Positions 1-64,000 of a DNA stretch of 64,000 nt are shown piece by piece. The notes under the pieces were generated by a model, which saw nothing but the letters and a program-made list of their open reading frames with translations, did no database searches and was not told the DNA's origin. The DNA lies in NCBI RefSeq assembly GCF_901827185.1, contig NZ_LR594671.1:2356001-2420000 (forward strand), in the 5' to 3' direction. This DNA comes from Variovorax sp. PBL-E5 (lineage in GTDB: Bacteria; Pseudomonadota; Gammaproteobacteria; Burkholderiales; Burkholderiaceae_C). The first letter of the stretch is position 1, and every line of letters starts with the position of its first letter. Both the position numbers and the translations under genes were made by a program.

Positions 1-1
1 C

Positions 2-544
2 CACGCGATCGAGCAGGCGGTGCGCGGTGTCGGCGTCAAGTGGGTGAAGACCTTGCGCCGCACCTACGACATCGAAGGCATGCGCGATGCGTTGCGCGAA
101 GCGCTGACGACAACGGAGAAGGGCCCGAAGGTCCTGATCGCGCAATCCGAATGCATGCTCAACAAGCAGCGCCGCGAAAAACCGCTGGTGCGCAAGGCGA
201 TCGCCGACGGCAAGCGCATGGTGCGCGAGAAGTTCGGCGTCGATGCCGACACCTGCACCGGCGACCATTCGTGCATTCGCCTCTCGGGCTGTCCTTCGCT
301 GTCGATCAAGCCCAATCCCGACCCCTTGCGCACCGACCCGATCGCGACGGTGCTCGACAGCTGCGTGGGCTGCGGCGTCTGCGGCGAGGTCTCGCATGCG
401 GCCGTGCTGTGCCCCTCGTTCTACAAGGCGCAGATCGTCAGCAACCCGAACGGCTGGGATCGCTTTCGCGAACGCGTGCGCGCGGCCGTGATCGGCTGGC
501 TGCAGCGCGGCGATGCGCGGCGGCGCGAACGGATGGCGTTCTGA
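2..544 (+). CDS. Indolepyruvate-type 2-oxoacid:ferredoxin oxidoreductase, alpha subunit, C-terminal part
   Basis: Only the last 180 residues are in the window; the gene starts upstream. Two ferredoxin-like cysteine groups are visible, CTGDHSC followed by GCP, and CVGCGVC followed later by LCP. This is the tandem 4Fe-4S domain at the C terminus of indolepyruvate:ferredoxin oxidoreductase large subunits. These thiamine-pyrophosphate enzymes oxidatively decarboxylate an aryl 2-oxoacid to its acyl-CoA. The small subunit follows after 2 bp. In this aromatic cluster the substrate may be an aryl-glyoxylate such as isatinate rather than indolepyruvate; that is inference. Confidence 0.9.
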   Translation, partial: HAIEQAVRGVGVKWVKTLRRTYDIEGMRDALREALTTTEKGPKVLIAQSECMLNKQRREKPLVRKAIADGKRMVREKFGVDADTCTGDHSCIRLSGCPSLSIKPNPDPLRTDPIATVLDSCVGCGVCGEVSHAAVLCPSFYKAQIVSNPNGWDRFRERVRAAVIGWLQRGDARRRERMAF

Positions 545-546
545 CC

Positions 547-2052
547 ATGGCAACTCAACCTATCAAGATTGCGATCCTTGCCATGGGCGGCGAGGGCGGC
601 GGCGTACTGGCCGATTGGATCGTCGATCTCGGCGAACACAACGGCTTCATCGCGCAGACCACCTCGGTGCCCGGCGTCGCGCAGCGCACCGGCGCGACCA
701 TCTACTACGTCGAGCTCTATCCCGGCGCGCAGGCCGCGGCCGATGGTGGCCAGCCGGTGCTGGCGCTGATGCCGTTGCCCGGCGACGTCGACATCGTGCT
801 GGCCTCCGAGCTGATGGAAGCCGGCCGCGCGGTGCAGCGCGGACTGGTCACGCGCGATCGCACGACGCTGATCGCCTCGACCCACCGCGTCTACTCGATC
901 GCCGAGAAAAGCGCGATGGGCGACGGCCGCGTCGATAGCGCGCAGCTGCTCGCGCATGCCGACGGCGCCGCCAAGCGCTTCATCCGTTTCGACATGGCCG
1001 AGGCCGCCGAACGCGCGGGCAGCGTGATCAGCGCCGTGCTGTTCGGTGCGCTCGCGGGCGCCGGCGTGCTGCCCTTCGGCCGGGCGCAGTTCGAGGCCAC
1101 GGTGGAGCGCGGCGGCGTCGGCGTGAAGCCCAGCCTCAAAGCCTTCGGCGCTGCCTTCGATCGCGCGCAGAAAGCGCCGGACGCCGACGCATCGGAGACC
1201 GCGCCGCCGCCGGCCGCCAAGCCCGCGCCGCAGCCTCGCGATCCCGCCGTGCGCGCGCTGGTGGAGCGCGTGCAGCAGTTTCCGGCCTCGGCGCACGAGA
1301 TCCTGTTCGAAGGCGTGCGCCGCCTGATCGACTACCAGGACCCGGCCTATGCCGGCACCTACCTCGACCGCATGCAGAAGATCCATGCGCTGCAAGCGAA
1401 CGACGACGGCCGCCTCGCTGAAACGACCGCGCGCCATCTCGCGCTCTGGATGTCCTACGAGGACACGGCCCGCGTCGCCGCGCTGAAGACCCGCGCGACG
1501 CGCTTCGAGCGCGTGCGCGGCGAGGCGCGCGTGCAGTCCGGCCAGGTGCTGGCCATCAACGAATACATGCATCCGCGCCTGCAGGAAATCTGCGAAACGC
1601 TGCCCGGCGGCATCGGCCGCTGGCTGATGAATTCGAGCGCCCCGCGCCGGCTGGTCGAGCGCTTCACGAAGAAGGGCCGCGTGATCCAGACCAGCTCGCT
1701 GCACGGCTTCCTGATGCTGCGCTGCGTGGCCGGCATGAAGCGCTGGCGCCGCTCGACGATGCGCTTCACCGAGGAGAACCGGCTCATCGAGCAATGGCTG
1801 GCGCGCATCGCGCAGACGGCCGCCTTCAATCCTGCGCTGGCGGTCGAGATCGCGGAATGCCAGCGCCTCGTCAAGGGCTACAGCGACACCCACGAGCGCG
1901 GCCTGCGCAACTACGAGGTCGTGATGGAAGCTGCGCAGCGCGCCGGCACCGCGCTGGCGCCGGCCACGCTGCGCGAACTGCGCGACGCGGCGCTGGCCGA
2001 CGAACATGGCCACAAGCTGCGCGCCGCGCTGGCGCAGCACGCACTCGCCTGA
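547..2052 (+). CDS. Indolepyruvate-type 2-oxoacid:ferredoxin oxidoreductase, beta subunit with long C-terminal domain
   Basis: 501 residues. The first 185 or so form the gamma-type domain of 2-oxoacid:ferredoxin oxidoreductases, with the glycine-rich loop GGEGGGVLADW near residue 15 and a PGVAQRTGAT segment. A Pro/Ala-rich linker near residues 210-230 leads to a helical domain of about 270 residues, so the protein is much longer than the roughly 200-residue archaeal IorB. This long form is common in Proteobacteria. It starts 2 bp after the alpha-subunit stop, so the two are one transcription unit. It partners the alpha subunit in ferredoxin-dependent oxidation of an aryl 2-oxoacid. Confidence 0.88.
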   Translation: MATQPIKIAILAMGGEGGGVLADWIVDLGEHNGFIAQTTSVPGVAQRTGATIYYVELYPGAQAAADGGQPVLALMPLPGDVDIVLASELMEAGRAVQRGLVTRDRTTLIASTHRVYSIAEKSAMGDGRVDSAQLLAHADGAAKRFIRFDMAEAAERAGSVISAVLFGALAGAGVLPFGRAQFEATVERGGVGVKPSLKAFGAAFDRAQKAPDADASETAPPPAAKPAPQPRDPAVRALVERVQQFPASAHEILFEGVRRLIDYQDPAYAGTYLDRMQKIHALQANDDGRLAETTARHLALWMSYEDTARVAALKTRATRFERVRGEARVQSGQVLAINEYMHPRLQEICETLPGGIGRWLMNSSAPRRLVERFTKKGRVIQTSSLHGFLMLRCVAGMKRWRRSTMRFTEENRLIEQWLARIAQTAAFNPALAVEIAECQRLVKGYSDTHERGLRNYEVVMEAAQRAGTALAPATLRELRDAALADEHGHKLRAALAQHALA

Positions 2053-2067
2053 GAGGAAACCGACGCG

Positions 2068-3063
2068 ATGTCCCACGAACGAGCCGCCACCCTCGACCTG
2101 CGCGTCGTCGAAGCGCGCACCTTGAATCCGCTGATCCGCATGTTCCGCCTGCGCGCCGCGGACGGCGCGGCGCTGCCTGGCTACACGGCCGGTGCCCACG
2201 TGCGCGTGAAGGTCACGCTGGCCGATGGCAGCCACGACTGGCGGCACTATTCGTTGATCAACACCGAGCCGCAGCCGGACGCGACCGCTGCGCCGCACGA
2301 CTACCTGATCGCCGTGCGCCGCGAGGACGATGGCCGCGGTGGCTCGCGCTTCATGCACGAGCGGCTGCAGGAGGGCGACACGCTGACCATCGAAGTGCCG
2401 AAGAATGATTTCCCCTTGCATGAAGGCGGTGCGAAGGCAGTGCTGATCGCCGGCGGCATCGGCGTCACGCCGCTGGTCAGCATGGCCGCGCGCCGCAAGG
2501 CCGAGGGCGCGCCGGTGCGCATGCACTATGCGGGCCGCAGCCGCGCGCTGATGGCCTTCCTGCCCGAGTTGCAAGGCCTGCTGTCCGAGGACCTCGTGCT
2601 GCATGCCGACGTGGAAGCCGGCGCGCCGCTCGACGTCGAGGCGCTGCTCGATGGCTGCGCTGCCGACGACCAACTCTATGTCTGCGGTCCCAAGGTCATG
2701 CTCGACGCCGTGCTGGCCGCGACCCAGAAGCGCGGCTGGACGCACGAACGCGTGCACTTCGAGCTCTTCACCACGCCGATGGTGGAGGAGGGCGACCATC
2801 CCTTCGAGGTCGAGCTGGCCCAGTCCGGCCAGCGCTACACCGTGCCGGCCGACCAGAGCATCCTCGACTGCCTGATCGACCATGGCTGCGACCCGATGTT
2901 CGACTGCAAGCGCGGAGAATGCGGCGTCTGCGCGACGCCGGTGCTCGAAGGCGAGATCGACCATCGCGACTACGTGCTGACGGCGCGCGAGAAGGCCGAA
3001 GGCAACGTGATGCAGATCTGCATCTCGCGCGCCAAGGGCGCGCGCCTGGTGCTGGACATCTAG
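2068..3063 (+). CDS. Ferredoxin-NAD(P)H oxidoreductase component of a Rieske oxygenase (IadC/VanB-like)
   Basis: 331 residues in the order flavin-binding domain (RHYSLIN motif near residue 57), NAD-binding domain (GGIGVTPLVSM near 130, CGPKVM near 206), and a C-terminal plant-type 2Fe-2S domain (CKRGECGVC, plus a later single Cys). This is the vanillate demethylase / phthalate dioxygenase reductase family, which passes NAD(P)H electrons through FMN to a terminal oxygenase. A purine-rich GAGAGGAAA site precedes the ATG. The dioxygenase alpha gene starts 11 bp downstream, so it is the likely reductase for the first oxygenase pair and perhaps also for the second. Confidence 0.93.
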   Translation: MSHERAATLDLRVVEARTLNPLIRMFRLRAADGAALPGYTAGAHVRVKVTLADGSHDWRHYSLINTEPQPDATAAPHDYLIAVRREDDGRGGSRFMHERLQEGDTLTIEVPKNDFPLHEGGAKAVLIAGGIGVTPLVSMAARRKAEGAPVRMHYAGRSRALMAFLPELQGLLSEDLVLHADVEAGAPLDVEALLDGCAADDQLYVCGPKVMLDAVLAATQKRGWTHERVHFELFTTPMVEEGDHPFEVELAQSGQRYTVPADQSILDCLIDHGCDPMFDCKRGECGVCATPVLEGEIDHRDYVLTAREKAEGNVMQICISRAKGARLVLDI

Positions 3064-3074
3064 GAGACCCGACG

Positions 3075-4388
3075 ATGACGTCCTATCGTGGAAACCCCGA
3101 GGCCATTCGCGCCCTGGTCGAGCAAGATCGCGTGCACCGCGACCTCTACATCAACCCCGAGCTGTTCGAACTCGAGCAGGAGAACTTCTTCGCCAACACC
3201 TGGAACTACGTCGGCCACGACAGCCAGCTGCCGAAGCCGGGCGACTACATCCGCAACGAAATCGCCGGACGGCCGCTGATCGTGGTGCGCCACAGCGATG
3301 CATCCGTGCGCGTGCTGATGAACCGCTGCGCCCACAAGGGTTCGCGCCTGGTCAGCGCGCCCTGCGGCAACACCGGCAAGTTCTTCCGCTGCCCGTACCA
3401 CGCCTGGACCTTCAAGACCGACGGTTCGCTGCTGTCGATTCCGCTGAAGAACGGCTACGAAGGCACGGCGCTGCCCGAGTGCGAATCGTCGAAGGGCCTG
3501 ACGCCGGTGAAGCACGTGCGCCTGTACCGCGGCTTCATCTTCGTCAAGCTCAACGATGGCGGCCCGGATTTCGAGGACTATTTCGGCGAGTCGCTCTCGT
3601 CCATCGACAACATGGCGGACCGCTCGCCCGAAGGCGAGCTGGAAATCGCGGGCGGCTGCCTGCGCTTCGTGCACCAGTGCAACTGGAAGATGTTCGTCGA
3701 GAACCTCAACGACACCATGCATCCGATGGTGGTGCATGAATCGTCCGCCGGCACCGCGAAGAAGCTCTGGGCCGGCGAGCCCGCGGACGCGCCCAAGCCG
3801 ATGGCGGTCGAGCAGTTCGTGCCCTTCGTCTCGGACTACAAGTTCTTCGAGGACATGGGCGTGCGCGTGTTCGACAACGGCCACAGCTTCTCGGGCGTGC
3901 ACTACAGCATCCACAGCAAGTACTCGGCGATCCCCGAGTACGACGCGGCCATGAAGGCGGCCTACGGCGAGGAGCGCACCGCGCAGATCCTCGGACTCGC
4001 GCGCCACAACACGGTCTACTACCCGAACCTCACGATCAAGGGCGCGATCCAGGCCATCCGCGTGGTCAAGCCGATCGCGGTCGACAAGACGCTGGTCGAG
4101 AGCTGGACCTTCCGCCTCAAGGGTGCGCCGCCCGAGCTGCTGCACCGGACCACGATGTACAACCGCCTGATCAACTCGCCGTTCTCGGTCGTCGGACACG
4201 ACGACCTGCAGGCCTATCGCGGCATCCAGGCCGGCCTGCATGCGAGCGGCAACGAATGGGTCAGCCTGCATCGCGACTTCGACCCGGCCGAGGTCGGGCA
4301 GAAGGATGTGACGACAGTCGGCACCAGCGAAATTTCCATGCGCAACCAGTACCGCGCATGGGAGCGTTACATGACCGCGATGATGTGA
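3075..4388 (+). CDS. Aromatic ring-hydroxylating dioxygenase, alpha subunit (IadD-like, copy 1)
   Basis: 437 residues. The Rieske 2Fe-2S ligands are Cys85, His87, Cys106 and His109 (NRCAH and CPYHAW). The mononuclear iron site is Asp213, His216 and His221 in the ENLNDTMHPMVVH segment. All catalytic ligands are present. It is the large subunit of a two-component dioxygenase with the beta subunit starting 11 bp downstream and the reductase upstream. In iad-type loci this enzyme is thought to oxidise indole-3-acetate towards dioxindole-3-acetate; the substrate here is inferred from context. A close paralogue lies at 13269-14600. Confidence 0.93.
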   Translation: MTSYRGNPEAIRALVEQDRVHRDLYINPELFELEQENFFANTWNYVGHDSQLPKPGDYIRNEIAGRPLIVVRHSDASVRVLMNRCAHKGSRLVSAPCGNTGKFFRCPYHAWTFKTDGSLLSIPLKNGYEGTALPECESSKGLTPVKHVRLYRGFIFVKLNDGGPDFEDYFGESLSSIDNMADRSPEGELEIAGGCLRFVHQCNWKMFVENLNDTMHPMVVHESSAGTAKKLWAGEPADAPKPMAVEQFVPFVSDYKFFEDMGVRVFDNGHSFSGVHYSIHSKYSAIPEYDAAMKAAYGEERTAQILGLARHNTVYYPNLTIKGAIQAIRVVKPIAVDKTLVESWTFRLKGAPPELLHRTTMYNRLINSPFSVVGHDDLQAYRGIQAGLHASGNEWVSLHRDFDPAEVGQKDVTTVGTSEISMRNQYRAWERYMTAMM

Positions 4389-4399
4389 GGCCCACCACG

Positions 4400-4882
4400 A
4401 TGACCGCCATCACACGCCAGGACCTGATCGACTTCGTCGTCAACGAATCGCGCCTGCTCGACGACCGGCGCTACGACGAATGGAATGCGCTCTTCGCCGA
4501 CGACGCCTACTACTGGGTGCCGCTGGTGCCCGACCAGCAGGACGGCATCCAGCACACCTCGCACCTGTACGAAGACAAGCTCTTGCGCGACCTGCGCATC
4601 GAGCGCCTTAAAAGCCCGCGAGCCTTCTCGCAACAGCCGCCGAGCCGCTGCCACCACCTGCTGCAGCTGCCGAGCGTCGAGACCTTCGACGAGGCCGCCA
4701 ACCGCTTCGTGCTGCGCACCGAATTCCACTACACCGAATCGCAGGGCGACGAACTGCAGTTCTATGTCGGCACCTTCTTCCATCACCTGAGCTTGCAGGA
4801 CGGCGCGCTGCGCATGACGCTCAAGCGCGTCAACATGCTCAATTGCGATGCCGCACTGCCGGCCATCCAGCTTTTCATCTAG
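4400..4882 (+). CDS. Aromatic ring-hydroxylating dioxygenase, beta subunit (IadE-like, copy 1)
   Basis: 160 residues, the normal length for the small subunit of Rieske dioxygenases (cystatin/NTF2-like fold). Typical features are an N-terminal acidic helix, a DDAYYWVPL strand near residue 34, and the C-terminal AIQLFI ending that it shares with its paralogue at 14597. The subunit is structural and helps shape the hexamer. The start was chosen at the ATG 11 bp after the alpha stop because it matches the paralogue's N terminus; an in-frame upstream extension would run through the alpha gene. Confidence 0.92.
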   Translation: MTAITRQDLIDFVVNESRLLDDRRYDEWNALFADDAYYWVPLVPDQQDGIQHTSHLYEDKLLRDLRIERLKSPRAFSQQPPSRCHHLLQLPSVETFDEAANRFVLRTEFHYTESQGDELQFYVGTFFHHLSLQDGALRMTLKRVNMLNCDAALPAIQLFI

Positions 4883-4889
4883 CGCCACG

Positions 4890-6515
4890 ATGCACGCCAC
4901 CGTCCACGACGTCTTCTCGGCCACGGCCGCGCGCACGCCCGATGCCGAGTTTCTCTTCACCGAATCGGTGACGGCCGCGGCCTATGGGATCGCGGCCGGC
5001 CCGATCCGCTGGGGCGAGGCCGCCGCCGAAGTCGAGCGCCTGCGCGCCGCCTATGCGAAGGCCGGCCATGGCCATGGGCATCGCGTCGGCCTGTTGCTGG
5101 AGAACCGCCCGGCCTTCCTGTTCCACTGGTTCGCGCTCAATGCGCTCGGTGCGAGCGTGGTGCCGATCAATGGCGAGATGCGCTCCGCGGAGCTGGCCTA
5201 CCTGATCGGCCACAGCGAGATCGGCCTGGCCGTCACGCTGCCCGAGCGCGCGGCCGACCTGCACGCCGCCGCGGCAGAGGCGGGCATCGCCTTCGACACC
5301 ATGCATGCGGACGGCGACGTGCCGTCCGCGAAGACCGCACCGCCGCGCGCCGGCCAGCCCATCGGCGCCGATACCGAATGCGCGCTGCTCTACACCTCGG
5401 GCACCACCGGCCGGCCCAAGGGCTGCATCCTGAGCAACACCTATTTCCTGAATGCGGGCGAATGGTATGCGGCACTCGACGGCGTCTGCAGCATCCGCCG
5501 CGACACCGAGCGCGTGATGACGCCGCTGCCGCTCACGCACATGAACGCCATGGCCTGCTCGACGATGGTGGTGCTGGTGGCCGGCGGCTGCCTGGTGCAG
5601 CTCGACCGCTTCCATCCCAAGCAGTGGCTGCAGAGCGCGCGCGAAAGCGGCGCCACCATCGTGCATTACCTCGGCGTGATGCCGGCCATGCTGCTCGCGG
5701 CGGCGCCGTCGCCGGCCGATCGCGACCATGCGATCCGCTGGGCCTTCGGCGCCGGCGTCGACCCCAAGAACCACGCGCCCTTCGAGGCCCGCTTCGGCTT
5801 TCCGCTGGTCGAGGCCTGGGCCATGACCGAGACCGGCGTCGCGGCCTGCATCATGGCGCACCACGAGCCGCGCCGGGTCGGCCGGAGCTGCTTCGGCCGG
5901 CAGGAAGACTTCGTCGAGATCCGCCTCGTCGATGACCAGGGCCGCGACGCCGAAGCCGGCGCACCGGGCGAGCTGTGGGTGCGCTCCGCGGGCAGCGATC
6001 CGAAGCGTGCCTTCTTCTCGGGCTACCTGAAGGATGAGGACGCCACGCGCGAAGCCTGGGCCGGCGGCTGGTTCCATACCGGCGACCTCGTGCGGCGCGA
6101 TGCCGAAGGCAACTTCTTCTTCGTCGACCGCAAGAAGAACGTGATCCGCCGCAGCGGCGAGAACATCTCGGCGGTCGAGGTCGAGAGCGTGCTGAACCAG
6201 CATCCGGCGGTCAAGGCCTCGGCTGTGGCCGCGACGCCCGACAGCGTGCGCGGCGACGAGGTGCTGGCCTGCATCGTCGCGCGCGAGTCGGTGGCCGAGG
6301 CCGACTTCGCCACCGTCGCCGCCGGCATCGTGCAGCATGCACTCGATCAGCTGGCCTACTACAAGGCGCCCGGCTATGTCGCCTTCGTACCCGAGCTGCC
6401 GCTGACGCCGTCGCAGAAGATCCAGCGCGGCCAGCTGCGCGAGATGGCGCAGGCGCTCCCGGGCCAATCGCATTGCGTCGACACGCGGTCGATGAAGAAG
6501 AGGCAAACCCCATGA
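4890..6515 (+). CDS. AMP-forming acyl-CoA ligase
   Basis: 541 residues of the ANL superfamily. The P-loop motif is [13 protein letters not shown] near residue 165, the A5 motif is AWAMTETG near 310, the hinge region is FHTGDL then FFVDRKKN near 395-410, and the C-terminal catalytic Lys lies in SQKIQRGQL. It joins a carboxylate to CoA using ATP. It starts 7 bp after the dioxygenase beta stop and overlaps the thiolase-like gene by 4 bp (ATGA). Its place between oxygenase and thiolase-like genes suggests that it activates the oxygenase product, possibly dioxindole-3-acetate. That substrate is inferred. Confidence 0.92.
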   Translation: MHATVHDVFSATAARTPDAEFLFTESVTAAAYGIAAGPIRWGEAAAEVERLRAAYAKAGHGHGHRVGLLLENRPAFLFHWFALNALGASVVPINGEMRSAELAYLIGHSEIGLAVTLPERAADLHAAAAEAGIAFDTMHADGDVPSAKTAPPRAGQPIGADTECALLYTSGTTGRPKGCILSNTYFLNAGEWYAALDGVCSIRRDTERVMTPLPLTHMNAMACSTMVVLVAGGCLVQLDRFHPKQWLQSARESGATIVHYLGVMPAMLLAAAPSPADRDHAIRWAFGAGVDPKNHAPFEARFGFPLVEAWAMTETGVAACIMAHHEPRRVGRSCFGRQEDFVEIRLVDDQGRDAEAGAPGELWVRSAGSDPKRAFFSGYLKDEDATREAWAGGWFHTGDLVRRDAEGNFFFVDRKKNVIRRSGENISAVEVESVLNQHPAVKASAVAATPDSVRGDEVLACIVARESVAEADFATVAAGIVQHALDQLAYYKAPGYVAFVPELPLTPSQKIQRGQLREMAQALPGQSHCVDTRSMKKRQTP

Positions 6516-7681
6516 GCCGGCGTCTCTCCTACGAGGGCGTCGCAGTGGCCGTGCCGGTCACCGTGCCCTATGTGCGCTACTCGACGCTCGGCGCCCACTG
6601 GTTCATCGGCCAGGCGCTCGAGGCGCTGGTCAACGCCAGCGGCGTGCCGAAGGCGCAGATCGACGGCCTGTGCCTCAGCAGCTTCTCGCTCGCGCCCGAC
6701 ACCGCGGTCGGCGTCACGCAGCACATGGGCCTGTCACCGCGCTGGCTCGACCATGTGCCGACCGGCGGCGCCTCGGGCGTGATGTGCCTGCGGCGAGCGG
6801 CGCGCGCTGTGCAGGCCGGCGATGCCGAGGTGGTCGCCTGCGTCGCCGCCGACACCAACCATGTCGACTCGTTCCGCCAGACGCTGGGTGCCTTCAGCAA
6901 CTTCGCGCGCGATGCGACCTATCCCTACGGCTCGGGCGGCCCGAACTCGATCTTCGCCTTCATCACCGCCCACTACATGCGCACCTACGGCGCCCGGCGC
7001 GAGGACTTCGGCCGCATCGCGGTCGCGCAGCGCAGCAATGCGCTCGGCAATCCCAACGCGATGTTCAAGAAGCCGCTGACCCTCGACGAGTACATGGGCG
7101 CGCGGCCGATCTCCGACCCGATCCATCTGTTCGACTGCGTGATGCCCTGTGCCGGCGCCGAGGCCTTCCTCGTGATGACGGAAGAACGCGCGCGCGACCT
7201 GGGCCTGGCGCACGCCGTGGTCCGCGGCGCGATCGAGCGCCACAACGCCTTTGCCGACGATCCGGTGATGGTGCGCGGCGGCTGGCTGGCGGATCGCGAC
7301 GACCTCTATGCGCAGGCCGGCGTGCAGCCCGCCGCGCTCGATTTCGTGCAGACCTACGACGACTACCCGGTGATCGTGATGATGCAGTTCGAAGACCTGG
7401 GCTTCTGCGACAAGGGCGAGGGTGCGGCCTTCGTGCAGGCGAACACGCTGACGCACGACGGCAGCTTTCCCAACAACACCAGCGGTGGCCAGCTTTCGGC
7501 CGGGCAGGCCGGCGCGGCCGGCGGCTTTCTCGGCATGACCGAGGCGATCCGCCAGCTCACCGGCGATGCGGGACCGCGCGCCGTGTCCGATGCGCGGCTG
7601 GGCCTGGTCGCGGGCTTCGGCATGGTCACGTATGACCGCTGCCTGTGCACCGGTGCCGTGATCCTCGGGAGGTCCGCATGA
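6512..7681 (+). CDS. Thiolase-like protein without the catalytic Cys and His (possible CoA-ester aldolase, Ltp2-like)
   Basis: 389 residues of the SCP2-thiolase family. Where true thiolases carry the nucleophilic Cys (CASG), this protein has TGGASG, so Gly86 replaces Cys. Where they carry the GHP histidine it has GQA, with Gln332. The fold motifs NTSGG and TYDDYP are kept. The same losses mark Ltp2, the steroid side-chain retro-aldolase, which works with a DUF35 partner. Here a DUF35 protein is encoded immediately downstream with an ATGA overlap. I infer carbon-carbon cleavage of a beta-hydroxyacyl-CoA rather than thiolysis. A non-catalytic scaffold is the alternative. Confidence 0.85.
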   Translation: MSRRLSYEGVAVAVPVTVPYVRYSTLGAHWFIGQALEALVNASGVPKAQIDGLCLSSFSLAPDTAVGVTQHMGLSPRWLDHVPTGGASGVMCLRRAARAVQAGDAEVVACVAADTNHVDSFRQTLGAFSNFARDATYPYGSGGPNSIFAFITAHYMRTYGARREDFGRIAVAQRSNALGNPNAMFKKPLTLDEYMGARPISDPIHLFDCVMPCAGAEAFLVMTEERARDLGLAHAVVRGAIERHNAFADDPVMVRGGWLADRDDLYAQAGVQPAALDFVQTYDDYPVIVMMQFEDLGFCDKGEGAAFVQANTLTHDGSFPNNTSGGQLSAGQAGAAGGFLGMTEAIRQLTGDAGPRAVSDARLGLVAGFGMVTYDRCLCTGAVILGRSA

Positions 7682-8931
7682 CGATGCCGCTCATGCACCC
7701 CAAGCGCAAGAACCCGGTCCTGCGCACGCGGCAGATGAACCTGCCGCCCTGGGCGCGCGGCCGCGTCGCGCTCGGCATCACGGCCGCGGCGGCCGAGGGC
7801 CGTTTCGAGCTGCAGGTCTGCGAGGTCTGCGGCACCGTGCAGTACCCGCCGCGCGAAGCCTGCCACAAGTGCCTGTCGGCGCGCCTGCGCTGGCGCGCGC
7901 AGTCGGGCGAGGGCGAACTGCTCGCCACCACCACGCTGCACCACAGCAACGACCTGTTCTTCCGCGAGCGGCTGCCTTGGCGCCTGGGACTGATCCGTCT
8001 CGATGCGGGCCCGACGCTGATGGTGCACATGCACGGCGAGGTGGGCGAGGCGCCGGCGCGCGTGCGCGTCGGCGCGCGGCTCGATCGCGCCGGGCAGGCG
8101 GTATTGATTGGATTTCCGAACGAAGGGAGCGCCCATATGGCCGACGACAAGATGCTCAGGGAAATGACCAGCGACCCGAAGTTCCGCAAGGCGCTGGTCA
8201 CCGATGGCAAGACCGAAGTGGGGCAGGCGATCGTGCGCGCGCTGGTCAAGGCCGGTGCCGACATCGTCTGGGTCGGTCATGCCGAGCCGTGGAAGAAGAC
8301 GGGCGGCCTGGAGGACATCACGGCGCTGCCGCAAGTCACGCTGGTGCCGCTGGACCTGACCAACGGCCGCTCGGTGAGCGAACTCGCGGGCGAGATCGGC
8401 GGCAAGGTCGACATCGTGATCAACAACGCCGAGGTGCATCGCAGCTTCGGCATCGGCGCGCGGCGCGGCACCGATGTCGCGCGCGCCGAGATGGACATCA
8501 ACTACTTCGGCCTGCTGCGCCTGGCGCAGGAGTTCGGTCCGGCGCTCAAGGGTCGCTCGGCCGACGGCACGACGGGCGCGACCGCGTGGGTCAACCTGCT
8601 GTCGATCTATGCGCTCAGCAACTTTCCGCCGCATGGCACCTTCAGCGCGTCGAAGGCGGCGGCGCATTCGCTCGCGCAGTGCCTGCGCGCCGAGATGCGG
8701 CCGGCCGGCATCCGCGTGATCAATGTGTTTCCGGGGCCGATCGACGACGAGTGGAACCAGCACGTGCCGCCGCCGAAGGTCGCGCCAGGCGCGTTGGCAA
8801 GTGCGATCGTGAAGGCGCTTCGCGATGGCGTGGAGGACGTGTATCCCGGCGACGTCGCGCAGGAATGGCTGGAGCGCTGGCGCGACAACCCGAAGATATT
8901 GGAGCGCGAACTCGCGGCCGGCGGCAGCTGA
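7678..8931 (+). CDS. DUF35 (Zn-ribbon/OB-fold) protein fused to a degenerate short-chain dehydrogenase domain
   Basis: 417 residues with two parts. Residues 1-150 are a DUF35 acyl-CoA-associated domain with a zinc ribbon (Cys48, Cys51, Cys62, Cys65) and an OB fold. Residues 154-417 are an SDR-like domain whose key motifs are broken: TDGKTEVG at 175-182 replaces TGxxxGxG, NNAE at 249-252 replaces NNAG, and the YxxxK catalytic pair is FSASK (Phe322, Lys326). DUF35 proteins pair with thiolase-like aldolases or thiolases, and such a gene lies directly upstream with a 4-bp overlap. The SDR half is probably structural or has altered chemistry. The start is the ATGA ATG; a second ATG follows two codons later. 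Confidence 0.88.
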   Translation: MTMPLMHPKRKNPVLRTRQMNLPPWARGRVALGITAAAAEGRFELQVCEVCGTVQYPPREACHKCLSARLRWRAQSGEGELLATTTLHHSNDLFFRERLPWRLGLIRLDAGPTLMVHMHGEVGEAPARVRVGARLDRAGQAVLIGFPNEGSAHMADDKMLREMTSDPKFRKALVTDGKTEVGQAIVRALVKAGADIVWVGHAEPWKKTGGLEDITALPQVTLVPLDLTNGRSVSELAGEIGGKVDIVINNAEVHRSFGIGARRGTDVARAEMDINYFGLLRLAQEFGPALKGRSADGTTGATAWVNLLSIYALSNFPPHGTFSASKAAAHSLAQCLRAEMRPAGIRVINVFPGPIDDEWNQHVPPPKVAPGALASAIVKALRDGVEDVYPGDVAQEWLERWRDNPKILERELAAGGS

Positions 8932-8948
8932 GCCCGAAGGAACAACAC

Positions 8949-9754
<806 letters not shown>

Positions 9755-9758
<4 letters not shown>

Positions 9759-10483
9759 GCGCGCCGAAGGTGGCCGCCGTCACGGGCGGCAGCGCGGGCA
9801 TCGGCCGCGCGATCTGCCAGGACCTGCTCGACAAGGGCTACGAGGTGATCTCGCTCGCGCGCCGCCCGAGCGACATCGCGCATCCGAAGATGCACAGCAT
9901 CGAGGTCGACCTGATGGACCGCGCCGCCACCTCCGAGGCGGTGCACAAGCTGGTGCATCGCTTCGACGTGACGACCGTGGTGCACAACGCGGGCGTGATT
10001 CGTGCCGCGCTGCTGCCGGATGTCAAGCTCGAGGATCTCGATGCGCTCGTCGAACTGCATCTCGGCTGTGCGATCCTGCTCGTGCAGGCCGCATTGCCCG
10101 CGATGCGCGCGCGCCATTTCGGCCGCGTGGTGCTGCTGTCCTCGCGCGCCGCGGTGGGTCTCGCGACACGCACCAGCTATTCGGCGACCAAGGCCGGCAT
10201 GCTCGGCATGGCGCGCACCTGGGCGCTGGAGCTCGCGGCCGACGGCATCACGGTCAACGTGGTGGCGCCGGGGCCGATCCGCACCGACATGTTCTACGAC
10301 GTGGTCGAGCAGGGCAGCGAGAAGGAACGCGCGCTCGCGGCCTCGATCCCGGTCAAGCGCCTCGGCGAATCGGCCGACGTGGCGCGCGCGGTGAGCTTCT
10401 TCGCCGACGCGGCCAACAGCTTCGTCACCGGTCAGGTGCTCTATGTGTGCGGCGGCACCAGCGTCGGCAGCCTGGCCCTGTAG
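9755..10483 (+). CDS. Short-chain dehydrogenase/reductase
   Basis: 242 residues, classical SDR. The cofactor motif is TGGSAGIG near residue 10, followed by HNAG, and the active site is Ser (LLSSRAA) with Tyr-x3-Lys (YSATK). A GTG start overlapping the cyclase stop (GTGA) is the only start that puts the cofactor strand at its normal position. The substrate is unknown; it may act on a hydroxy or keto intermediate of the aromatic pathway. It is the last gene of the first catabolic transcription unit before a 200-bp gap. Confidence 0.88.
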
Positions 10484-10591
10484 CCGCCATGAGTCTGGTA
10501 CGCGCGCCGTCGTCTTCGCGTTCCTTCTATTGTCAGCGCGGCGGCGTCTCGCTAGTATCGTTGACACCTAAACATTTCATAAATCATGCGG

Positions 10592-10608
10592 TTGGCGCGA
10601 AGCTTGCG
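10592..10608 (+). promoter_or_regulatory. Candidate sigma-54 promoter of the first binding-protein gene
   Basis: TTGGCGCGAAGCTTGCG matches the -24/-12 consensus, with GG at 10594-10595 and GC at 10606-10607, exactly 12 bp apart. Predicted +1 is near 10619, which gives a leader of about 65 nt before the ATG at 10684. It lies in the 200-bp gap after the SDR gene. A sigma-54 activator is encoded in the window at 31848-33365, but nothing shows that it acts here. I see no other clear element in this gap apart from an AT-rich stretch at 10550-10590. Confidence 0.5.
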
Positions 10609-10683
10609 TCGCGATCCCGCCCCGAGACAGCTCTTCGTTCGCCGTTCACTCGTCTTCACCCTGTCCACTTCCGGAGCACTGCC

Positions 10684-11844
10684 ATGAAAGTCCTGACCCG
10701 AATCCGCGCCGCGAGCCTCGCCCTCGGTATCGCCACCCTGGGCGCCGCCGGCGCGCAGGCGGCCGACCTCAAGGTCGGCCTGATCACCTCGCTGTCGGGG
10801 CCGGTGTCCTCGCTCGGCATTCCCTACGAGAAGGGCATCCGGGCCGCGCAGGCCTACATGCCGGACCTCAACGGCCACAAGGTGCAGGTGATCGTGCTCG
10901 ATGACGCCTCCGATCCCTCGACCGCCGCGCGCAATGCGCGCAAGCTGATCGAGGAGGACAAGGTCGACATCGTGATCGGCTCGGCCGGCACGCCGTCGTC
11001 GCTGGCCATCGCGGCCGTCGCGCGCGAAACCAAGACGCCGCAGATCTCGATCGCGTACGCCGATCTTCCCAAGGAAGACGGCGCCTGGATGTTCACGCTG
11101 CCGCAGCCCGCCTCGCTGATGATGAGCGCGATGCTCGAGAACATGAAGAAGTCGGGCGTCAAGACGGTGGGCTACATCGGCTACTCCGACGCCTGGGGCG
11201 ATCTGGTCTACGACGCGCTGACCAAGGGCGCGCCCTCGTACGGCATCAAGGTGCTCAACAACGAACGCTTCGCGCGGGCCGACTCCTCGGTGGCCGGCCA
11301 GGTGCTCAAGACGGTGGCGTTGCACCCGGATGCGGTGATGACCGGCGCCTCCGGCACGCCCGGCGCGCTGCCTTACCTGTCGCTCGCCGAGCGCGGCTAC
11401 AAGGGCAAGCTGTACGGCATGCATTCGCTGATCAACCCCGACTTCATCCGCGTCGGCGGCCCCGCCGTCGAAGGCGTGATCGTGCCGACCGGCCCGGTCG
11501 TGGTGGCCGACCAGCTGCCGGCCGGCAACCCGATGCGCAAGGTCGCGATGGCGTTCCGCGACGCCTACCAGAAGGCCAACGGCGCAGTGCCCACCGATAC
11601 CTTCTCGGCCTACAGCTTCGACGCCTGGCTGGTGACCATGGATGCCGCCAAGCGCGCCTCCGTCAAGGCCGAGCCCGGCACGCCGCAGTTCCGCGCAGCG
11701 CTGCGCGACGCGATCGAGAGCACGCACGAACTGGTCGGCACGCACAGCGTCTACAACTTCAAGCCCGACAGCCGCTTCGGCTCCGACGACCGCTCGCGCG
11801 TGGTCGTGAAGCTCGAAAAGGGCCAGTGGAAGCTGGTTCCTTAG
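10684..11844 (+). CDS. Liv-type ABC transporter substrate-binding protein (paralogue 1)
   Basis: 386 residues. Sec signal peptide of about 27 residues ends at AQAAD; the mature protein is a type I periplasmic binding protein (PF13458) starting LKVGLITSLSGP. It is clearly paralogous to the genes at 11978 and 15143, which share the SLG[IV]PY, KG, RNARKL and GTPGALP motifs. It would capture an aromatic acid or similar ligand for the permease set at 16356-19926. A 96-bp two-hairpin repeat follows the stop. Confidence 0.93.
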   Translation: MKVLTRIRAASLALGIATLGAAGAQAADLKVGLITSLSGPVSSLGIPYEKGIRAAQAYMPDLNGHKVQVIVLDDASDPSTAARNARKLIEEDKVDIVIGSAGTPSSLAIAAVARETKTPQISIAYADLPKEDGAWMFTLPQPASLMMSAMLENMKKSGVKTVGYIGYSDAWGDLVYDALTKGAPSYGIKVLNNERFARADSSVAGQVLKTVALHPDAVMTGASGTPGALPYLSLAERGYKGKLYGMHSLINPDFIRVGGPAVEGVIVPTGPVVVADQLPAGNPMRKVAMAFRDAYQKANGAVPTDTFSAYSFDAWLVTMDAAKRASVKAEPGTPQFRAALRDAIESTHELVGTHSVYNFKPDSRFGSDDRSRVVVKLEKGQWKLVP

Positions 11845-11940
11845 CTCGCCCCCAGGCTTGCCCACTTCGTGTGGCCGCCCACCCCCTGCCGGGGGCAATA
11901 CCAGCGGACCGGCTGAGCCGGATCCGCGGTATTTCTGGAA
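11845..11940 (+). repeat. Dispersed two-hairpin intergenic repeat, copy 1
   Basis: It begins directly after the stop of the preceding binding-protein gene. The core has a CCCCC-N4-GGGGG hairpin at 11882-11895, then a GGACCGGCTGAGCCGGATCC dyad and the ending CCGCGGTATTTCTGGAA. It is closely related to the copies at 13132, 28609 and 33444. No U-tract follows, so it is not a standard intrinsic terminator. Confidence 0.85.
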
Positions 11941-11977
11941 GTGACTCGGCGCTTGACGCGCCTCTCTCGAAATTCAT

Positions 11978-13129
11978 ATGACTCGTACATTTGCTCGCTG
12001 CTTCGCTGTTTCCGCACTCGCCTTTGGCGTTGCTCAGGCCTTCGCGGCCGATCTGAAGATCGGCTTCATCAGTTCGCTGTCGGGGCCGGTCGCGGCGCTC
12101 GGGATTCCGTACGAGAAGGGGATTCGTGCGGCGATCGCGGAGCATCCGGTGATCGCGGGTCACAAGGTCGAGCTGATCGTGCTGGACGATGCTTCCGATC
12201 CGACCACGGCCGGGCGCAATGCACGCAAGCTGGTGGTGGACGACAAGGTCGACGTGCTGATCGGCACTTCGGGCGTGCCGGGGGCGATGGCGATCGCGGC
12301 GGTGGCGCGCGAGCTCAATACGCCGCTGATTTCGCCCACGCCGGTCACGCTCGCGCCCGCCGACGCGGCATGGACGGTGACGGTGTCGCAGCCCTTTCCG
12401 CTGATGGTGGCGGCGGTGGTCGACAGCATGAAGAAGGCGGGTGTGAAGACGGTCGGCTACATCGGTTTTTCCGATGCGCTGGGCGACCTGTCCTACGACT
12501 CGCTGCTGAAGGCCACCGGGCCTGCGGGCATCAAGGTGGTGGCGAACGAGCGCTACGGGCGCAGCGATTCGTCGGTGGCGGGGCAGATCCTGAAGATCGT
12601 CTCTCAGCACCCGGACGCGGTGTTCGCGGGCAACTCGGGCACGCCGGGCGCGCTGCCCTACCTCGCGCTCGCGGAGCGCGGCTACAAGGGCCGCATCTAC
12701 GGCACGCACGGCCTCATCAACGCCGACTTCGTGCGCGTCGGCGGCGCCTCGATCGAAGGCCTGGAGGTGCCGAGCGGACCGGTGCTGGTGGCCGACCAGC
12801 TGCCGGACAGCAACCCGATCAAGAAGGTGTCGATGGCCTTTCGCGCCGCCTACGAGAAGACCAACAACGGCGTGGTCCCGACCGATGCCTTCTCGGCCTA
12901 CACGTATGACGCCTACCTGCTGCTTGCCGATGCGGCCGCGCGCGCCAAGGGCGAGCCCGGCACGGCGCAGTACCGCACGGCGCTGCGCGATGCGATCGTC
13001 AGCACCAAGGAGCTGGTGGGCACGCACGGCGTCTACAACTTCAAGGCGGGCGGCGATGGCTACGGCTCGGACAAACGTGCCGTGGTGATCATCAAGATGG
13101 AGAAGGGCCAGTGGAAGCTGGTGCCGTAA
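11978..13129 (+). CDS. Liv-type ABC transporter substrate-binding protein (paralogue 2)
   Basis: 383 residues. The signal peptide ends near AFAAD at residue 24; the mature type I binding fold starts LKIGFISSLSGP. It is similar along its whole length to the proteins at 10684 and 15143, consistent with tandem duplication. No good ribosome-binding site is seen in front of the ATG (AATTCATATG). It is flanked on both sides by copies of the dispersed repeat, which may be how this segment was duplicated or may tune relative expression. The ligand is unknown. Confidence 0.92.
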   Translation: MTRTFARCFAVSALAFGVAQAFAADLKIGFISSLSGPVAALGIPYEKGIRAAIAEHPVIAGHKVELIVLDDASDPTTAGRNARKLVVDDKVDVLIGTSGVPGAMAIAAVARELNTPLISPTPVTLAPADAAWTVTVSQPFPLMVAAVVDSMKKAGVKTVGYIGFSDALGDLSYDSLLKATGPAGIKVVANERYGRSDSSVAGQILKIVSQHPDAVFAGNSGTPGALPYLALAERGYKGRIYGTHGLINADFVRVGGASIEGLEVPSGPVLVADQLPDSNPIKKVSMAFRAAYEKTNNGVVPTDAFSAYTYDAYLLLADAAARAKGEPGTAQYRTALRDAIVSTKELVGTHGVYNFKAGGDGYGSDKRAVVIIKMEKGQWKLVP

Positions 13130-13131
13130 TG

Positions 13132-13228
13132 TCTCTCCCCCAGTCTTCGCGCACTTCGTGTCGCTTCGCCAACCCCCTCACCGGGGGCAACACCGGCGGC
13201 CCGGCGAGGCCGGTTCCGCGGTGTTCGC
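13132..13228 (+). repeat. Dispersed two-hairpin intergenic repeat, copy 2
   Basis: Starts 2 bp after the stop of the binding-protein gene. It carries the shared CTTCGCGCACTTCGTGTCGC segment, the CCCCC-N4-GGGGG hairpin and the CGGCCCGGC/GCCGG dyad, ending CCGCGGTGTTCGCG. The start of dioxygenase copy 2 lies 41 bp further on. Confidence 0.85.
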
Positions 13229-13268
13229 GCGCGAATGCGGGGAGCACGATGGACAGGATGCTTTTGAG

Positions 13269-14600
13269 ATGACCAGCGCTTATCGCAATGACGCTCGCGT
13301 CATCCGCGCGCTGGTACAGGAAGACCGCGTGCATCGCGACCTGTACCTGAGCGAGGAGCTGTTCGCGCTCGAACAGGATCACTTCTTCGCCAACACCTGG
13401 AACTACCTGGGCCACGCGAGCCAGGTGCCGAATGCGGGCGACTACCGGGCGCAGGACATCGCGGGCCGGCCGCTCATGATGGTGCGGCAGGCCGATGGCG
13501 GCATCCGGGTGTTCTACAACCGCTGCGCGCACAAGGGCACGCAACTGGTCAGCGATGAATGCGGCAACGCCGGCAAGTTCTTCCGCTGCCCGTATCACGC
13601 GTGGACCTACAAGCTCGACGGCGCGCCGCTCGCGGTGCCGCTCAAGAGCGGCTACGAGGGCACGCGGTTGAAGCAATGCGAATCGGGGCAGGGGCTGGTC
13701 GCGCTCAAGCATGTGGCGGTCTACCGCGACTTCGTCTTCGTGCGGCTCGGCGACGCAGGCCCGGACTTCGAAGCCTATTTCGGCGAGGTGCTGCAGGCCA
13801 TCGACAACATGGTCGACCGCTCGCCCGAAGGCCGCCTGACGCTGGCCGGCGGCGCGATGCGCAACGTCATCCATTGCAACTGGAAGATGTACCTCGAGAA
13901 CATCAACGACACGGTGCATCCGATGTCGACCCACGAATCGGCGACGGCCGCCGCCAATGCGCTGTGGCAGGGCCGCGCGGCCGACGAGCCCAAGCCGATG
14001 GCGATGGAGCAGATCCTGCCCTTCGGCTCGGGCTACGACTTCTTCGACAGGATGGGCGGGCGCGTGTTCGCGCACGGGCACAGCGTGCTCGGTGTCAACT
14101 TCAGCATCCACTCGAACTACGCGCCGCTGCCCGCGTACGAGCAGGCGATGCGCGAGGCCCATGGCGCCGAGCGCGCGGCCGACATCCTGCAACGCTCGCC
14201 GCAGAACTCGGTGTTCTTTCCGAGCCTGTCGGTCAAGGGCTCGCCGCAGGCGATCCGCGTGATCCGGCCGCTGGCCGCGGACCGCACGCTGGTCGAGGCC
14301 TGGGCCTTCCGCGCGGCGGGCGCGCCCGAGCTGCTGTTCGAGCGCGCGATGAGCTACAACCGGCTCGTGTTCTCGCCGATGTCGGTGGTCGCGCACGACG
14401 ACGTGCATCTGTTCGAGAGCATGCAGAAGGGCCTGCGCGGCGAGGGCAACGAATGGGTCAGCCTGCACCGCGACTACAAGGCCGGCGAATTCGATGCGCC
14501 GGCGCAGACCACCAACGGCACCAACGAGCTTCTGATGCGCAACCAGTTCCGCGCCTGGGCCGAGTTCATGACGATGGACATGGTGGAGGCCGCGGCATGA
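13269..14600 (+). CDS. Aromatic ring-hydroxylating dioxygenase, alpha subunit (copy 2)
   Basis: 443 residues, closely similar to the protein at 3075. The Rieske ligands are in NRCAHKG and CPYHAW; the iron-site ligands are in ENINDTVHPMSTH (Asp, His, His). The iron-binding and N-terminal regions are most alike between copies. It has no reductase gene of its own nearby, so it probably shares the reductase at 2068. Whether it acts on a different indole or aryl acid, or is the true IadD-type enzyme, cannot be told from sequence alone. The start is the ATG overlapping GAGATGA; an upstream in-frame extension would run back into the repeat. Confidence 0.92.
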   Translation: MTSAYRNDARVIRALVQEDRVHRDLYLSEELFALEQDHFFANTWNYLGHASQVPNAGDYRAQDIAGRPLMMVRQADGGIRVFYNRCAHKGTQLVSDECGNAGKFFRCPYHAWTYKLDGAPLAVPLKSGYEGTRLKQCESGQGLVALKHVAVYRDFVFVRLGDAGPDFEAYFGEVLQAIDNMVDRSPEGRLTLAGGAMRNVIHCNWKMYLENINDTVHPMSTHESATAAANALWQGRAADEPKPMAMEQILPFGSGYDFFDRMGGRVFAHGHSVLGVNFSIHSNYAPLPAYEQAMREAHGAERAADILQRSPQNSVFFPSLSVKGSPQAIRVIRPLAADRTLVEAWAFRAAGAPELLFERAMSYNRLVFSPMSVVAHDDVHLFESMQKGLRGEGNEWVSLHRDYKAGEFDAPAQTTNGTNELLMRNQFRAWAEFMTMDMVEAAA

Positions 14601-15097
14601 GCCTGACGGTGGACACCACTTTCGCGCCGACCGCGCTGTGCGACTTCGTCGCCGCCGAAGCCGCACTGATCGACGAAGGCCGCTTCGACGAGTGGCTCGC
14701 GCTGTTCGCCGAGGACGGCCGCTACTGGGTGCCGCTGCTCGGCGCGCGCCAGGCCGATCCGCTCTCGCACAACTCCATCGCCTACGAGGACCGGCTGCTG
14801 CTGCAGCTGCGCATCGAGCGCTTGAAGAATCCGCGTGCGCATTCGCAGCATCCGCCGAGCCACTGCCAGCACGTGCTGCAGTGCTCGCGCATCGAGCATA
14901 TCGATGCGGCAGCCGGCACGGCCGCGCTGCGCACGCCCTTCATCTACATCGAGATGCGCGGCGAGCAGCAAGTGCTGCTCACCGGCGTCTGCCACCACGC
15001 ACTGGTGCGCGGCGCGGGCGGCCTGTTGATCCGCCAGAAGCGCATCGACCTGCTGCAGCCCGAGCGTGCGCTGCCGGCCATCCAGTTGTTCATCTGA
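14597..15097 (+). CDS. Aromatic ring-hydroxylating dioxygenase, beta subunit (copy 2)
   Basis: 166 residues, start overlapping the alpha stop by 4 bp (ATGA). Paralogous to the beta subunit at 4400, with the same DEWLALFAEDGRYWVPL pattern, the IERLKNPRAHSQ segment and the AIQLFI C terminus. It forms the small subunit of the second dioxygenase. It is followed after 45 bp by the third binding-protein gene. Confidence 0.92.
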   Translation: MSLTVDTTFAPTALCDFVAAEAALIDEGRFDEWLALFAEDGRYWVPLLGARQADPLSHNSIAYEDRLLLQLRIERLKNPRAHSQHPPSHCQHVLQCSRIEHIDAAAGTAALRTPFIYIEMRGEQQVLLTGVCHHALVRGAGGLLIRQKRIDLLQPERALPAIQLFI

Positions 15098-15142
15098 ACG
15101 CGCTTTCCCACTCGTATCCATCACCCTTCCAGGAGCAAAGAC

Positions 15143-16315
15143 ATGAAGAGCCTGACCCAGACCCTGACCCGCGGCGCCATCGCGGCCGCCGCCGTGGCCG
15201 CGATGACCGGTTTCGCTTCCGGCGCGCTGGCTGCCGATTACAAGGTCGGGCTGAGCGTCTCGCTCTCGGGACCCAACTCGTCGCTCGGCGTGCCCTACGT
15301 GAAGGGCATGCAGGCCGCGCAGGCCTACAAGCCGGAGATCAACGGTCGCAAGGTGCAGCTCATCGTGCTGGACGACGGTTCCGATCCGACCACGGCCGGC
15401 CGCAATGCGCGCAAGCTGATCGAGGAAGACAAGGTCGATGTGCTGATGGGCACCTCGGGCGTGCCGGCAGCCATCGCCATGGCGCAGGTGGCGCGCGAGG
15501 ACAAGACGCCGATGATCGGGCTGACGCCGATCGCGCTCGATCCGAAGGACAACCCCTGGGTCATGACCGTGGCCCAGCCGACGCAGCTCATGATCGACGC
15601 GGTGGTGGAGCGCATGAAGCGCAACGGCGTGAAGACGGTCGGCTACATCGGCTTTTCCGACGCCTGGGGCGACCTGGTCTACGACGCGCTGATGAAGGCC
15701 GCGCCGGCCGCCGGCATCAAGGTGGTGAGCAACGAGCGCTATGCGCGCGCCGACGCCTCGGTCACCGGGCAGATCCTGAAGATCGTCGCCCTCAAGCCCG
15801 ACGCAGTGATGACCGGCGGCGCCGGCACGCCCGGCGCCTTGCCTTTCCTCGCGCTGAAGGAGCGTGGCTTCAAGGGCGGCGTGTACGGCCAGCACGGGCT
15901 CATCAACCCCGACTTCGTGCGCGTGGTCGGCGCCGCCGGCCAGGACGCGCTGATGCCGACCGGCCCGGTGATCGTGGCCGAGCAGCTGCCCGACGACAAC
16001 CCGACCAAGAAGATCGGCCTGGCCTTCCGCGAGGTGTTCCAGAAGGTCAACAACGCCCCGACCACCGATGCCTTCTCGGCCTATTCCTTCGACGGCTGGC
16101 TGGTGTTCGCCGATGCCGCCGCGCGTGTGGGCAACAAGGCGCAGCCCGGCACGCCGGAGTTCCGCACCGCGCTGCGCGATGCGATCTTCAGCACCAAGGA
16201 AGTGGTGGGCACGCACGGCGTCTACACCTTCAAGCCCGGCGACCTGTACGGCGTCGACCAGCGTGCGCGCGTGATCGTCAAGCTCGACAACGGCCAATGG
16301 AAGCTCGCGCCCTGA
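15143..16315 (+). CDS. Liv-type ABC transporter substrate-binding protein (paralogue 3)
   Basis: 390 residues. Signal peptide to about residue 30 (GALAAD), then the type I binding fold. Third member of the paralogue set with 10684 and 11978. An AGGAG site lies 7 bp before the ATG. It is directly upstream of the permease and ATPase genes, so it is the best candidate for the cognate binding protein of that transporter; the other two may extend its ligand range. Confidence 0.93.
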   Translation: MKSLTQTLTRGAIAAAAVAAMTGFASGALAADYKVGLSVSLSGPNSSLGVPYVKGMQAAQAYKPEINGRKVQLIVLDDGSDPTTAGRNARKLIEEDKVDVLMGTSGVPAAIAMAQVAREDKTPMIGLTPIALDPKDNPWVMTVAQPTQLMIDAVVERMKRNGVKTVGYIGFSDAWGDLVYDALMKAAPAAGIKVVSNERYARADASVTGQILKIVALKPDAVMTGGAGTPGALPFLALKERGFKGGVYGQHGLINPDFVRVVGAAGQDALMPTGPVIVAEQLPDDNPTKKIGLAFREVFQKVNNAPTTDAFSAYSFDGWLVFADAAARVGNKAQPGTPEFRTALRDAIFSTKEVVGTHGVYTFKPGDLYGVDQRARVIVKLDNGQWKLAP

Positions 16316-16355
16316 ACGCGCGCGTCGAGAAAAAAGGCATGGGGAGGAATTTCCA

Positions 16356-17411
16356 ATGACATGGGACGTGGCGCTCATCCTGATCACCGATGGGCTGGCC
16401 AACGGTGCCGTCTATCTGCTGGCCGGGCTCGGGCTGGTGCTCATCTTCTCGGTCACGCGGGTGGTGTTCGTGCCCTTCGGCGACATCGCCGCCTTCGCCG
16501 CGCTGACGCTGGCCGCCTTCGAGACCGGCCGCGTGCCGGCCACCATCGGCCTGGTGCTGACGCTGGCAGCGCTGGCGACGCTGACCGAGGTGGTCGGCCT
16601 CGCGCGGCGGCGCGAGTTCGCGCGCATTCCGAAGTCGATCGCGCTCTGGGCCGTGGGGCCCGCCGTGCCCTGCGCGCTGGCGTGGCTGGCGGCGCATTTC
16701 GGCGCGCCGGCGCCGCTCAGGATCGCGGCCGCGGTGCTGCTGGTGGTCCCGATCGCGCCGCTGCTCGCGCGGATCGTGTTCCAGCCGATCGCCGATGCCT
16801 CGGTGCTGGTGCTGCTGATCGTGTCGCTGGCGCTGCACTTCCTGCTGTCGGGCCTCGGCCTGCTGTTCTTCGGGCCGGAGGGCTCGCGCACCAATCCGCT
16901 GGCGACCGGGGCGCTGTCGATCGGCGACAGCTTCACCGTCAGCGGGCAGGTGATCCTGATGGTGGCCTCGGCCATCGTGCTGAGCGGGCTCTTCTTCCTC
17001 GTCTTCGAACGCACCGTGGCCGGCAAGGCGCTGCGCGCGACCGCGGTCAACCGCGTCGGCGCGCGGCTGGTCGGCATCCGGCCGGCGCGCACCGCGATGC
17101 TGGCCTACGGCGCTGCCTCGCTGCTGGCCGGGCTGATCGGCGTGCTGATCGCGCCCGTGACCACGATGTACTACGACTCGGGCTTCATCATCGGCCTGAA
17201 GGCCTTCGTCGCCGCGATCATCGGCGGGCTGGTGAGCTATCCGATGACGGCGGTCGGCGCGCTCGCGGTCGGCCTGGTCGAGAGCTTCGCCTCGTTCTGG
17301 AGCGGCGCACTGAAGGACGTGATCGTGTTCAGCCTGCTGATCCCGGTGCTGATGCTGCAATCCTTCATGAGCCGGCACGTCGAGGAAGAGGAAGAAGAGG
17401 TGGACCAATGA
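16356..17411 (+). CDS. Liv-type ABC transporter permease (LivH family)
   Basis: 351 residues, about eight or nine membrane segments, with the LivH-type opening (NGAVYLLAGLGLVLIF) and a C-terminal EEEEE-rich tail. A long insert near residues 75-120 makes it larger than typical LivH (about 300). A GGGGAGGAA site precedes the ATG by 7 bp. It overlaps the next gene by 4 bp. Forms one half of the inner-membrane channel with the permease domain of the fused protein downstream. Confidence 0.9.
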   Translation: MTWDVALILITDGLANGAVYLLAGLGLVLIFSVTRVVFVPFGDIAAFAALTLAAFETGRVPATIGLVLTLAALATLTEVVGLARRREFARIPKSIALWAVGPAVPCALAWLAAHFGAPAPLRIAAAVLLVVPIAPLLARIVFQPIADASVLVLLIVSLALHFLLSGLGLLFFGPEGSRTNPLATGALSIGDSFTVSGQVILMVASAIVLSGLFFLVFERTVAGKALRATAVNRVGARLVGIRPARTAMLAYGAASLLAGLIGVLIAPVTTMYYDSGFIIGLKAFVAAIIGGLVSYPMTAVGALAVGLVESFASFWSGALKDVIVFSLLIPVLMLQSFMSRHVEEEEEEVDQ

Positions 17412-19194
17412 ACCACCGTTCGAACGTCCGCCTGCTCGTCGGCGTGATCGTGGTCGCGATTGCGATCGCGCCGCTGCTGATCGGCAGTTTCACCGTCTCG
17501 CTGATGAATGACATCGGCGTCGGCGCGCTGGTCGCGCTCGGGCTGGTGCTGCTCACCGGCGTCGGCGGGGCGACCTCCTTCGGGCAAGCGGCCTTCGTTG
17601 GCATCGCGGCCTATTCGACCGCCTGGCTGACCACCGCGCATGCGGTGTCGCCCTGGATCGGCCTGCTGTTTGCGCTGCTGCTCACCGGGCTGTCGGCGTT
17701 GTTCATCGGCATGCTGACGCTGCGCCTGGGCGGGCATTTCCTGCCGCTGTCGACCATCGCGTGGGGGTTGTCGATCGCGATGCTGTTCGGAAACGTCGAT
17801 GCGCTCGGCCGTCACACCGGGCTGTCGAACATTCCGGCCTTGCGGATCGCGGGCTGGTCGCTGATCGAGCCGCGCGCGATCTACTACCTGATCTGGGCGA
17901 TCGTCGGGCTGTCGTTCCTGTTCAGCTACAACCTGCTGGGCTCGCGGCCGGGCCGGGCCATCCGCAGCCTGCGCGGCGGCGCCACGCTGCTGGCCAGCGT
18001 GGGCGCGGATGCGTACCGCGTGCGGCTGTCGCTGTTCGTCACGGCCGCCTTGTTCGCGGGGCTGGCAGGCTGGCTCTATGCACACATGAACCGCTTCGTC
18101 AGCCCGGCGCCCTTCGACGTGCAGGCCAGCATCGAGTACCTGCTGATGGCGGTGGCCGGCGGCCTGGGGCAACTCGGCGGTGCGCTGTTGGGCTCGGCGC
18201 TGGTGCTGATCCTGCGCAACGGCCTGCAGGACGTGCTGCCGCTCTTGACGCAGCGCGCCGGCCAGCTCGAGGCGATCGCGTTCGCGACGCTCTTCATCCT
18301 GCTGGTGCACTTCGCGCGCGGCGGCCTGATGGGCTTCGTGCGGCGCATGACGCGCGGGCGCTTCGCGGCGTCGGGCCCGCCGGCGGCCGAGCTCGCGGTG
18401 CCGGTCGCGCCGCTGGCGCACCGCAAGCTGCCGGAGCGCGGCACGCGCATCCTGTCGGTCGATGGTGCGGTCAAGCGCTTCGGCGGGCTGGTGGCGGTGA
18501 ACGAGGTGAGCTTCGATGTGAACGCGGGCGAGATCATCGGCCTGATCGGTCCCAACGGCGCCGGCAAGTCGACCATGTTCAACCTGCTGACCTGCACCTT
18601 GCCGATGACGGCCGGGCGCGTGCGTTTCCTGGACCACGACATCGCCGGCATGCCGCAGCGCGAGGTCGCGCGGCTGGGGCTGGCGCGCACCTTCCAGCAC
18701 GTCAAGCTGCGGCCGCACATGAACCTGCTGGACAACGTCGCGCTCGGCGCGCATTCGCGCACGCGCGCCGGCCTGCTGCGCGCGGGCCTGCGGCTGGACC
18801 GCACCGAGGAGCGCCAGATCCTGCAGGAGGCCCGGCGCCAGCTCGACCGCATCGGCCTCGGCGATCGCGCCCACGAGCTCGCGGGCAGCCTGCCGCTCGG
18901 CACGCAGCGCATCCTGGAGATCGCGCGTGCGCTGGCCGCCGACCCGGTGCTGCTGGTGCTGGACGAACCCGCCGCGGGCCTGCGGCGCAAGGAGAAGATG
19001 GCGCTCGGCGATCTGCTGCGCAAGCTGCGCGAGGAGGGGGTGACGATCCTGATCGTCGAACATGACATGGACTTCGTGATGAAACTCGTCGATCGGCTGG
19101 TGGTGATGAACTTCGGCTCCAAGCTGATCGAGGGCGTGCCGTCGGCGGTGCGGGCGGACGAGCGCGTGCAGGCTGCGTACCTCGGGAGTGTCGT

Positions 19195-19198
<4 letters not shown>
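17408..19198 (+). CDS. Fused Liv-type ABC permease (LivM) and ATPase (LivG)
   Basis: 596 residues. Residues 1-330 are a LivM-type permease with repeated membrane segments and the [16 protein letters not shown] and [16 protein letters not shown] motifs. Residues 345-596 are a LivG-type ATPase with Walker [10 protein letters not shown] near 381, Q-loop RTFQH, signature LPLGTQ, and Walker B LLVLDEP near 515. The permease-ATPase fusion replaces two separate subunits; the other transporters in this window keep them apart. It overlaps the genes on both sides by 4 bp. Confidence 0.92.
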
Positions 19199-19918
<720 letters not shown>

Positions 19919-19926
<8 letters not shown>

Positions 19927-21523
19927 GAACGCCTTCGACGTGCTGCCGCCCGCGGCACGAACGCTGCCGGCGATGCTGCGCAGGCAGGCCGAGGCCTTCG
20001 GTGCGCGGCCGCTGCTGTCGATCGCCGGCACGCGCTGGACGCATGCCGACGCGGCCGCCATCGTCGCGCGGCGTGCGGCCGCATTGCAGCGCGCGGGTGT
20101 GCAGCGCGGCGAGCGCGTGGCGCTGATGTGCGGCAACCGCGTCGAATGCCTCGAGACCTTTCTGGCCTGCGGCTGGATCGGCGCGGTGGCGGTGCCGATC
20201 AACACCGCATCGATGGGGCCGCAGATCCAGTACTTCCTGGCCAACAGCGGTGCGCGGCTGCTGCTGATCGACGACGCGTTCATCGAACGGCTGCGCACCG
20301 CCGACCTGTCGCAGACCGCGCTCGCGGCGATCTGGACGGTGGGCGAGGGCGACGCGGCGGCGGACCACTGCGGCGACGTGCCGGTCGAAGCCTTTCCCGC
20401 GCCCGGCATTGCCGCGGAGCCGGCCGAGGTGCAGCCGGGCGACACGCTCGCGATCCTCTACACCTCGGGCACGACCGGTCCCGCGAAGGGCGTGATCTGT
20501 CCGCATGCGCAGTACTACTGGTGGGGCGTGCACACGGCGCGCATCCTTGATGTCGGCCGCGACGACGTGCTGTGCACCACGCTGCCGCTCTTTCACATCA
20601 ATGCGCTCAACACCTTCGCGCAGGCCGCGCTCACGGGCGCCGGGGTGGTCTATGCGCCGCGCTTCTCGGCCTCGGGCTTCTGGTCGGCGATGCGTGATTG
20701 CGGCGCCACGGTGGTCTATCTGCTCGGCGCCATGGTGCCGATCCTGCTCGCGCAGCCCGAAGGCGCGCACGAGCGCGCGCACCGCGTGCGCATCGGCCTC
20801 GGGCCCGGCGTGCCGGCCTCGGCGGGCGAGGCTTTCGCGCGGCGCACCGGCGTCGGGCTGCTCGAAGGCTATGGCTCGACGGAGACCAACTTCGTCATCG
20901 CGACGCGCCCGGATGCGCCCCGTTCGGGCGTGATGGGCTGGCTGCAGCCGGGCTTCGAGGCGCGGGTGGCCGATGCGACGGATGCCGCGCTGCCCGACGG
21001 CGAGGCGGGCGAACTGCTGCTGCGCGCCGATGAGCCTTTCGCTTTCGCGACCGGCTATTTCGGCATGCCCGACAAGACGGTCGAGGCCTGGCGCAACCTG
21101 TGGTTCCACACCGGCGACCGCGTGCTGCGCGAGGCGGACGGCGCGTTCCGTTTCATCGACCGCCTCAAGGACGCGATCCGGCGGCGCGGCGAGAACATCT
21201 CTTCCTACGAGGTCGAGCAGGTGCTGCTCGGCCATCCGTCGGTCGCGGCCGTGGCGGTCTATCCGGTGGGCTCGGAACTTGCCGAGGACGAGGTCATGGC
21301 GGCGCTCGTCGCACGGCCCGGCGTGGCCGTCGACATGGCCGAACTCGTGCGCTATTGCGAAACGCGGCTGCCGTATTTCGCGGTGCCGCGCTACATCGAG
21401 CTCTTCGCGGATCTGCCGCGCACCGAGAACGGCAAGGTGCAGAAGTTCAGGCTGCGCGAGCGCGGCGTCACCGCCGCCACGTGGGACCGCGGACCTGCGT
21501 CGCGGCCGCCGCCCAGGGCCTGA
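19919..21523 (+). CDS. AMP-forming acyl-CoA ligase (second)
   Basis: 534 residues, ANL superfamily. P-loop [12 protein letters not shown] near residue 180, A5 motif EGYGSTE near 318, FHTGDRV and FIDRLKD near 395-410, catalytic Lys in [12 protein letters not shown]. Similar in kind to the ligase at 4890 but not a near-identical copy. Starting inside the last codons of the ATPase gene, it is coupled to transport, which fits an enzyme that traps an imported acid as its CoA ester. The substrate is unknown; indole-acetate or anthranilate-type acids are possible. Confidence 0.9.
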
Positions 21524-21573
21524 GGAGGCCGGCCGATGCACTCGACCGCCGGCCGTTGCGCAGCGCCGAAATG

Positions 21574-21592
21574 ATTTAGAAGTAAACTAATT
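21574..21592. promoter_or_regulatory. Candidate MarR-type operator
   Basis: An AT-rich dyad, TTAG at 21576-21579 and CTAA at 21587-21590 with a 7-bp spacer, extends to an imperfect 6-bp arm. It is an AT island in otherwise GC-rich DNA and lies about 35 bp before the SDR start. The MarR gene is the second gene of the operon it would control, so autoregulation is likely. Binding is inferred. Confidence 0.5.
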
Positions 21593-21626
21593 GCACCGAA
21601 CCCTGTTGCGTGCGCTGGAGACATCG

Positions 21627-22406
21627 ATGCCCGAATCTGCCTTTCTCGAGAACCGACATGCGCTGGTCACCGGCGCTGCGCGCGGCATCGGCGCCGAGAT
21701 CGCGCGCACGCTGGCCGCCGCCGGCGCCAGGCTCACGCTGCTGGGCCGCCAGCGCGAGACGCTGCAGCGCCTTGCCGGCGAGCTGCCGGGCAGCGGCCAC
21801 GGGATCGTGGTCGCCGACGTGGCCGATGAACAGTCGGTGGCCGCCGCGTTCGCCGAGGCGCGCACGGCACGCGGGCCGCTCGCGATCCTGATCAACAACG
21901 CGGGGCAGGCCGAGAGCGCGCCCTTTCTCAAGACCTCGGCCGAGCTCTGGCAGCGCATGCTCGGCGTCAATCTCACGGGCAGCTTCCTGTGCGCGCAGGC
22001 GGCGCTGCCCGACATGCTGCAGGCAGGCTGGGGACGCATCGTCAACATCGCCAGCACGGCGGGGCAGAAGGGCTATCCGTACGTGAGCGCCTATGCGGCC
22101 GCCAAGCACGGCGTGGTCGGGCTCACGCGCTCGCTCGCGCTCGAGGTGGCGAAGAAGGGCGTGACCGTCAACGCGGTCTGTCCGGGCTACACCGACACCG
22201 ACATCCTCCGTGCCAGCGTGGCCAACGTGGTCGCCAAGACCGGCCGCAGCGCGCAGGACGCGATGGCCGAGTTCTCCGCCGGCAATCCGCAGCAGCGCAT
22301 CGTGCAGCCGGCCGAGGTGGCGGACGCGGTGCGCTGGCTGTGCGGCGAAGGCGCGGCATCGATCAACGGGCAGTCGATCTCGGTGTCGGGCGGAGAGGTG
22401 ACATGA
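21627..22406 (+). CDS. Short-chain dehydrogenase/reductase (3-oxoacyl-reductase-like)
   Basis: 259 residues. TGAARGIG near residue 15, NNAGQ, and an active site of Ser then YAAAK. The C terminus has the FabG-type [13 protein letters not shown] ending. The ATG at 21627 was chosen for its GGAG site 6 bp upstream; an earlier in-frame start would add 12 residues without a ribosome site. First gene of an SDR-MarR-thioesterase operon with overlapping stops and starts, probably controlled by the dyad just upstream. Likely reduces or oxidises a hydroxyacyl or keto intermediate. Confidence 0.88.
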
Positions 22407-22918
22407 AGAGCCACGATGCCTCGCACGCCGCCTTGAGCGACGCGCGCGAACTCGGCCACGAGGCGCGCGCCGGCAGTGGCGACCACGCGGTGCTCAAGCT
22501 GTGGCTGCGCATGCTGGCCAGCACGACGCAGATCGAAAAGGAAATCCGCACGCGCCTGCGCGAACGCTTCGGCATCTCGCTGGCGCGCTTCGACTACATG
22601 GCGCAGCTCTACCGCTACCGCGAGGGCCTGACCATGCGCGTGCTGTCGCGCTACCTGATGGTGACCGGCGGCAACGTGACCGGCCTGACCGACGAGCTCG
22701 AACGCGAGGGCGCGGTGGTGCGCAAGAGCAGCCCCGACGATCGCCGTTCGTGGATCGTGAGCCTCACGCCCAAGGGCCGGCGCAGCTTCGAGGCCATGGC
22801 CAAGGAGCACGAACAGTGGGTCCTCGAGATGTTCTCCTCGCTCGACGTGGGCACGGTGCAGCAGTTGCACACCCACCTGGGCCAGCTGCGCGTGCACCTG
22901 GTGCGCAACGACGCATGA
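22403..22918 (+). CDS. MarR-family transcriptional regulator
   Basis: 171 residues. Winged helix-turn-helix centred on the [20 protein letters not shown] segment, followed by the DDRRS wing and LTPKGR. It overlaps the SDR stop and the thioesterase start by 4 bp each. MarR proteins usually repress and are released by aromatic acids; MarR regulators that respond to indole-3-acetate control iad loci in Variovorax. Its likely site is the TTAG-N7-CTAA dyad upstream of the operon. Confidence 0.9.
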
Positions 22919-23364
22919 ATGCGGCGCAGCGGCCAGGCGCCATGCCCTTCGTGCGCGAGCGGCTGATCCGTTTCTCGGATTGCGATCCGGCCGGTATCGT
23001 GTTCTATCCGCAGTACTTCGTGATGTTCAACGGGCTGGTCGAGGACTGGGTCGACGAGGCGCTGGGCATCGGCTATCGCGCGCTGGTGATCGAGCGCCGC
23101 ATCGGCTTGCCGACGGTCCGGCTCGAAGCCGATTTCCGGGCGGTGAGCCGGATGGGCGACCGTGTCGCGCTGTCGCTCGAAGTCGAGCGCCTCGGCGGCC
23201 GTTCGCTGACGCTGGCATTGCGCTGTGTCGGCGCCGGCGGCGAACTGCGCATGCAGATGCGGCAGGTGCTGGTGCTGACCTCCCTCGACACCCATCGCGC
23301 GATCGACGTGCCGGCCGACCTGAAGGCCGCGATCGAAGGAAGGCCGGGCGCGGCAAAGCAATGA
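22915..23364 (+). CDS. Hotdog-fold acyl-CoA thioesterase (4-hydroxybenzoyl-CoA thioesterase-like)
   Basis: 149 residues. The motif DCDPAGIVFYPQY near residues 20-32 carries the catalytic Asp of the 4HBT family. The start overlaps the MarR stop; a second Met nine codons on is possible. These enzymes hydrolyse aryl-CoA thioesters. In this cluster it could release anthranilate from anthraniloyl-CoA made by the ferredoxin oxidoreductase; that step is inference. Last gene of its operon. Confidence 0.87.
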   Translation: MNAAQRPGAMPFVRERLIRFSDCDPAGIVFYPQYFVMFNGLVEDWVDEALGIGYRALVIERRIGLPTVRLEADFRAVSRMGDRVALSLEVERLGGRSLTLALRCVGAGGELRMQMRQVLVLTSLDTHRAIDVPADLKAAIEGRPGAAKQ

Positions 23365-23421
23365 GGCGCGGCGGGCCTTGCGGCGCTGCCTATGATGGTT
23401 CCCTTTGAAGAGGATGCCGAG

Positions 23422-23652
23422 ATGAGCCCAACGCTTCCCCGACGCCTGCTGATCGTGTCGCTGCTGCCGATCCTGGCGCTGGCGGCCTGCAGCGCCCGCG
23501 ACAAGGAGGCCCAGGCGAAAGAGATCGATCGCTGCCGGGCCCAGGTCAAGGACTTTCCGGATCCAACGCAGCAGGACGCGAAGCGGCGCTTCTGCGCCAA
23601 GCTCGAATTCGACTATCGCAACAAGTACGAGAGCCAGCCCGACCCGCGCTGA
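23422..23652 (+). CDS. Small lipoprotein of unknown function
   Basis: 76 residues. A lipoprotein signal peptide is visible: two Arg, a hydrophobic stretch, then the lipobox LAAC with Cys near residue 24. The mature part is short and charged with two further Cys (DRCRAQ and RFCAK). An AGAGGA site precedes the ATG. A TATGAT hexamer at 23391 could be a -10 element, but no -35 fits. I do not recognise the family. Confidence 0.7.
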   Translation: MSPTLPRRLLIVSLLPILALAACSARDKEAQAKEIDRCRAQVKDFPDPTQQDAKRRFCAKLEFDYRNKYESQPDPR

Positions 23653-23669
23653 GCGGGCCGCGGCGGTAC

Positions 23670-23849
23670 TCACGACCCGTGGCGGTCGTGCCTGAGTTCG
23701 TCGATCACGGTGATCGATTGCTCGATGCGCTGCGTGATCTCGTCGTGCAGGATCTTCGGCGATCGGCTGACCGCGACCATGATCAGGACGCCGGCGCCCA
23801 CCACCGAAAAGAGCGCCACGAGCAAGTCCATGTATGTGAATGCGTTCAT
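23670..23849 (-). CDS. Small membrane protein, 59 residues
   Basis: Not recognised. It starts MNAFTYMDLLVALFS, has one membrane segment at about residues 7-27, and a charged, helical C-terminal tail (HDEITQRIEQSITVIDEL). An AGGA site lies 7 bp upstream of the ATG. It sits alone between a lipoprotein on the other strand and PPK2. Hydrophobic-then-amphipathic layout and a ribosome site support translation; homology would settle it. The roughly 110 bp between it and PPK2 holds nothing else I recognise. Confidence 0.6.
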   Translation of the reverse strand: MNAFTYMDLLVALFSVVGAGVLIMVAVSRSPKILHDEITQRIEQSITVIDELRHDRHGS

Positions 23850-23960
23850 CGAAGTCCTGCCATCGGTGGTTCGAAATGGGGAAGGCGCGTAGTCTGGCAG
23901 CAGCGCCGTTACATTTCAATACACCATTTGGGGGAGAGACAGCGCCGTGCCGGGCGCTCC

Positions 23961-24767
23961 TTATTTGACGACCAGCCCGTCGAGCGCCGGATCGGACGGC
24001 GGCAGCGTGAGTTTCATCTCGCGCAGCGTCTTGACCAGGAGGCGGGCGATCATCAGGTTGCGATGGCGCTTGCTGTTGGCCGGTATCACGTGCCAGGGTG
24101 CCCACGCGCTCGAGGTGGCGGCCAGCGCCTTCTCGTAGGCGCGCTGGTAGGCATCCCATTTCGTGCGCACGGCCAGGTCGCCCATGCTGAACTTCCAGCG
24201 CTTGCCGACCTCGTCGACGCGCGCCTGCAGCCGCTCGCGCTGGGTGTCCTTGCCGATGTGCAGCATGCACTTGATGACGACCGTGCCGGTCTCGGCAAGC
24301 AGCCGTTCGAAGTCGTTGATCTGCGCATAGCGGCGCGCGGTCTCTGCCTTGTCGATCCAGCCTTCGACCACGGGCACCAGCACGTCTTCGTAGTGGCTTC
24401 GGTTCCAGACCGTGATCTCGCCCGTGCGCGGCACCACCGCATGGCAGCGCCACAGGTAGTCGTGCGCGCGTTCCTCGTCGTTCGGCGCCTTGAACGCGGC
24501 CACCCGTACGCCCAGCGGCGAGGTGCGCGAGAACACCCAGCGGATGGTGCCGTCCTTGCCGCTCGTGTCCATGCCCTGCAGCACCAGCAGCAGCTTGCGC
24601 CGGCCTTCGGCATGCAGCACGTTCTGCAGGTCGTCGAGCTCGACGGCCAGCGTGTCGAGCTGCTCGCGCTGCGCCGACTCGGAGCCGCCGAGGAAGGGCG
24701 TGTCGCCCGGGTCGACGTCTGCGAGCTTGAACTTGCGGCCGACGCGGTATTTCTTGAAACTGGCCAT
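23961..24767 (-). CDS. ppk2: Polyphosphate kinase 2 family protein (PPK2)
   Basis: 268 residues. Walker A-like loop QGMDTSGKDG near residue 68, the lid and Walker B-like segment WNRSHYEDVLVP, and the IKCMLHIGKDTQ motif are typical of PPK2. The enzyme moves phosphate between polyphosphate and nucleotides (AMP, ADP or GDP type cannot be fixed here). The start MASFKK was chosen because AAGGAG lies 10 bp upstream on this strand; a longer frame to 24833 lacks a site. Core metabolic gene, unrelated to the catabolic loci. Confidence 0.9.
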   Translation of the reverse strand: MASFKKYRVGRKFKLADVDPGDTPFLGGSESAQREQLDTLAVELDDLQNVLHAEGRRKLLLVLQGMDTSGKDGTIRWVFSRTSPLGVRVAAFKAPNDEERAHDYLWRCHAVVPRTGEITVWNRSHYEDVLVPVVEGWIDKAETARRYAQINDFERLLAETGTVVIKCMLHIGKDTQRERLQARVDEVGKRWKFSMGDLAVRTKWDAYQRAYEKALAATSSAWAPWHVIPANSKRHRNLMIARLLVKTLREMKLTLPPSDPALDGLVVK

Positions 24768-24895
24768 GACGGGAGGTCTCCTTGCACAGGGCTGGAAGGG
24801 CGCCGGCGTGCGGTGCCCCGGGATGTGTACCAATGAGGTCCCCCGAACAGGCGAGGGCCTTTGATTGAAGCGCGTTCATGCCAATTAGTTCACGT

Positions 24896-24995
24896 GCATT
24901 CCAGCGCAATAGGGTTCAAACTGCAGTCTCGGTTTCTCTTAGGGGATTGCTCAAAGCGCAATCATTCGGCTCGCTTCATGCGAGCCGTTTTTTTT
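24896..24995 (+). ncRNA. Candidate small RNA ending in an intrinsic terminator
   Basis: The 235-bp gap between PPK2 and hslR, both on the minus strand, has lower GC than its surroundings and a strong plus-strand terminator at 24968-24995. Just before it is a GATTGC/GCAATC hairpin at about 24944-24962. A weak TTGATT at 24861 and ATTAGT at 24884, 17 bp apart, would put +1 near 24896. No plus-strand gene is there to be terminated, so an sRNA of about 100 nt is the simplest reading. The 5' end is a guess. Confidence 0.35.
24968..24995 (+). terminator. Intrinsic terminator (plus strand)
   Basis: Perfect 7-bp stem GGCTCGC/GCGAGCC with loop TTCAT, then G and eight T. The T-run is on the plus strand only, although both flanking genes are on the minus strand. 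Confidence 0.8.
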
Positions 24996-25003
24996 GGACG
25001 TAC

Positions 25004-25432
25004 CTATTCGTCCTCGGCGTCCAGCGAAGCGCTCCAGCGGTTGTCCCACTCGGGGTGCCGCGCCACGCCCTCGAGGCTGCGCCGATCGCGCTTGGTGGGC
25101 CGTCCCTGCTCGATGCTGAGCGCCGGCTCGGTGCCCATGCGCCGCTGCTCGCGCGCCACCGCCTGCGCCGCGAGGCTTTCAGGCGTTTCCTCGTAGAGCT
25201 GTTGCGCGACCGGCGCCGGCCCGCGCTGGCCGCTGAGGCCGCGCACCTGTACCACGCGGGTCAGGCTGCCGAGCCGGATCGACACGGTGTCACCCGCCTT
25301 GACCTCGCGCGAGGCCTTGGCGATGTCGCCATTGACCTGGATGCGGTTCTTGCCGATCTCGTCGGCCGCGAGCGAGCGGGTCTTGAAGAAGCGCGCGGCC
25401 CAGAGCCATTTGTCGATGCGTAGACGGTCCAT
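25004..25432 (-). CDS. hslR: Hsp15-like S4-domain RNA-binding protein
   Basis: 142 residues. An S4 RNA-binding domain fills the N-terminal half (RLRIDKWLWAARFFKTRS start, then NRIQVNG and VKAGDTVSI); the C-terminal tail is basic and charged. Hsp15 rescues stalled 50S subunits that carry nascent chains. It starts 3 bp after the TctE-like kinase stop on the same strand, so it may be co-transcribed with the two-component genes, although functionally unrelated. Confidence 0.9.
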   Translation of the reverse strand: MDRLRIDKWLWAARFFKTRSLAADEIGKNRIQVNGDIAKASREVKAGDTVSIRLGSLTRVVQVRGLSGQRGPAPVAQQLYEETPESLAAQAVAREQRRMGTEPALSIEQGRPTKRDRRSLEGVARHPEWDNRWSASLDAEDE

Positions 25433-25435
25433 GGT

Positions 25436-26845
25436 TCAGGAATTGTCGCGGACGCGCGGCAGCCGCGCGACAGCGTCCAGCCCGACCCTGCGTGCGCCGG
25501 ATTCCCTGTTGTCCAATGCGATGCGGCCGCCCAGCGCCAGCACGATCTCGCGGCAGATGGCCAGGCCCAGCCCGGAGCCGCTGGCGATGTCGCCGGCAGC
25601 GAAGGGGGCAAAGAGGCGCTGCCGCAGCTCGGCGGAAATGCCGGGGCCTTCGTCCTGCACCGCCAGCACGGCATCGTCGCCCTCGGCCTGCACGCGCACG
25701 GCGAGCGCGCCGCCCTGTGGGCTGTGCCGGATGGCGTTGTGCAGCAGATTGCGCGCGAGTTCCTGCAGCATCCAGCGGTGCGCGCGCACCAGCGTCGGCG
25801 CGGCTGAGAGCTCGAAGTCGAGCGCCTTGTCGGCGATCAGCGGCGAGAGGTCGAGCGCGACCTGACGCACCATCTCGCCGAGGTCCAGCACCATCGACTC
25901 GGGCTGCTGGCGCAACTGCTCGACCTTGGCGAGCGACAGCATCTGGTTGGCCAGCGTGGTCGCGCGCTCCACCGTGTGCGCGATCTCGCCCAGCGCCTGC
26001 GCGGCCGGCACGTCGCCGCGCTGCGCCGACTGCACCTGCGCCTTGAGCACGGCCAGCGGCGTGCGCAGCTGGTGCGCGCTGTCGCGCACGAAGCGCTTCT
26101 GGTGGTCGAGCAGCCGCTGCAGGCGGCCCATGGCCTGGGTGGTGGCGTCGATCAGCGGCCGCAGTTCGCGCGGCGCGTCTGGTGCGTCGATCGGCGACAG
26201 GTCGTCGGCCGCGCGCGCCTCGATCGCGCGGCCCAGCTCGCGCACCGGCCGCGTCGCGCGCTGCACCACCCCCACGGTGACGCCTGCGATCACGCCGAGC
26301 AGCGCCAGCTGGCGCCAGAGCGTGGCGACGAGCAGCCGGCGCGCCAGCGTCTCGCGCAGTTCCAGCGTTTCCGCCACCTGCACCACGGCCATGCCGCGGC
26401 CCCGCGCGCTCGCGACCGGCTGCAGCAGCACCGCCACGCGCACTGGCCGGTCGCGAAACCGGTCGTCGTAGAAATCGACCAGCGCCGCATAGGGCGGACG
26501 GTCGGGCAGCTTGCCGCGCCAGAAAGGCAGCTCGGCAAAGCCCGAGATCATCTCGCCGTCCTGCGCCGACACGCGGTAGTACATGCGGCTCTGGTTGTCG
26601 GCCTCGAAGGCTTCGAGGGCCGAGTAGGGAACGATCGCGCGCAGCGATGCGGCCTCGTCATAGCCTTCGACGTCCAACTGCTCGCCGATGGTCTTGGCCG
26701 AGGCGAGCAGCGTGCGGTCGTACGCCGTGGTCGCAGCCGCGAGGCTCTGGCGGTACAGGCTCACGCTGTTGATCACGATGAACAGCGCGATCGGCACCAG
26801 GATGCCGAGCAGCAGCCGGGCACGCAGCGACGAGGCGCGGCTCAT
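25436..26845 (-). CDS. tctE: Two-component sensor histidine kinase (TctE-like)
   Basis: 469 residues. Membrane segment at about 13-30, periplasmic sensor (2CSK_N type) of about 140 residues, second membrane segment near 175-195, HAMP-like linker, then H-box SAHQLRTPL, N-box NLLHNAIRHSP, G1 DEGPGIS and G2 GSGLGLAI. The start codon overlaps the response-regulator stop (ATGA). The divergent tctCBA genes make a tricarboxylate sensor the natural call. The ligand is not certain, since BugT-type systems vary. Confidence 0.88.
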   Translation of the reverse strand: MSRASSLRARLLLGILVPIALFIVINSVSLYRQSLAAATTAYDRTLLASAKTIGEQLDVEGYDEAASLRAIVPYSALEAFEADNQSRMYYRVSAQDGEMISGFAELPFWRGKLPDRPPYAALVDFYDDRFRDRPVRVAVLLQPVASARGRGMAVVQVAETLELRETLARRLLVATLWRQLALLGVIAGVTVGVVQRATRPVRELGRAIEARAADDLSPIDAPDAPRELRPLIDATTQAMGRLQRLLDHQKRFVRDSAHQLRTPLAVLKAQVQSAQRGDVPAAQALGEIAHTVERATTLANQMLSLAKVEQLRQQPESMVLDLGEMVRQVALDLSPLIADKALDFELSAAPTLVRAHRWMLQELARNLLHNAIRHSPQGGALAVRVQAEGDDAVLAVQDEGPGISAELRQRLFAPFAAGDIASGSGLGLAICREIVLALGGRIALDNRESGARRVGLDAVARLPRVRDNS

Positions 26846-27534
26846 GCCTTTTTTTCTTCTTCTTCGCGCAGCAGGTAGCCCAGGCCGCGCAGCGTCATCA
26901 GCGCGGCGCCGGTGCCGGCCAGCTTCTTGCGCAGCCGGTAGACCACGACCTCGACCGCCTCGTACTGCACCTCCGCCTCGCCGGGAAAGACGAGTTCGAA
27001 CAGGCGTTCCTTGGCGATCGCATGGCCGGGCTTGACCATCAGGGCCTTGAGCAGCGCGAGTTCGCGCGGCGTGAGTTCGAGCACCTCGGCGCGGTGGTAG
27101 ATCGCGCCGCTGTCGATCTCGTAGCGCAGGCCGCCGACCTCGCGAGGGCTGCCGGAAGGCTCCGGCCCGGCGTTGCCGTGGCGGCGGTTCAGCGCCCGGA
27201 GCCGGGCTTCGAGTTCGTCGAGGTCGAAGGGCTTGGGCAGGTAGTCGTCGGCGCCGGCGTTGAGGCCCATGACCCGGTCGCCCACCGTGCCGCGCGCAGT
27301 CAGGAGCAGCACCGGCGTCCGCAACCCGGCCGCGCGCGCCTGGGCCAGCACCTGCAGGCCGTCGACATGGGGCAGGTTGAGGTCGAGCGCCACCACGTCG
27401 GGCTCGAGCGCGCGCCACTGGGCCAGCGCCAGGGCGCCGTCGCCGCAGATGCGCACGTCGATCCGGCGGCGGCCCAGGGTGCGCTGCAGCGTGGTTTGCA
27501 TCGACGGATCGTCTTCGATTAGCAGCAGCTTCAT
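26842..27534 (-). CDS. tctD: OmpR-family response regulator (TctD-like)
   Basis: 230 residues. Receiver domain with phospho-acceptor Asp in VALDLNLPHVDG near residue 51 and the switch Lys in KPFDLDE near 100; C-terminal winged-helix domain with the LTPRELALL recognition region. It ends in an unusual EEEEKKA tail. The start MKLLLIEDD was chosen as the canonical receiver N terminus. Divergent from tctC, across 113 bp that contain a candidate OmpR-type direct repeat. Confidence 0.88.
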   Translation of the reverse strand: MKLLLIEDDPSMQTTLQRTLGRRRIDVRICGDGALALAQWRALEPDVVALDLNLPHVDGLQVLAQARAAGLRTPVLLLTARGTVGDRVMGLNAGADDYLPKPFDLDELEARLRALNRRHGNAGPEPSGSPREVGGLRYEIDSGAIYHRAEVLELTPRELALLKALMVKPGHAIAKERLFELVFPGEAEVQYEAVEVVVYRLRKKLAGTGAALMTLRGLGYLLREEEEKKA

Positions 27535-27607
27535 GCCCTGAATTTCAGTGTTTACCCCAATGCGCGCGACAGCCAACTGACAGGGCGGCGGCGCATCATA
27601 GCGGCGA

Positions 27608-27625
27608 TCAGGTTCTGGTCAGGTT
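27608..27625 (+). promoter_or_regulatory. Candidate OmpR-type direct repeat (TctD box)
   Basis: TCAGGTT occurs twice with an 11-bp step (27608 and 27619), the helical spacing expected for tandem OmpR-family binding. It lies in the tctD-tctC divergent gap, about 25 bp before the tctC start. No clear -35/-10 was found beside it. Confidence 0.35.
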
Positions 27626-27647
27626 TGATTTTTCGAAGGAGACACGG

Positions 27648-28607
27648 ATGCGCAGAGACACTTTCCTTAAATCGCTGGCCGCGCTCGCGGCCACCGGTTC
27701 GTTGCCACTCTCGGCCTGGGCCGCGGCCAACGTCAAGATGATGATCCCGGCCAACCCGGGCGGCGGTTGGGACACCACCGGCCGCGCGCTGGGCAAGGCC
27801 CTGACCGACGGCAAGCTGGCCGATACCGTCACCTACGACAACAAGGGCGGCGCCGCCGGAGCGCTGGGGCTGGCGCAGTTCGTGAACGGTTCCAAGGGCG
27901 ACTCGAATGCGCTGATGGTGATGGGCGCCGTGATGCTCGGCGGCATCATCACCGGCAAGCCGCCGGTGAACCTGTCGCAGGCCACGCCGATCGCGCGCAT
28001 CACCAGCGAATACAACGTGTTCGTGCTGCCGGCCGCCTCGCCGCTGAAGACCATGAAGGACGTGGTCGAGCAGCTCAAGAAGGATCCGGGCAGCGTGAAA
28101 TGGGGCGGCGGTTCGCGCGGCTCCACCGAGCACATCGCGGCGGCGATGATCGCGCAGAAGGTCGGCGTCGACCCGTCCAAGATCAACTACGTCGCCTTCC
28201 GCGGCGGCGGCGAGGCGACGGCGGCCATCCTGGGCGGCAACGTCACCGTCGGCGGCAGCGGCTACAGCGAATTCGCGGAGTACATCCATGCCGGCAAGAT
28301 GAGGGCCATCGCGGTCACCTCCGGCACGCGGCTGCCCGGCATCGACGTGCCGACGCTCAAGGAGCAGGGCATCGACGTCGAGATCGGCAACTGGCGCGGC
28401 GTCTATGGCGCGCCGGGCATCACGGCCGAGCAGCGCAAGGCATTGACCGACATGGTGCTGGCTGCGCTCAAGACCCCGGCGTGGAACGAGGCGCTGAAGA
28501 AGAACGACTGGACGCCGGCCGTCATGTCGGGCGACGCCTTCGCCAAGTTCGTCGATGACGAGTTCGCGAGCCTGCGCGCGACGATGGCCAAATCGGGAAT
28601 GGTCTAA
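27648..28607 (+). CDS. tctC: Tripartite tricarboxylate transporter substrate-binding protein (Bug/TctC family)
   Basis: 319 residues. Signal peptide to about residue 26 (SAWAAA), then the Bug fold with the ligand-loop motif IPANPGGGWDTTGRALGKAL and the second signature GGSRGSTEHIAAA. A GAAGGAGA site precedes the ATG. It captures citrate or a similar carboxylate in the periplasm for TctAB. The 102-bp dispersed repeat separates it from tctB. Confidence 0.92.
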   Translation: MRRDTFLKSLAALAATGSLPLSAWAAANVKMMIPANPGGGWDTTGRALGKALTDGKLADTVTYDNKGGAAGALGLAQFVNGSKGDSNALMVMGAVMLGGIITGKPPVNLSQATPIARITSEYNVFVLPAASPLKTMKDVVEQLKKDPGSVKWGGGSRGSTEHIAAAMIAQKVGVDPSKINYVAFRGGGEATAAILGGNVTVGGSGYSEFAEYIHAGKMRAIAVTSGTRLPGIDVPTLKEQGIDVEIGNWRGVYGAPGITAEQRKALTDMVLAALKTPAWNEALKKNDWTPAVMSGDAFAKFVDDEFASLRATMAKSGMV

Positions 28608-28608
28608 G

Positions 28609-28709
28609 CCCACCCCCAGTCTTCGCGCACTTCGTGTCGCTTCGCCAACCCCCTTGCAGGGGGCAACACCTGCGGCCCGGCAGAGCCGGATCCGCGGTGT
28701 TTCTGGAAG
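28609..28709 (+). repeat. Dispersed two-hairpin intergenic repeat, copy 3
   Basis: Starts just after the tctC stop and fills most of the tctC-tctB gap. Carries CCCCCAGTCTTCGCGCAC, the CCCCC-N4-GGGGG hairpin (28650-28663), the CGGCCCGGCAGAGCCGGATCCG dyad and the ending GTGTTTCTGGAAG. The position, between a binding-protein gene and membrane-subunit genes, is like that of REP elements which protect the upstream mRNA. Confidence 0.85.
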
Positions 28710-28750
28710 GGACAGGCGGCACCTCGATTGCTTTTTGGAGCACAGAACAA

Positions 28751-29299
28751 ATGACAACAAGCTCGAACCCTCCGGTCGGGGCGTCCGCTGACACGCCAGC
28801 AGCGCTCTGGCCGCAAACCCTGGTCGGGGTCGGCGTTCTGGTCGTGGGCCTGGCGCTCGCGTTCGGCGCGATCGGCATTTCGTCCGAGGCCGGCTACGGC
28901 GGCGTCGGGCCCAATTTCCTGCCGTGGCTGGTGGCGGTCGCGCTCACCGTGTGCGGTGCGTGGATCGTCTGGGAGGCCCGCACCGGCGGCTTTCGCGAGA
29001 TGGATGCGCCTTCGGGCGCGACGCACAGTGACTGGGCCGGCTTCGTCTGGGTGTCGGCGGGGCTGCTGCTCAATGCGGCGCTGATCACGACGCTCGGCTT
29101 CGTCCTCAGCTGCACGCTGTGCTACCTGCTCGCGGTGCAGGGCCTGCGCCGGGCCAGCGGGCAGGGCGGCGTGAATGCGCCGCGCACCTGGCTTGTCGAC
29201 TGCGTGACAGGCCTCCTGATCTCGGCGCCGGTGTTCTGGACTTTCACGAAATTCCTCGCCATCAACCTGCCAGGCCTGAGCGCCACGGGGTGGATCTGA
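28751..29299 (+). CDS. tctB: Tripartite tricarboxylate transporter small membrane subunit TctB
   Basis: 182 residues, four predicted membrane segments (near 20-40, 53-70, 96-125 and 155-175), the normal TctB layout. No strong ribosome site is seen before the ATG (GAGCACAGAACAAATG). The stop is immediately followed by the tctA ATG. Forms the membrane complex with TctA. Confidence 0.9.
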   Translation: MTTSSNPPVGASADTPAALWPQTLVGVGVLVVGLALAFGAIGISSEAGYGGVGPNFLPWLVAVALTVCGAWIVWEARTGGFREMDAPSGATHSDWAGFVWVSAGLLLNAALITTLGFVLSCTLCYLLAVQGLRRASGQGGVNAPRTWLVDCVTGLLISAPVFWTFTKFLAINLPGLSATGWI

Positions 29300-30814
29300 A
29301 TGGATATCTTCAATGCATTGATGCATGGCTTCGCGCTGGCGATCACGCCGGCGAACCTGCTGTGGTGCCTGGTCGGCTGCGCGCTCGGCACGGCGGTCGG
29401 CGTGCTGCCCGGCATCGGGCCGGCGGTGGCAGTGGCGATGCTGCTGCCGATCACCGGCAAGGTCGACGTCACGGCCTCGATGATCTTCTTCTCGGGCATC
29501 TATTACGGCGCCATGTATGGCGGCTCGACCACGTCCATCCTGCTGAACACGCCGGGCGAAACGGCCAGCATGGTGACGGCGATGGAGGGCAACAAGATGG
29601 CCAAGAGCGGCCGCGCGGGCGCGGCGCTCGCGACCGCGGCCATCGGCTCCTTCGTCGCCGGCACGATCGCGACCGTGATCGTCACGCTGTTCGCGCCCTT
29701 CGTGGCCGACTTCGCGGTCAAGCTCGGGCCGCCCGAGTATTTCCTCTTGATGCTGCTGGCCTTCACGACCGTGAGCGCGGTGCTCGGCAAGAGCACGTTG
29801 CGTGGCATGACGGCGCTGTTCGTTGGCCTGGCCGCGGGCTGTGTCGGGCTCGACCAGATCTCGGGCCAGGGCCGCTACACCGGCGGCGTTCCCGAACTGC
29901 TCGACGGCATAGAGATCGTGCTGGTCGCGGTCGGCCTGTTCGCGGTGGCCGAGGTGCTGTATGCGGTGCTCTACGAAGGCAAGGTCGTGGAGGCACAGAA
30001 CAGGCTGAGCCGCGTGCACATGAGCGCGCGCGACTGGAAGCGCTCGGTGCCGGCCTGGCTGCGCGGCACGGCCATCGGCACGCCCTTCGGCTGCATTCCG
30101 GCCGGCGGCACCGAGATCCCGACCTTCCTGAGCTATGCGACCGAGAAGAAGCTGGCCAAGGGCGAGGCCCGGTCCGAGTTCGGCACGGCGGGCGCGATCG
30201 AAGGCGTGGCCGGTCCCGAAGCCGCCAACAACGCGACGGTGACGGCGGCGCTGATTCCGCTGCTCACGCTCGGCATCCCGACCTCGAACACCACCGCCAT
30301 CCTGCTCGGTGCCTTCCAGAATTACGGCATCCAGCCCGGGCCGCAGCTCTTCACCACCTCGGCCGCGCTGGTGTGGGCGCTGATCGCCTCGCTCTACATC
30401 GGCAACGTGATGCTGCTGGTGCTCAACCTGCCGATGGTCGGGCTCTGGGTCAAGCTGCTGAAGATTCCGAAGCCGCAGCTCTATGCGGGCATCCTGATCT
30501 TCGCGACGGTGGGCGCCTACGGCATGCGCCAGAGTGCGTTCGACCTGTTCCTGCTCTATGTGATCGGCGTGCTCGGCGTGCTGATGCGGCGCTTCGACTT
30601 TCCGACCGCGCCGGTGGTGGTGGGCATGATCCTCGGGCCGCTGGCCGAGGCCCAGCTGCGCAACGCGATGTCGATCGGCGAGGGCAGCGCGGTGGTCTTC
30701 TTCCAGCGGCCGATGTCGATCGTGCTGATCGTCATCGTGCTGGCCGTCATGATCCTGCCGCGCGTGGCCCGGCGGATGGGCGAGCGCAAGCTGCGGGCGG
30801 TGAACGCGGGCTGA
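29300..30814 (+). CDS. tctA: Tripartite tricarboxylate transporter large membrane subunit TctA
   Basis: 504 residues with about twelve membrane segments. The duplicated TctA signature is visible in the first half ([14 protein letters not shown] and [14 protein letters not shown]) and again in the second ([15 protein letters not shown] and [14 protein letters not shown]). It is the secondary, ion-driven carrier of the system. Its start abuts the tctB stop. The operon ends here; a convergent gene ends 13 bp on. Confidence 0.93.
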
Positions 30815-30826
30815 GCGCCCGACGCA

Positions 30827-31195
30827 TCAATAGACCGTGAGCGAGGAGAGCGGGCGCGGGCCGTAGGGAAAGCGCTCCGCCTTGCCGGCTTGCTTGCGCG
30901 CCGTCTGGAGGATCTTTCGGATAACGACCGTCCAGAGGAAGACCTGCATCAGCAGCAGATCCAACGCCAGGATCATGCCCTGGTAGTGGTGTCTTGCCGG
31001 CACAGTGATGAGGGCGCCGTAGAAGAGAAGCGCCAGCACGCAGAAGGGTTTGAACCAGCGCGCCCGGCGCGTGCGTGCAAGCCTGAGCACACTCGGAACG
31101 CCAGGGACTTGCCGTTGTTCCCGACCCAGTGCTTCCGCTTCCTGAAGGAAAGGAACGAAGACGAGGTTGAAGGCGATCAGCAGCAGTGTGTCCAT
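30827..31195 (-). CDS. Hypothetical membrane protein
   Basis: 122 residues, not recognised. Three hydrophobic stretches are visible: about residues 3-17 (LLLIAFNLVFVPFL), 49-63 (FCVLALLFYGALITV) and 72-90. The C-terminal tail is basic and ends PRPLSSLTVY. The start MDTLLL was chosen because it places the first hydrophobic stretch at the N terminus; an earlier Met at 31273 is possible. The 133 bp upstream show nothing I recognise. Confidence 0.6.
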   Translation of the reverse strand: MDTLLLIAFNLVFVPFLQEAEALGREQRQVPGVPSVLRLARTRRARWFKPFCVLALLFYGALITVPARHHYQGMILALDLLLMQVFLWTVVIRKILQTARKQAGKAERFPYGPRPLSSLTVY

Positions 31196-31328
31196 GATGG
31201 CGTTCCGAGTGGCTAAGGGATGCGTGACAGCAAGCAGAGGCAGTGTCGTGCGCGCCACCGTTTTTCGCATCGCTCGCAGGAGCCAATGGCCCGGTCGCGA
31301 CGGGCCAATCCCGACCGGCCGCCGTGAC

Positions 31329-31694
31329 TTATTTCGCTGGCGGAGCGTCCGCCGGCAGCACGATGGTCGCGCGCCCGTCGCGCGAGGTCGTGGCATCGGA
31401 GCCGCTCGATGGCGGCGTCGCGCCTGCCGGGCTGACGATGACCGCGCGGCCGTCGGGTGTGGGTGCCACGACATCCGTCGCCGGGCCACCGCGTGCGCGG
31501 TCCAGCGCCTGGCCCGCATTGCGGATACAGCCTTCGCGTGCGGGCGCGGGCAGGCTGCCGTTGTTGCAGGCCGCGATCTCGCGCTCGTAGCGCTGCTGTG
31601 CCTGCGCGAGCTCGGGTGCCGGCTGGGCATGAGCGGCGGCCGCCATCAGCAGTGCAGCGGCGAGGCCCGTGGCCTGAAGACGGAATCGATGCAT
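31329..31694 (-). CDS. Secreted hypothetical protein
   Basis: 121 residues. A Sec signal peptide ends near residue 22 (AAAHAQ). The mature part has two Cys (IAACNN and EGCIRN), so a disulphide is possible, then a low-complexity Pro/Ala/Asp tail with repeated RA[TV]IV segments. GGAG lies 9 bp upstream of the ATG. No family recognised. Divergent from the sigma-54 activator across 153 bp that hold no clear motif. Confidence 0.65.
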   Translation of the reverse strand: MHRFRLQATGLAAALLMAAAAHAQPAPELAQAQQRYEREIAACNNGSLPAPAREGCIRNAGQALDRARGGPATDVVAPTPDGRAVIVSPAGATPPSSGSDATTSRDGRATIVLPADAPPAK

Positions 31695-31847
31695 GGCGCA
31701 AGCTCCGGTCGGTGGACAAGAAGGCATGTTGCCGCTGCACGGGCGCCCACGGTGTGCGAAGCCGGAGCGTGCCGGGGTAGGTGGGCGGCGCATTGTCCGG
31801 TCGCGACTCAGTGCGGCGCCGGGCTTTGCTCGCGCTACGATCCAGCC

Positions 31848-33365
<1,518 letters not shown>

Positions 33366-33443
33366 ACAACAGGCAGATGTCTGAAAATGAGGCAATCTGA
33401 CTGTCTCCCCCTCAGCCACGCCAAGCGAAGCAACGCCATTCGT

Positions 33444-33537
33444 GAAACACCGCGGATCCGGCTCGGCCGGCCCGCTGGTGTTGCCCCCGGTAGGGGGTTG
33501 GCGTAGCGACGCGAAGTGCGCGAAGCCTGGGGGCGAG
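33444..33537 (-). repeat. Dispersed two-hairpin intergenic repeat, copy 4 (inverted)
   Basis: Reverse orientation relative to the other three. Reading the minus strand it has the CGCGCACTTCG-type segment, the GGGGG/CCCCC hairpin, the GGCCGGCCGAGCCGGATCC dyad and the ending CCGCGGTGTTTC. It lies upstream of a binding-protein gene and ends at the sigma-54 promoter. Confidence 0.8.
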
Positions 33538-33554
33538 CTGGTACAGCTTTTGCA
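33538..33554 (+). promoter_or_regulatory. Sigma-54 promoter of the second Liv-type ABC operon
   Basis: CTGGTACAGCTTTTGCA fits the -24/-12 consensus, with GG at 33540-33541 and GC at 33552-33553, exactly 12 bp apart, and TTGCA at -12. Predicted +1 near 33565 leaves about 23 nt before the ATG at 33588, room for its AGGAG site. It lies just downstream of the sigma-54 activator gene. Possible activator sites around 33376-33410 (CAGATGTCTG and CAATCTGACTG) are only suggestive. Confidence 0.7.
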
Positions 33555-33587
33555 GTATTCAGCCATCATCTTCAGGAGACAAAACAA

Positions 33588-34784
33588 ATGCATCGTCGCC
33601 ACGTCGTCGCCATTGCAGCGATCGCCACCCTCGCCGCGTCCGCCTTCACCGCACCGGTCTGGGCCCAGTCCAACGACATCCGCATCGCCCACATCTACAG
33701 CAAGACCGGCCCGCTCGAGGCCTACGGCAAGCAGACACAGACCGGCCTCATGATGGGCTTCGACTACGCGACCGGCGGCACCATGATGGTCAACGGCCAC
33801 AAGCTGGTCGTGATCGAGAAGGACGACCAGGGCAAGCCCGATCTCGGCAAGTCGCTGCTCGCGGCGGCCTATGCCGACGACAAGGCCGCGCTCGCGATCG
33901 GCCCGACGGCCTCGGGCGTCGCGCTCGCGATGCTGCCGGTGGCCGAGGAGTACAAGAAGATCCTGCTGGTCGAGCCCGCGGTGGCCGACTCGATCACCGG
34001 CGACAAGTGGAACAAGTACATCTTCCGAACCGGCCGCAACAGCTCGCAGGATGCGATCTCCAACGCGGTGGCGGTCGACAAGCCCGGCGTGACGATCGCG
34101 ACGCTGGCGCAGGACAACGCCTTCGGCCGCGACGGCGTCAAGGCCTTCAAGGATGCGATCAAGAAGGCCAAGGTCGTGCACGAGGAATACCTGCCGCCGG
34201 CCACCACCGATTTCACCGCCGGCGCGCAGCACCTGATCGACAAGCTCAAGGACCAGCCGGGCCGCAAGATCATCTGGATCGTCTGGGCCGGCGCGGGCAA
34301 CCCGTTCAAGATCGTGGACCTCGACCTCAAGCGCTACGGCATCGAGATCTCCACCGGCGGCAACATCCTGCCGGCGATGGCGGCCTACAAGAGCCTGCCC
34401 GGCATGGAGGGCGCGGCCTACTACTACTTCGGGATTCCGAAGAACCCGGTCAACGATGCGATGGTGTCGATGCACTACAAGGAATTCAAGTCGCCGCCGG
34501 ACTTCTTCACGGCCGGCGGCTTCTCGGCCGCGATGGCGATCGTGACCGCGCTCAAGAAGACGGGCGGCGACACCGGCACCAACAAGCTGATCTCGACCAT
34601 GGAAGGCATGAGCTTCGACACGCCCAAGGGCAAGATGACCTTCCGCAAGGAAGACCATCAGGCGATGCAGAGCATGTACCACTTCAAGATCAAGGTGGAC
34701 CCGGCCTTCGCGTGGGGCGTGCCTGAACTCGTGCACGAGATCAAGCCCGAAGAAATGGACATCCCCATCCGAAACAAGCGCTGA
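33588..34784 (+). CDS. Liv-type ABC transporter substrate-binding protein (operon B)
   Basis: 398 residues. Signal peptide to about residue 26 (PVWAQ), then a type I binding protein starting IRIAHIYSKTGPLEAYGKQ. It belongs to a different subgroup from the three paralogues near 10-16 kb. AGGAG lies 9 bp before the ATG. First gene of a binding protein-ATPase-ATPase-permease-permease-hydrolase operon under the sigma-54 promoter. The ligand is unknown; amides, aromatic acids or branched amino acids are all possible. Confidence 0.93.
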   Translation: MHRRHVVAIAAIATLAASAFTAPVWAQSNDIRIAHIYSKTGPLEAYGKQTQTGLMMGFDYATGGTMMVNGHKLVVIEKDDQGKPDLGKSLLAAAYADDKAALAIGPTASGVALAMLPVAEEYKKILLVEPAVADSITGDKWNKYIFRTGRNSSQDAISNAVAVDKPGVTIATLAQDNAFGRDGVKAFKDAIKKAKVVHEEYLPPATTDFTAGAQHLIDKLKDQPGRKIIWIVWAGAGNPFKIVDLDLKRYGIEISTGGNILPAMAAYKSLPGMEGAAYYYFGIPKNPVNDAMVSMHYKEFKSPPDFFTAGGFSAAMAIVTALKKTGGDTGTNKLISTMEGMSFDTPKGKMTFRKEDHQAMQSMYHFKIKVDPAFAWGVPELVHEIKPEEMDIPIRNKR

Positions 34785-34792
34785 GCCGGCGC

Positions 34793-35599
34793 ATGCTGGA
34801 GACGCGCGGACTCACCGTTCGCTTCGGCGGCCACATCGCGGTCAACGATGTCAGTTGCAGTTTTGCACCCGGCACGCTGACGGCGATCGTCGGGCCGAAC
34901 GGCGCGGGCAAGACCACCTACTTCAATCTGATCTCGGGTCAGTTGAAGGCGAGCGCGGGCACGGTGTCGCTCGACGGCCAACTGCTCTCGGGCCTGCCGG
35001 CCTCGGCGCGCACGCGGGCCGGGCTCGGGCGGGCGTTCCAGTTGACCAACCTGTTTCCGCACCTCACGGTGCTGGAGAACGTGCGGCTCGCGGTGCAGGC
35101 CACGCGCGGGGGCGCGCACCGGCGCGGGCTCAATCTGTGGAGCATCTGGAGCGATCACCGCGCGCTGACCGAGCGCGCCGATGAACTGCTCGCGCAGATC
35201 AACCTCAAGGCCAGGGAGCATGCAGTCGTCGCAAGCCTGCCGCACGGCGACCAGCGCAAGCTGGAAGTGGCGTTGCTGATGGCGCTCGAGCCCAAGGTCT
35301 TCATGTTCGACGAACCGACCGCCGGCATGAATGCTGCCGAGGCGCCGGTGATCCTGGACCTGATCCGCAAGCTGAAGCAGGACAAGCGCAAGACCATCCT
35401 GCTGGTCGAGCACAAGATGGACGTGGTGCGAGAGCTCGCCGATCGCATCATCGTGCTGCACAACGGGCAATTGGTGGCGGATGGCGAGCCTGCAGAGGTG
35501 ATCGCGTCACCCATCGTGCAGGAGGCTTACCTTGGGGTCGCGAAGGAGGCGGCCCCCATCCCAACCTTCCCCCAGAGGGGGAAGGAGCAAGACACATGA
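34793..35599 (+). CDS. Liv-type ABC transporter ATPase (LivG family, operon B)
   Basis: 268 residues. Walker [10 protein letters not shown] near residue 38, Q-loop AFQLTNLFPHLTV, degenerate signature LPHGDQRKLEVALLMAL, Walker B VFMFDEPTAGM, H-loop VEHKMD. The C-terminal tail is extended by about 14 residues (PIPTFPQRGKEQ). It starts 8 bp after the binding-protein stop. Confidence 0.93.
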   Translation: MLETRGLTVRFGGHIAVNDVSCSFAPGTLTAIVGPNGAGKTTYFNLISGQLKASAGTVSLDGQLLSGLPASARTRAGLGRAFQLTNLFPHLTVLENVRLAVQATRGGAHRRGLNLWSIWSDHRALTERADELLAQINLKAREHAVVASLPHGDQRKLEVALLMALEPKVFMFDEPTAGMNAAEAPVILDLIRKLKQDKRKTILLVEHKMDVVRELADRIIVLHNGQLVADGEPAEVIASPIVQEAYLGVAKEAAPIPTFPQRGKEQDT

Positions 35600-36321
35600 G
35601 TGCGAATCTGCTCAGCCTCGAGGGCGTGCACACGCACATCGGGGCGTACCACATCCTGCATGGCGTCGACCTCGCCGTGCCGCGCGGCCAGCTCACGATG
35701 CTGCTGGGCCGCAACGGCGCGGGCAAGACCACCACGCTCAGGACCATCATGGGCCTGTGGCTTGCATCGCAGGGCCGCGTGCGTTTCGGGGATACCGACA
35801 TCACGGCGCTGCACACGCCGCAGATCGCCGGGCTCGGCATCGCCTATGTGCCGGAGAACATGGGCATCTTCTCGGACCTCACGGTCAAGGAGAACATGCT
35901 GCTGGCCGCGCGCGGCGCGAGGCATGCCGAGCAGCTGGACGAGGCGCGCCTCGCATGGATCTTCAAGCTCTTCCCGGCGGTGGAGAAGTTCTGGAACCAT
36001 CCGGCCGGCAAGCTCTCGGGCGGACAGAAGCAGATGCTGGCCGTCTCGCGCGCGATCGTCGAGCCACGCGAGCTGCTGATCGTCGACGAACCGAGCAAGG
36101 GCCTTGCGCCCGCCATCATCAACAACATGATCGACGCCTTCGGCGAACTCAAGCGCAGCGGCGTCACCATCCTGCTGGTCGAGCAGAACATCCACTTCGC
36201 CCAGCGCCTGGGCGACACGGTGGCCGTGATGGACAACGGGCGCGTGGTGCACAGCGGCAGCATGGCGGCGTTCTCGGCGGACGCGCAACTGCAGCAGTCG
36301 CTCTTGGGGTTGGCGTTATGA
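35596..36321 (+). CDS. Liv-type ABC transporter ATPase (LivF family, operon B)
   Basis: 241 residues. Walker A GRNGAGKTT near residue 38, signature LSGGQKQM, Walker B LLIVDEPSKGLAP, H-loop VEQNIH. The PENMGIFSDLTV segment marks LivF. Overlaps both neighbours by 4 bp, so the operon is tightly coupled. Confidence 0.93.
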   Translation: MSANLLSLEGVHTHIGAYHILHGVDLAVPRGQLTMLLGRNGAGKTTTLRTIMGLWLASQGRVRFGDTDITALHTPQIAGLGIAYVPENMGIFSDLTVKENMLLAARGARHAEQLDEARLAWIFKLFPAVEKFWNHPAGKLSGGQKQMLAVSRAIVEPRELLIVDEPSKGLAPAIINNMIDAFGELKRSGVTILLVEQNIHFAQRLGDTVAVMDNGRVVHSGSMAAFSADAQLQQSLLGLAL

Positions 36322-37298
36322 AGATCGAGTTCGACTGGAAGCCCTTGCTGCTCGTGCCGGTCATCGCGCTGATCGCGCTGCCGCTCACCGGCTCCGCATC
36401 GACCTGGCTCACGCTCACCGTCGCGGGCCTGGCGATGGGCATGATCATCTTCATCATCGCCTCGGGCCTGACGCTGATCTTCGGGCTGATGGACGTGCTC
36501 AATTTCGGCCACGGCGTCTTCATCGCGCTCGGCGCCTTCGTCGCCAGCAGCGTGCTCGGTGCGATGGGCGACTGGACGGGCTCGGGCGAACTCTGGCGCA
36601 ACCTGGTCGCCGTCTTTCCCGCGATGCTGGTCGCGATGGCAGCGGCCGGCGCGGTCGGCCTCGCCTTCGAGCGCTTCATCGTGCGGCCGGTCTATGGCCA
36701 GCACCTGAAGCAGATCCTCATCACCATGGGCGGCATGATCATCGGCGAGGAACTGATCAAGGTGATCTGGGGCCCGGCGCAGATTCCGCTGCCGCTGCCC
36801 GAGGCGCTGCGCGGTTCGCTGTTCGTCGGCGATGCGGCGATCAGCAAGTACCGCCTGCTGGCGGTGGCCGTCGGCATCGTGGTGTTCGGCCTGCTCGCGT
36901 GGACACTGGGCCGCACCAAGATCGGCCTCCTGATCCGCGCCGGCGTGCAGGACCGCGAGATGGTCGAGTCGCTCGGTTATCGCATCGGTCGGCTGTTCGT
37001 CGGCGTGTTCGTGGTCGGCAGCGCGCTGGCCGGATTGGGTGGCGTGATGTGGGGCCTGTTCCAGCAGAACCTGGTGCCGCAGATGGGCGCGCAGGTCAAT
37101 GTGCTGATCTTCATCGTCATCATCATCGGCGGCCTGGGCTCGACCACCGGCGCGCTGATCGGTGCCTTGCTGGTCGGCCTGATGACCAACTACGTCGGCT
37201 TCCTGCTGCCCACGGCGACGCAGTTCGCGAGCATCTTCCTGATGGTCGCGGTGCTGCTGTGGCGCCCGCAAGGCGTCTACCCTGTGGCGAACAGATGA
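36318..37298 (+). CDS. Liv-type ABC transporter permease (LivH family, operon B)
   Basis: 326 residues, about eight membrane segments. LivH signature regions are present: GLTLIFGLMDVLNFGHG near residue 51 and the IIGGLGSTTGALIGALLVGL loop that contacts the ATPase. The start was set at the ATGA overlap with the ATPase stop. Confidence 0.92.
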   Translation: MKIEFDWKPLLLVPVIALIALPLTGSASTWLTLTVAGLAMGMIIFIIASGLTLIFGLMDVLNFGHGVFIALGAFVASSVLGAMGDWTGSGELWRNLVAVFPAMLVAMAAAGAVGLAFERFIVRPVYGQHLKQILITMGGMIIGEELIKVIWGPAQIPLPLPEALRGSLFVGDAAISKYRLLAVAVGIVVFGLLAWTLGRTKIGLLIRAGVQDREMVESLGYRIGRLFVGVFVVGSALAGLGGVMWGLFQQNLVPQMGAQVNVLIFIVIIIGGLGSTTGALIGALLVGLMTNYVGFLLPTATQFASIFLMVAVLLWRPQGVYPVANR

Positions 37299-37302
37299 GC
37301 GG

Positions 37303-38373
37303 ATGATCATGCTGAAGCGTCTCCTGTCCAACGACCTGCCGCGCAGCCGCGTGCTCGCGGTGCTGCTGGTCGCGCTGGTGCTCGGACTGGCGTTCGCGCC
37401 CTTCATCTTTCCGGGGGTGAAGGCGCTCAGCGTTGCAGCGAAGGTGCTGGTGTTCATCGTGCTGGTCGCGAGCTTCGACCTGCTGCTGGGCTACACCGGC
37501 ATCGTGAGCTTCGCGCACACCATGTTCTTCGGCATCGGCGCCTACGGCATCGCGATCGCGGCGACGCGGCTGGGCGCGGGGTGGGGCGCGATGGGGGCCG
37601 GGCTCGGCGCGGCGCTGGCACTGTCGCTGGTGCTGTCGCTCGCGATCGGTCTCTTCTCGCTCAGGGTGCGCGCGATCTTCTTCGCGATGATCACGCTGGC
37701 GGTGGCCTCGGCCTTCCAGACGCTGGCCTCGCAGCTTTCCGCCTTCACCGGTGGCGAGGACGGCCTGACCTTCAAGCTGCCGGAGCTGATCTCGCCGAGC
37801 TTCGAGTTCCGCGAGGATCCGTTCCTGGGCGTCTCGCTCGACGGCCGGCTGCTGTGCTACTACCTGCTCTTCGTGGTCGCGGTGGTGCTGGTGCTCGCGT
37901 TGCTGCGCATCGTCAACTCGCCCTTCGGCCGCGTGCTGCAGGCGATCCGCGAGAACGAGTTCCGCGCCGAGGCGATCGGCTACCGCGTGGTGGTCTATCG
38001 CACGACGGCGTCGGTGCTGTCGGCGCTGTTCGCGACGCTGGCCGGCGCGATGCTCGCGATCTGGCTGCGCTACAACGGGCCGGACACCTCGCTGAGCTTC
38101 GAGATCATGATCGACGTGCTGCTGATCGTGGTCATCGGCGGCATGGGAACGATGTATGGCGCCGTGGTGGGCGCGGTGCTCTTCGTCGTCGCGCAGAGCT
38201 ACCTGCAGGATCTGCTGCGTCTGGCGAGCGAATCGGCCAGCGCGCTGCCTTGGCTGGCGGCGCTTCTCTCGCCGGACCGCTGGCTGCTGTGGCTGGGCGT
38301 GCTGTTCGTGCTCTCGGTCTATTACTTTCCGACCGGTGTCGTCGGACGACTGAGGGCGAGGAGCTTGCGATGA
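37303..38373 (+). CDS. Liv-type ABC transporter permease (LivM family, operon B)
   Basis: 356 residues, nine or ten membrane segments, with GYTGIVSFAHTMFFGIGAYG and the coupling-helix region AIRENEFRAEAIGY. Starts 4 bp after the previous stop with GAGCGG upstream; an alternative Met two codons later is possible. Overlaps the hydrolase gene by 4 bp. Confidence 0.92.
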   Translation: MIMLKRLLSNDLPRSRVLAVLLVALVLGLAFAPFIFPGVKALSVAAKVLVFIVLVASFDLLLGYTGIVSFAHTMFFGIGAYGIAIAATRLGAGWGAMGAGLGAALALSLVLSLAIGLFSLRVRAIFFAMITLAVASAFQTLASQLSAFTGGEDGLTFKLPELISPSFEFREDPFLGVSLDGRLLCYYLLFVVAVVLVLALLRIVNSPFGRVLQAIRENEFRAEAIGYRVVVYRTTASVLSALFATLAGAMLAIWLRYNGPDTSLSFEIMIDVLLIVVIGGMGTMYGAVVGAVLFVVAQSYLQDLLRLASESASALPWLAALLSPDRWLLWLGVLFVLSVYYFPTGVVGRLRARSLR

Positions 38374-39242
38374 ATAGGCCGACATCGAATTTCGTGCAGA
38401 TCGCCGGACGCGAGATCCACTGGATGGATTGGGGCGAGCGCGATGCGCCGGTGGTCGTCGCCTGGCACGGCCTGGCGCGCACCGGCCGCGACATGGACGA
38501 ACTCGCCGCGCATTTCGTCGCGTGCGGCTATCGCGTGATCTGCCCCGACACCCTCGGACGCGGGCTGAGCCAGTGGAGCCCGGCGCCGGACGACGAGTAC
38601 CAGCTCTCGTTCTACGCGCGGCTCGCCGCCGGGCTCTGCGATGCGCTGCAGCTCGCGCGCGTGCACTGGGTCGGCACCTCGATGGGCGGCGCGATCGGCA
38701 TGGTCTGCGCGTCGGGCCTGGCCGAGCCGTCGATGAAGCCGCGCATCGCGAGCCTGGTGCTCAACGACACCGCGCCGCAGATCGCGGCATCGGCCGTCGA
38801 GCGGATCCGCGCCTATGCGGGGCAGCCGCCGGCCTTCGACACGGTGATGGAACTCGAAGCCTTCTTCCGCACGGTCTACAAGCCCTACGGCTGGCTCAGC
38901 GACGCGCAGTGGCGCCGGTTGACCGAGACCTCGGCACGCCGGCTTCCCGACGGCCGCGTCACGCCGCATTACGACCCGGCGATGGTGCGGCAGTTCAGCG
39001 CCCATCCGGAGGACTACGCGATCTGGCAGCACTACGACGCCATCGAAGCGCCCGTGCTGCTGCTGCGCGGGGCCGAATCCGACCTGGTGCTGCGCGAGAC
39101 GGTCGAAGCGATGCATCGCCGCGGGCCGGGCGCGAAGGGGCGCTTCGAGGCCTTCGAGGTGCCGGGTTGCGGCCATGCACCCGCGCTCAACGTACCGGAG
39201 CAGCTCGAAAGGGTGTCCGGCTTCGTTCAAGCGAATTCTTGA
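38370..39242 (+). CDS. Alpha/beta-fold hydrolase
   Basis: 290 residues. Oxyanion region WHGLARTG near residue 33, nucleophile elbow GTSMGG near 109, acid in ESDLV, and catalytic His in GCGHAPALN near the C terminus. Last gene of operon B, coupled to LivM by an ATGA overlap, which suggests that it hydrolyses an ester or amide taken up by the transporter. The true substrate is unknown. Confidence 0.88.
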   Translation: MNRPTSNFVQIAGREIHWMDWGERDAPVVVAWHGLARTGRDMDELAAHFVACGYRVICPDTLGRGLSQWSPAPDDEYQLSFYARLAAGLCDALQLARVHWVGTSMGGAIGMVCASGLAEPSMKPRIASLVLNDTAPQIAASAVERIRAYAGQPPAFDTVMELEAFFRTVYKPYGWLSDAQWRRLTETSARRLPDGRVTPHYDPAMVRQFSAHPEDYAIWQHYDAIEAPVLLLRGAESDLVLRETVEAMHRRGPGAKGRFEAFEVPGCGHAPALNVPEQLERVSGFVQANS

Positions 39243-39244
39243 GC

Positions 39245-39263
39245 GGCGCGCGACAATCGCGCC
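39245..39263 (+). terminator. Weak terminator-like hairpin after operon B
   Basis: GGCGCG/CGCGCC stem with a 7-nt loop, 3 bp after the hydrolase stop, followed by CCTTCCATTCC rather than a real U-tract. It may end or attenuate the operon. Confidence 0.3.
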
Positions 39264-39288
39264 CCTTCCATTCCAAAGAGAGATTCCC

Positions 39289-39795
39289 ATGGCGCTGTCG
39301 CTGTACGAGGCTTCCATTCCGGTTTTCATTCGCGGGCTCGGGCAGCTCTCGCATGTGCTCGACAAGGCGCTGGCCCATGCGGGCGCGCAGGGCATCGATC
39401 CGGCAACCTTCGTCGCCGCGCGCCTGGCGCCCGACATGCTGACGCTGGCCGGCCAGGTGCAGACCGCGAGCGACGCCTCCAAGCTCGGCGCCGCGCGCAT
39501 CGCGGGCATCACCGGCCCGAGCTTTCCCGATACCGAAACGCGCTACGAAGAGCTGCAGGCCCGCGTCGCGAAGACGGTCGAATTCCTGCGCACGGTGGAC
39601 CGCGCGCTGATCGACGGCCACGAAGACCGCGCCGTCGTCATCAAGGTGCGCGGCACCGAGATCCAGTTCACCGCCGAGCGCTATCTGCTGCAGTTCGCGC
39701 TGCCCAATTTCTTCTTCCACGTGACGACCGCCTACGACGTGCTGCGCCACAGCGGCGTGCCGCTCGGCAAGCTCGACTATCTCGGCCGTCTCTAG
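39289..39795 (+). CDS. DUF1993 family protein
   Basis: 168 residues, DinB-like helical fold family of unknown function. Typical features: SLYEASIPVFIRGLGQL start, LAPDMLTLAGQVQ near residue 46, and FFHVTTAYDVLRHSGVPLGKLDYLG at the C terminus. It ends convergently with hemH, the two stop codons overlapping. No link to the surrounding transporters is seen. Confidence 0.85.
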   Translation: MALSLYEASIPVFIRGLGQLSHVLDKALAHAGAQGIDPATFVAARLAPDMLTLAGQVQTASDASKLGAARIAGITGPSFPDTETRYEELQARVAKTVEFLRTVDRALIDGHEDRAVVIKVRGTEIQFTAERYLLQFALPNFFFHVTTAYDVLRHSGVPLGKLDYLGRL

Positions 39796-40826
39796 GAGGA
39801 ACGCTGTGTGGGCCAGCCGCTCAGGTGGCGTTCCGCGATCGCGGCCAGCGCCGTGATCCAGGCCGGGCTGTCGTTGAGGCAGGGGATGCAGTGGAATTCC
39901 TTGCCGCCCGACTGCAGGAAGGCGTCGCGGCCTTCCATCGCGATCTCTTCCAGCGTCTCCAGGCAGTCGGCCGGAAAGCCCGGGCATATCACGTCGACGC
40001 GTGAGACGCCGGCCGCGCCGAGCGCTCGCAGCGCGGGCTCGGTATAAGGCTCGAGCCACTTCGCGCGCCCGAAGCGCGACTGGAAGGTGACGCGGTACTG
40101 CGAGGGCTCGAGCTTCAACTGCCGGGCCAGCAGGCTTGCCGTGGCGAGGCATTGGCGCTGGTACGGATCGCCCAGGCGGATGTTGCGCTCGGGAATACCG
40201 TGGAAGCTCATCAGCAACTGGTCGGGCCGGCCGCTCTGTTGCCAGTGGCGGGTCACGCTCTGCGCGAGCGCCTCGATGTAGAGCGGCTCGTCGTGGTAGT
40301 GGCTGACGAAGCGGAACTCGGGCAGCCGCCGCACGCGGGCCGACCATGCGTTGACCGCATCGATCACGCTGGCGGTGGTGGTCGCCGAATACTGCGGATA
40401 GGCCTGCAGCACCAGCACGCGCGTGACGCCTTCGGCCTTGAGCGCATCGAGCTGCGCCGCGATCGACGGCTGGCCGTAGCGCATGGCGTCGCGCACCGTC
40501 ACGCGATGGCCGCGCTCGCCCAGCCATCCGGCCAGCAAGGTGGCCTGTTTCCGGGTCCAGACCTTGAGCGGCGAGCCCTCGGCGGTCCAGATGCCCGCGT
40601 ACTTGGCGGCCGACCTGGCGGGCCGGGTGCGCAGGATGATGCCGTGCAGGATCAGCGCCCACAGCGCGCGCGGAATCTCGACCACGCGCGGGTCGCCGAG
40701 GAACTCGGCCAGGTAGGGGCGCACGGCACGCGCCGTTGCTTCGTCGGGTGAGCCGAGGTTGCACCAGAGCACCGCAGTGCGCTCCTGGGGGCTCTCGGGG
40801 GCGGGCGGTTCGGCGCGAAAGGGCAT
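39792..40826 (-). CDS. hemH: Ferrochelatase
   Basis: 344 residues. Inserts ferrous iron into protoporphyrin IX, the last step of haem synthesis. The catalytic motif SFHGIPERN and the downstream PGFPADCLETLEEI (His and Glu of the active site) are present, with the N-terminal VLWCNLGSPD. The start MPFRAE fits the normal length. It is divergent from the HAD gene with only 15 bp between start codons, so their promoters must overlap coding DNA. Confidence 0.94.
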   Translation of the reverse strand: MPFRAEPPAPESPQERTAVLWCNLGSPDEATARAVRPYLAEFLGDPRVVEIPRALWALILHGIILRTRPARSAAKYAGIWTAEGSPLKVWTRKQATLLAGWLGERGHRVTVRDAMRYGQPSIAAQLDALKAEGVTRVLVLQAYPQYSATTTASVIDAVNAWSARVRRLPEFRFVSHYHDEPLYIEALAQSVTRHWQQSGRPDQLLMSFHGIPERNIRLGDPYQRQCLATASLLARQLKLEPSQYRVTFQSRFGRAKWLEPYTEPALRALGAAGVSRVDVICPGFPADCLETLEEIAMEGRDAFLQSGGKEFHCIPCLNDSPAWITALAAIAERHLSGWPTQRSS

Positions 40827-40841
40827 GCGATATTCTCGGTC

Positions 40842-41567
40842 ATGGATTCCGCGACCCTTGATCCCCTGGCCCTCGACGTGCGGCGCATCGCTGCGATCTC
40901 GCTCGATCTCGACGACACGCTGTGGCCGATCTGGCCGACCATCGAACGCGCCGAGCGCGCGCTGCACGCATGGCTGTCGCGCGAAGCGCCGAAGACGGCC
41001 GCGCTGCTGCTCACGCCCGGCATGCTGAGCGAGTTGCGCGAAGCCACCGCCAAGGAGCGCTCCGACCTGGCCCACGATCTGAGCGCGTTGCGCCGCGAAT
41101 CGATCCGCACGGCGCTGCGACGCGGGGGCGAAGACCCGGCGCTGGCCGATCCCGCCTTCGAGATCTTCTTTGCCGAGCGCCAGCGCGTGACGCTCTACGA
41201 CGACGTTCTGCCGGCGCTCAAGTGGTTGAGCGAGCGCTATCCGCTGGTCGCGATCTCGAACGGCAACGCCGATGTCCATCTCACGGGCGTCGGCCGCTGG
41301 TTCCGCGCCGCCTTCAATGCGCGCGCCTTCGGCAGCGGCAAGCCGCATGCGCCGATCTTTCGTGCCGCGGCGGCGTCGGTCGGCCTGTTGCCGAAGGACG
41401 TGCTGCACGTCGGCGACGACGCGGCGCTCGACGTGGTCGGTGCGCTCGATGCCGGCATGCAGGCCGCCTGGCTGGTGCGCGACGAGCGGCCGTGGGAACA
41501 CGGCGCGCGCCCGCAGTTGATCGTGCCGAATCTGCACGCGCTGTGCGTGGCGCTCGACACGGCCTAG
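40842..41567 (+). CDS. HAD-superfamily hydrolase
   Basis: 241 residues. Motif I DLDDTLW near residue 21, motif II AISNGNADV, motif III Lys in GSGKPHAPIF, motif IV HVGDDAALDV. The substrate cannot be read from sequence; YjjG/FMN-phosphatase-like enzymes are the nearest in layout. Ends 57 bp before the convergent flavoprotein gene; I see no clear terminator in that gap. Confidence 0.88.
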   Translation: MDSATLDPLALDVRRIAAISLDLDDTLWPIWPTIERAERALHAWLSREAPKTAALLLTPGMLSELREATAKERSDLAHDLSALRRESIRTALRRGGEDPALADPAFEIFFAERQRVTLYDDVLPALKWLSERYPLVAISNGNADVHLTGVGRWFRAAFNARAFGSGKPHAPIFRAAAASVGLLPKDVLHVGDDAALDVVGALDAGMQAAWLVRDERPWEHGARPQLIVPNLHALCVALDTA

Positions 41568-41624
41568 ACACCACCACACCACGTTGTCCGCCCGCAAGGA
41601 TCGGTGGCCGGCCTGTCGGGCGTG

Positions 41625-43325
41625 TCAGGCTGCGGCCGCCTCCTCCTCGATCACCGCAGTCCGTGTCCGGGTGCCGGCCATGTGGCGCGCGGCGATGTAG
41701 CCGAAAGTCATGGCCGGGCCGATGCTGCTGCCGCCGCCGGGATAGCGGCCGCGCATCATCGAATTCATGTCGAGGCCGGCCGCATACAGCCCTTCGATCG
41801 GGTTGCCCTGCGGCGTCAGAACCTGCGCCTGGCCGTTGGTCTCCAGGCCGCCCACCGTGCTGAGATCGCCGGGATGGAGCGCGACGGCGTAGTAGGGGCC
41901 GTTGCCGATGGGGGCGATCCCCGGGTTGGGCGCATGGGTCTGGTCGCCCCGGAAGCGGGAGTGCGCATCGGCCCCCTTGCCGAACTCGGGGTCTTCGCCG
42001 CGAGCGGCGCCCTCGTTGAAGCGCCGCACCGTCGCTTCGAGTTCGGCCGGGTCGATGCCGATCCGGCCGGCGAGCTGCGCGAGCGTCGGGGCTTCCACGA
42101 GGTAGCCGGCATCGATGAGCGCACGCGCACTGAAGGGGGCAGGGCGCGCCAGGCCCAGGCCATAGGTGCGCAGGAAGTCCCGATTGGCGATCAGATGCGC
42201 GGTCGTGATGCCGCGCCGGTGCATGGTGCCGACGAAGCTCTGGTAGGACGTGCCTTCGTTGACGAATCGATGCCCATCCGGACCCACCGCGATGCAGCCG
42301 GGCATGGCGCGGTCGATGAAGATGTGCGGATACCTGACCATGCTGCCGTCGGGCTTGCGCAGCACCGACACCGGCGTCCAGATGCAATCGCCGGCATGCG
42401 CGGGATCGTGCATCCCGCCTGCGCTGCGGCCCAACCGCACGCCATCGCCCACGTTGCCTTCCGGCTGCAGCGAGTGGTGATGTTCCGCGAAGGGGATGTG
42501 CTTCCTGCGCATCTGTTCGCTGGCGCCATAGCCGCCGGTCGCCAGCAGCACGCCGCAGCGTGCGGCGACGCGGATGCGTTGGCCCTCGTGCTCGATTTCC
42601 GCGCCGGTCACGCGTCCGTCCTTCAGCGTCAGTTCGAGTGCGGGCGAGTTCTTCCACAAGGTGACGCCGGCCTGGATGGCGGAATGAAACAGGCGCGCAG
42701 CCAGCGCGTTGCCGTTGACGATGCGGGTGCCGCGGCCGTGCTGGAGCTTGTCCAGCATGAAGCGTCGCATGACGCCCGCGGTGTGCCTGAACCCTGCCCA
42801 GGTCTTCAAGGCGTGCCGCATCGGGTGGATGTCGGCGCCTTCGATCTGCATGCTGCCGAACAGCATGAGCTGCGGCAATGGCATCCGCAGATCGGCGAGG
42901 CGATGGCCCAGCAGGCGGCCGTCGAAGGCCTCGGTCAGCAGCGAGCGGCAGCGCGCGGCGCCCGGCAGCTCGGACTCGTAGTCCGGCAGCGGGAACGGTT
43001 TGAAGCGCACCTGCGAATTCCGTTCCATGAACTTCAGCATCGCGGGCGCGTTGTCCAGGTAGCTCGCGACGAGGTCTTCCCGGTAGGCATCGCCCAGCAC
43101 GCCATGGAGATAGGTCTCGGCGGCCTCGCGGGAATCGTCCAGGCCGATCTGTTGCATGACGTGGTTGCACGGGATCCACGGCGCGCCGCCGGAGTAGGCG
43201 GTCGTGCCGCCGAAGAGCGCGGTCTTCTCGATCACGAGCGTCTCCAGACCCGATTGACGCGCGGTGATGGCCGCGGTGAGGCCGGCGGCACCGCTGCCGA
43301 TGACGAGGACGTCGGTTTCGATCAT
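41625..43325 (-). CDS. FAD-dependent oxidoreductase, 3-ketosteroid delta1-dehydrogenase-like
   Basis: 566 residues. Dinucleotide motif IGSGAAGLTAA at the N terminus; C-terminal RYPGGGSSIGPAMTFGY, where KstD enzymes carry the catalytic Tyr and Gly, is intact, as is PGDLSTVGGLETN. KstD-type enzymes abstract adjacent hydrogens from a cyclic enone or ketone. No other steroid-ring genes are seen, so a steroid substrate is not assured. It follows the P450 gene after 61 bp on the same strand and is likely in its operon. Confidence 0.87.
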   Translation of the reverse strand: MIETDVLVIGSGAAGLTAAITARQSGLETLVIEKTALFGGTTAYSGGAPWIPCNHVMQQIGLDDSREAAETYLHGVLGDAYREDLVASYLDNAPAMLKFMERNSQVRFKPFPLPDYESELPGAARCRSLLTEAFDGRLLGHRLADLRMPLPQLMLFGSMQIEGADIHPMRHALKTWAGFRHTAGVMRRFMLDKLQHGRGTRIVNGNALAARLFHSAIQAGVTLWKNSPALELTLKDGRVTGAEIEHEGQRIRVAARCGVLLATGGYGASEQMRRKHIPFAEHHHSLQPEGNVGDGVRLGRSAGGMHDPAHAGDCIWTPVSVLRKPDGSMVRYPHIFIDRAMPGCIAVGPDGHRFVNEGTSYQSFVGTMHRRGITTAHLIANRDFLRTYGLGLARPAPFSARALIDAGYLVEAPTLAQLAGRIGIDPAELEATVRRFNEGAARGEDPEFGKGADAHSRFRGDQTHAPNPGIAPIGNGPYYAVALHPGDLSTVGGLETNGQAQVLTPQGNPIEGLYAAGLDMNSMMRGRYPGGGSSIGPAMTFGYIAARHMAGTRTRTAVIEEEAAAA

Positions 43326-43386
43326 GGTGAAAGTCTCCTGGCGAACGATGGGAAGCGGCTTGGGCCGCTCGACGGCCCGTTGGCGC

Positions 43387-44604
43387 TCACGCCGGCACGA
43401 TGCGCATCGGCAACTTGTCGAGCGTGCGCATCTGGTTGATCGGGCGATAGGTGGCCGGCGCGGTCAGTTCCATGCGGGCCACGCGGCGGCTCAGTGCGCC
43501 GATCAGTGCTTCGGATTCCTGGCGCGCGAGCATCTGGCCGATGCAGGCATGAATGCCGTGGCCCAATGCCACGTGGTTGCCGGCGAGGGCAGGGCGATCG
43601 ACATCGAAGCGCTCGGCCTCCGGGAATTGCCGCGGGTCGCGGTTCGCGGCACCCATGAAGACGCCGATCTTCGTGTCGGCGTTCAGGCGCACGCCGGAGA
43701 GCTCGGTTTCCCCGCGCGTGGTGCGATAGGTCACCTGGAACGGTGTCTCGTGCCGGATGCCTTCCTCGAAGGCCGCCTTGACCTTCGCGGGCTCGCTGCG
43801 CACGCGCTCCCATTGGGCCGGGCTCTTCGCCAACTGGTGCAAGGTGAAGCCGATGCCCGCGATGGTCGAGTCGGTGCCGCCGCCCACGAAGCTGCGCACC
43901 ACGTTCGAGGCAATGCCTTCATCGAGCTCGCCCGCGTCCTCCGCGCGAAACAGGAGCTCGGCGATCGAGCCGGGGATCACGCCCTGGCGCGACACGCTCT
44001 CCTCGAACCATGCGAGATAAGGTTGCGCGGCCTCCATCGCGCGCTCGTAGAGCGCGTTGCGCGGGCCGCTCTGGTTGAAACGCATCTCGCCAATGGCCAG
44101 CGTCTCGGTGCGCGGCAGGCGCACGCCGACGGCCGCCGGAAAGGCTTCCAGAATAAAACGTTCGGCGCAGTCTTCCACACCGTCGAATTCGCGCCGCGCC
44201 AGCAACTCGTCCACCAGCGCCTCGGCCTTGCGGTCGAAGCCTTCCTTCCACTTGCGGATGACCAGCGGCGAGAGCAGGCGCGTCACCACCGATCGGATCT
44301 TCGTGTGGTCCGGCGGATCGGCTTCGAGCAGCCGGCTCGGTATGCGGAACTCGCCCGGCCTGCGGATGTCCTGGATGCCGATGCCGCCGGCATTGGTGAA
44401 GCGCGCGTGGTCCGACAGCACCGTCTTCGCTTCCGCGTGACGGCCCACGGCGTAGATGCCGTGCGGCTGGATGTAGGCCGCCGGCCCCGCTTCGCGCAGC
44501 GCTTCATGGAACGGATAGGGATCGCGCAGGACCTCGATCGAATAGGGATCGATGTCCAGCACGGGCGCTTCGCGCAACGCGACGGCTTCGGCGTTGGAGG
44601 TCAT
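43387..44604 (-). CDS. Cytochrome P450 (CYP199-like)
   Basis: 405 residues, soluble bacterial P450. The layout resembles CYP199 enzymes, which oxidise para-substituted benzoates. I-helix motif is GGGTDSTIAG, with Ser where Thr is usual after the Asp. The haem loop is LGHGIHACIG, with Leu in place of the usual Phe before GxG. The Cys ligand and the E-x-x-R (EGIRHE) are present. AGGAG precedes the ATG. Operon with the KstD-like gene; transcribed from the dyad promoter at 44628-44679. Needs a ferredoxin, perhaps the one at 53244. Confidence 0.9.
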   Translation of the reverse strand: MTSNAEAVALREAPVLDIDPYSIEVLRDPYPFHEALREAGPAAYIQPHGIYAVGRHAEAKTVLSDHARFTNAGGIGIQDIRRPGEFRIPSRLLEADPPDHTKIRSVVTRLLSPLVIRKWKEGFDRKAEALVDELLARREFDGVEDCAERFILEAFPAAVGVRLPRTETLAIGEMRFNQSGPRNALYERAMEAAQPYLAWFEESVSRQGVIPGSIAELLFRAEDAGELDEGIASNVVRSFVGGGTDSTIAGIGFTLHQLAKSPAQWERVRSEPAKVKAAFEEGIRHETPFQVTYRTTRGETELSGVRLNADTKIGVFMGAANRDPRQFPEAERFDVDRPALAGNHVALGHGIHACIGQMLARQESEALIGALSRRVARMELTAPATYRPINQMRTLDKLPMRIVPA

Positions 44605-44627
44605 GCACAGGCTCCTGACGTGGGAAA

Positions 44628-44679
44628 TGCGTCGAGTTTGGGGTTTGCCCTAGGCGCCGTCTGTCCCCTTACCGGGGAC
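44628..44679 (-). promoter_or_regulatory. Dyad-box promoter 1 (P450 and KstD-like operon)
   Basis: Operator GTCCCC-N5-GGGGAC at 44663-44679. On the minus strand GGGGACAGACG puts a weak -35 (CAGACG, 44658-44663), then exactly 17 bp, then -10 CAAACT (44635-44640). Predicted +1 near 44628, a 24-nt leader with AGGAG. Same architecture as six other sites in this island. Confidence 0.65.
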
Positions 44680-44714
44680 GGGACGCGCCTTGAGATTCCG
44701 TGGCGGCGTGCGCT

Positions 44715-44767
44715 GTCACGCGGGATGGGGACAGACGTTCCGTCCGCAGCTTGATTTACTCGCGCCC
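44715..44767 (+). promoter_or_regulatory. Dyad-box promoter 2 (binding protein at 44796)
   Basis: 18-bp operator GTCAC-N7-GGGGAC at 44715-44732, weak -35 CAGACG (44732-44737), 17 bp, -10 TTTACT (44755-44760). Predicted +1 near 44767; the 29-nt leader contains an AGGAG site. Confidence 0.65.
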
Positions 44768-44795
44768 ATCCATCGAACGACTCAGGAGACACAAC

Positions 44796-46004
44796 ATGCG
44801 CGCTTCCCTCCTTGCCCTCGCGGCCTCCATCGCCCTCGCATCCGGCGCGGGGGCGTATGCCCAGAAGAACTACGGCCCCGGCGCCAGCGACACCGAGATC
44901 AAGCTCGGCCAGACGGTGGCGTACAGCGGTCCCGGTTCGGCCTACGCGATGGTCGGCCGCATGTCGGTGGCCTACTTCAAGATGCTCAACGAAACCAGGG
45001 GCGGCATCCACGGACGAAAGATCAATCTGCTGTCCGTGGACGATGCCTACAGTCCGCCCAAGACGGTGGAGGGCACGCGCAAGCTGGTCGAGTCCGATCA
45101 GGTGCTGGCGATGGTCAACTCGATGGGGACGGCCGCGCAGACCTCGGTGCAGAAGTACCTCAATGCCAAGCAGGTGCCGCAGGTGTTCTTCTATGCGTCG
45201 AGCCCCGGCCTGCACGACGCCAAGGCCACGCCCTGGACGGTGCCGTTTTCCTTCGCCTACGACATCGAAGGGTCGATCTACGGAAAGTATCTGGCCGAAT
45301 CGAGGCCGCAGGCCAAGATCGGCGTGCTCTACCAGAACGACGATGTCGGCAAGTCGTACATGCGCGGCTTTCGCAAGGCCCTGGGCGACAAGCAGCGCAA
45401 CATCGTCAAGGAAGTCAGCCAGGAGATGAGCGACCCGACCGTCGATTCGCAGATCCTGCAACTGCAGGCCTCGGGCGCCGACGTGCTGGTGGCGTTCACC
45501 TCGAACAAGGCGCAGGCCCAGGCGATCAGGAAGGTGGCCGCGATCGGCTGGAAGCCTTTCTACATCGTGCCCTATGTCTCGAGTTCCATCACCGGCGTGC
45601 TCGCGCCGGCCGGCCTCGACAACGCGGTGGGCCTGGTGTCGAGCTACTGGTTCAAGACGCCGTCCGATCCGACCTGGACCCAGGACAAGGCGATGCAGGA
45701 GTACCTGGCCTTCTTCAAGAAATACCTCCCCAATGACGATCCGGGCGACACCACCTCGGTCTACACCTACATGGGCGCGCAGCTCACTGCGCTGGTGCTG
45801 GAGCGCTGCGGCGACAACCTCACGCGCGAGAACTTCCTCAAGCAGGTGCAGGGCCTCAAGGATGTGGAACTCGGCATGCTGCTGCCGGGCATGAAGATCA
45901 ACTTCAGTGCCGACGACTACTACCCGATCCGCCAGGCGCGCCTGGCGCAGTTCGACGGCAAGTCGTGGAAGCCGATGACGGAGCTGATCACGATCGAGCG
46001 TTGA
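44796..46004 (+). CDS. Liv-type ABC transporter substrate-binding protein (catabolic island)
   Basis: 402 residues. Signal peptide to about residue 23 (AGAYAQ), then a type I binding protein starting GASDTEIKLGQTVAYSGP, a subgroup often linked to aromatic or terpenoid catabolism. AGGAG lies before the ATG. Monocistronic: a strong terminator follows. It must serve a transporter encoded apart, most likely the set at 49784-53212, which shares its promoter type. Confidence 0.92.
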   Translation: MRASLLALAASIALASGAGAYAQKNYGPGASDTEIKLGQTVAYSGPGSAYAMVGRMSVAYFKMLNETRGGIHGRKINLLSVDDAYSPPKTVEGTRKLVESDQVLAMVNSMGTAAQTSVQKYLNAKQVPQVFFYASSPGLHDAKATPWTVPFSFAYDIEGSIYGKYLAESRPQAKIGVLYQNDDVGKSYMRGFRKALGDKQRNIVKEVSQEMSDPTVDSQILQLQASGADVLVAFTSNKAQAQAIRKVAAIGWKPFYIVPYVSSSITGVLAPAGLDNAVGLVSSYWFKTPSDPTWTQDKAMQEYLAFFKKYLPNDDPGDTTSVYTYMGAQLTALVLERCGDNLTRENFLKQVQGLKDVELGMLLPGMKINFSADDYYPIRQARLAQFDGKSWKPMTELITIER

Positions 46005-46024
46005 TGGCGGAAAGGATCTCCAGG

Positions 46025-46050
46025 AAAAAGGCCGCATGCGCGGCCTTTTT
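46025..46050. terminator. Bidirectional intrinsic terminator
   Basis: Stem AAAAAGGCCGC/GCGGCCTTTTT with loop ATGC, lying between two convergent genes. It has T-runs on both strands and so serves both. Confidence 0.9.
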
Positions 46051-46073
46051 CCTTGTGCGAATGTCCGGCCGAT

Positions 46074-48056
46074 TCAGGCCGTCGCCTGCGCCTCGCGAAA
46101 CCCCTCGAGCACCGCATCGTCGACTTCGCGCGGCGCCACGCAATCGCCGATGCGGCGCACGGGCAGGCCGCGCGCGCTCAGCTGGTGGTAGAGCGCATCC
46201 TCGCTGGTGCGCTGCATCGACAGCACGACCGTGTCGGCTGCCAGCGCCTCGGCCGCACCGCCGAGCGTGCTGCTCAGAATGGCGTGGCCCGGCGCGATGC
46301 TGTCGACCCGGGTCGAGGCGCGCATCGCGACCCCGGCTTCGGTCACGCGCGGCATCAGCCATGGCCAGTCGAGCGTGGCTTCGAGCTTGTGCCCGAGCAT
46401 CGCATCGGCGGTGACCACCGTGACCTCGCGCCCCGTGGCCGCCAGCAATCGCGCCAGGCCCAGCGGCAGGTAGTCGCCGTTGTCATCCACGATCAGCACG
46501 CGCCGGCCGCAGACCGGGAGCTGGTCGAGCGCCGAGAGCACATCCATCACGTGCGGCAATTCCGCGCCAGCCATCGTGTCTCGGTCGGTGCGGAACATCG
46601 AGCGCCCGCCGGTCTGCCAGCGCGCGCCCGTGGCCACCACGACCTCGTCGGCACCGGCGGCTGCGACCGCCGCGGCCGTGGCCTCCCGGTGCAGGACGAT
46701 CTCCACGCCCCGTCGCCGCACCGAGGCTTCCAGGTCGTCGACCAGGAAGTTCCACGATGCGTAGTCCGGCAACAGGCCGGCCTTGCGGATCTGGCCGCCG
46801 AGCTGGCCGCTGCGCTCCCACAGCGTGACGCGGTGCCCGCGCGCCGCCGCGGTGTCCGCGAACTTGAGGCCGGCGGGGCCGCCGCCGATCACCAGAACCC
46901 TTCGTGCGCCGGCGGGCGGCTTGATGACGACGGCCGCGCCGAATTGCAGCTCGCGGCCGGCCACCGGGTTGACGGTGCAGCTCACGTTCTGTCCGAGCCG
47001 GCGCCAGCAGCCCTGGTTGGCGCCGACGCAGCGGCGCGTTTCTTCGGCGCGGCCCTGTTGCGCCTTGCGCACGATCTCGGGGTCGGCAATGTGCGCGCGC
47101 ACCAGGCCGACGAGGTCCGATTGCCCGCGCTGCACGATCTCCGCCGCCTTCTCGATGCTGCGCACCGAGCCCTGGATCAAGAGCGGAATGCGGCCCGCCA
47201 ACGCCGCGCGCACCGGCGCTGCGCCGGCGGCGAGCGGCGCGGTTTCTCCGCTCGATTGCGGCGGCACGAGTTTGTGGTTCTGGTGGTAGTCGGTGTGCGA
47301 GAGGCACACGTAGTCGAAGAGCCGCGCCTGTTCCAGCAACTGCACGACGCGGACGGTCTCGCGCGGCGTGGTGCCGGCCTCGCCGAGGTATTCGTCGAGG
47401 CTCAGCTTGATGCCCACGACGAACTCGCTGCCGCAGCGCTGGCGCACCGCCTTGCCGATCTCCAGTGCCAGCCGCGCGCGGCGCTCGGTGTCGCCGCCCC
47501 AGGCATCGTCGCGCCGGTTCCAGTAGGGCGACAGGAAGTTGCTGACGAGATAGCCGTGCGAGCCGTGGATCTCCACACCGTCGCCGCCGCCTGCCTGCAC
47601 GTTGGCGCAGGTGGCCGCAAAGCCGGCGATCACCTCGCGGATGTCTTCTTCCTCCATCGGCTTGGGCATCGCGCGGTGCACGGGCGAGGGCAGCGGCGAG
47701 GGCGCCATCACCGCGCCCCAGTGGTCGATGTCGTCGGTGCGCCGCGTGCCGCTGGCGCCCATGTGCGTGACCTGCACGAACACCGGAACGCCGTGTCGCT
47801 TGCTGGGCTGGACGAAGGCCTGCACCGCATCGGCCCAGGCCGGTTCCCAGGGCGAGACGCCCGCGCGCGCGCTGGCCGGGTGCACGTGAAAGCCATGCGT
47901 CACGATCAGGCCGACGCCGCCGCGCGCGCGTTCGGCCAGGTAGGCGCCATAGGCCGGCGGCGGCAGGCTCACCTGGTGCGCGGGCAGGTAGATCCGGTTG
48001 CGTGTCTGCACGGGGCCGATGCGCACCGGCTCCCACAGCGCGTCGAGCGGGTTCAT
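46074..48056 (-). CDS. Old-yellow-enzyme-type NADH:flavin oxidoreductase with FeS and FAD domains
   Basis: 660 residues in the 2,4-dienoyl-CoA reductase / trimethylamine dehydrogenase layout. TIM barrel with FMN at 1-350 (active-site HGSHGYL, then WNRRDDAWGG), 4Fe-4S Cys cluster in RRCVGANQGCWRRLGQNVSC near 330-355, and a C-terminal FAD/NAD domain with GGGPAGLKFADT. Such enzymes reduce enoyl or dienoyl groups. Third gene of an SDR-SDR-OYE operon, 1 bp after the SDR stop. Acting on the same ring as the KstD-like enzyme is plausible. Confidence 0.9.
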   Translation of the reverse strand: MNPLDALWEPVRIGPVQTRNRIYLPAHQVSLPPPAYGAYLAERARGGVGLIVTHGFHVHPASARAGVSPWEPAWADAVQAFVQPSKRHGVPVFVQVTHMGASGTRRTDDIDHWGAVMAPSPLPSPVHRAMPKPMEEEDIREVIAGFAATCANVQAGGGDGVEIHGSHGYLVSNFLSPYWNRRDDAWGGDTERRARLALEIGKAVRQRCGSEFVVGIKLSLDEYLGEAGTTPRETVRVVQLLEQARLFDYVCLSHTDYHQNHKLVPPQSSGETAPLAAGAAPVRAALAGRIPLLIQGSVRSIEKAAEIVQRGQSDLVGLVRAHIADPEIVRKAQQGRAEETRRCVGANQGCWRRLGQNVSCTVNPVAGRELQFGAAVVIKPPAGARRVLVIGGGPAGLKFADTAAARGHRVTLWERSGQLGGQIRKAGLLPDYASWNFLVDDLEASVRRRGVEIVLHREATAAAVAAAGADEVVVATGARWQTGGRSMFRTDRDTMAGAELPHVMDVLSALDQLPVCGRRVLIVDDNGDYLPLGLARLLAATGREVTVVTADAMLGHKLEATLDWPWLMPRVTEAGVAMRASTRVDSIAPGHAILSSTLGGAAEALAADTVVLSMQRTSEDALYHQLSARGLPVRRIGDCVAPREVDDAVLEGFREAQATA

Positions 48057-48057
48057 T

Positions 48058-48789
48058 TCAGGAGAAGCACATGCCGCCGTTGACGTCCAGTACCGCGCCG
48101 GTGGTGAAGCTGGCGCCGCGCGAAGCCAGGAAGGCGGCCGGCCAGCCGATCTCTTCCGGCTGGCCCAGGCGCTGCATCGGATACTGGTCGACGGTGAAGG
48201 GTTGCTTGGCCGAGAGCAGCAGCGGCGTGAGGATCGGGCCCGGCGCCACGCCGTTCACGACCACGCCGGAGGCCGCAGCCTGCCGGGCGAAGTAGCGCAC
48301 CAGCGCCGAGAGGCCGCCCTTCGATGCCGCATAGGCCGGCTCCACGGCCAGGGTCGATCCGGCATTGCGTGCGGCCATCGAACTGGTCAGCACGATGCGG
48401 CCGCTGCCGCGTTTCATCATCCCGGGCAGCACGGCGCGCAACAGGTTGACCGGGCCCTTGACGTTGACGGCCATGGTGCGTTCGAACAGCGCTTCCCATT
48501 CGTCGCCGCCGTCGAGCCAGTCGCCCTTGACGTAGTAGCCGCTCGTGTCGATCAGCGCGTCGATCTCGCCGATGTCCTTGAGCAATGCGTTGACGTCCTC
48601 GCGTTTCGTGTTGTCGAGCGAGGCGGCGCGGGCCTTCAGCTCCTCGGCCAGCGCGGTCGGCGCCGTGAGGTCGGCGATGAACAGTTCGGCGCCCAGCGCC
48701 GCGCAGACGCGTGCCGTGGCGCCGCCGATGGCGCCGCCCGCACCGGTCACGAGGATGCGCTCGCCGCGCAGGTCGAAGAGGTTTTTCAT
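48058..48789 (-). CDS. Short-chain dehydrogenase/reductase
   Basis: 243 residues. TGAGGAIG near residue 15; the usual NNAG is DTSG, a mild departure; active site Ser with YAASK is intact; C-terminal VLDVNGGM. Start overlaps the upstream SDR stop by 4 bp. Middle gene of the SDR-SDR-OYE operon driven from 49667-49719. Substrate unknown, likely a ring or side-chain alcohol of the island's compound. Confidence 0.88.
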   Translation of the reverse strand: MKNLFDLRGERILVTGAGGAIGGATARVCAALGAELFIADLTAPTALAEELKARAASLDNTKREDVNALLKDIGEIDALIDTSGYYVKGDWLDGGDEWEALFERTMAVNVKGPVNLLRAVLPGMMKRGSGRIVLTSSMAARNAGSTLAVEPAYAASKGGLSALVRYFARQAAASGVVVNGVAPGPILTPLLLSAKQPFTVDQYPMQRLGQPEEIGWPAAFLASRGASFTTGAVLDVNGGMCFS

Positions 48790-49640
48790 GGTGTGTGTCC
48801 TTCAGGAGAGTGAGGGGGTGTGCCGTACGCGCCGGCCTCGAGCAGCGCGCGCGAGCCGAGGTCGGCGCCGTTCCAGCGCGTGAAGAAGCCGGCGGCGCTG
48901 CCGCCGTCGACGGTCATCACCGAGCCGGTGACATAGCTGGCCGCATCGGACAGCAGGAAGAGGCCAGGGCCGGCCTGTTCTTCCGGCCGGCACAGGCGTC
49001 CGAGCGGGTTGCGGTCCACCATCGCGTACTGCAGGTGGTCCGACGGGATGTTGGCCTTCAGGAGCGGCGTGTCGACCACGCCCGGCGCGAGCGCGTTGAC
49101 GCGCACGCCGAAGCGTCCCCATTCGATGGCCAATGCGCGCGTGAGGCCGATCACGCCGTGCTTGGACGCGCTGTAGTGCGCGCGGCCCGCGTGGCCGCCG
49201 AGGCCATCGATCGACGCGACCGTGACGATCGCGCCGCGCTGCCGCGCCACCATGCGCCGGCCCACCGGCTGGACCGAGCGGAACATGCCGGTCAGGTTGA
49301 CGTCCAGACAACGCGTCCAGAGTTCGTCGGGCATCGTATCGGCGGCGGAAGGTGGCGAGATGCCGGCGCAGGCGACCATGCCGTCGATCTCGCCCATCTG
49401 TTCCTCGACGCGCACGACGGCGGCCTCGCAGGCGGCCGCGTCGCGCACGTCCAGCGTCTGGGCGATCGCCCGCGCGCCGAGGTCGCGCAGTTCGGCGGCG
49501 ACGTTCGCGGCGCGTTCGGCCACGGCATCGACCACCGCGACCCGGGCGCCGCCGCGCGCGGCTTCGATGCCGATCGCGCGGCCGATGCCGCTGCCGCCGC
49601 CGGTGATGAAGATCAGGCGGCCCTGCAGTCCGTAGTCCAT
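48786..49640 (-). CDS. Short-chain dehydrogenase/reductase with C-terminal extension
   Basis: 284 residues. TGGGSGIG, active site Ser and YSASK. About 25 residues beyond the usual SDR end (after MTVDGGSAAGF), reading RWNGADLGSRALLEAG. The ATG at 49640 has GGAGGTG 6 bp upstream and sits 27 nt after a predicted +1; longer in-frame starts would read through the operator. First gene of its operon. Confidence 0.88.
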   Translation of the reverse strand: MDYGLQGRLIFITGGGSGIGRAIGIEAARGGARVAVVDAVAERAANVAAELRDLGARAIAQTLDVRDAAACEAAVVRVEEQMGEIDGMVACAGISPPSAADTMPDELWTRCLDVNLTGMFRSVQPVGRRMVARQRGAIVTVASIDGLGGHAGRAHYSASKHGVIGLTRALAIEWGRFGVRVNALAPGVVDTPLLKANIPSDHLQYAMVDRNPLGRLCRPEEQAGPGLFLLSDAASYVTGSVMTVDGGSAAGFFTRWNGADLGSRALLEAGAYGTPPHSPEGHTP

Positions 49641-49666
49641 GGCGAACACCTCCACATGGGATTGAG

Positions 49667-49719
49667 TGCGCCGAATGTGGCAGCGAGCGCGCGGGGCGTC
49701 TGTCCCCATGGCAAGGGAC
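49667..49719 (-). promoter_or_regulatory. Dyad-box promoter 3 (SDR-SDR-OYE operon)
   Basis: 18-bp operator with GTCCC/GGGAC arms at 49702-49719. On the minus strand GGGGACAGACG gives -35 CAGACG (49697-49702), 17 bp, -10 CACATT (49674-49679), +1 near 49667 and a 27-nt leader with GGAGG. Confidence 0.62.
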
Positions 49720-49731
49720 AACGCCGCGTCT

Positions 49732-49784
49732 GTACCACGCGCAGGGGACTGACGGTCCGGCGCGCCGCCCGAATACTGCGGCCA
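49732..49784 (+). promoter_or_regulatory. Dyad-box promoter 4, leaderless (LivG at 49784)
   Basis: Operator GTACC-N7-GGGGAC at 49732-49749, -35 CTGACG (49749-49754), 17 bp, -10 AATACT (49772-49777). Predicted +1 is 49784, the A of the ATG itself. No ribosome site precedes the gene. Confidence 0.65.
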
Positions 49785-50565
49785 TGTCTTCACCCTCCGA
49801 TGTCCTGCTGCGCGTGAGCCAGCTGTGTGTCCGCTTCGGCGGCATCGTCGCGCTTGATGGCATCTCCTTCGATGTGCGGCGCGGTCAGATCTGCGGGCTG
49901 ATCGGTCCCAACGGGGCAGGCAAGACCACGCTCTTCAATTGCCTGAGCCGCCTCTACACGCCGGCCTCCGGCGCCATCACTTTCGATGGCATCGATCTGC
50001 TGGCCCAGCCGCAGCACGCGATCGCGGCCGCGGGGATCGGCCGCACCTTCCAGAACGTGGCGCTGTTCCCGGCCATGACGGTGCGCGAGAACGTGATGGT
50101 CGGGCGCCACTGCCGCACCGGCACCGGCTACCTCGCCAATGCCTTCCGTCTGCCTGCCGTGCGGCGCGAGGAGGCCCAGGTGCGCGAGCGCACCGACGGC
50201 GTGATGCGCCTGCTCGACCTTGCCGAAGCGGCCGAGACGCCGGTGAAGAACCTGTCCTTCGGCACGCGCAAGCGCGTCGAGATGGCGCGTGCGCTGGTGG
50301 CCGAGCCCCAGCTGCTGCTGCTCGACGAGCCGGCGGCAGGCCTCAATCACGAAGAGGTGGATGGCCTGCGCCAGCTGATCGTGGACGTGCGCGACCGGTT
50401 CCGCGTCACCGTGCTGCTGGTGGAGCACCACCTCAATCTCGTGATGCGCGTGTCCGACCAGGTGGTGGCGATGAATTTCGGCCGCAAGATCGCCGACGGG
50501 CCGCCGGCCGAGGTGCAGGCCGATCCGGAGGTGGTGCGCGCCTACCTGGGAACGGAGACCGCCTG

Positions 50566-50566
<1 letters not shown>
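49784..50566 (+). CDS. Liv-type ABC transporter ATPase (LivG family, operon C)
   Basis: 260 residues. Walker [10 protein letters not shown] near residue 44, Q-loop TFQNVALFPAMTV, signature LSFGTRKRVEMARAL, Walker [13 protein letters not shown]-loop VEHHLN. The start has no Shine-Dalgarno sequence and coincides with the predicted transcription start, so the mRNA is probably leaderless. First gene of a LivG-LivF-LivH-LivM set; no binding protein is in this operon. Confidence 0.92.
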
Positions 50567-51279
<713 letters not shown>

Positions 51280-51293
51280 GAAGGACCCATTCC

Positions 51294-52166
51294 ATGTACA
51301 GCCTGCTGCAACAGATCGCCTCCGGCATCGCCATGGGCGCGATCTACGCCTGCCTCGGCCTGGCGCTGGTGATGATCTACCAGTCGACCCACCACATCAA
51401 TTTCGCGCAGGGCGAGATGGCGATGTTCTCGACCTTCATCGCCTTCCTGCTGCTCAAATGGGGGCTGCCGTACTGGGCCGCGGCGATCGCGACCCTGGCC
51501 TTCGGCTTCGTTGCCGGCTTCGCCATCGAACGCCTGGTGCTGCGGCCCCTGGGGGACGTTCCGGAGCTGTCGGTCATCGTCGTCTTCATCGGCCTCTTCG
51601 TCGGCATCAATTCGCTGGCGGGATGGATCTTCGGCCACCAGCTGGAGCCCTTCCCGAGTCCGTTCCCCGAAAAGGTCTTCGGCGGCAGCACGCTGATCTC
51701 GGGCCACGAATTCGGCACCGTGGTGGTGGTCCTCCTGGTGATGGCGGTGCTGTATGCATTCCTGCGCTTCACCAGGATCGGGCTCGCGATGCGCGCTTCG
51801 GCCGAGAACCCGGTGTCCTCGCGGCTCGCCGGCATCCCGGTCTCGTGGATGCTCTCGCTGGGCTGGGGCCTCTCGGCGCTGATCGGCGCGGTGGCGGGGC
51901 TGATGGTGGCGCCGGTCGTCTTCCTCGAGCCCAACATGATGGGCGGCGTGCTGATCTACGCCTTTGCGGCGGCGCTGCTCGGCGGCATCGACAACCCCTG
52001 GGGCGCGGTGGCCGGCGGGCTGATCGTGGGAGTGATCGAGAACCTGGCCGGGACCTATGTGGTGGGCACCGAGCTCAAGCTCTCGCTGGCCCTGCTGCTG
52101 ATCGTCGGCGTGCTGCTGGTGCGGCCCTCGGGCATCTTCGGCCGCAAGCTGGTGGCGAGGGTCTGA
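51294..52166 (+). CDS. Liv-type ABC transporter permease (LivH family, operon C)
   Basis: 290 residues, about eight membrane segments. The LivH motif GAIYACLGLALVMIYQSTHHINFAQG is split here as GAIYACLGLALVMIY then HHINFAQGEMAM. Later FAAALLGGIDNPWGAVAGGLIVG forms the ATPase contact loop. GAGAAGGA lies 9 bp upstream. Confidence 0.92.
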   Translation: MYSLLQQIASGIAMGAIYACLGLALVMIYQSTHHINFAQGEMAMFSTFIAFLLLKWGLPYWAAAIATLAFGFVAGFAIERLVLRPLGDVPELSVIVVFIGLFVGINSLAGWIFGHQLEPFPSPFPEKVFGGSTLISGHEFGTVVVVLLVMAVLYAFLRFTRIGLAMRASAENPVSSRLAGIPVSWMLSLGWGLSALIGAVAGLMVAPVVFLEPNMMGGVLIYAFAAALLGGIDNPWGAVAGGLIVGVIENLAGTYVVGTELKLSLALLLIVGVLLVRPSGIFGRKLVARV

Positions 52167-52168
52167 GC

Positions 52169-53212
52169 ATGTCGGCATTGCCTCTTTCAAGCGAGCAGCC
52201 CTCCACCTTGGTCCCGCCATCCACCCGCGCCGCGCGAAGCTCGTGGCGAGCGCTCGCCCTGGGCGTGCTGGCTCTCGCGGCGCTGGCCGTGCCCTTCGCG
52301 CTGTCCGACTACCGCATCTTCCTTGCCACCATGACGCTGATCACCGCGATCGGCGTGCTCGGGCTCAACATGCTGGTGGGCTACAACGGCCAGCTCTCGC
52401 TGGGCCACGGCGCGCTGTATGCGCTGGGCGCGTACGTCACGGCGGTGCTGATGGAGCACGCCGGCTTCGCGTGGTGGGCCACGCTGCCGGTGTCGGCGGT
52501 GGTGTGCTTCGCATTCGGTTTCCTGTTCGGCTGGCCTGCGCTGCGCCTGAAGGGCCACTACCTCGCGCTGGCCACCTTTGCACTCGCGCTGGCCACGCCG
52601 CAGCTGCTCAAGCACAAGGCGCTGGAGCCCTGGACCGGCGGGGTGCAGGGCATCGCGCTGATGAAGCCCGACGCGCCCTTCGGGCTCAAGCTCTCGTCCG
52701 ACCAGTGGCTCTACCTCGTGGTGCTGGCCGTGGCGGTGCTGATGTTCCTCTGCGCGTGGAACATGCTGCGGGGCCGGCTCGGCCGGGCCACGATCGCGAT
52801 ACGCGAACAACCGATCGCGGCGTCCGCCATGGGCATCAACGTGCCCTATGTGAAGGCGATGACCTTCGGCATCAGCGCGCTCTACACCGGCGTGGCCGGC
52901 TCGCTCGGTGCGATCGCCACGGCCTTCGTCGCACCCGACAGCTTCGGCATGTTCGTGTCGGTGTTCTTTCTCGTGGGCGTGGTGGTGGGCGGCCTCGGCA
53001 CGATCTCGGGCGCGCTGGTGGGCGCGGCCTTCATCCAGTTCATTCCCAATGTCGCCGACCAGATCTCGAAGTCCGCGCCTTCGGCCATCTTCGCGGGCTT
53101 CCTGATCCTGTGCATGTTCCTGATGCCGCAGGGCTTCGTCGGCCTGGTGAACAGCAGCCTGCGCCGCCTGGCCGCGCGACGTGCCGGCGAACGTCCCCGT
53201 CGAGGGGACTGA
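52169..53212 (+). CDS. Liv-type ABC transporter permease (LivM family, operon C)
   Basis: 347 residues, nine or ten membrane segments, with GYNGQLSLGHGALYALGAY and VGVVVGGLGTISGALVGAAF. Starts 2 bp after LivH. Its last codons (RRGD) and stop are the operator of the next promoter, GTCCCCGTCGAGGGGAC, so protein end and control site share the same bases. Confidence 0.92.
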   Translation: MSALPLSSEQPSTLVPPSTRAARSSWRALALGVLALAALAVPFALSDYRIFLATMTLITAIGVLGLNMLVGYNGQLSLGHGALYALGAYVTAVLMEHAGFAWWATLPVSAVVCFAFGFLFGWPALRLKGHYLALATFALALATPQLLKHKALEPWTGGVQGIALMKPDAPFGLKLSSDQWLYLVVLAVAVLMFLCAWNMLRGRLGRATIAIREQPIAASAMGINVPYVKAMTFGISALYTGVAGSLGAIATAFVAPDSFGMFVSVFFLVGVVVGGLGTISGALVGAAFIQFIPNVADQISKSAPSAIFAGFLILCMFLMPQGFVGLVNSSLRRLAARRAGERPRRGD

Positions 53213-53244
53213 CGCGCGCACGCGCCTGAGAGAAAGTCACACCA
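53193..53244 (+). promoter_or_regulatory. Dyad-box promoter 5, leaderless (ferredoxin)
   Basis: 17-bp operator GTCCCC-N5-GGGGAC at 53193-53209, inside the end of livM. -35 CTGACG (53209-53214), 17 bp, -10 GAAAGT (53232-53237). Predicted +1 is 53244, the A of the ferredoxin ATG. Confidence 0.6.
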
Positions 53245-53567
53245 TGCCCCGTGCCATCTACATCCATCCGAACGGCGAGCGCACCGAGCTCGACGTGGCC
53301 AACGGCCAGAGCCTCATGCTGGCCGCCACCACCCACGACGTGCAAGGCATCGTCGGCGACTGCGGCGGCGTCATGAGCTGCGCCACCTGCCACGTGATCG
53401 TCGACGACGCCTTCCTCGAGCGGATCCCGCCCGTGGTCGACACCGAAAGCCAGATGCTCGACTACACGGCCGCACCGCGCGAAGCGGGCAGCCGCCTGTC
53501 GTGCCAGATCGTCATGAGCGATGCGCTGGACGGCATTGCCGTGCGCATCGCGGACCCGCAACTGTAA
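53244..53567 (+). CDS. 2Fe-2S ferredoxin (P450-type redox partner)
   Basis: 107 residues. Cluster Cys pattern DCGGVMSCATCHV, then LSCQI near the C terminus, the adrenodoxin/putidaredoxin-type arrangement. This family supplies electrons to bacterial P450s, including CYP199 enzymes. It is the only small ferredoxin in the window, and no dedicated ferredoxin reductase is seen in the island. Probably first gene of the VOC-DUF3237-SDR-SDR-P450-SDR unit that follows. Confidence 0.92.
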   Translation: MPRAIYIHPNGERTELDVANGQSLMLAATTHDVQGIVGDCGGVMSCATCHVIVDDAFLERIPPVVDTESQMLDYTAAPREAGSRLSCQIVMSDALDGIAVRIADPQL

Positions 53568-53596
53568 GAACCGCATTCAACACGGAGAAACGCTTC

Positions 53597-54235
53597 ATGC
53601 AAGTCACCGCATCCCAGGTCAGCGCCAAGCCCCCGACACCGCTGGCACCCAATCCCGGCCTCACGCCGATGATGCTCAACCACGCCGCATGGGTGACGCC
53701 CGACGCGGCGGCCACCACCGACTTCTACACCCGCATCATGGGCATGGAGCTGGCCAGCACGGTGCTGGACGACAGCGTGCCGTCGACCGGCGACGCCATT
53801 CCCTACTTCCACATTTTCTTCCGCATGGGCGACGGCTCGACCCTGGCCTTCTTCGAGGCGCCGGGCGTTCCGCCGCCGTCGAAGGCCAGCCATCCGGCCT
53901 ACGACATCTTCAATCACATCGCGCTGCAGGCGAAGGACCGCGCCGAGGTGATGAAGTGGTACGAGTGGCTCACCTCGCAGGGCGTCGAGGTGATCGGGCC
54001 GACCGACCACAAGGGTCTGATCCTGTCGATCTACTTCCATGATCCGGCGGGCATCCGGCTGGAGGTCACCACGCCGCTCGACAAGGAGTGGAACCGCCAC
54101 ACCGACAAGGGCTACGCCGACCTCAAGCTGTGGGAAGACTGCAAGCGCCAGGCGAAGGCCGAAGGGCGCGACGTGCCGGAGGCGCTGCTCGAGCTCATCA
54201 AGGACGTGCGCAAGCGCTACGACGAGAAGGCATGA
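53597..54235 (+). CDS. VOC-superfamily (glyoxalase/dioxygenase-type) protein
   Basis: 212 residues. One visible betaalphabetabetabeta set starting MLNHAAWVTPDAAATTDFY, a second starting FNHIALQAKD, and the C-terminal GIRLEVTTPL with the metal-ligand Glu. A helical tail of about 40 residues follows. Fold families include extradiol dioxygenases and isomerases; ring cleavage of the island's substrate is possible but not shown. Starts 29 bp after the ferredoxin with GGAGAAA. Confidence 0.85.
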   Translation: MQVTASQVSAKPPTPLAPNPGLTPMMLNHAAWVTPDAAATTDFYTRIMGMELASTVLDDSVPSTGDAIPYFHIFFRMGDGSTLAFFEAPGVPPPSKASHPAYDIFNHIALQAKDRAEVMKWYEWLTSQGVEVIGPTDHKGLILSIYFHDPAGIRLEVTTPLDKEWNRHTDKGYADLKLWEDCKRQAKAEGRDVPEALLELIKDVRKRYDEKA

Positions 54236-54699
54236 CCCCGATCGCGCTGCGCCCGCTGTTCACGATCAAGGCGGAGGTCTCTGCGCCGCCGCAACTCGTG
54301 GGCGCCGTGCCGCACGGCTACACGCGGCGCGTGATGTGCGTGAGCGGAGGCCGCTTCGACGGCGAGCGCCTGCGCGGGCGCGTGCTGCCCGGCGGCGCCG
54401 ACGTCGTGCTCGAGCGCCCGGATGGCGGGCTGCACCTGGACGTGCGCCTCGTGCTCGAGACCGACACCGGCGGCCTGGTCTACATGACCTACAGCGGGCG
54501 GCGAAACGGACCCACGCCGGCGATCATGAAGAAGATCGTGAACCGCGAGCCGATTCCACGCGGCGCCGACTACTTCCGCGTCGCCGTCCAGTTCGAAACG
54601 GCCGCGCCCGGTCTCGAATGGCTCAACGACCGGATCGCCATCGGCACCGGAACCCGCGAGCCCGACGGGCCGGTGTACGACATCTGGGAAGTGGCATGA
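54232..54699 (+). CDS. DUF3237 family protein
   Basis: 155 residues, family of unknown function, recognised by PLFTIKAEV at the start, GGRFDGERLRGRVLPGGADVV near residue 36, and the FRVAVQFETAAPGLEWLNDRIAIG region, here split as FRVAVQFET and LEWLNDRIAIG. DUF3237 genes often sit in degradation clusters. Overlaps the VOC gene by 4 bp and the SDR by 4 bp. Confidence 0.85.
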   Translation: MTPIALRPLFTIKAEVSAPPQLVGAVPHGYTRRVMCVSGGRFDGERLRGRVLPGGADVVLERPDGGLHLDVRLVLETDTGGLVYMTYSGRRNGPTPAIMKKIVNREPIPRGADYFRVAVQFETAAPGLEWLNDRIAIGTGTREPDGPVYDIWEVA

Positions 54700-55484
54700 A
54701 GCGCTTCGAGGGCCGGCCGGCCATCGTCACCGCCGCCGCCTCCGGCATCGGCCGGGCCATTGCGCTGAGGCTGCACGAGGAGGGCGCACGGGTGCTCGCG
54801 GTCGACATCAACGCGGCGGCGCTGGAAGCGCTGCCGCGCTCGGACACGCTGTGCACCCTGGTGGCCGACGTGACCGCCGAGGGCGCGCCGCAGGCGATCG
54901 TCGCGGAATGCCTGCGCGCGTTCGGCGGCATTCGCGTGCTGGTCAACAACGCGGGCCTCGGCAACTGCCCGCCCTTCCACGAAACCACCGACGCCGACTA
55001 CGAGAAGTACGCCGGCATCAACCAGAAGGCGACCTTCATGATCACGCGCGCTGCCTTTCCCGCACTGATCCGGTCCGGCGGCGTGGTGCTCAACATCGCA
55101 TCCACGCTGGGTGTGGTCGGCTACCGGCGCCAGGCCGTCTACTCGATGGCGAAGGCCGGCGTGATCGGCCTCACGCGCAACCTGGCCGCGGACTACGCCG
55201 ACCAGGGCATCCGCGTCAACGCCATCGCACCCGGCATCATCGCGACGCCGCAGACCGCGGGGCGCCTCGGCACCGCGCGCTTCCAGGCCACGATCGTCGG
55301 CACCACGCCGATGGGCCGGCCCGGCCTGCCCGAAGAGATCGCCGGCGCGGCCGCATTTCTGTGCAGCGACGACGCGGGCTTCGTCACCGGCCAGGTGCTG
55401 GCGGTCGACGGCGGCCAGACGACCAGCGCCTACCTCAGCGAGCCCTTGGTGCAGTGCTGGGTCGACGCGCATCCCGACCACTGA
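54696..55484 (+). CDS. Short-chain dehydrogenase/reductase
   Basis: 262 residues. NNAG, active-site Ser and YSMAK are intact. The cofactor loop reads TAAASGIG, with Ala for the first Gly of TGxxxGIG, an unusual change that may alter NAD binding. The C terminus is extended (SEPLVQCWVDAHPDH). Starts on an ATGA overlap with the DUF3237 gene. Confidence 0.87.
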   Translation: MKRFEGRPAIVTAAASGIGRAIALRLHEEGARVLAVDINAAALEALPRSDTLCTLVADVTAEGAPQAIVAECLRAFGGIRVLVNNAGLGNCPPFHETTDADYEKYAGINQKATFMITRAAFPALIRSGGVVLNIASTLGVVGYRRQAVYSMAKAGVIGLTRNLAADYADQGIRVNAIAPGIIATPQTAGRLGTARFQATIVGTTPMGRPGLPEEIAGAAAFLCSDDAGFVTGQVLAVDGGQTTSAYLSEPLVQCWVDAHPDH

Positions 55485-55501
55485 ATCCCTGGAGTTTTTT
55501 C

Positions 55502-56266
55502 ATGCGCATCGCATTGATCACCGGCGCCGCGGGCGGGCTGGGGCTGGCCAGCGCCCGCAGGCTGGCCGAAGAGGGACTGACCATCGCCGTCGCCGACCTG
55601 CATGCGGAGGCCGCCCGGCGCGCCGCCGCCACGCTGCCCGGCGCCGGTCACATCGGCCTGGCCTGCAACGTGGCCGACGAGGACAGCGTGCGCGCCGCCT
55701 TCGACACGGTGCAGGACAGGCTCGGCCCTGTCGGCGTGCTCGTCTGCTTCGCCGGCATCCTCAGCGCCCAGCCGTCGCCGGGCCGGCTGCCCACGGTCGA
55801 CATCACGCTGCAGGAATGGGACGCCGTGATGCGCGTCAACGCGCTCGGCACTTTCCTGTGTGTGCGCGAGATGCTGCGCCGTTGCGACGGAAGGGCCGTC
55901 GAGCACGGCCGCATCGTCACCGTCGCCTCGCTCGCCGGCCAGATGGGCGGCATGCAGAGCGGAGCGGCCTACAGCGCGTCGAAGGGCGCGGTGCTGGCCT
56001 TGTCGAAGGTGGTGGCGCGCGAGGCCGCGCCGCTGGGCATCACGGTCAACACCGTCGCGCCCGGACCGATCGACACGCCCATGCTGCACCAGACCGTGCC
56101 CGCCGGCGCCGGTGACCGGAAGTACCTCGGCACCGCGGCCGTGCCGCTGGGCCGCATCGGCCTGCCCGAGGAAATCGCTGCCGCCGTGTCGTACCTCGTC
56201 TCGCCCGGCGCCGGCTTCGTCACCGGCGCCACCCTCGACGTCAACGGCGGCATGTTGATGCGCTGA
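55502..56266 (+). CDS. Short-chain dehydrogenase/reductase
   Basis: 254 residues. TGAAGGLG near residue 8, CFAG in place of NNAG, Ser and YSASK intact, FabG-like VNGGMLMR ending. It is 17 bp after the previous SDR with GGAG before the ATG. Works in the same pathway; role unknown. Confidence 0.88.
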   Translation: MRIALITGAAGGLGLASARRLAEEGLTIAVADLHAEAARRAAATLPGAGHIGLACNVADEDSVRAAFDTVQDRLGPVGVLVCFAGILSAQPSPGRLPTVDITLQEWDAVMRVNALGTFLCVREMLRRCDGRAVEHGRIVTVASLAGQMGGMQSGAAYSASKGAVLALSKVVAREAAPLGITVNTVAPGPIDTPMLHQTVPAGAGDRKYLGTAAVPLGRIGLPEEIAAAVSYLVSPGAGFVTGATLDVNGGMLMR

Positions 56267-56288
56267 CCACCCCTGAAGGAGATCCACG

Positions 56289-57530
56289 ATGAACGCGATC
56301 GACGCTTGCCCCTTCCATCCGGCCAACAGCGACTTCAAGCCGTACTACAGCCCCGAACTGCACGCCGCATTCGAACGCCAGCGGCGCGACGAACCGGTCT
56401 TCTGGAGCGAAGAGATCGGCTACTGGGTGCTGACCCGGCATGCCGATGTCTACGCGGTGCTGCACGACGGCGCGCGCTTCTCGTCGCAGAACACCACGCG
56501 GCCCGTCACGCCCATGCACCCCGACGCGCAGGCCATCCTGAAGGAGGGCGGCTATGCACAGACCGGCAGCCATTCGAGCCTGGACGGCGCCGTGCACAAG
56601 CGCATCCGCGGCGTCACCGGCCAGGTGCTGAATCTGCGCGAATTCGTCAAGCTCGAGTCGCACATCCGCCGCCTGGTGAACGAGGTGCTGGACCGCATCG
56701 ACGGACAGGATCCGGTCGACCTGCTGCGCGACGTCAACTACGAGCTGCCGGCGCAGGTCGTCTTCAAGGTCCTGGGCATTCCCGATTCGGACATTCCCGA
56801 CGTCAAGCACTGGGCGGGTGCGCGCAGCGTCATCGATTTCAGTCCCGCCACCCACGCGCAGCAGATCGAAGGCGCGCGCAACATGGTCGCGTTCTGGCAG
56901 TACTGCACCGAGATGGTCCACGAGCGGCTCAGGCATCCGCAGGACGACTTCACCAGCCGCATGCTCGCCATCCGCAACGGCGACGACGCCGTGATGACCA
57001 TCCCCGAGATCATCACCCACACCTTCGGCGTCGCCTTCGCCGGCCACGAGACGACGACCAACCAGCTCACCAACACCTTCCGCAGCCTGCTGCAGAACCG
57101 CGGCCAGTGGGAAGCGCTGTGCGCCGATCCTGCGCTGGCGGCCAACACGGTGGAAGAGGGCATGCGCTATGCCGGCGCCGTCATCGGCTGGCGCCGCGTC
57201 GCCCTCGAAGACGTCGCGTTCCGCGGCGTGCGGATTCCCGAGGGCGCGCCGATCATGCTGTCCTTCGCGTCGGCCAATCGCGACGAGGATGTGTTCGAGG
57301 ATCCCCATCGCTTCGACATCCGGCGCGCCAATGCGCGCAAGCAGCTCACCTTCGGCAACGGCGTGCATTTCTGCCTCGGTGCGCCGCTCGCGCGGCTGGA
57401 GATGAAGATCGTGTTCGAGGAATTCGCCAAGCGCTTTCCGCGCATGCGGCTGGCCGAACCCGACGACACGCGGCACATGCATACCTTCGTCTTTCGCGCA
57501 CCCAGCGCGCTGCCGGTGACGCTGCAATGA
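56289..57530 (+). CDS. Cytochrome P450
   Basis: 413 residues, a different subfamily from the two CYP199-like enzymes. I-helix AFAGHETTTN, E-x-x-R in EEGMRY, haem loop FGNGVHFCLGAPLARLE. All canonical residues are present. GAAGGAGA lies 8 bp before the ATG. It is between two SDR genes and overlaps the second by 4 bp. Hydroxylation followed by SDR oxidation of the alcohol is a reasonable reading; the substrate is unknown. Confidence 0.92.
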   Translation: MNAIDACPFHPANSDFKPYYSPELHAAFERQRRDEPVFWSEEIGYWVLTRHADVYAVLHDGARFSSQNTTRPVTPMHPDAQAILKEGGYAQTGSHSSLDGAVHKRIRGVTGQVLNLREFVKLESHIRRLVNEVLDRIDGQDPVDLLRDVNYELPAQVVFKVLGIPDSDIPDVKHWAGARSVIDFSPATHAQQIEGARNMVAFWQYCTEMVHERLRHPQDDFTSRMLAIRNGDDAVMTIPEIITHTFGVAFAGHETTTNQLTNTFRSLLQNRGQWEALCADPALAANTVEEGMRYAGAVIGWRRVALEDVAFRGVRIPEGAPIMLSFASANRDEDVFEDPHRFDIRRANARKQLTFGNGVHFCLGAPLARLEMKIVFEEFAKRFPRMRLAEPDDTRHMHTFVFRAPSALPVTLQ

Positions 57531-58312
57531 CGGCGGCCATGTTCGCGGACAAAGTGGCCGTCGTCACTGGCGGGGCCAGCGGCGTCGGGCTGGCGCTCGT
57601 GCGGCAGTTGCTCGATGCCGGTGCCCGCGTCACGGTGGTCGACCGCGACGAAGCCGCATTGCAGCGCGCACTCGAAGCGCTGGACCCTGCAAGATCCATC
57701 GGCGTGGCCGCTGACGTGGCGCAGGAAGCGGACGTGCAGCGCTACGTCGACACGGCCATGCGCAAGTTCGGCTGTATCGATCTCTTCCACAACAACGCCG
57801 CCATCGTCGGCCCCCAATCGCCGCTGCTCGATGTCCGCATGCAGGACTTCGAGCGGATCTTCGCCGTCAACGTGCGCGGCGTCCTGCTGGGCATGCAGAC
57901 CGTGGGCCGTGCGATGCGGGCGCAGGGCGGCGGGACGATGGTCAACACCGCGTCGGTGTCGGGGCAGCGCAGCAGCCGCGCCGAAGCGGGGCTGGGTGTG
58001 TACGGTGCTTCGAAGGCGGCCGTGATCCGGATGACGCAGCAGGCGGCGCTGGAGTTCGCGCCGCACGGAATCCGGATCAACGCCATCTGCCCGGGGCCGA
58101 TCGATACGCCGCTGCTGCGCAGCACCTTCCGGGTGGATGGGCGCACCAAGGCGCAGGCCGAGGCGGCGCTCAAGCAGCACTTCCTGAACCAGCCCTTGAA
58201 GCGGGCCGCGACGGCCGAGGAAGTGGCGAACCTGGTGTTCTGGCTCCTCGGACCGCAGGCCAGCTTCGTCACCGGCGGGGTCTACAACGTCGACGGCGGC
58301 ATGACGGCCTGA
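57527..58312 (+). CDS. Short-chain dehydrogenase/reductase
   Basis: 261 residues. TGGASGVG, NNAA in place of NNAG, Ser and YGASK intact, YNVDGGM near the end. ATGA overlap with the P450 gene. Last gene of the plus-strand unit that began with the ferredoxin; a hairpin follows the stop. Confidence 0.88.
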   Translation: MTAAMFADKVAVVTGGASGVGLALVRQLLDAGARVTVVDRDEAALQRALEALDPARSIGVAADVAQEADVQRYVDTAMRKFGCIDLFHNNAAIVGPQSPLLDVRMQDFERIFAVNVRGVLLGMQTVGRAMRAQGGGTMVNTASVSGQRSSRAEAGLGVYGASKAAVIRMTQQAALEFAPHGIRINAICPGPIDTPLLRSTFRVDGRTKAQAEAALKQHFLNQPLKRAATAEEVANLVFWLLGPQASFVTGGVYNVDGGMTA

Positions 58313-58344
58313 GGGGCGTGAGGCATCGCGGGATGCCTGCGCCC
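58313..58344. terminator. Hairpin between convergent genes
   Basis: AGGCATC/GATGCCT stem (7 bp) with a 4-nt loop, extended by GGGGCG and GCGCCC flanks. No U-tract on either strand, so termination may need Rho or be partial. Confidence 0.5.
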
Positions 58345-58360
58345 GCGTCGTGCGCGAGCC

Positions 58361-59491
58361 CTACTGCACGGTCACGAAATTCCCTGCCTTGACCTGCAGC
58401 AGCACGCCGCCATAGCTCGGGTTGCGCCCCGCATCGACGCTCCAGGTCCCGTTCCCCAGCACCATCGGCACCTTGTTGAGCCTGGCCAGTTCGTCGCGGA
58501 TCTTCGTGCGATCGGGACTCGGCCCGGCGTTCCTCACGGCCTGCACGGCCACCTGGCCCAGGGCATAGCCCATCGCGGCCCAGTTGTCGGGAACGCTCTT
58601 GTACTTGGCCTGGTAGGCCTTCACGAAGGCCTGGTTCATCGGCGACGGGTCGTTGGGCGAATAGTCGGAGACGAAGTAGGTGCCTTCCACGGCCTTGCCG
58701 CCCGCCTTCACGAAGCCGGCGGAGCCGAGCGTGGAAGGCCCGACGAACTTGACCTTGGGATCGAGGCCGGCCTGCCGGATCTGCAGGATGAGGTTGGCCG
58801 CAACCTCTGCCGGCGCGGCGATGAAGATGGCGTCGGTCGGGATGGTGGCGACCTTGGTGGCGAGCGCGAGGAAGTTGGAATCGGCCGAGACGAATTTCTC
58901 GTCGGCGGCAATCGTGACGCCGGCCTTGCGCAGGTAGTCGGCCAGGGCGTCCTTCTGGCCGATGTAGCCGTCGTTGCTCTGGTCGTGCAGCAGCACGATG
59001 CGCTTGACGCCGAGCCTTTCGACCGCCAGCTTGCCGAGATAGCCCATGATGTCCACGGGCGTGGCCTGGATCTTGAAGGCCCAGGGGCCGGTGGCAAGGA
59101 TGCCGGGCGAGCTGCCGATGGCGAGGATGGGCACCTTGAGGTCGTTGGCCACGGGCGCGGCGCCCAGGGCGTCGGCGCTCACGGTCGGGCCCAGGATCAG
59201 CATCGCGTTGTCGCGCTTGACGAACTGGTTGACCAGGCTGATGGTCTGCCCCTTGTCGCCGGCGGTGTCGGCCTCGACGATCCTGAACTTGTTGCCGCCG
59301 GGCAGGCCCTTCGCATTGGCTTCCTCCAGCGCGAGCTTCATGCCGTTCTGGATCGGCACGCCGCCGAAGGCGTAGGTGCCGGTCAGCGAGTTGAAGACGC
59401 CGACGGGAATTTCCTTGTCCTGTCCGTGGCTCAGGCCACTGATCGAAAGGGCGATGGCGCCGGCGAGTACGGCTCTGCGATGCAGGGTCAT
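58361..59491 (-). CDS. Liv-type ABC transporter substrate-binding protein (catabolic island)
   Basis: 376 residues. Signal peptide with twin Arg then a hydrophobic core, ending near residue 23 (LSHGQ); mature type I binding fold starting EIPVGVFNSLTG. Last gene of an NTF2-P450-binding protein operon on the minus strand; 40 bp separates it from the P450. Its partner permeases are probably the divergent set starting at 61367. Confidence 0.92.
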   Translation of the reverse strand: MTLHRRAVLAGAIALSISGLSHGQDKEIPVGVFNSLTGTYAFGGVPIQNGMKLALEEANAKGLPGGNKFRIVEADTAGDKGQTISLVNQFVKRDNAMLILGPTVSADALGAAPVANDLKVPILAIGSSPGILATGPWAFKIQATPVDIMGYLGKLAVERLGVKRIVLLHDQSNDGYIGQKDALADYLRKAGVTIAADEKFVSADSNFLALATKVATIPTDAIFIAAPAEVAANLILQIRQAGLDPKVKFVGPSTLGSAGFVKAGGKAVEGTYFVSDYSPNDPSPMNQAFVKAYQAKYKSVPDNWAAMGYALGQVAVQAVRNAGPSPDRTKIRDELARLNKVPMVLGNGTWSVDAGRNPSYGGVLLQVKAGNFVTVQ

Positions 59492-59531
59492 GGGTGTCTC
59501 CTTGGTATGGTTGATCGGGAGGTGACGGCCG

Positions 59532-60743
59532 TTATCCGGCCACCAGCGTGAGCGGCAGCACGTCGAGCGTGCGCAGCGTGTTGACGGGGCGCCAGCGCGC
59601 TTCGCCCGCCGGTTCGATGCGCTGCACGCGGCGGATGAGCGCGCCGAGGATGCTCTCGGCCTCGAGCCGCGAGATCATCTGGCCGATGCACACGTGCGCG
59701 CCCACGCCGAAGGCGCGATGCACCCCGGCGGTCTGGCGCGTCACGTCATAGCGGTCGGGGTCTTCCCACTGGCGCGGGTCGCGGTTGGCAGCGCCCATGT
59801 GGTAGCCGACCTTGGTGTCGGCCCGCAGGCGCACGCCGCCGAGTTCGAGCTCGCCGGTGGTGGTGCGGAACATGACCTGCGCCGGCGATTCCATGCGCAG
59901 TGCTTCCTCGAAGGCGCTCTTCAAAAGCGTGGGATTGGCCTTCACCAGGGCCAGCTGCTCGGGGTGTTCCGACAGCAGCTTGAGCGTGGAGCCGATGCCG
60001 GCGATGGTGGTGTCGACACCCGCGCGGAAGAACGAGCGAACGTGCAGCGGCGCGGTGCCGGCGTCGAAATCGCCCGCGTCCTCGGCCTCGTAGATCTTCT
60101 CGGCGAAGCCGCCCGGGCGCATGTGATCGCGCTGCAGCACCTGCTGGTACCAGTCCATGATCGGCGCGGCGCGCTCCAGGGTCCGCGCGACGCGTTCGTT
60201 GTTGGGTCCGAGCTGGTTGAAGTTGAGCTCGCCGGTCAGCTTGATGCGCTCCGGCGGCACGTCGATGCCGAGCACGGCAGGAAACACCTCGAGCACGAAG
60301 GCTTCGGTGATGTCGGCCACGCCGTCGATGCGGCCGCGGGCCACGGCCTGCTCGGCAATCTCCTCGGCGCGCTGGGCGAACTTGTCCTTCCAGGTCTTGA
60401 CGACCAGCGGCGAGAGGATCTTCTGCAGTGCCGCGCGCACGCGCGTGTGCTCCGGCGGATCGATCTCCGAGATCGGGCTGCGCGTGCGCCAGGCGCCGGG
60501 CTTGCGGATGTCGCTCATGCCGACGCCGCCCTCGACGGTGAAGCGCGCGTGGTCGCTCGCCACGATGCCGGCCTCGGCATGGCGGGTCACGGCGTAGTAG
60601 CCGTGCGGCGCGACGAAGACGGCCGGCCCCATCTCGCGCATGCGCTCGAAGAGCGGGTAGGGGTTGGCGATGTTCTCGTCCGAGAACGGGTCCTCGTCGA
60701 GGACCGGCGCGTCGGCCATGTCGTTGGTGGCGGCGTGGTTCAT
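59532..60743 (-). CDS. Cytochrome P450 (CYP199-like, second)
   Basis: 403 residues, related to the P450 at 43387. I-helix RAGVDTTIAG with the normal Asp-Thr pair, E-x-x-R in EEALRM, haem loop FGVGAHVCIGQM with the normal Phe. So this copy keeps the residues that differ in the other one. AGGAG lies 9 bp upstream of the ATG. CYP199 enzymes act on para-substituted benzoic and cinnamic acids; here the substrate is unknown. Confidence 0.91.
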   Translation of the reverse strand: MNHAATNDMADAPVLDEDPFSDENIANPYPLFERMREMGPAVFVAPHGYYAVTRHAEAGIVASDHARFTVEGGVGMSDIRKPGAWRTRSPISEIDPPEHTRVRAALQKILSPLVVKTWKDKFAQRAEEIAEQAVARGRIDGVADITEAFVLEVFPAVLGIDVPPERIKLTGELNFNQLGPNNERVARTLERAAPIMDWYQQVLQRDHMRPGGFAEKIYEAEDAGDFDAGTAPLHVRSFFRAGVDTTIAGIGSTLKLLSEHPEQLALVKANPTLLKSAFEEALRMESPAQVMFRTTTGELELGGVRLRADTKVGYHMGAANRDPRQWEDPDRYDVTRQTAGVHRAFGVGAHVCIGQMISRLEAESILGALIRRVQRIEPAGEARWRPVNTLRTLDVLPLTLVAG

Positions 60744-60747
60744 GGCC

Positions 60748-61227
60748 TCACTCCTGGCTGGGCAGAACGCGGACCGTCACGTCGCTGATGCGCCAGCCGA
60801 TGTCGGTGCGCCGGAAGCGCAGGTCGTACTTGCCGAACATGGCGATCTTGCCGGGGCCGTCGCGCCAATCGGTGATGAGTGCGCGCGCATGGCCCATGGC
60901 ATCGTCGGCGCTGGCGCCGGGCACGGCGTAGAAGTCGGTCATCTGGTGGTGCATGCGCTGCCTGAATTTCTTCCTCATCACTTCGTCCATCAGCGCGAGC
61001 AGCTTGTCGCGGCCGCGGATGGTTTCCGGCGGAAGACCGCTGCCGCCCTGCGAGGCCGGCGGCGAGTTGGCGCGGGTCCAGCTGGCGTCCTCGGTGAAGA
61101 GCTGGACGAAGTCGGGATCGCCGGCGTCGGCCAGATGGCCGTAGCGGGCGAAGACGGAACGGATCTCGAGTTCGTCTTCGACGGGCAGGTGCGGAAAGCG
61201 CATGAGGGTCCCCGGGGGTGGTCGCAT
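60748..61227 (-). CDS. NTF2/SnoaL-like small protein
   Basis: 159 residues with this start. NTF2-like fold: VEDELEIRSVFARYGHLAD at the N terminus, then ASWTRA, RGRDKLLALM and a C-terminal strand region FRRTDIGWRISDVTV. Such proteins include isomerases and small hydrolases; members with dioxygenase beta chains share the fold. I prefer the ATG at 61227 because it lies exactly at the predicted +1 of promoter 6; the ATG at 61203 (eight residues shorter) is the usual-looking alternative. Ends 4 bp before the P450. Confidence 0.78.
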   Translation of the reverse strand: MRPPPGTLMRFPHLPVEDELEIRSVFARYGHLADAGDPDFVQLFTEDASWTRANSPPASQGGSGLPPETIRGRDKLLALMDEVMRKKFRQRMHHQMTDFYAVPGASADDAMGHARALITDWRDGPGKIAMFGKYDLRFRRTDIGWRISDVTVRVLPSQE

Positions 61228-61279
61228 GCGGCCAGTGTCGCGATGCGCCGGACCCGCGTCAGTCCCCATCGCAGGGGAC
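61227..61279 (-). promoter_or_regulatory. Dyad-box promoter 6, leaderless (NTF2-P450-binding protein operon)
   Basis: 18-bp operator GTCCCC-N6-GGGGAC at 61262-61279. On the minus strand GGGGACTGACG gives -35 CTGACG (61257-61262), 17 bp, -10 GACACT (61234-61239), and +1 at 61227, the A of an in-frame ATG. Confidence 0.62.
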
Positions 61280-61313
61280 GCGCAGGCTGGCCGCATGGGC
61301 TGCGGGCCGATCC

Positions 61314-61367
61314 GTACCACCGCCGGGGGACATACAAGCGGCGGCCGCGTCCCGATGATGCCGGCCA
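61314..61367 (+). promoter_or_regulatory. Dyad-box promoter 7, near-leaderless (LivH at 61367)
   Basis: Operator GTACC-N7-GGGGAC at 61314-61331, poor -35 CATACA (61331-61336), 17 bp, -10 GATGAT (61354-61359). Predicted +1 is 61366, one base before the ATG at 61367. It is the least conserved box of the seven. Confidence 0.55.
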
Positions 61368-62260
61368 TGCTGATGCAACAACTTCTGAATGGCGTGGTCG
61401 TGGGCAGCGTCTACGCCCTGTTCGCACTCGGGTTCACCCTGCTGTTCGGCGTGAACCACATCATGAACATGGCCCACGGCTCGGTGTTCATGTGGGGTGC
61501 GTTCGCGGGCCTGTACGCGGTCACGATGCTCGACGCGCCGATCTACGTTGCGCTGCTGCTGGGCATGCTCGCGGGGGGGCTGGTGTCGGTGGCGCTCGAT
61601 GTGTTCGCCTTCCGTCCGCTGCGGCGTCGCAATGCGCCGGAGTTCTCGGCCATCGTGTCGTCCATCGGTGCCGACCTCGTGCTGCTGGCGATTGCACAAA
61701 AGGTGTCGAACACGGCGGTCATGCGCTTTCCGTTCGACGCGTTCCCGGTGGTGGTCTACACCATCGGCGGCGTGCGCGTGCAACTCTTGCAACTGGTGAT
61801 CGTGGGGCTGGTGATCGCGATGGTGTTCGGCCTGTTCTGGTACCTCTACCGCACCGGCTTCGGCCAGCGCATCCGCTGCGTCGCCTACTCGGAGCAGACC
61901 TCGCGCCTGCTCGGCATCAACCCGGGGCCGGTGAACATGCAGGTGTTCCTGATCTCGGGCGCGCTCGCGGGCATGGCCGGCGTGCTGATCGGGCTGGTCT
62001 TCAACTCGGTGCACTTCGCGATGGGCGAGCCGCTGCTGCTGCGCGCCTTCGCGATCATCATCCTCGGCGGGCTGGGCAGCATTCCGGGCGCGCTGATCGC
62101 CGGGCTCGCGATCGGCATCGTGCAGACGCTCGCGGTGGCCTACGTGTCGTCGGGCGTGTCCGAGGCGGTGGTGTTCATCGCGCTCTTCGTCGTCATCCTG
62201 CTCAGGCCGACGGGGCTCTTCGGCCAGTCCACCGCCGCGATGCGGGTGCAACGCGCATGA
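61367..62260 (+). CDS. Liv-type ABC transporter permease (LivH family, operon D)
   Basis: 297 residues, about eight membrane segments. LivH motifs GSVYALFALGFTLLFGVNHIMN at the start, here as GSVYALFALGFTLLFG then NHIMNMAHG, and IIILGGLGSIPGALIAGL. In-frame ATGs occur at 61355, 61358, 61367 and 61373. I chose 61367 because it matches the predicted +1; the first two lie inside the -10. No ribosome site precedes any of them. Confidence 0.85.
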   Translation: MLMQQLLNGVVVGSVYALFALGFTLLFGVNHIMNMAHGSVFMWGAFAGLYAVTMLDAPIYVALLLGMLAGGLVSVALDVFAFRPLRRRNAPEFSAIVSSIGADLVLLAIAQKVSNTAVMRFPFDAFPVVVYTIGGVRVQLLQLVIVGLVIAMVFGLFWYLYRTGFGQRIRCVAYSEQTSRLLGINPGPVNMQVFLISGALAGMAGVLIGLVFNSVHFAMGEPLLLRAFAIIILGGLGSIPGALIAGLAIGIVQTLAVAYVSSGVSEAVVFIALFVVILLRPTGLFGQSTAAMRVQRA

Positions 62261-63198
62261 TGAACTTCTTCTACACCTACCAGTCGCTGCTCGACCATGT
62301 GCTGGTCTACGCGCTGCTGGCGATGAGCCAGTACGTCGTGCTGCGCGCCGGCGTGTTCTCGCTCGGCACTGCGGGCTTCGCGGCCCTGGGCGCCTATGCG
62401 TGCGCGCTGCTGATCACCAAGGCCGGATGGACGCCGCTCGCGGCCATCGTCGCCGGCACCTTGCTCGGCGCGGTCGCGAGCGGGCTGCTGGCCATGCCGC
62501 TGTCGCGGCTGCGCGGCGTGTTCCAGGCGGTGGCCACGCTGGCGATGGTGCAGATCGTGCTGTCGGCCACGCAGAACTGGGTCAGCGTCACCAACGGCGC
62601 GCTCGGCGTCAACGGCATCCCCAAGGTGGCGGGCACCGGCGAGCTGCTGCTGACCGTGGTCGTGGTGGTGGCGGTGCTGGGCGCGATGGGGCGCTACCGC
62701 ATCGGCCGCGCCATGGACGTGATCCGCGAGGACGAGACGGTGGCGGTGTCGCTGGGCATCTCGGTGCCGCACTACCACCGCATCGCGTTCGTTCTGTCGG
62801 GCTTTCTGGCGGGCCTGGGCGGCGCGCTGCAGGCGACCAGCAGCTATGCGATCACCCCCGGCGAGTTCGGCTTCGGCATGCTGGTGACTGTGCTCGCGAT
62901 GGTGGTGCTCGGCGGCCGCACGTCGGTGTGGGGTGCGCTGGCGGGCGCCGCGATCCTCACCACGCTGCCCGAGCTTTTCCGCGTGTTCGCCGACTACCGC
63001 AATGTGGTGGAAGGCATCCTGCTGATGCTGGTCATCGTGTACCTGCCGCGCGGCGTGGCCGACACGCTGATCGCCATGCTGCGCGACCGCCGCCTGCGGC
63101 ACCGGGCCGGCGGCGCGCGCGCGGGACAGGCATCGCTGCCGGCGATCACGAAGACCGTCACTGTCAACACCTCGATCGAAGGGGGCGCGCGCCCATGA
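62257..63198 (+). CDS. Liv-type ABC transporter permease (LivM family, operon D)
   Basis: 313 residues, about eight or nine membrane segments, with RAGVFSLGTAGFAALGAYACA and the coupling region VIREDETVAVSLGI. A basic C-terminal tail is not part of the usual family end. ATGA overlap with LivH; a second Met directly follows the first. Confidence 0.91.
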   Translation: MMNFFYTYQSLLDHVLVYALLAMSQYVVLRAGVFSLGTAGFAALGAYACALLITKAGWTPLAAIVAGTLLGAVASGLLAMPLSRLRGVFQAVATLAMVQIVLSATQNWVSVTNGALGVNGIPKVAGTGELLLTVVVVVAVLGAMGRYRIGRAMDVIREDETVAVSLGISVPHYHRIAFVLSGFLAGLGGALQATSSYAITPGEFGFGMLVTVLAMVVLGGRTSVWGALAGAAILTTLPELFRVFADYRNVVEGILLMLVIVYLPRGVADTLIAMLRDRRLRHRAGGARAGQASLPAITKTVTVNTSIEGGARP

Positions 63199-63953
63199 CC
63201 GCAACCCTGGTCCTTGAGGGCGTGGCCCGGCATTTCGGGGGCGTCCCCGCGGTGGACGGCCTCAGCCTGCAGGTGCCGGCCGGCCGGATCACCGGCCTGA
63301 TCGGGCCCAACGGCGCCGGCAAGACGACGGTGGTGAACTTGATCACCGGCCTGTTGCATCTCACCGCCGGCAGGGTGCTGCTCGACGGGCGCGACGTCTC
63401 GCGCGACGAGGCGCCCGCATTGGCGCGCGCCGGCGTGGCGCGCACTTTCCAGAACATCCGGCTGGTGCCCGACGCGACCGTGGTCGAGAACGTGGTCGCC
63501 GGCTTTCATCGGCACGAGAAGTCCGGGCTGCTCGCCAACCTGCTGGGGTTGCCGTCGGCACGCGCCGAGGCACGCCGGATGAACGAGCGCGCGCGAGAAC
63601 TGCTCGATGAGTTCGGCATGACGGCGCTGGCCGAGCACCGCGCGGGCAGCCTTTCCTATGGTCACCAGCGTCGCATCGAGATGATGCGCGCGCTGGCCAC
63701 CAGCCCCAGGCTGCTGTTGCTCGACGAGCCGGTGGCCGGCATGAACGACGCCGAGGCCGAGAGCCTCGCGGGCATCTTTCGCAAGGTGGCCGCGAGCGGC
63801 GTGGCCGTGCTGCTGATCGAGCACAACATGCGCTTCGTCATGTCGCTGTGCTCGGATCTCTACGTGCTCGCTTCGGGCCGGCTGATCGCCGATGGACCGC
63901 CGCAGGCCGTGGGACGCGATCCGAAGGTGATCGAAGCCTATCTGGGAGCCTGA
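63195..63953 (+). CDS. Liv-type ABC transporter ATPase (LivG family, operon D)
   Basis: 252 residues. Walker [10 protein letters not shown] near residue 39, Q-loop TFQNIRLVPDATV, signature LSYGHQRRIEMMRAL, Walker B LLLLDEPVAGM, H-loop IEHNMR. ATGA overlap with LivM. Confidence 0.92.
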   Translation: MTATLVLEGVARHFGGVPAVDGLSLQVPAGRITGLIGPNGAGKTTVVNLITGLLHLTAGRVLLDGRDVSRDEAPALARAGVARTFQNIRLVPDATVVENVVAGFHRHEKSGLLANLLGLPSARAEARRMNERARELLDEFGMTALAEHRAGSLSYGHQRRIEMMRALATSPRLLLLDEPVAGMNDAEAESLAGIFRKVAASGVAVLLIEHNMRFVMSLCSDLYVLASGRLIADGPPQAVGRDPKVIEAYLGA

Positions 63954-63956
63954 CAC

Positions 63957-64000
63957 ATGCTGGACATCCGACATCTCGACGTCCACTACCGCGGCATCCA
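63957..64000 (+). CDS. Start of a probable LivF-family ATPase, cut by the window end
   Basis: Only 14 codons are present, reading MLDIRHLDVHYRGI, the usual first strand of a LivF-type ATPase (compare [11 protein letters not shown] at 19195). It starts 3 bp after the LivG stop. The call rests on position and this short match. Confidence 0.65.
   Translation, partial: MLDIRHLDVHYRGI

Follow-up and report, generated by a model that had tools for sequence, protein, structure and literature searches.

The seven dyad-box promoters in the window (the whole 64,000-nucleotide stretch of Variovorax sp. PBL-E5 DNA analysed here) are real, and the claim that they form one regulon with one operator, raised in an earlier sequence-only reading, is strongly supported by a genome scan, by the boxes of related loci and by co-occurrence with a regulator over 101 genomes. 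Building on computed boxes, promoter geometry, LuxR-box co-occurrence, start-codon spacing and a predicted fold, we propose with a probability of about 0.78 that a single LuxR-type activator, encoded at 68168-69016, uses the boxes as its operator; it would be ligand-triggered, act in class II fashion, regulate its own gene and give leaderless mRNAs. The missing regulator of the regulon is very probably this LuxR/GerE protein of 282 amino acids.

Re-reading the sequence bore out the positions and strands of the seven dyads first described, as well as their overlap with the -35, the 17-bp spacers and the seven -10 hexamers (Table 1). The length given for the dyad, 17-18 bp, also stands, with two 17-mers (44663 and 53193) and 18-mers at the other five. 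The left arm of the proposed consensus GTMCC-N7-GGGGAC fails at 44715, which reads GTCAC, and the symmetric GTCCCC-N5/6-GGGGAC is the better consensus. The promoter rule is this dyad followed by W[G/T]AC, a 17-bp spacer and a -10 of the form nAnnnT, with one base shared by dyad and -35. The core promoters are weak, with CWGACG or CATACA at the -35 and the first T of the -10 often absent. Dyads stand back to back in three divergent gaps of the window, and that of box 5 lies directly 5' of the TGA stop of the ORF 51458-53212. Helical phasing over 19 divergent pairs (20.5-54 bp from centre to centre) was not significant (R 0.36 at a 10.5-bp period, p about 0.09).

Table 1. Box promoters, island genes and candidate regulators; start types are predictions
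Feature	Position	Strand	Genes served, or domain and structure matches	-10 hexamer	Start codon
Box 1 GTCCCCGGTAAGGGGAC	44663..44679	-	P450a and KstD-like genes	CAAACT 44635-44640	ATG 44604, leadered
Box 2 GTCACGCGGGATGGGGAC	44715..44732	+	binding-protein gene	TTTACT 44755-44760	ATG 44796, leadered
Box 3 GTCCCTTGCCATGGGGAC	49702..49719	-	SDR, SDR and OYE-like genes	CACATT 49674-49679	ATG 49640, leadered
Box 4 GTACCACGCGCAGGGGAC	49732..49749	+	first Liv-type ABC transporter genes	AATACT 49772-49777	ATG 49784, at predicted +1, leaderless
Box 5 GTCCCCGTCGAGGGGAC	53193..53209	+	ferredoxin, SDRs, P450b	GAAAGT 53232-53237	ATG 53244, leaderless
Box 6 GTCCCCTGCGATGGGGAC	61262..61279	-	SnoaL-like, P450c and binding-protein genes	GACACT 61234-61239	ATG 61227, leaderless
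Box 7 GTACCACCGCCGGGGGAC	61314..61331	+	second Liv-type transporter	GATGAT 61354-61359	ATG 61367, one base behind predicted +1
KstD-like FAD dehydrogenase (3-ketosteroid or oxocyclohexene-carboxylate dehydrogenase type)	41625..43325	-	Pfam FAD_binding_2; best PDB match 3-oxosteroid 1-dehydrogenase 7p18; NCBIfam matches under their cut-offs		
Cytochrome P450a, CYP199-like	43387..44604	-	Pfam p450; CYP199A4 among best PDB matches		
Liv-type periplasmic binding protein	44796..46004	+	Peripla_BP_6		
OYE/2,4-dienoyl-CoA-reductase-like flavoprotein	46074..48056	-	Oxidored_FMN		
SDR dehydrogenase	48058..48789	-	adh_short_C2		
Liv-type ABC ATPase, first gene behind box 4	49784..50566	+	ABC_tran, BCA_ABC_TP_C		
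2Fe-2S ferredoxin	53244..53567	+	Fer2		
Cytochrome P450b	56289..57530	+	best PDB chains 5gwe, 5xjn; P450 RhF among nine listed		
Second Liv-type binding protein	58361..59491	-	Peripla_BP_6		
Cytochrome P450c, CYP199-like	59532..60743	-			
SnoaL-like protein	60748..61227	-	SnoaL_4 on longer frame 60748-61368		inferred as leaderless ATG
Liv-type permease, first gene behind box 7	61367..62260	+	BPD_transp_2 on longer frame 61202-62260		from box-ATG spacing
LuxR-type (GerE-HTH) gene	68168-69016 (L005:4668-5516)	-	4.2 kb beyond window		
IclR-type gene	69167-70027		beside LuxR gene		

The whole architecture, and not the bare motif, is the informative signal, since the bare 18-bp pattern first described, with up to two mismatches, occurs 23 times in the window against a mean of 37 expected, i.e. 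below chance. The whole-genome scan that the sequence-only reading had suggested finds the full architecture confined to the island: GGGGACWKAC-N19-A-N3-T has seven copies in the 7.09-Mb genome, all in the island (none in the backward control), and misses the box at 44715, which has a T at -10 position 2. Of 10 genomic copies of the shorter GGGGACWGACG, six lie in the island; the backward control yields two. At all 13 other genome sites, comprising exact GGGGACWGACG (4) and dyads with at most one mismatch to GTCCCC-N6-GGGGAC (9), the full promoter was absent in every case, the best having 5 of 6 features and a dyad of only 8/12. A matrix scan agrees that the window holds no further copies, and the regulon extends past it (68140-81160), with five more dyads at 68140, 71685, 74550, 74580 and 81160. 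With gaps of 3-9 allowed, island dyads of at least 11/12 are 17 or 18 bp long, with gaps of 5 or 6. The sole gap-3 dyad of that scan (63243) lies outside any promoter found.

In 34 of 63 promoters the ATG is no more than 2 nt away from the predicted +1, and about half of the box promoters are predicted to give leaderless mRNAs. Taking +1 as the ATG 34 nt behind the box, the dyad is centred at -43 or -43.5, so that on this predicted +1 the site overlaps the -35 and lies near -42, as class II sites do. The choice between class II activator and repressor had been left open; because of the box geometry and the weak core elements, the activator is now favoured and the repressor less so.

Among 101 Variovorax genomes, at least two strict boxes were found in 10 of the 11 with the LuxR-type protein and in none of the 90 without it. 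The boxes are also conserved in related genomes, where they stand at the corresponding promoters of related loci. Strains that carry the island include V. paradoxus VAI-C and ISL-3 and Variovorax sp. WS11. In Sphingobium, Burkholderia, Cupriavidus and other Variovorax, distant relatives of the protein (33-45% identity) are encoded next to a box or in a cluster that contains one, and their loci are without the IclR gene of this island. For two of five relatives checked in other genera the box was absent, and similar boxes lie near response-regulator-type LuxR genes in some same-family genomes; both observations count against an exclusive LuxR-box pairing. At E<=1e-25, the protein was found only in its own genome among 399 genomes of the order, with six candidates scored per genome. 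The 76-box set rests on a W[G/T]AC filter and on score thresholds chosen by eye.

A search just downstream of position 64000, also suggested by the sequence-only reading, yields the LuxR-type gene with the IclR-type gene beside it. The LuxR-type protein carries a C-terminal GerE helix-turn-helix (PF00196, 38.4 bits against a cut-off of 23.5, residues 206-259), preceded by an N-terminal ligand domain with a predicted quorum-sensing receptor fold. Autoind_bind (PF03472) gave no match up to an E-value of 5 in the six members scanned, matches above about 0.1 being mostly filtered out, and a domain scan of the protein found no receiver domain. LAL/MalT-type LuxR activators are large, at about 900 amino acids (the MalT profile has a length of 903); at 282 amino acids, with 20.9 bits for the MalT model against a cut-off of 537, the island protein is not of this type. 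LuxI was not among the neighbouring proteins scanned, and PF00765 had no match in the genome, but neither did it in 14 control genomes. The gene string of ADH, FMN reductase, IclR and LuxR is headed by the dyad at 71685, which is weaker (GGGGGC arm).

Based on these results, we infer DNA binding, activation, operon structure, autoregulation and ligand as follows. The N-terminal domain probably senses the pathway substrate or an early intermediate; the liganded dimer would then bind GTCCCC-N5/6-GGGGAC about 43 bp upstream of +1, touch the poor -35 and recruit sigma-70 RNA polymerase as a class II activator. It would thereby turn on the P450, ferredoxin, KstD-like, OYE-like and SDR genes together with ABC and MFS transporters, and the weak dyad ahead of its own gene string may provide positive autoregulation. 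Given the CYP199-like P450s, the KstD-like enzyme, the OYE-like reductase and an FAD monooxygenase, the substrate may be an aromatic or alicyclic acid, a terpenoid or a steroid-like compound. The exploratory gene finder was a crude one, based on GC by codon position, and its minor gene calls are not trusted.

It is unlikely that the LuxR-type protein binds the boxes as a repressor that blocks the -35 and is relieved by the pathway substrate. The base common to dyad and -35 would suit such a role, and an excerpt of PMC6678751 cites, for C. testosteroni, a steroid dehydrogenase gene repressed by a LuxR-family protein, but the core promoters are weak, as at activated promoters, and the dyad centre is close to -42.5, where an excerpt of PMC7585371 places the lux box of activators. 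The boxes could also be a composition artefact, GC-rich palindromes with no regulatory role: the bare dyad is not above chance in the window, and single strict dyads (12 family genomes) are about as common as backward-control matches (10 genomes). The counts for the whole architecture, the boxes kept at corresponding promoters of related loci and the fixed distance from box to start codon speak against this; an artefact is already very unlikely on computational grounds, and we put its chance close to nil.

Control of catabolic operons and binding to dyads are common among IclR-type regulators and would fit the adjoining IclR-type protein as the reader of the boxes, with the LuxR-type protein doing something else; the two genes are adjacent and co-inherited in 8 of the 101 Variovorax genomes, and all eight have boxes. 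We nevertheless consider this quite unlikely. In nine loci with LuxR and box, the fetched stretch contains no IclR match at E<=1e-3, and two genomes, G470 and G492 (58% and 88% complete), have boxes and LuxR with IclR relatives of only 38-39%; both observations argue against IclR as the box binder, as does a 42% IclR relative in G485, where there is no strict box, and the position of the box directly behind luxR in several loci. It is highly unlikely that luxR is a passenger of the island and that the boxes are read by the product of a gene located elsewhere, such as a response-regulator-type LuxR: boxes of the same form do occur near such genes (G395, G284 and G148), but they track this LuxR across the 101 Variovorax genomes and lie beside its distant relatives in unrelated clusters.

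The proposed LuxR-type activator pairs a receptor family with its putative operator and many target promoters, so that a simple reporter would allow direct tests of the ligand, and hence of the substrate of the P450-rich pathway. Our findings suggest a possible role for the quorum-sensing receptor fold in sensing catabolic substrates, and an undercount of such proteins where LuxR solos are surveyed with Pfam; judged from sequence, the island would be an unusually clear case of activator-driven leaderless promoters. We would give even odds to a broader reading, in which the protein represents a new receptor-type LuxR clade over Alpha- and Betaproteobacteria, overlooked as Pfam's autoinducer domain misses members, whose quorum-sensing fold now senses plant- or soil-derived ring compounds and, by way of a single conserved operator rich in G and largely leaderless promoters, drives regulons of catabolic oxygenases, which are P450s in some cases and Rieske oxygenases in others.

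A description of this operator or regulon was not found in open-licence PMC papers, judged mostly by title or the start of the abstract. The protein resembles NarL/FixJ-type response regulators such as CrbR in its GerE helix-turn-helix and in an inverted-repeat operator upstream of metabolic genes (excerpt of PMC5715377), and differs from them in that no receiver domain was found; the GGGGAC matches in that paper are Gateway cloning primers. Other papers matching the arm sequences were one with a Streptomyces site table and one on gene correction. With the quorum-sensing family of LuxR, TraR and LasR it shares the predicted ligand-domain fold and domain order, but it gives no Autoind_bind match and its putative targets are catabolic and transport genes. 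The island dyad, near -43 at the -35, is placed much like the lux box (-42.5, excerpt of PMC7585371), although at 17-18 bp it is shorter than the 20-bp lux box. A census of LuxR solos selected proteins by PF03472, according to an excerpt of PMC10134790, and would by inference have missed the island protein. By its description in an excerpt of PMC6678751, TeiR/TesR of Comamonas testosteroni, a member of the Comamonadaceae, is likewise of LuxR type and is required for a set of catabolic genes that includes ketosteroid dehydrogenases; unlike the island protein, TeiR is reported there as a polar membrane protein that acts via kinase activity. The LuxR solos of plant-associated bacteria (OryR/PipR type) offer a further parallel, as the island gene also lies near an ABC transporter and enzymes: for PipR, the proposal is that the signal enters through the transporter and that the receptor activates the enzymes (excerpt of PMC4981722). 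In the same excerpt, PipR controls flanking peptidase genes, whereas the island protein would govern an oxidative pathway through about a dozen promoters.

The dyad-box regulon that the sequence-only reading described in the window is real, and its interpretation holds. All seven dyads lie exactly where they had been placed in the window, which is bases 2356001-2420000 of the 5.66 Mb contig C1. Read outward, each shows GTCCCC-N5/6-GGGGAC with variable arms (17 bp in two, 18 bp in five), WGACG or ATACA, a 17-bp spacer and a -10 (CAAACT, TTTACT, CACATT, AATACT, GAAAGT, GACACT and GATGAT). The fifth box does sit at a stop codon, the TGA of the upstream ORF following directly after the dyad. The regulon extends beyond the window: with the boxes downstream (window coordinate = position in the fetched stretch L005 + 63500), the island totals 12 dyads in 13 directions. 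The missing regulator was to be sought just downstream of 64000, and genes of the LuxR type (GerE, 38.4 bits) and the IclR type are present there, at most 6.1 kb behind the window.

Boxes, regulator genes and other features (window numbering, continued downstream, unless a locus is named)
Feature	Position	Strand	Remark
Box	44663		
Box	44715		
Box	49702		
Box	49732		
Box (fifth)	53193		
Box	61262		
Box	61314		
Box	68140	minus	toward frames ahead of FAD monooxygenase and TctC-type protein
Box, weaker dyad, minus reading	71685	minus	toward a row of four genes: zinc-ADH, FMN reductase, IclR, LuxR
Box, weaker dyad, plus reading	71685	plus	toward another frame; -10 one base closer
Box	74550	minus	toward gene string containing MFS gene
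Box, weak partner without -35	74580	plus	toward alpha/beta-hydrolase, MFS, thiolase
Box	81160	minus	toward ferredoxin reductase
ORF upstream of fifth box	51458-53212		
LuxR-type gene	68168-69016		
IclR-type gene	69167-70027		adjoins LuxR-type gene
Third Liv-type ABC transporter set	33516-38373		just upstream of island
Ferrochelatase-domain frame	39792-41597		behind KstD-like gene, same strand
Two squalene/phytoene synthase genes, amine-oxidase-like gene	L006:1423-3142 (~84923-86642)		downstream of island
Two LuxR-family stretches	L047:3463-4642		in tandem, genome G470

Three neighbouring features were also recorded. The third Liv-type transporter set, made up of a binding protein, two ATPases and a permease, has no box scoring ≥9 in the matrix scan. 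The ferrochelatase domain, at residues 273-591 of its long frame, may supply haem for the P450s or may be the housekeeping copy. The squalene/phytoene synthase and amine-oxidase-like genes resemble hopanoid genes.

The proposed genome-wide scan supported the full architecture, which is confined to the island; the original pattern as a bare motif is not enriched. Of the genome's 10 copies of GGGGACWGACG, six lie in the island (backward control, 2); GGGGACWKAC-N19-A-N3-T occurs seven times in 7.09 Mb, in the island only (backward control, 0). These seven are six of the original sites and the box at 74550; as the pattern was derived from those sites, its presence there is circular, whereas its absence elsewhere and the match at 74550 are not. 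None of 13 other genome sites, all fetched (four exact GGGGACWGACG, nine dyads with at most one mismatch), has the full promoter; the best shows five of six promoter features, and its dyad matches at only 8/12.

Among 76 boxes from 21 loci selected with a W[G/T]AC filter (62 after removal of near-duplicates), -10 position 2 is A in 64 and position 6 is T in 71, and the spacer is little conserved. Unfiltered dyads of at least 11/12 in 24 island loci carry all six promoter features in 59 of 75 cases and five or six in 68, against 0.06% with all six at random positions. Of the 63 boxes whose -10 has both A and T, 34 are followed by an ATG that begins 33-36 nt behind the box (two control windows, 2 and 3), with a peak at exactly 34 (29/76; mean of other offsets, 1.3). 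That offset leaves six bases from -10 to ATG, the usual place of +1, and by this spacing such promoters look leaderless; with the ATG at the predicted +1, the dyad centre is fixed at about -43. In our own island the ATG is at 34 in six of 13 directions and at 35 in two more. In C. metallidurans, leaderless mRNAs account for 4.67% of primary start sites (PMC7563307), and in B. cenocepacia they form a small class (PMC4603805).

Boxes also occur at related loci. Scanning the protein of one window P450 (P450c) against genome contigs gave 15 loci, 11 of which, from eight contigs (L008+L017, L009, L010, L011+L015, L012, L013+L016, L021, L022), have at least one box scoring ≥20 on the seven-site matrix, at corresponding promoters (LivH/SnoaL gap, ferredoxin, LivG/SDR gap). 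The remaining four (L014, L018, L019, L020) have no box above 13 on this matrix; their P450s share 41-58% identity with the query, and L014 is just 4.3 kb long. L017, from Variovorax sp. WS11, is a second P450 locus (52% identical) with its own dyads, about 0.86 Mb from the main island on the same plasmid contig; its single boxes have no -10 at 17 bp. LuxR falls inside the fetched stretch in only four of the 15 loci (L011, L013, L015, L016) because the others end before reaching that far, and these loci by themselves are therefore uninformative on LuxR.

The association with LuxR comes from 101 Variovorax genomes, in which up to 24 candidate proteins were scored per genome and 11 genomes had LuxR at E≤1e-40. 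Their matches to the strict pattern GTCCCN{6,7}GGGGACWKAC number 5 in our own genome (G000), 8 in G427, G444, G449 and G486, 6 in G490, 4 in G470 and G492, 3 in G488, 2 in G476 and 0 in G458, where only a TTCCCC-N6-GGGGAA variant lies near luxR (L050). Of the other 90 genomes, four have a single match and the rest have none; the backward control gave 1 match in all 101 together. LuxR against at least two strict boxes yields a Fisher p of 6e-13, to be read as association rather than 101 independent trials, the genomes being related and the genes linked. Orthologues of IclR (≥66% identity) occur in eight of the 101, each of which also has LuxR; G485 gave a ninth match (42%) but has no strict box. 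G470 and G492, both incomplete, have LuxR and boxes, yet IclR relatives only 38-39% identical. The tandem LuxR-family stretches of G470 are 47% and 73% identical to our regulator.

Box and LuxR also occur together without an IclR match at E≤1e-3 in the fetched stretch, at nine loci (L038, L039, L040, L047, L048, L049, L051, L054, L055), L051 and L054 having first been found by box and L047 (-10 beginning T-G) and L049 being short contigs. Seven of 20 tblastn matches of LuxR in plasmid records were fetched (VAI-C, Sphingobium pMI1 and pTK2, C. metallidurans CH34, B. plantarii, B. arboris, Diaphorobacter). Both Sphingobium plasmids (LuxR 45%) carry a box before a P450 gene (-10 TAGTTT/TAATTT), and another dyad lies between their hydrolase and luxR genes (TACAGT in pMI1). 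A full-promoter box stands just behind luxR in B. plantarii (34%) and in C. metallidurans (35%); tblastn at E≤1e-3 found no IclR gene at these four loci. No convincing box lies near luxR in B. arboris (L056) or Diaphorobacter (L041, HTH half only). Two of the four Variovorax genomes with a single box, G424 and G456, contain a distant LuxR frame whose end is 23 bases (G424) or 11 bases (G456) from the box; in the other two, G457 and G482, no LuxR was found at E≤1e-5 and the box lacks a -10. Behind the B. plantarii box, the annotation gives a subunit of an aromatic ring-hydroxylating dioxygenase. To judge from a motif recognised by eye, the frames behind the boxes of C. metallidurans, G424 and G456 belong to this Rieske oxygenase type as well, and G042 has a similar frame behind its box, with the best -10 at 18 bp. 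This compact module (luxR, box, Rieske-type oxygenase gene; L051, L054, L110, L039, L040) spans at least three genera, the Rieske-type call being annotated only in L040 and otherwise made by eye.

Could the box belong to other regulators as well? Among 399 family genomes, two have LuxR at E≤1e-40 (six candidates scored per genome) and 15 have the strict dyad: G044 (LuxR-positive) with 7, G000 with 5, G148 with 2 and twelve with one. As the backward control matches once each in 10 of the 399, single dyads are near background. Six of 14 loci from the 13 other dyad-bearing genomes (L087, L090, L091, L093, L098, L101) nevertheless show, at 17 bp, a -10 with both A and T. In wider stretches, LuxR genes of the response-regulator type lie near boxes of G395, G284 and G148, and a receptor-like LuxR in G042; G322 and G099 have no LuxR-type gene there. 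At L106, L107 and L108 the response-regulator-type genes are near GTCCCC-N6-GGGGAC boxes with full promoters, and very long frames (~1700 aa) lie nearby in L105 and L106. Such neighbours of promoter-like dyads indicate that at least one other GerE clade probably uses a similar G-rich dyad. They favour a GerE protein as the factor that reads the box, the box alone not being enough to name which.

For the island itself, sequence comparison lets us name the LuxR-type gene with good confidence as the candidate for the missing regulator. The operator, promoter geometry, target set, LuxR association and predicted fold were computed in this analysis. In our model, a LuxR dimer would bind the dyad as a class II activator, a pathway-derived ligand would open the system, the 71685 dyad would provide positive autoregulation of luxR, and IclR would be a second input. 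We give this overall explanation, a LuxR-type activator reading the boxes, a probability of roughly 0.78, which includes a small deduction for the protein searches of the genomes, where not all candidates were scored. The enzyme types (two CYP199-like P450s, a further P450, KstD-like dehydrogenase, OYE-like reductase, FAD monooxygenase, thiolase) would suit a pathway that degrades an aromatic, alicyclic or terpenoid/steroid-like acid by oxidation. The titles and abstract starts of the open-licence literature searched contained no description of the operator or regulator clade. LuxR-type activation, as proposed here, is a known kind of regulation; the operator and the regulator clade may be new.
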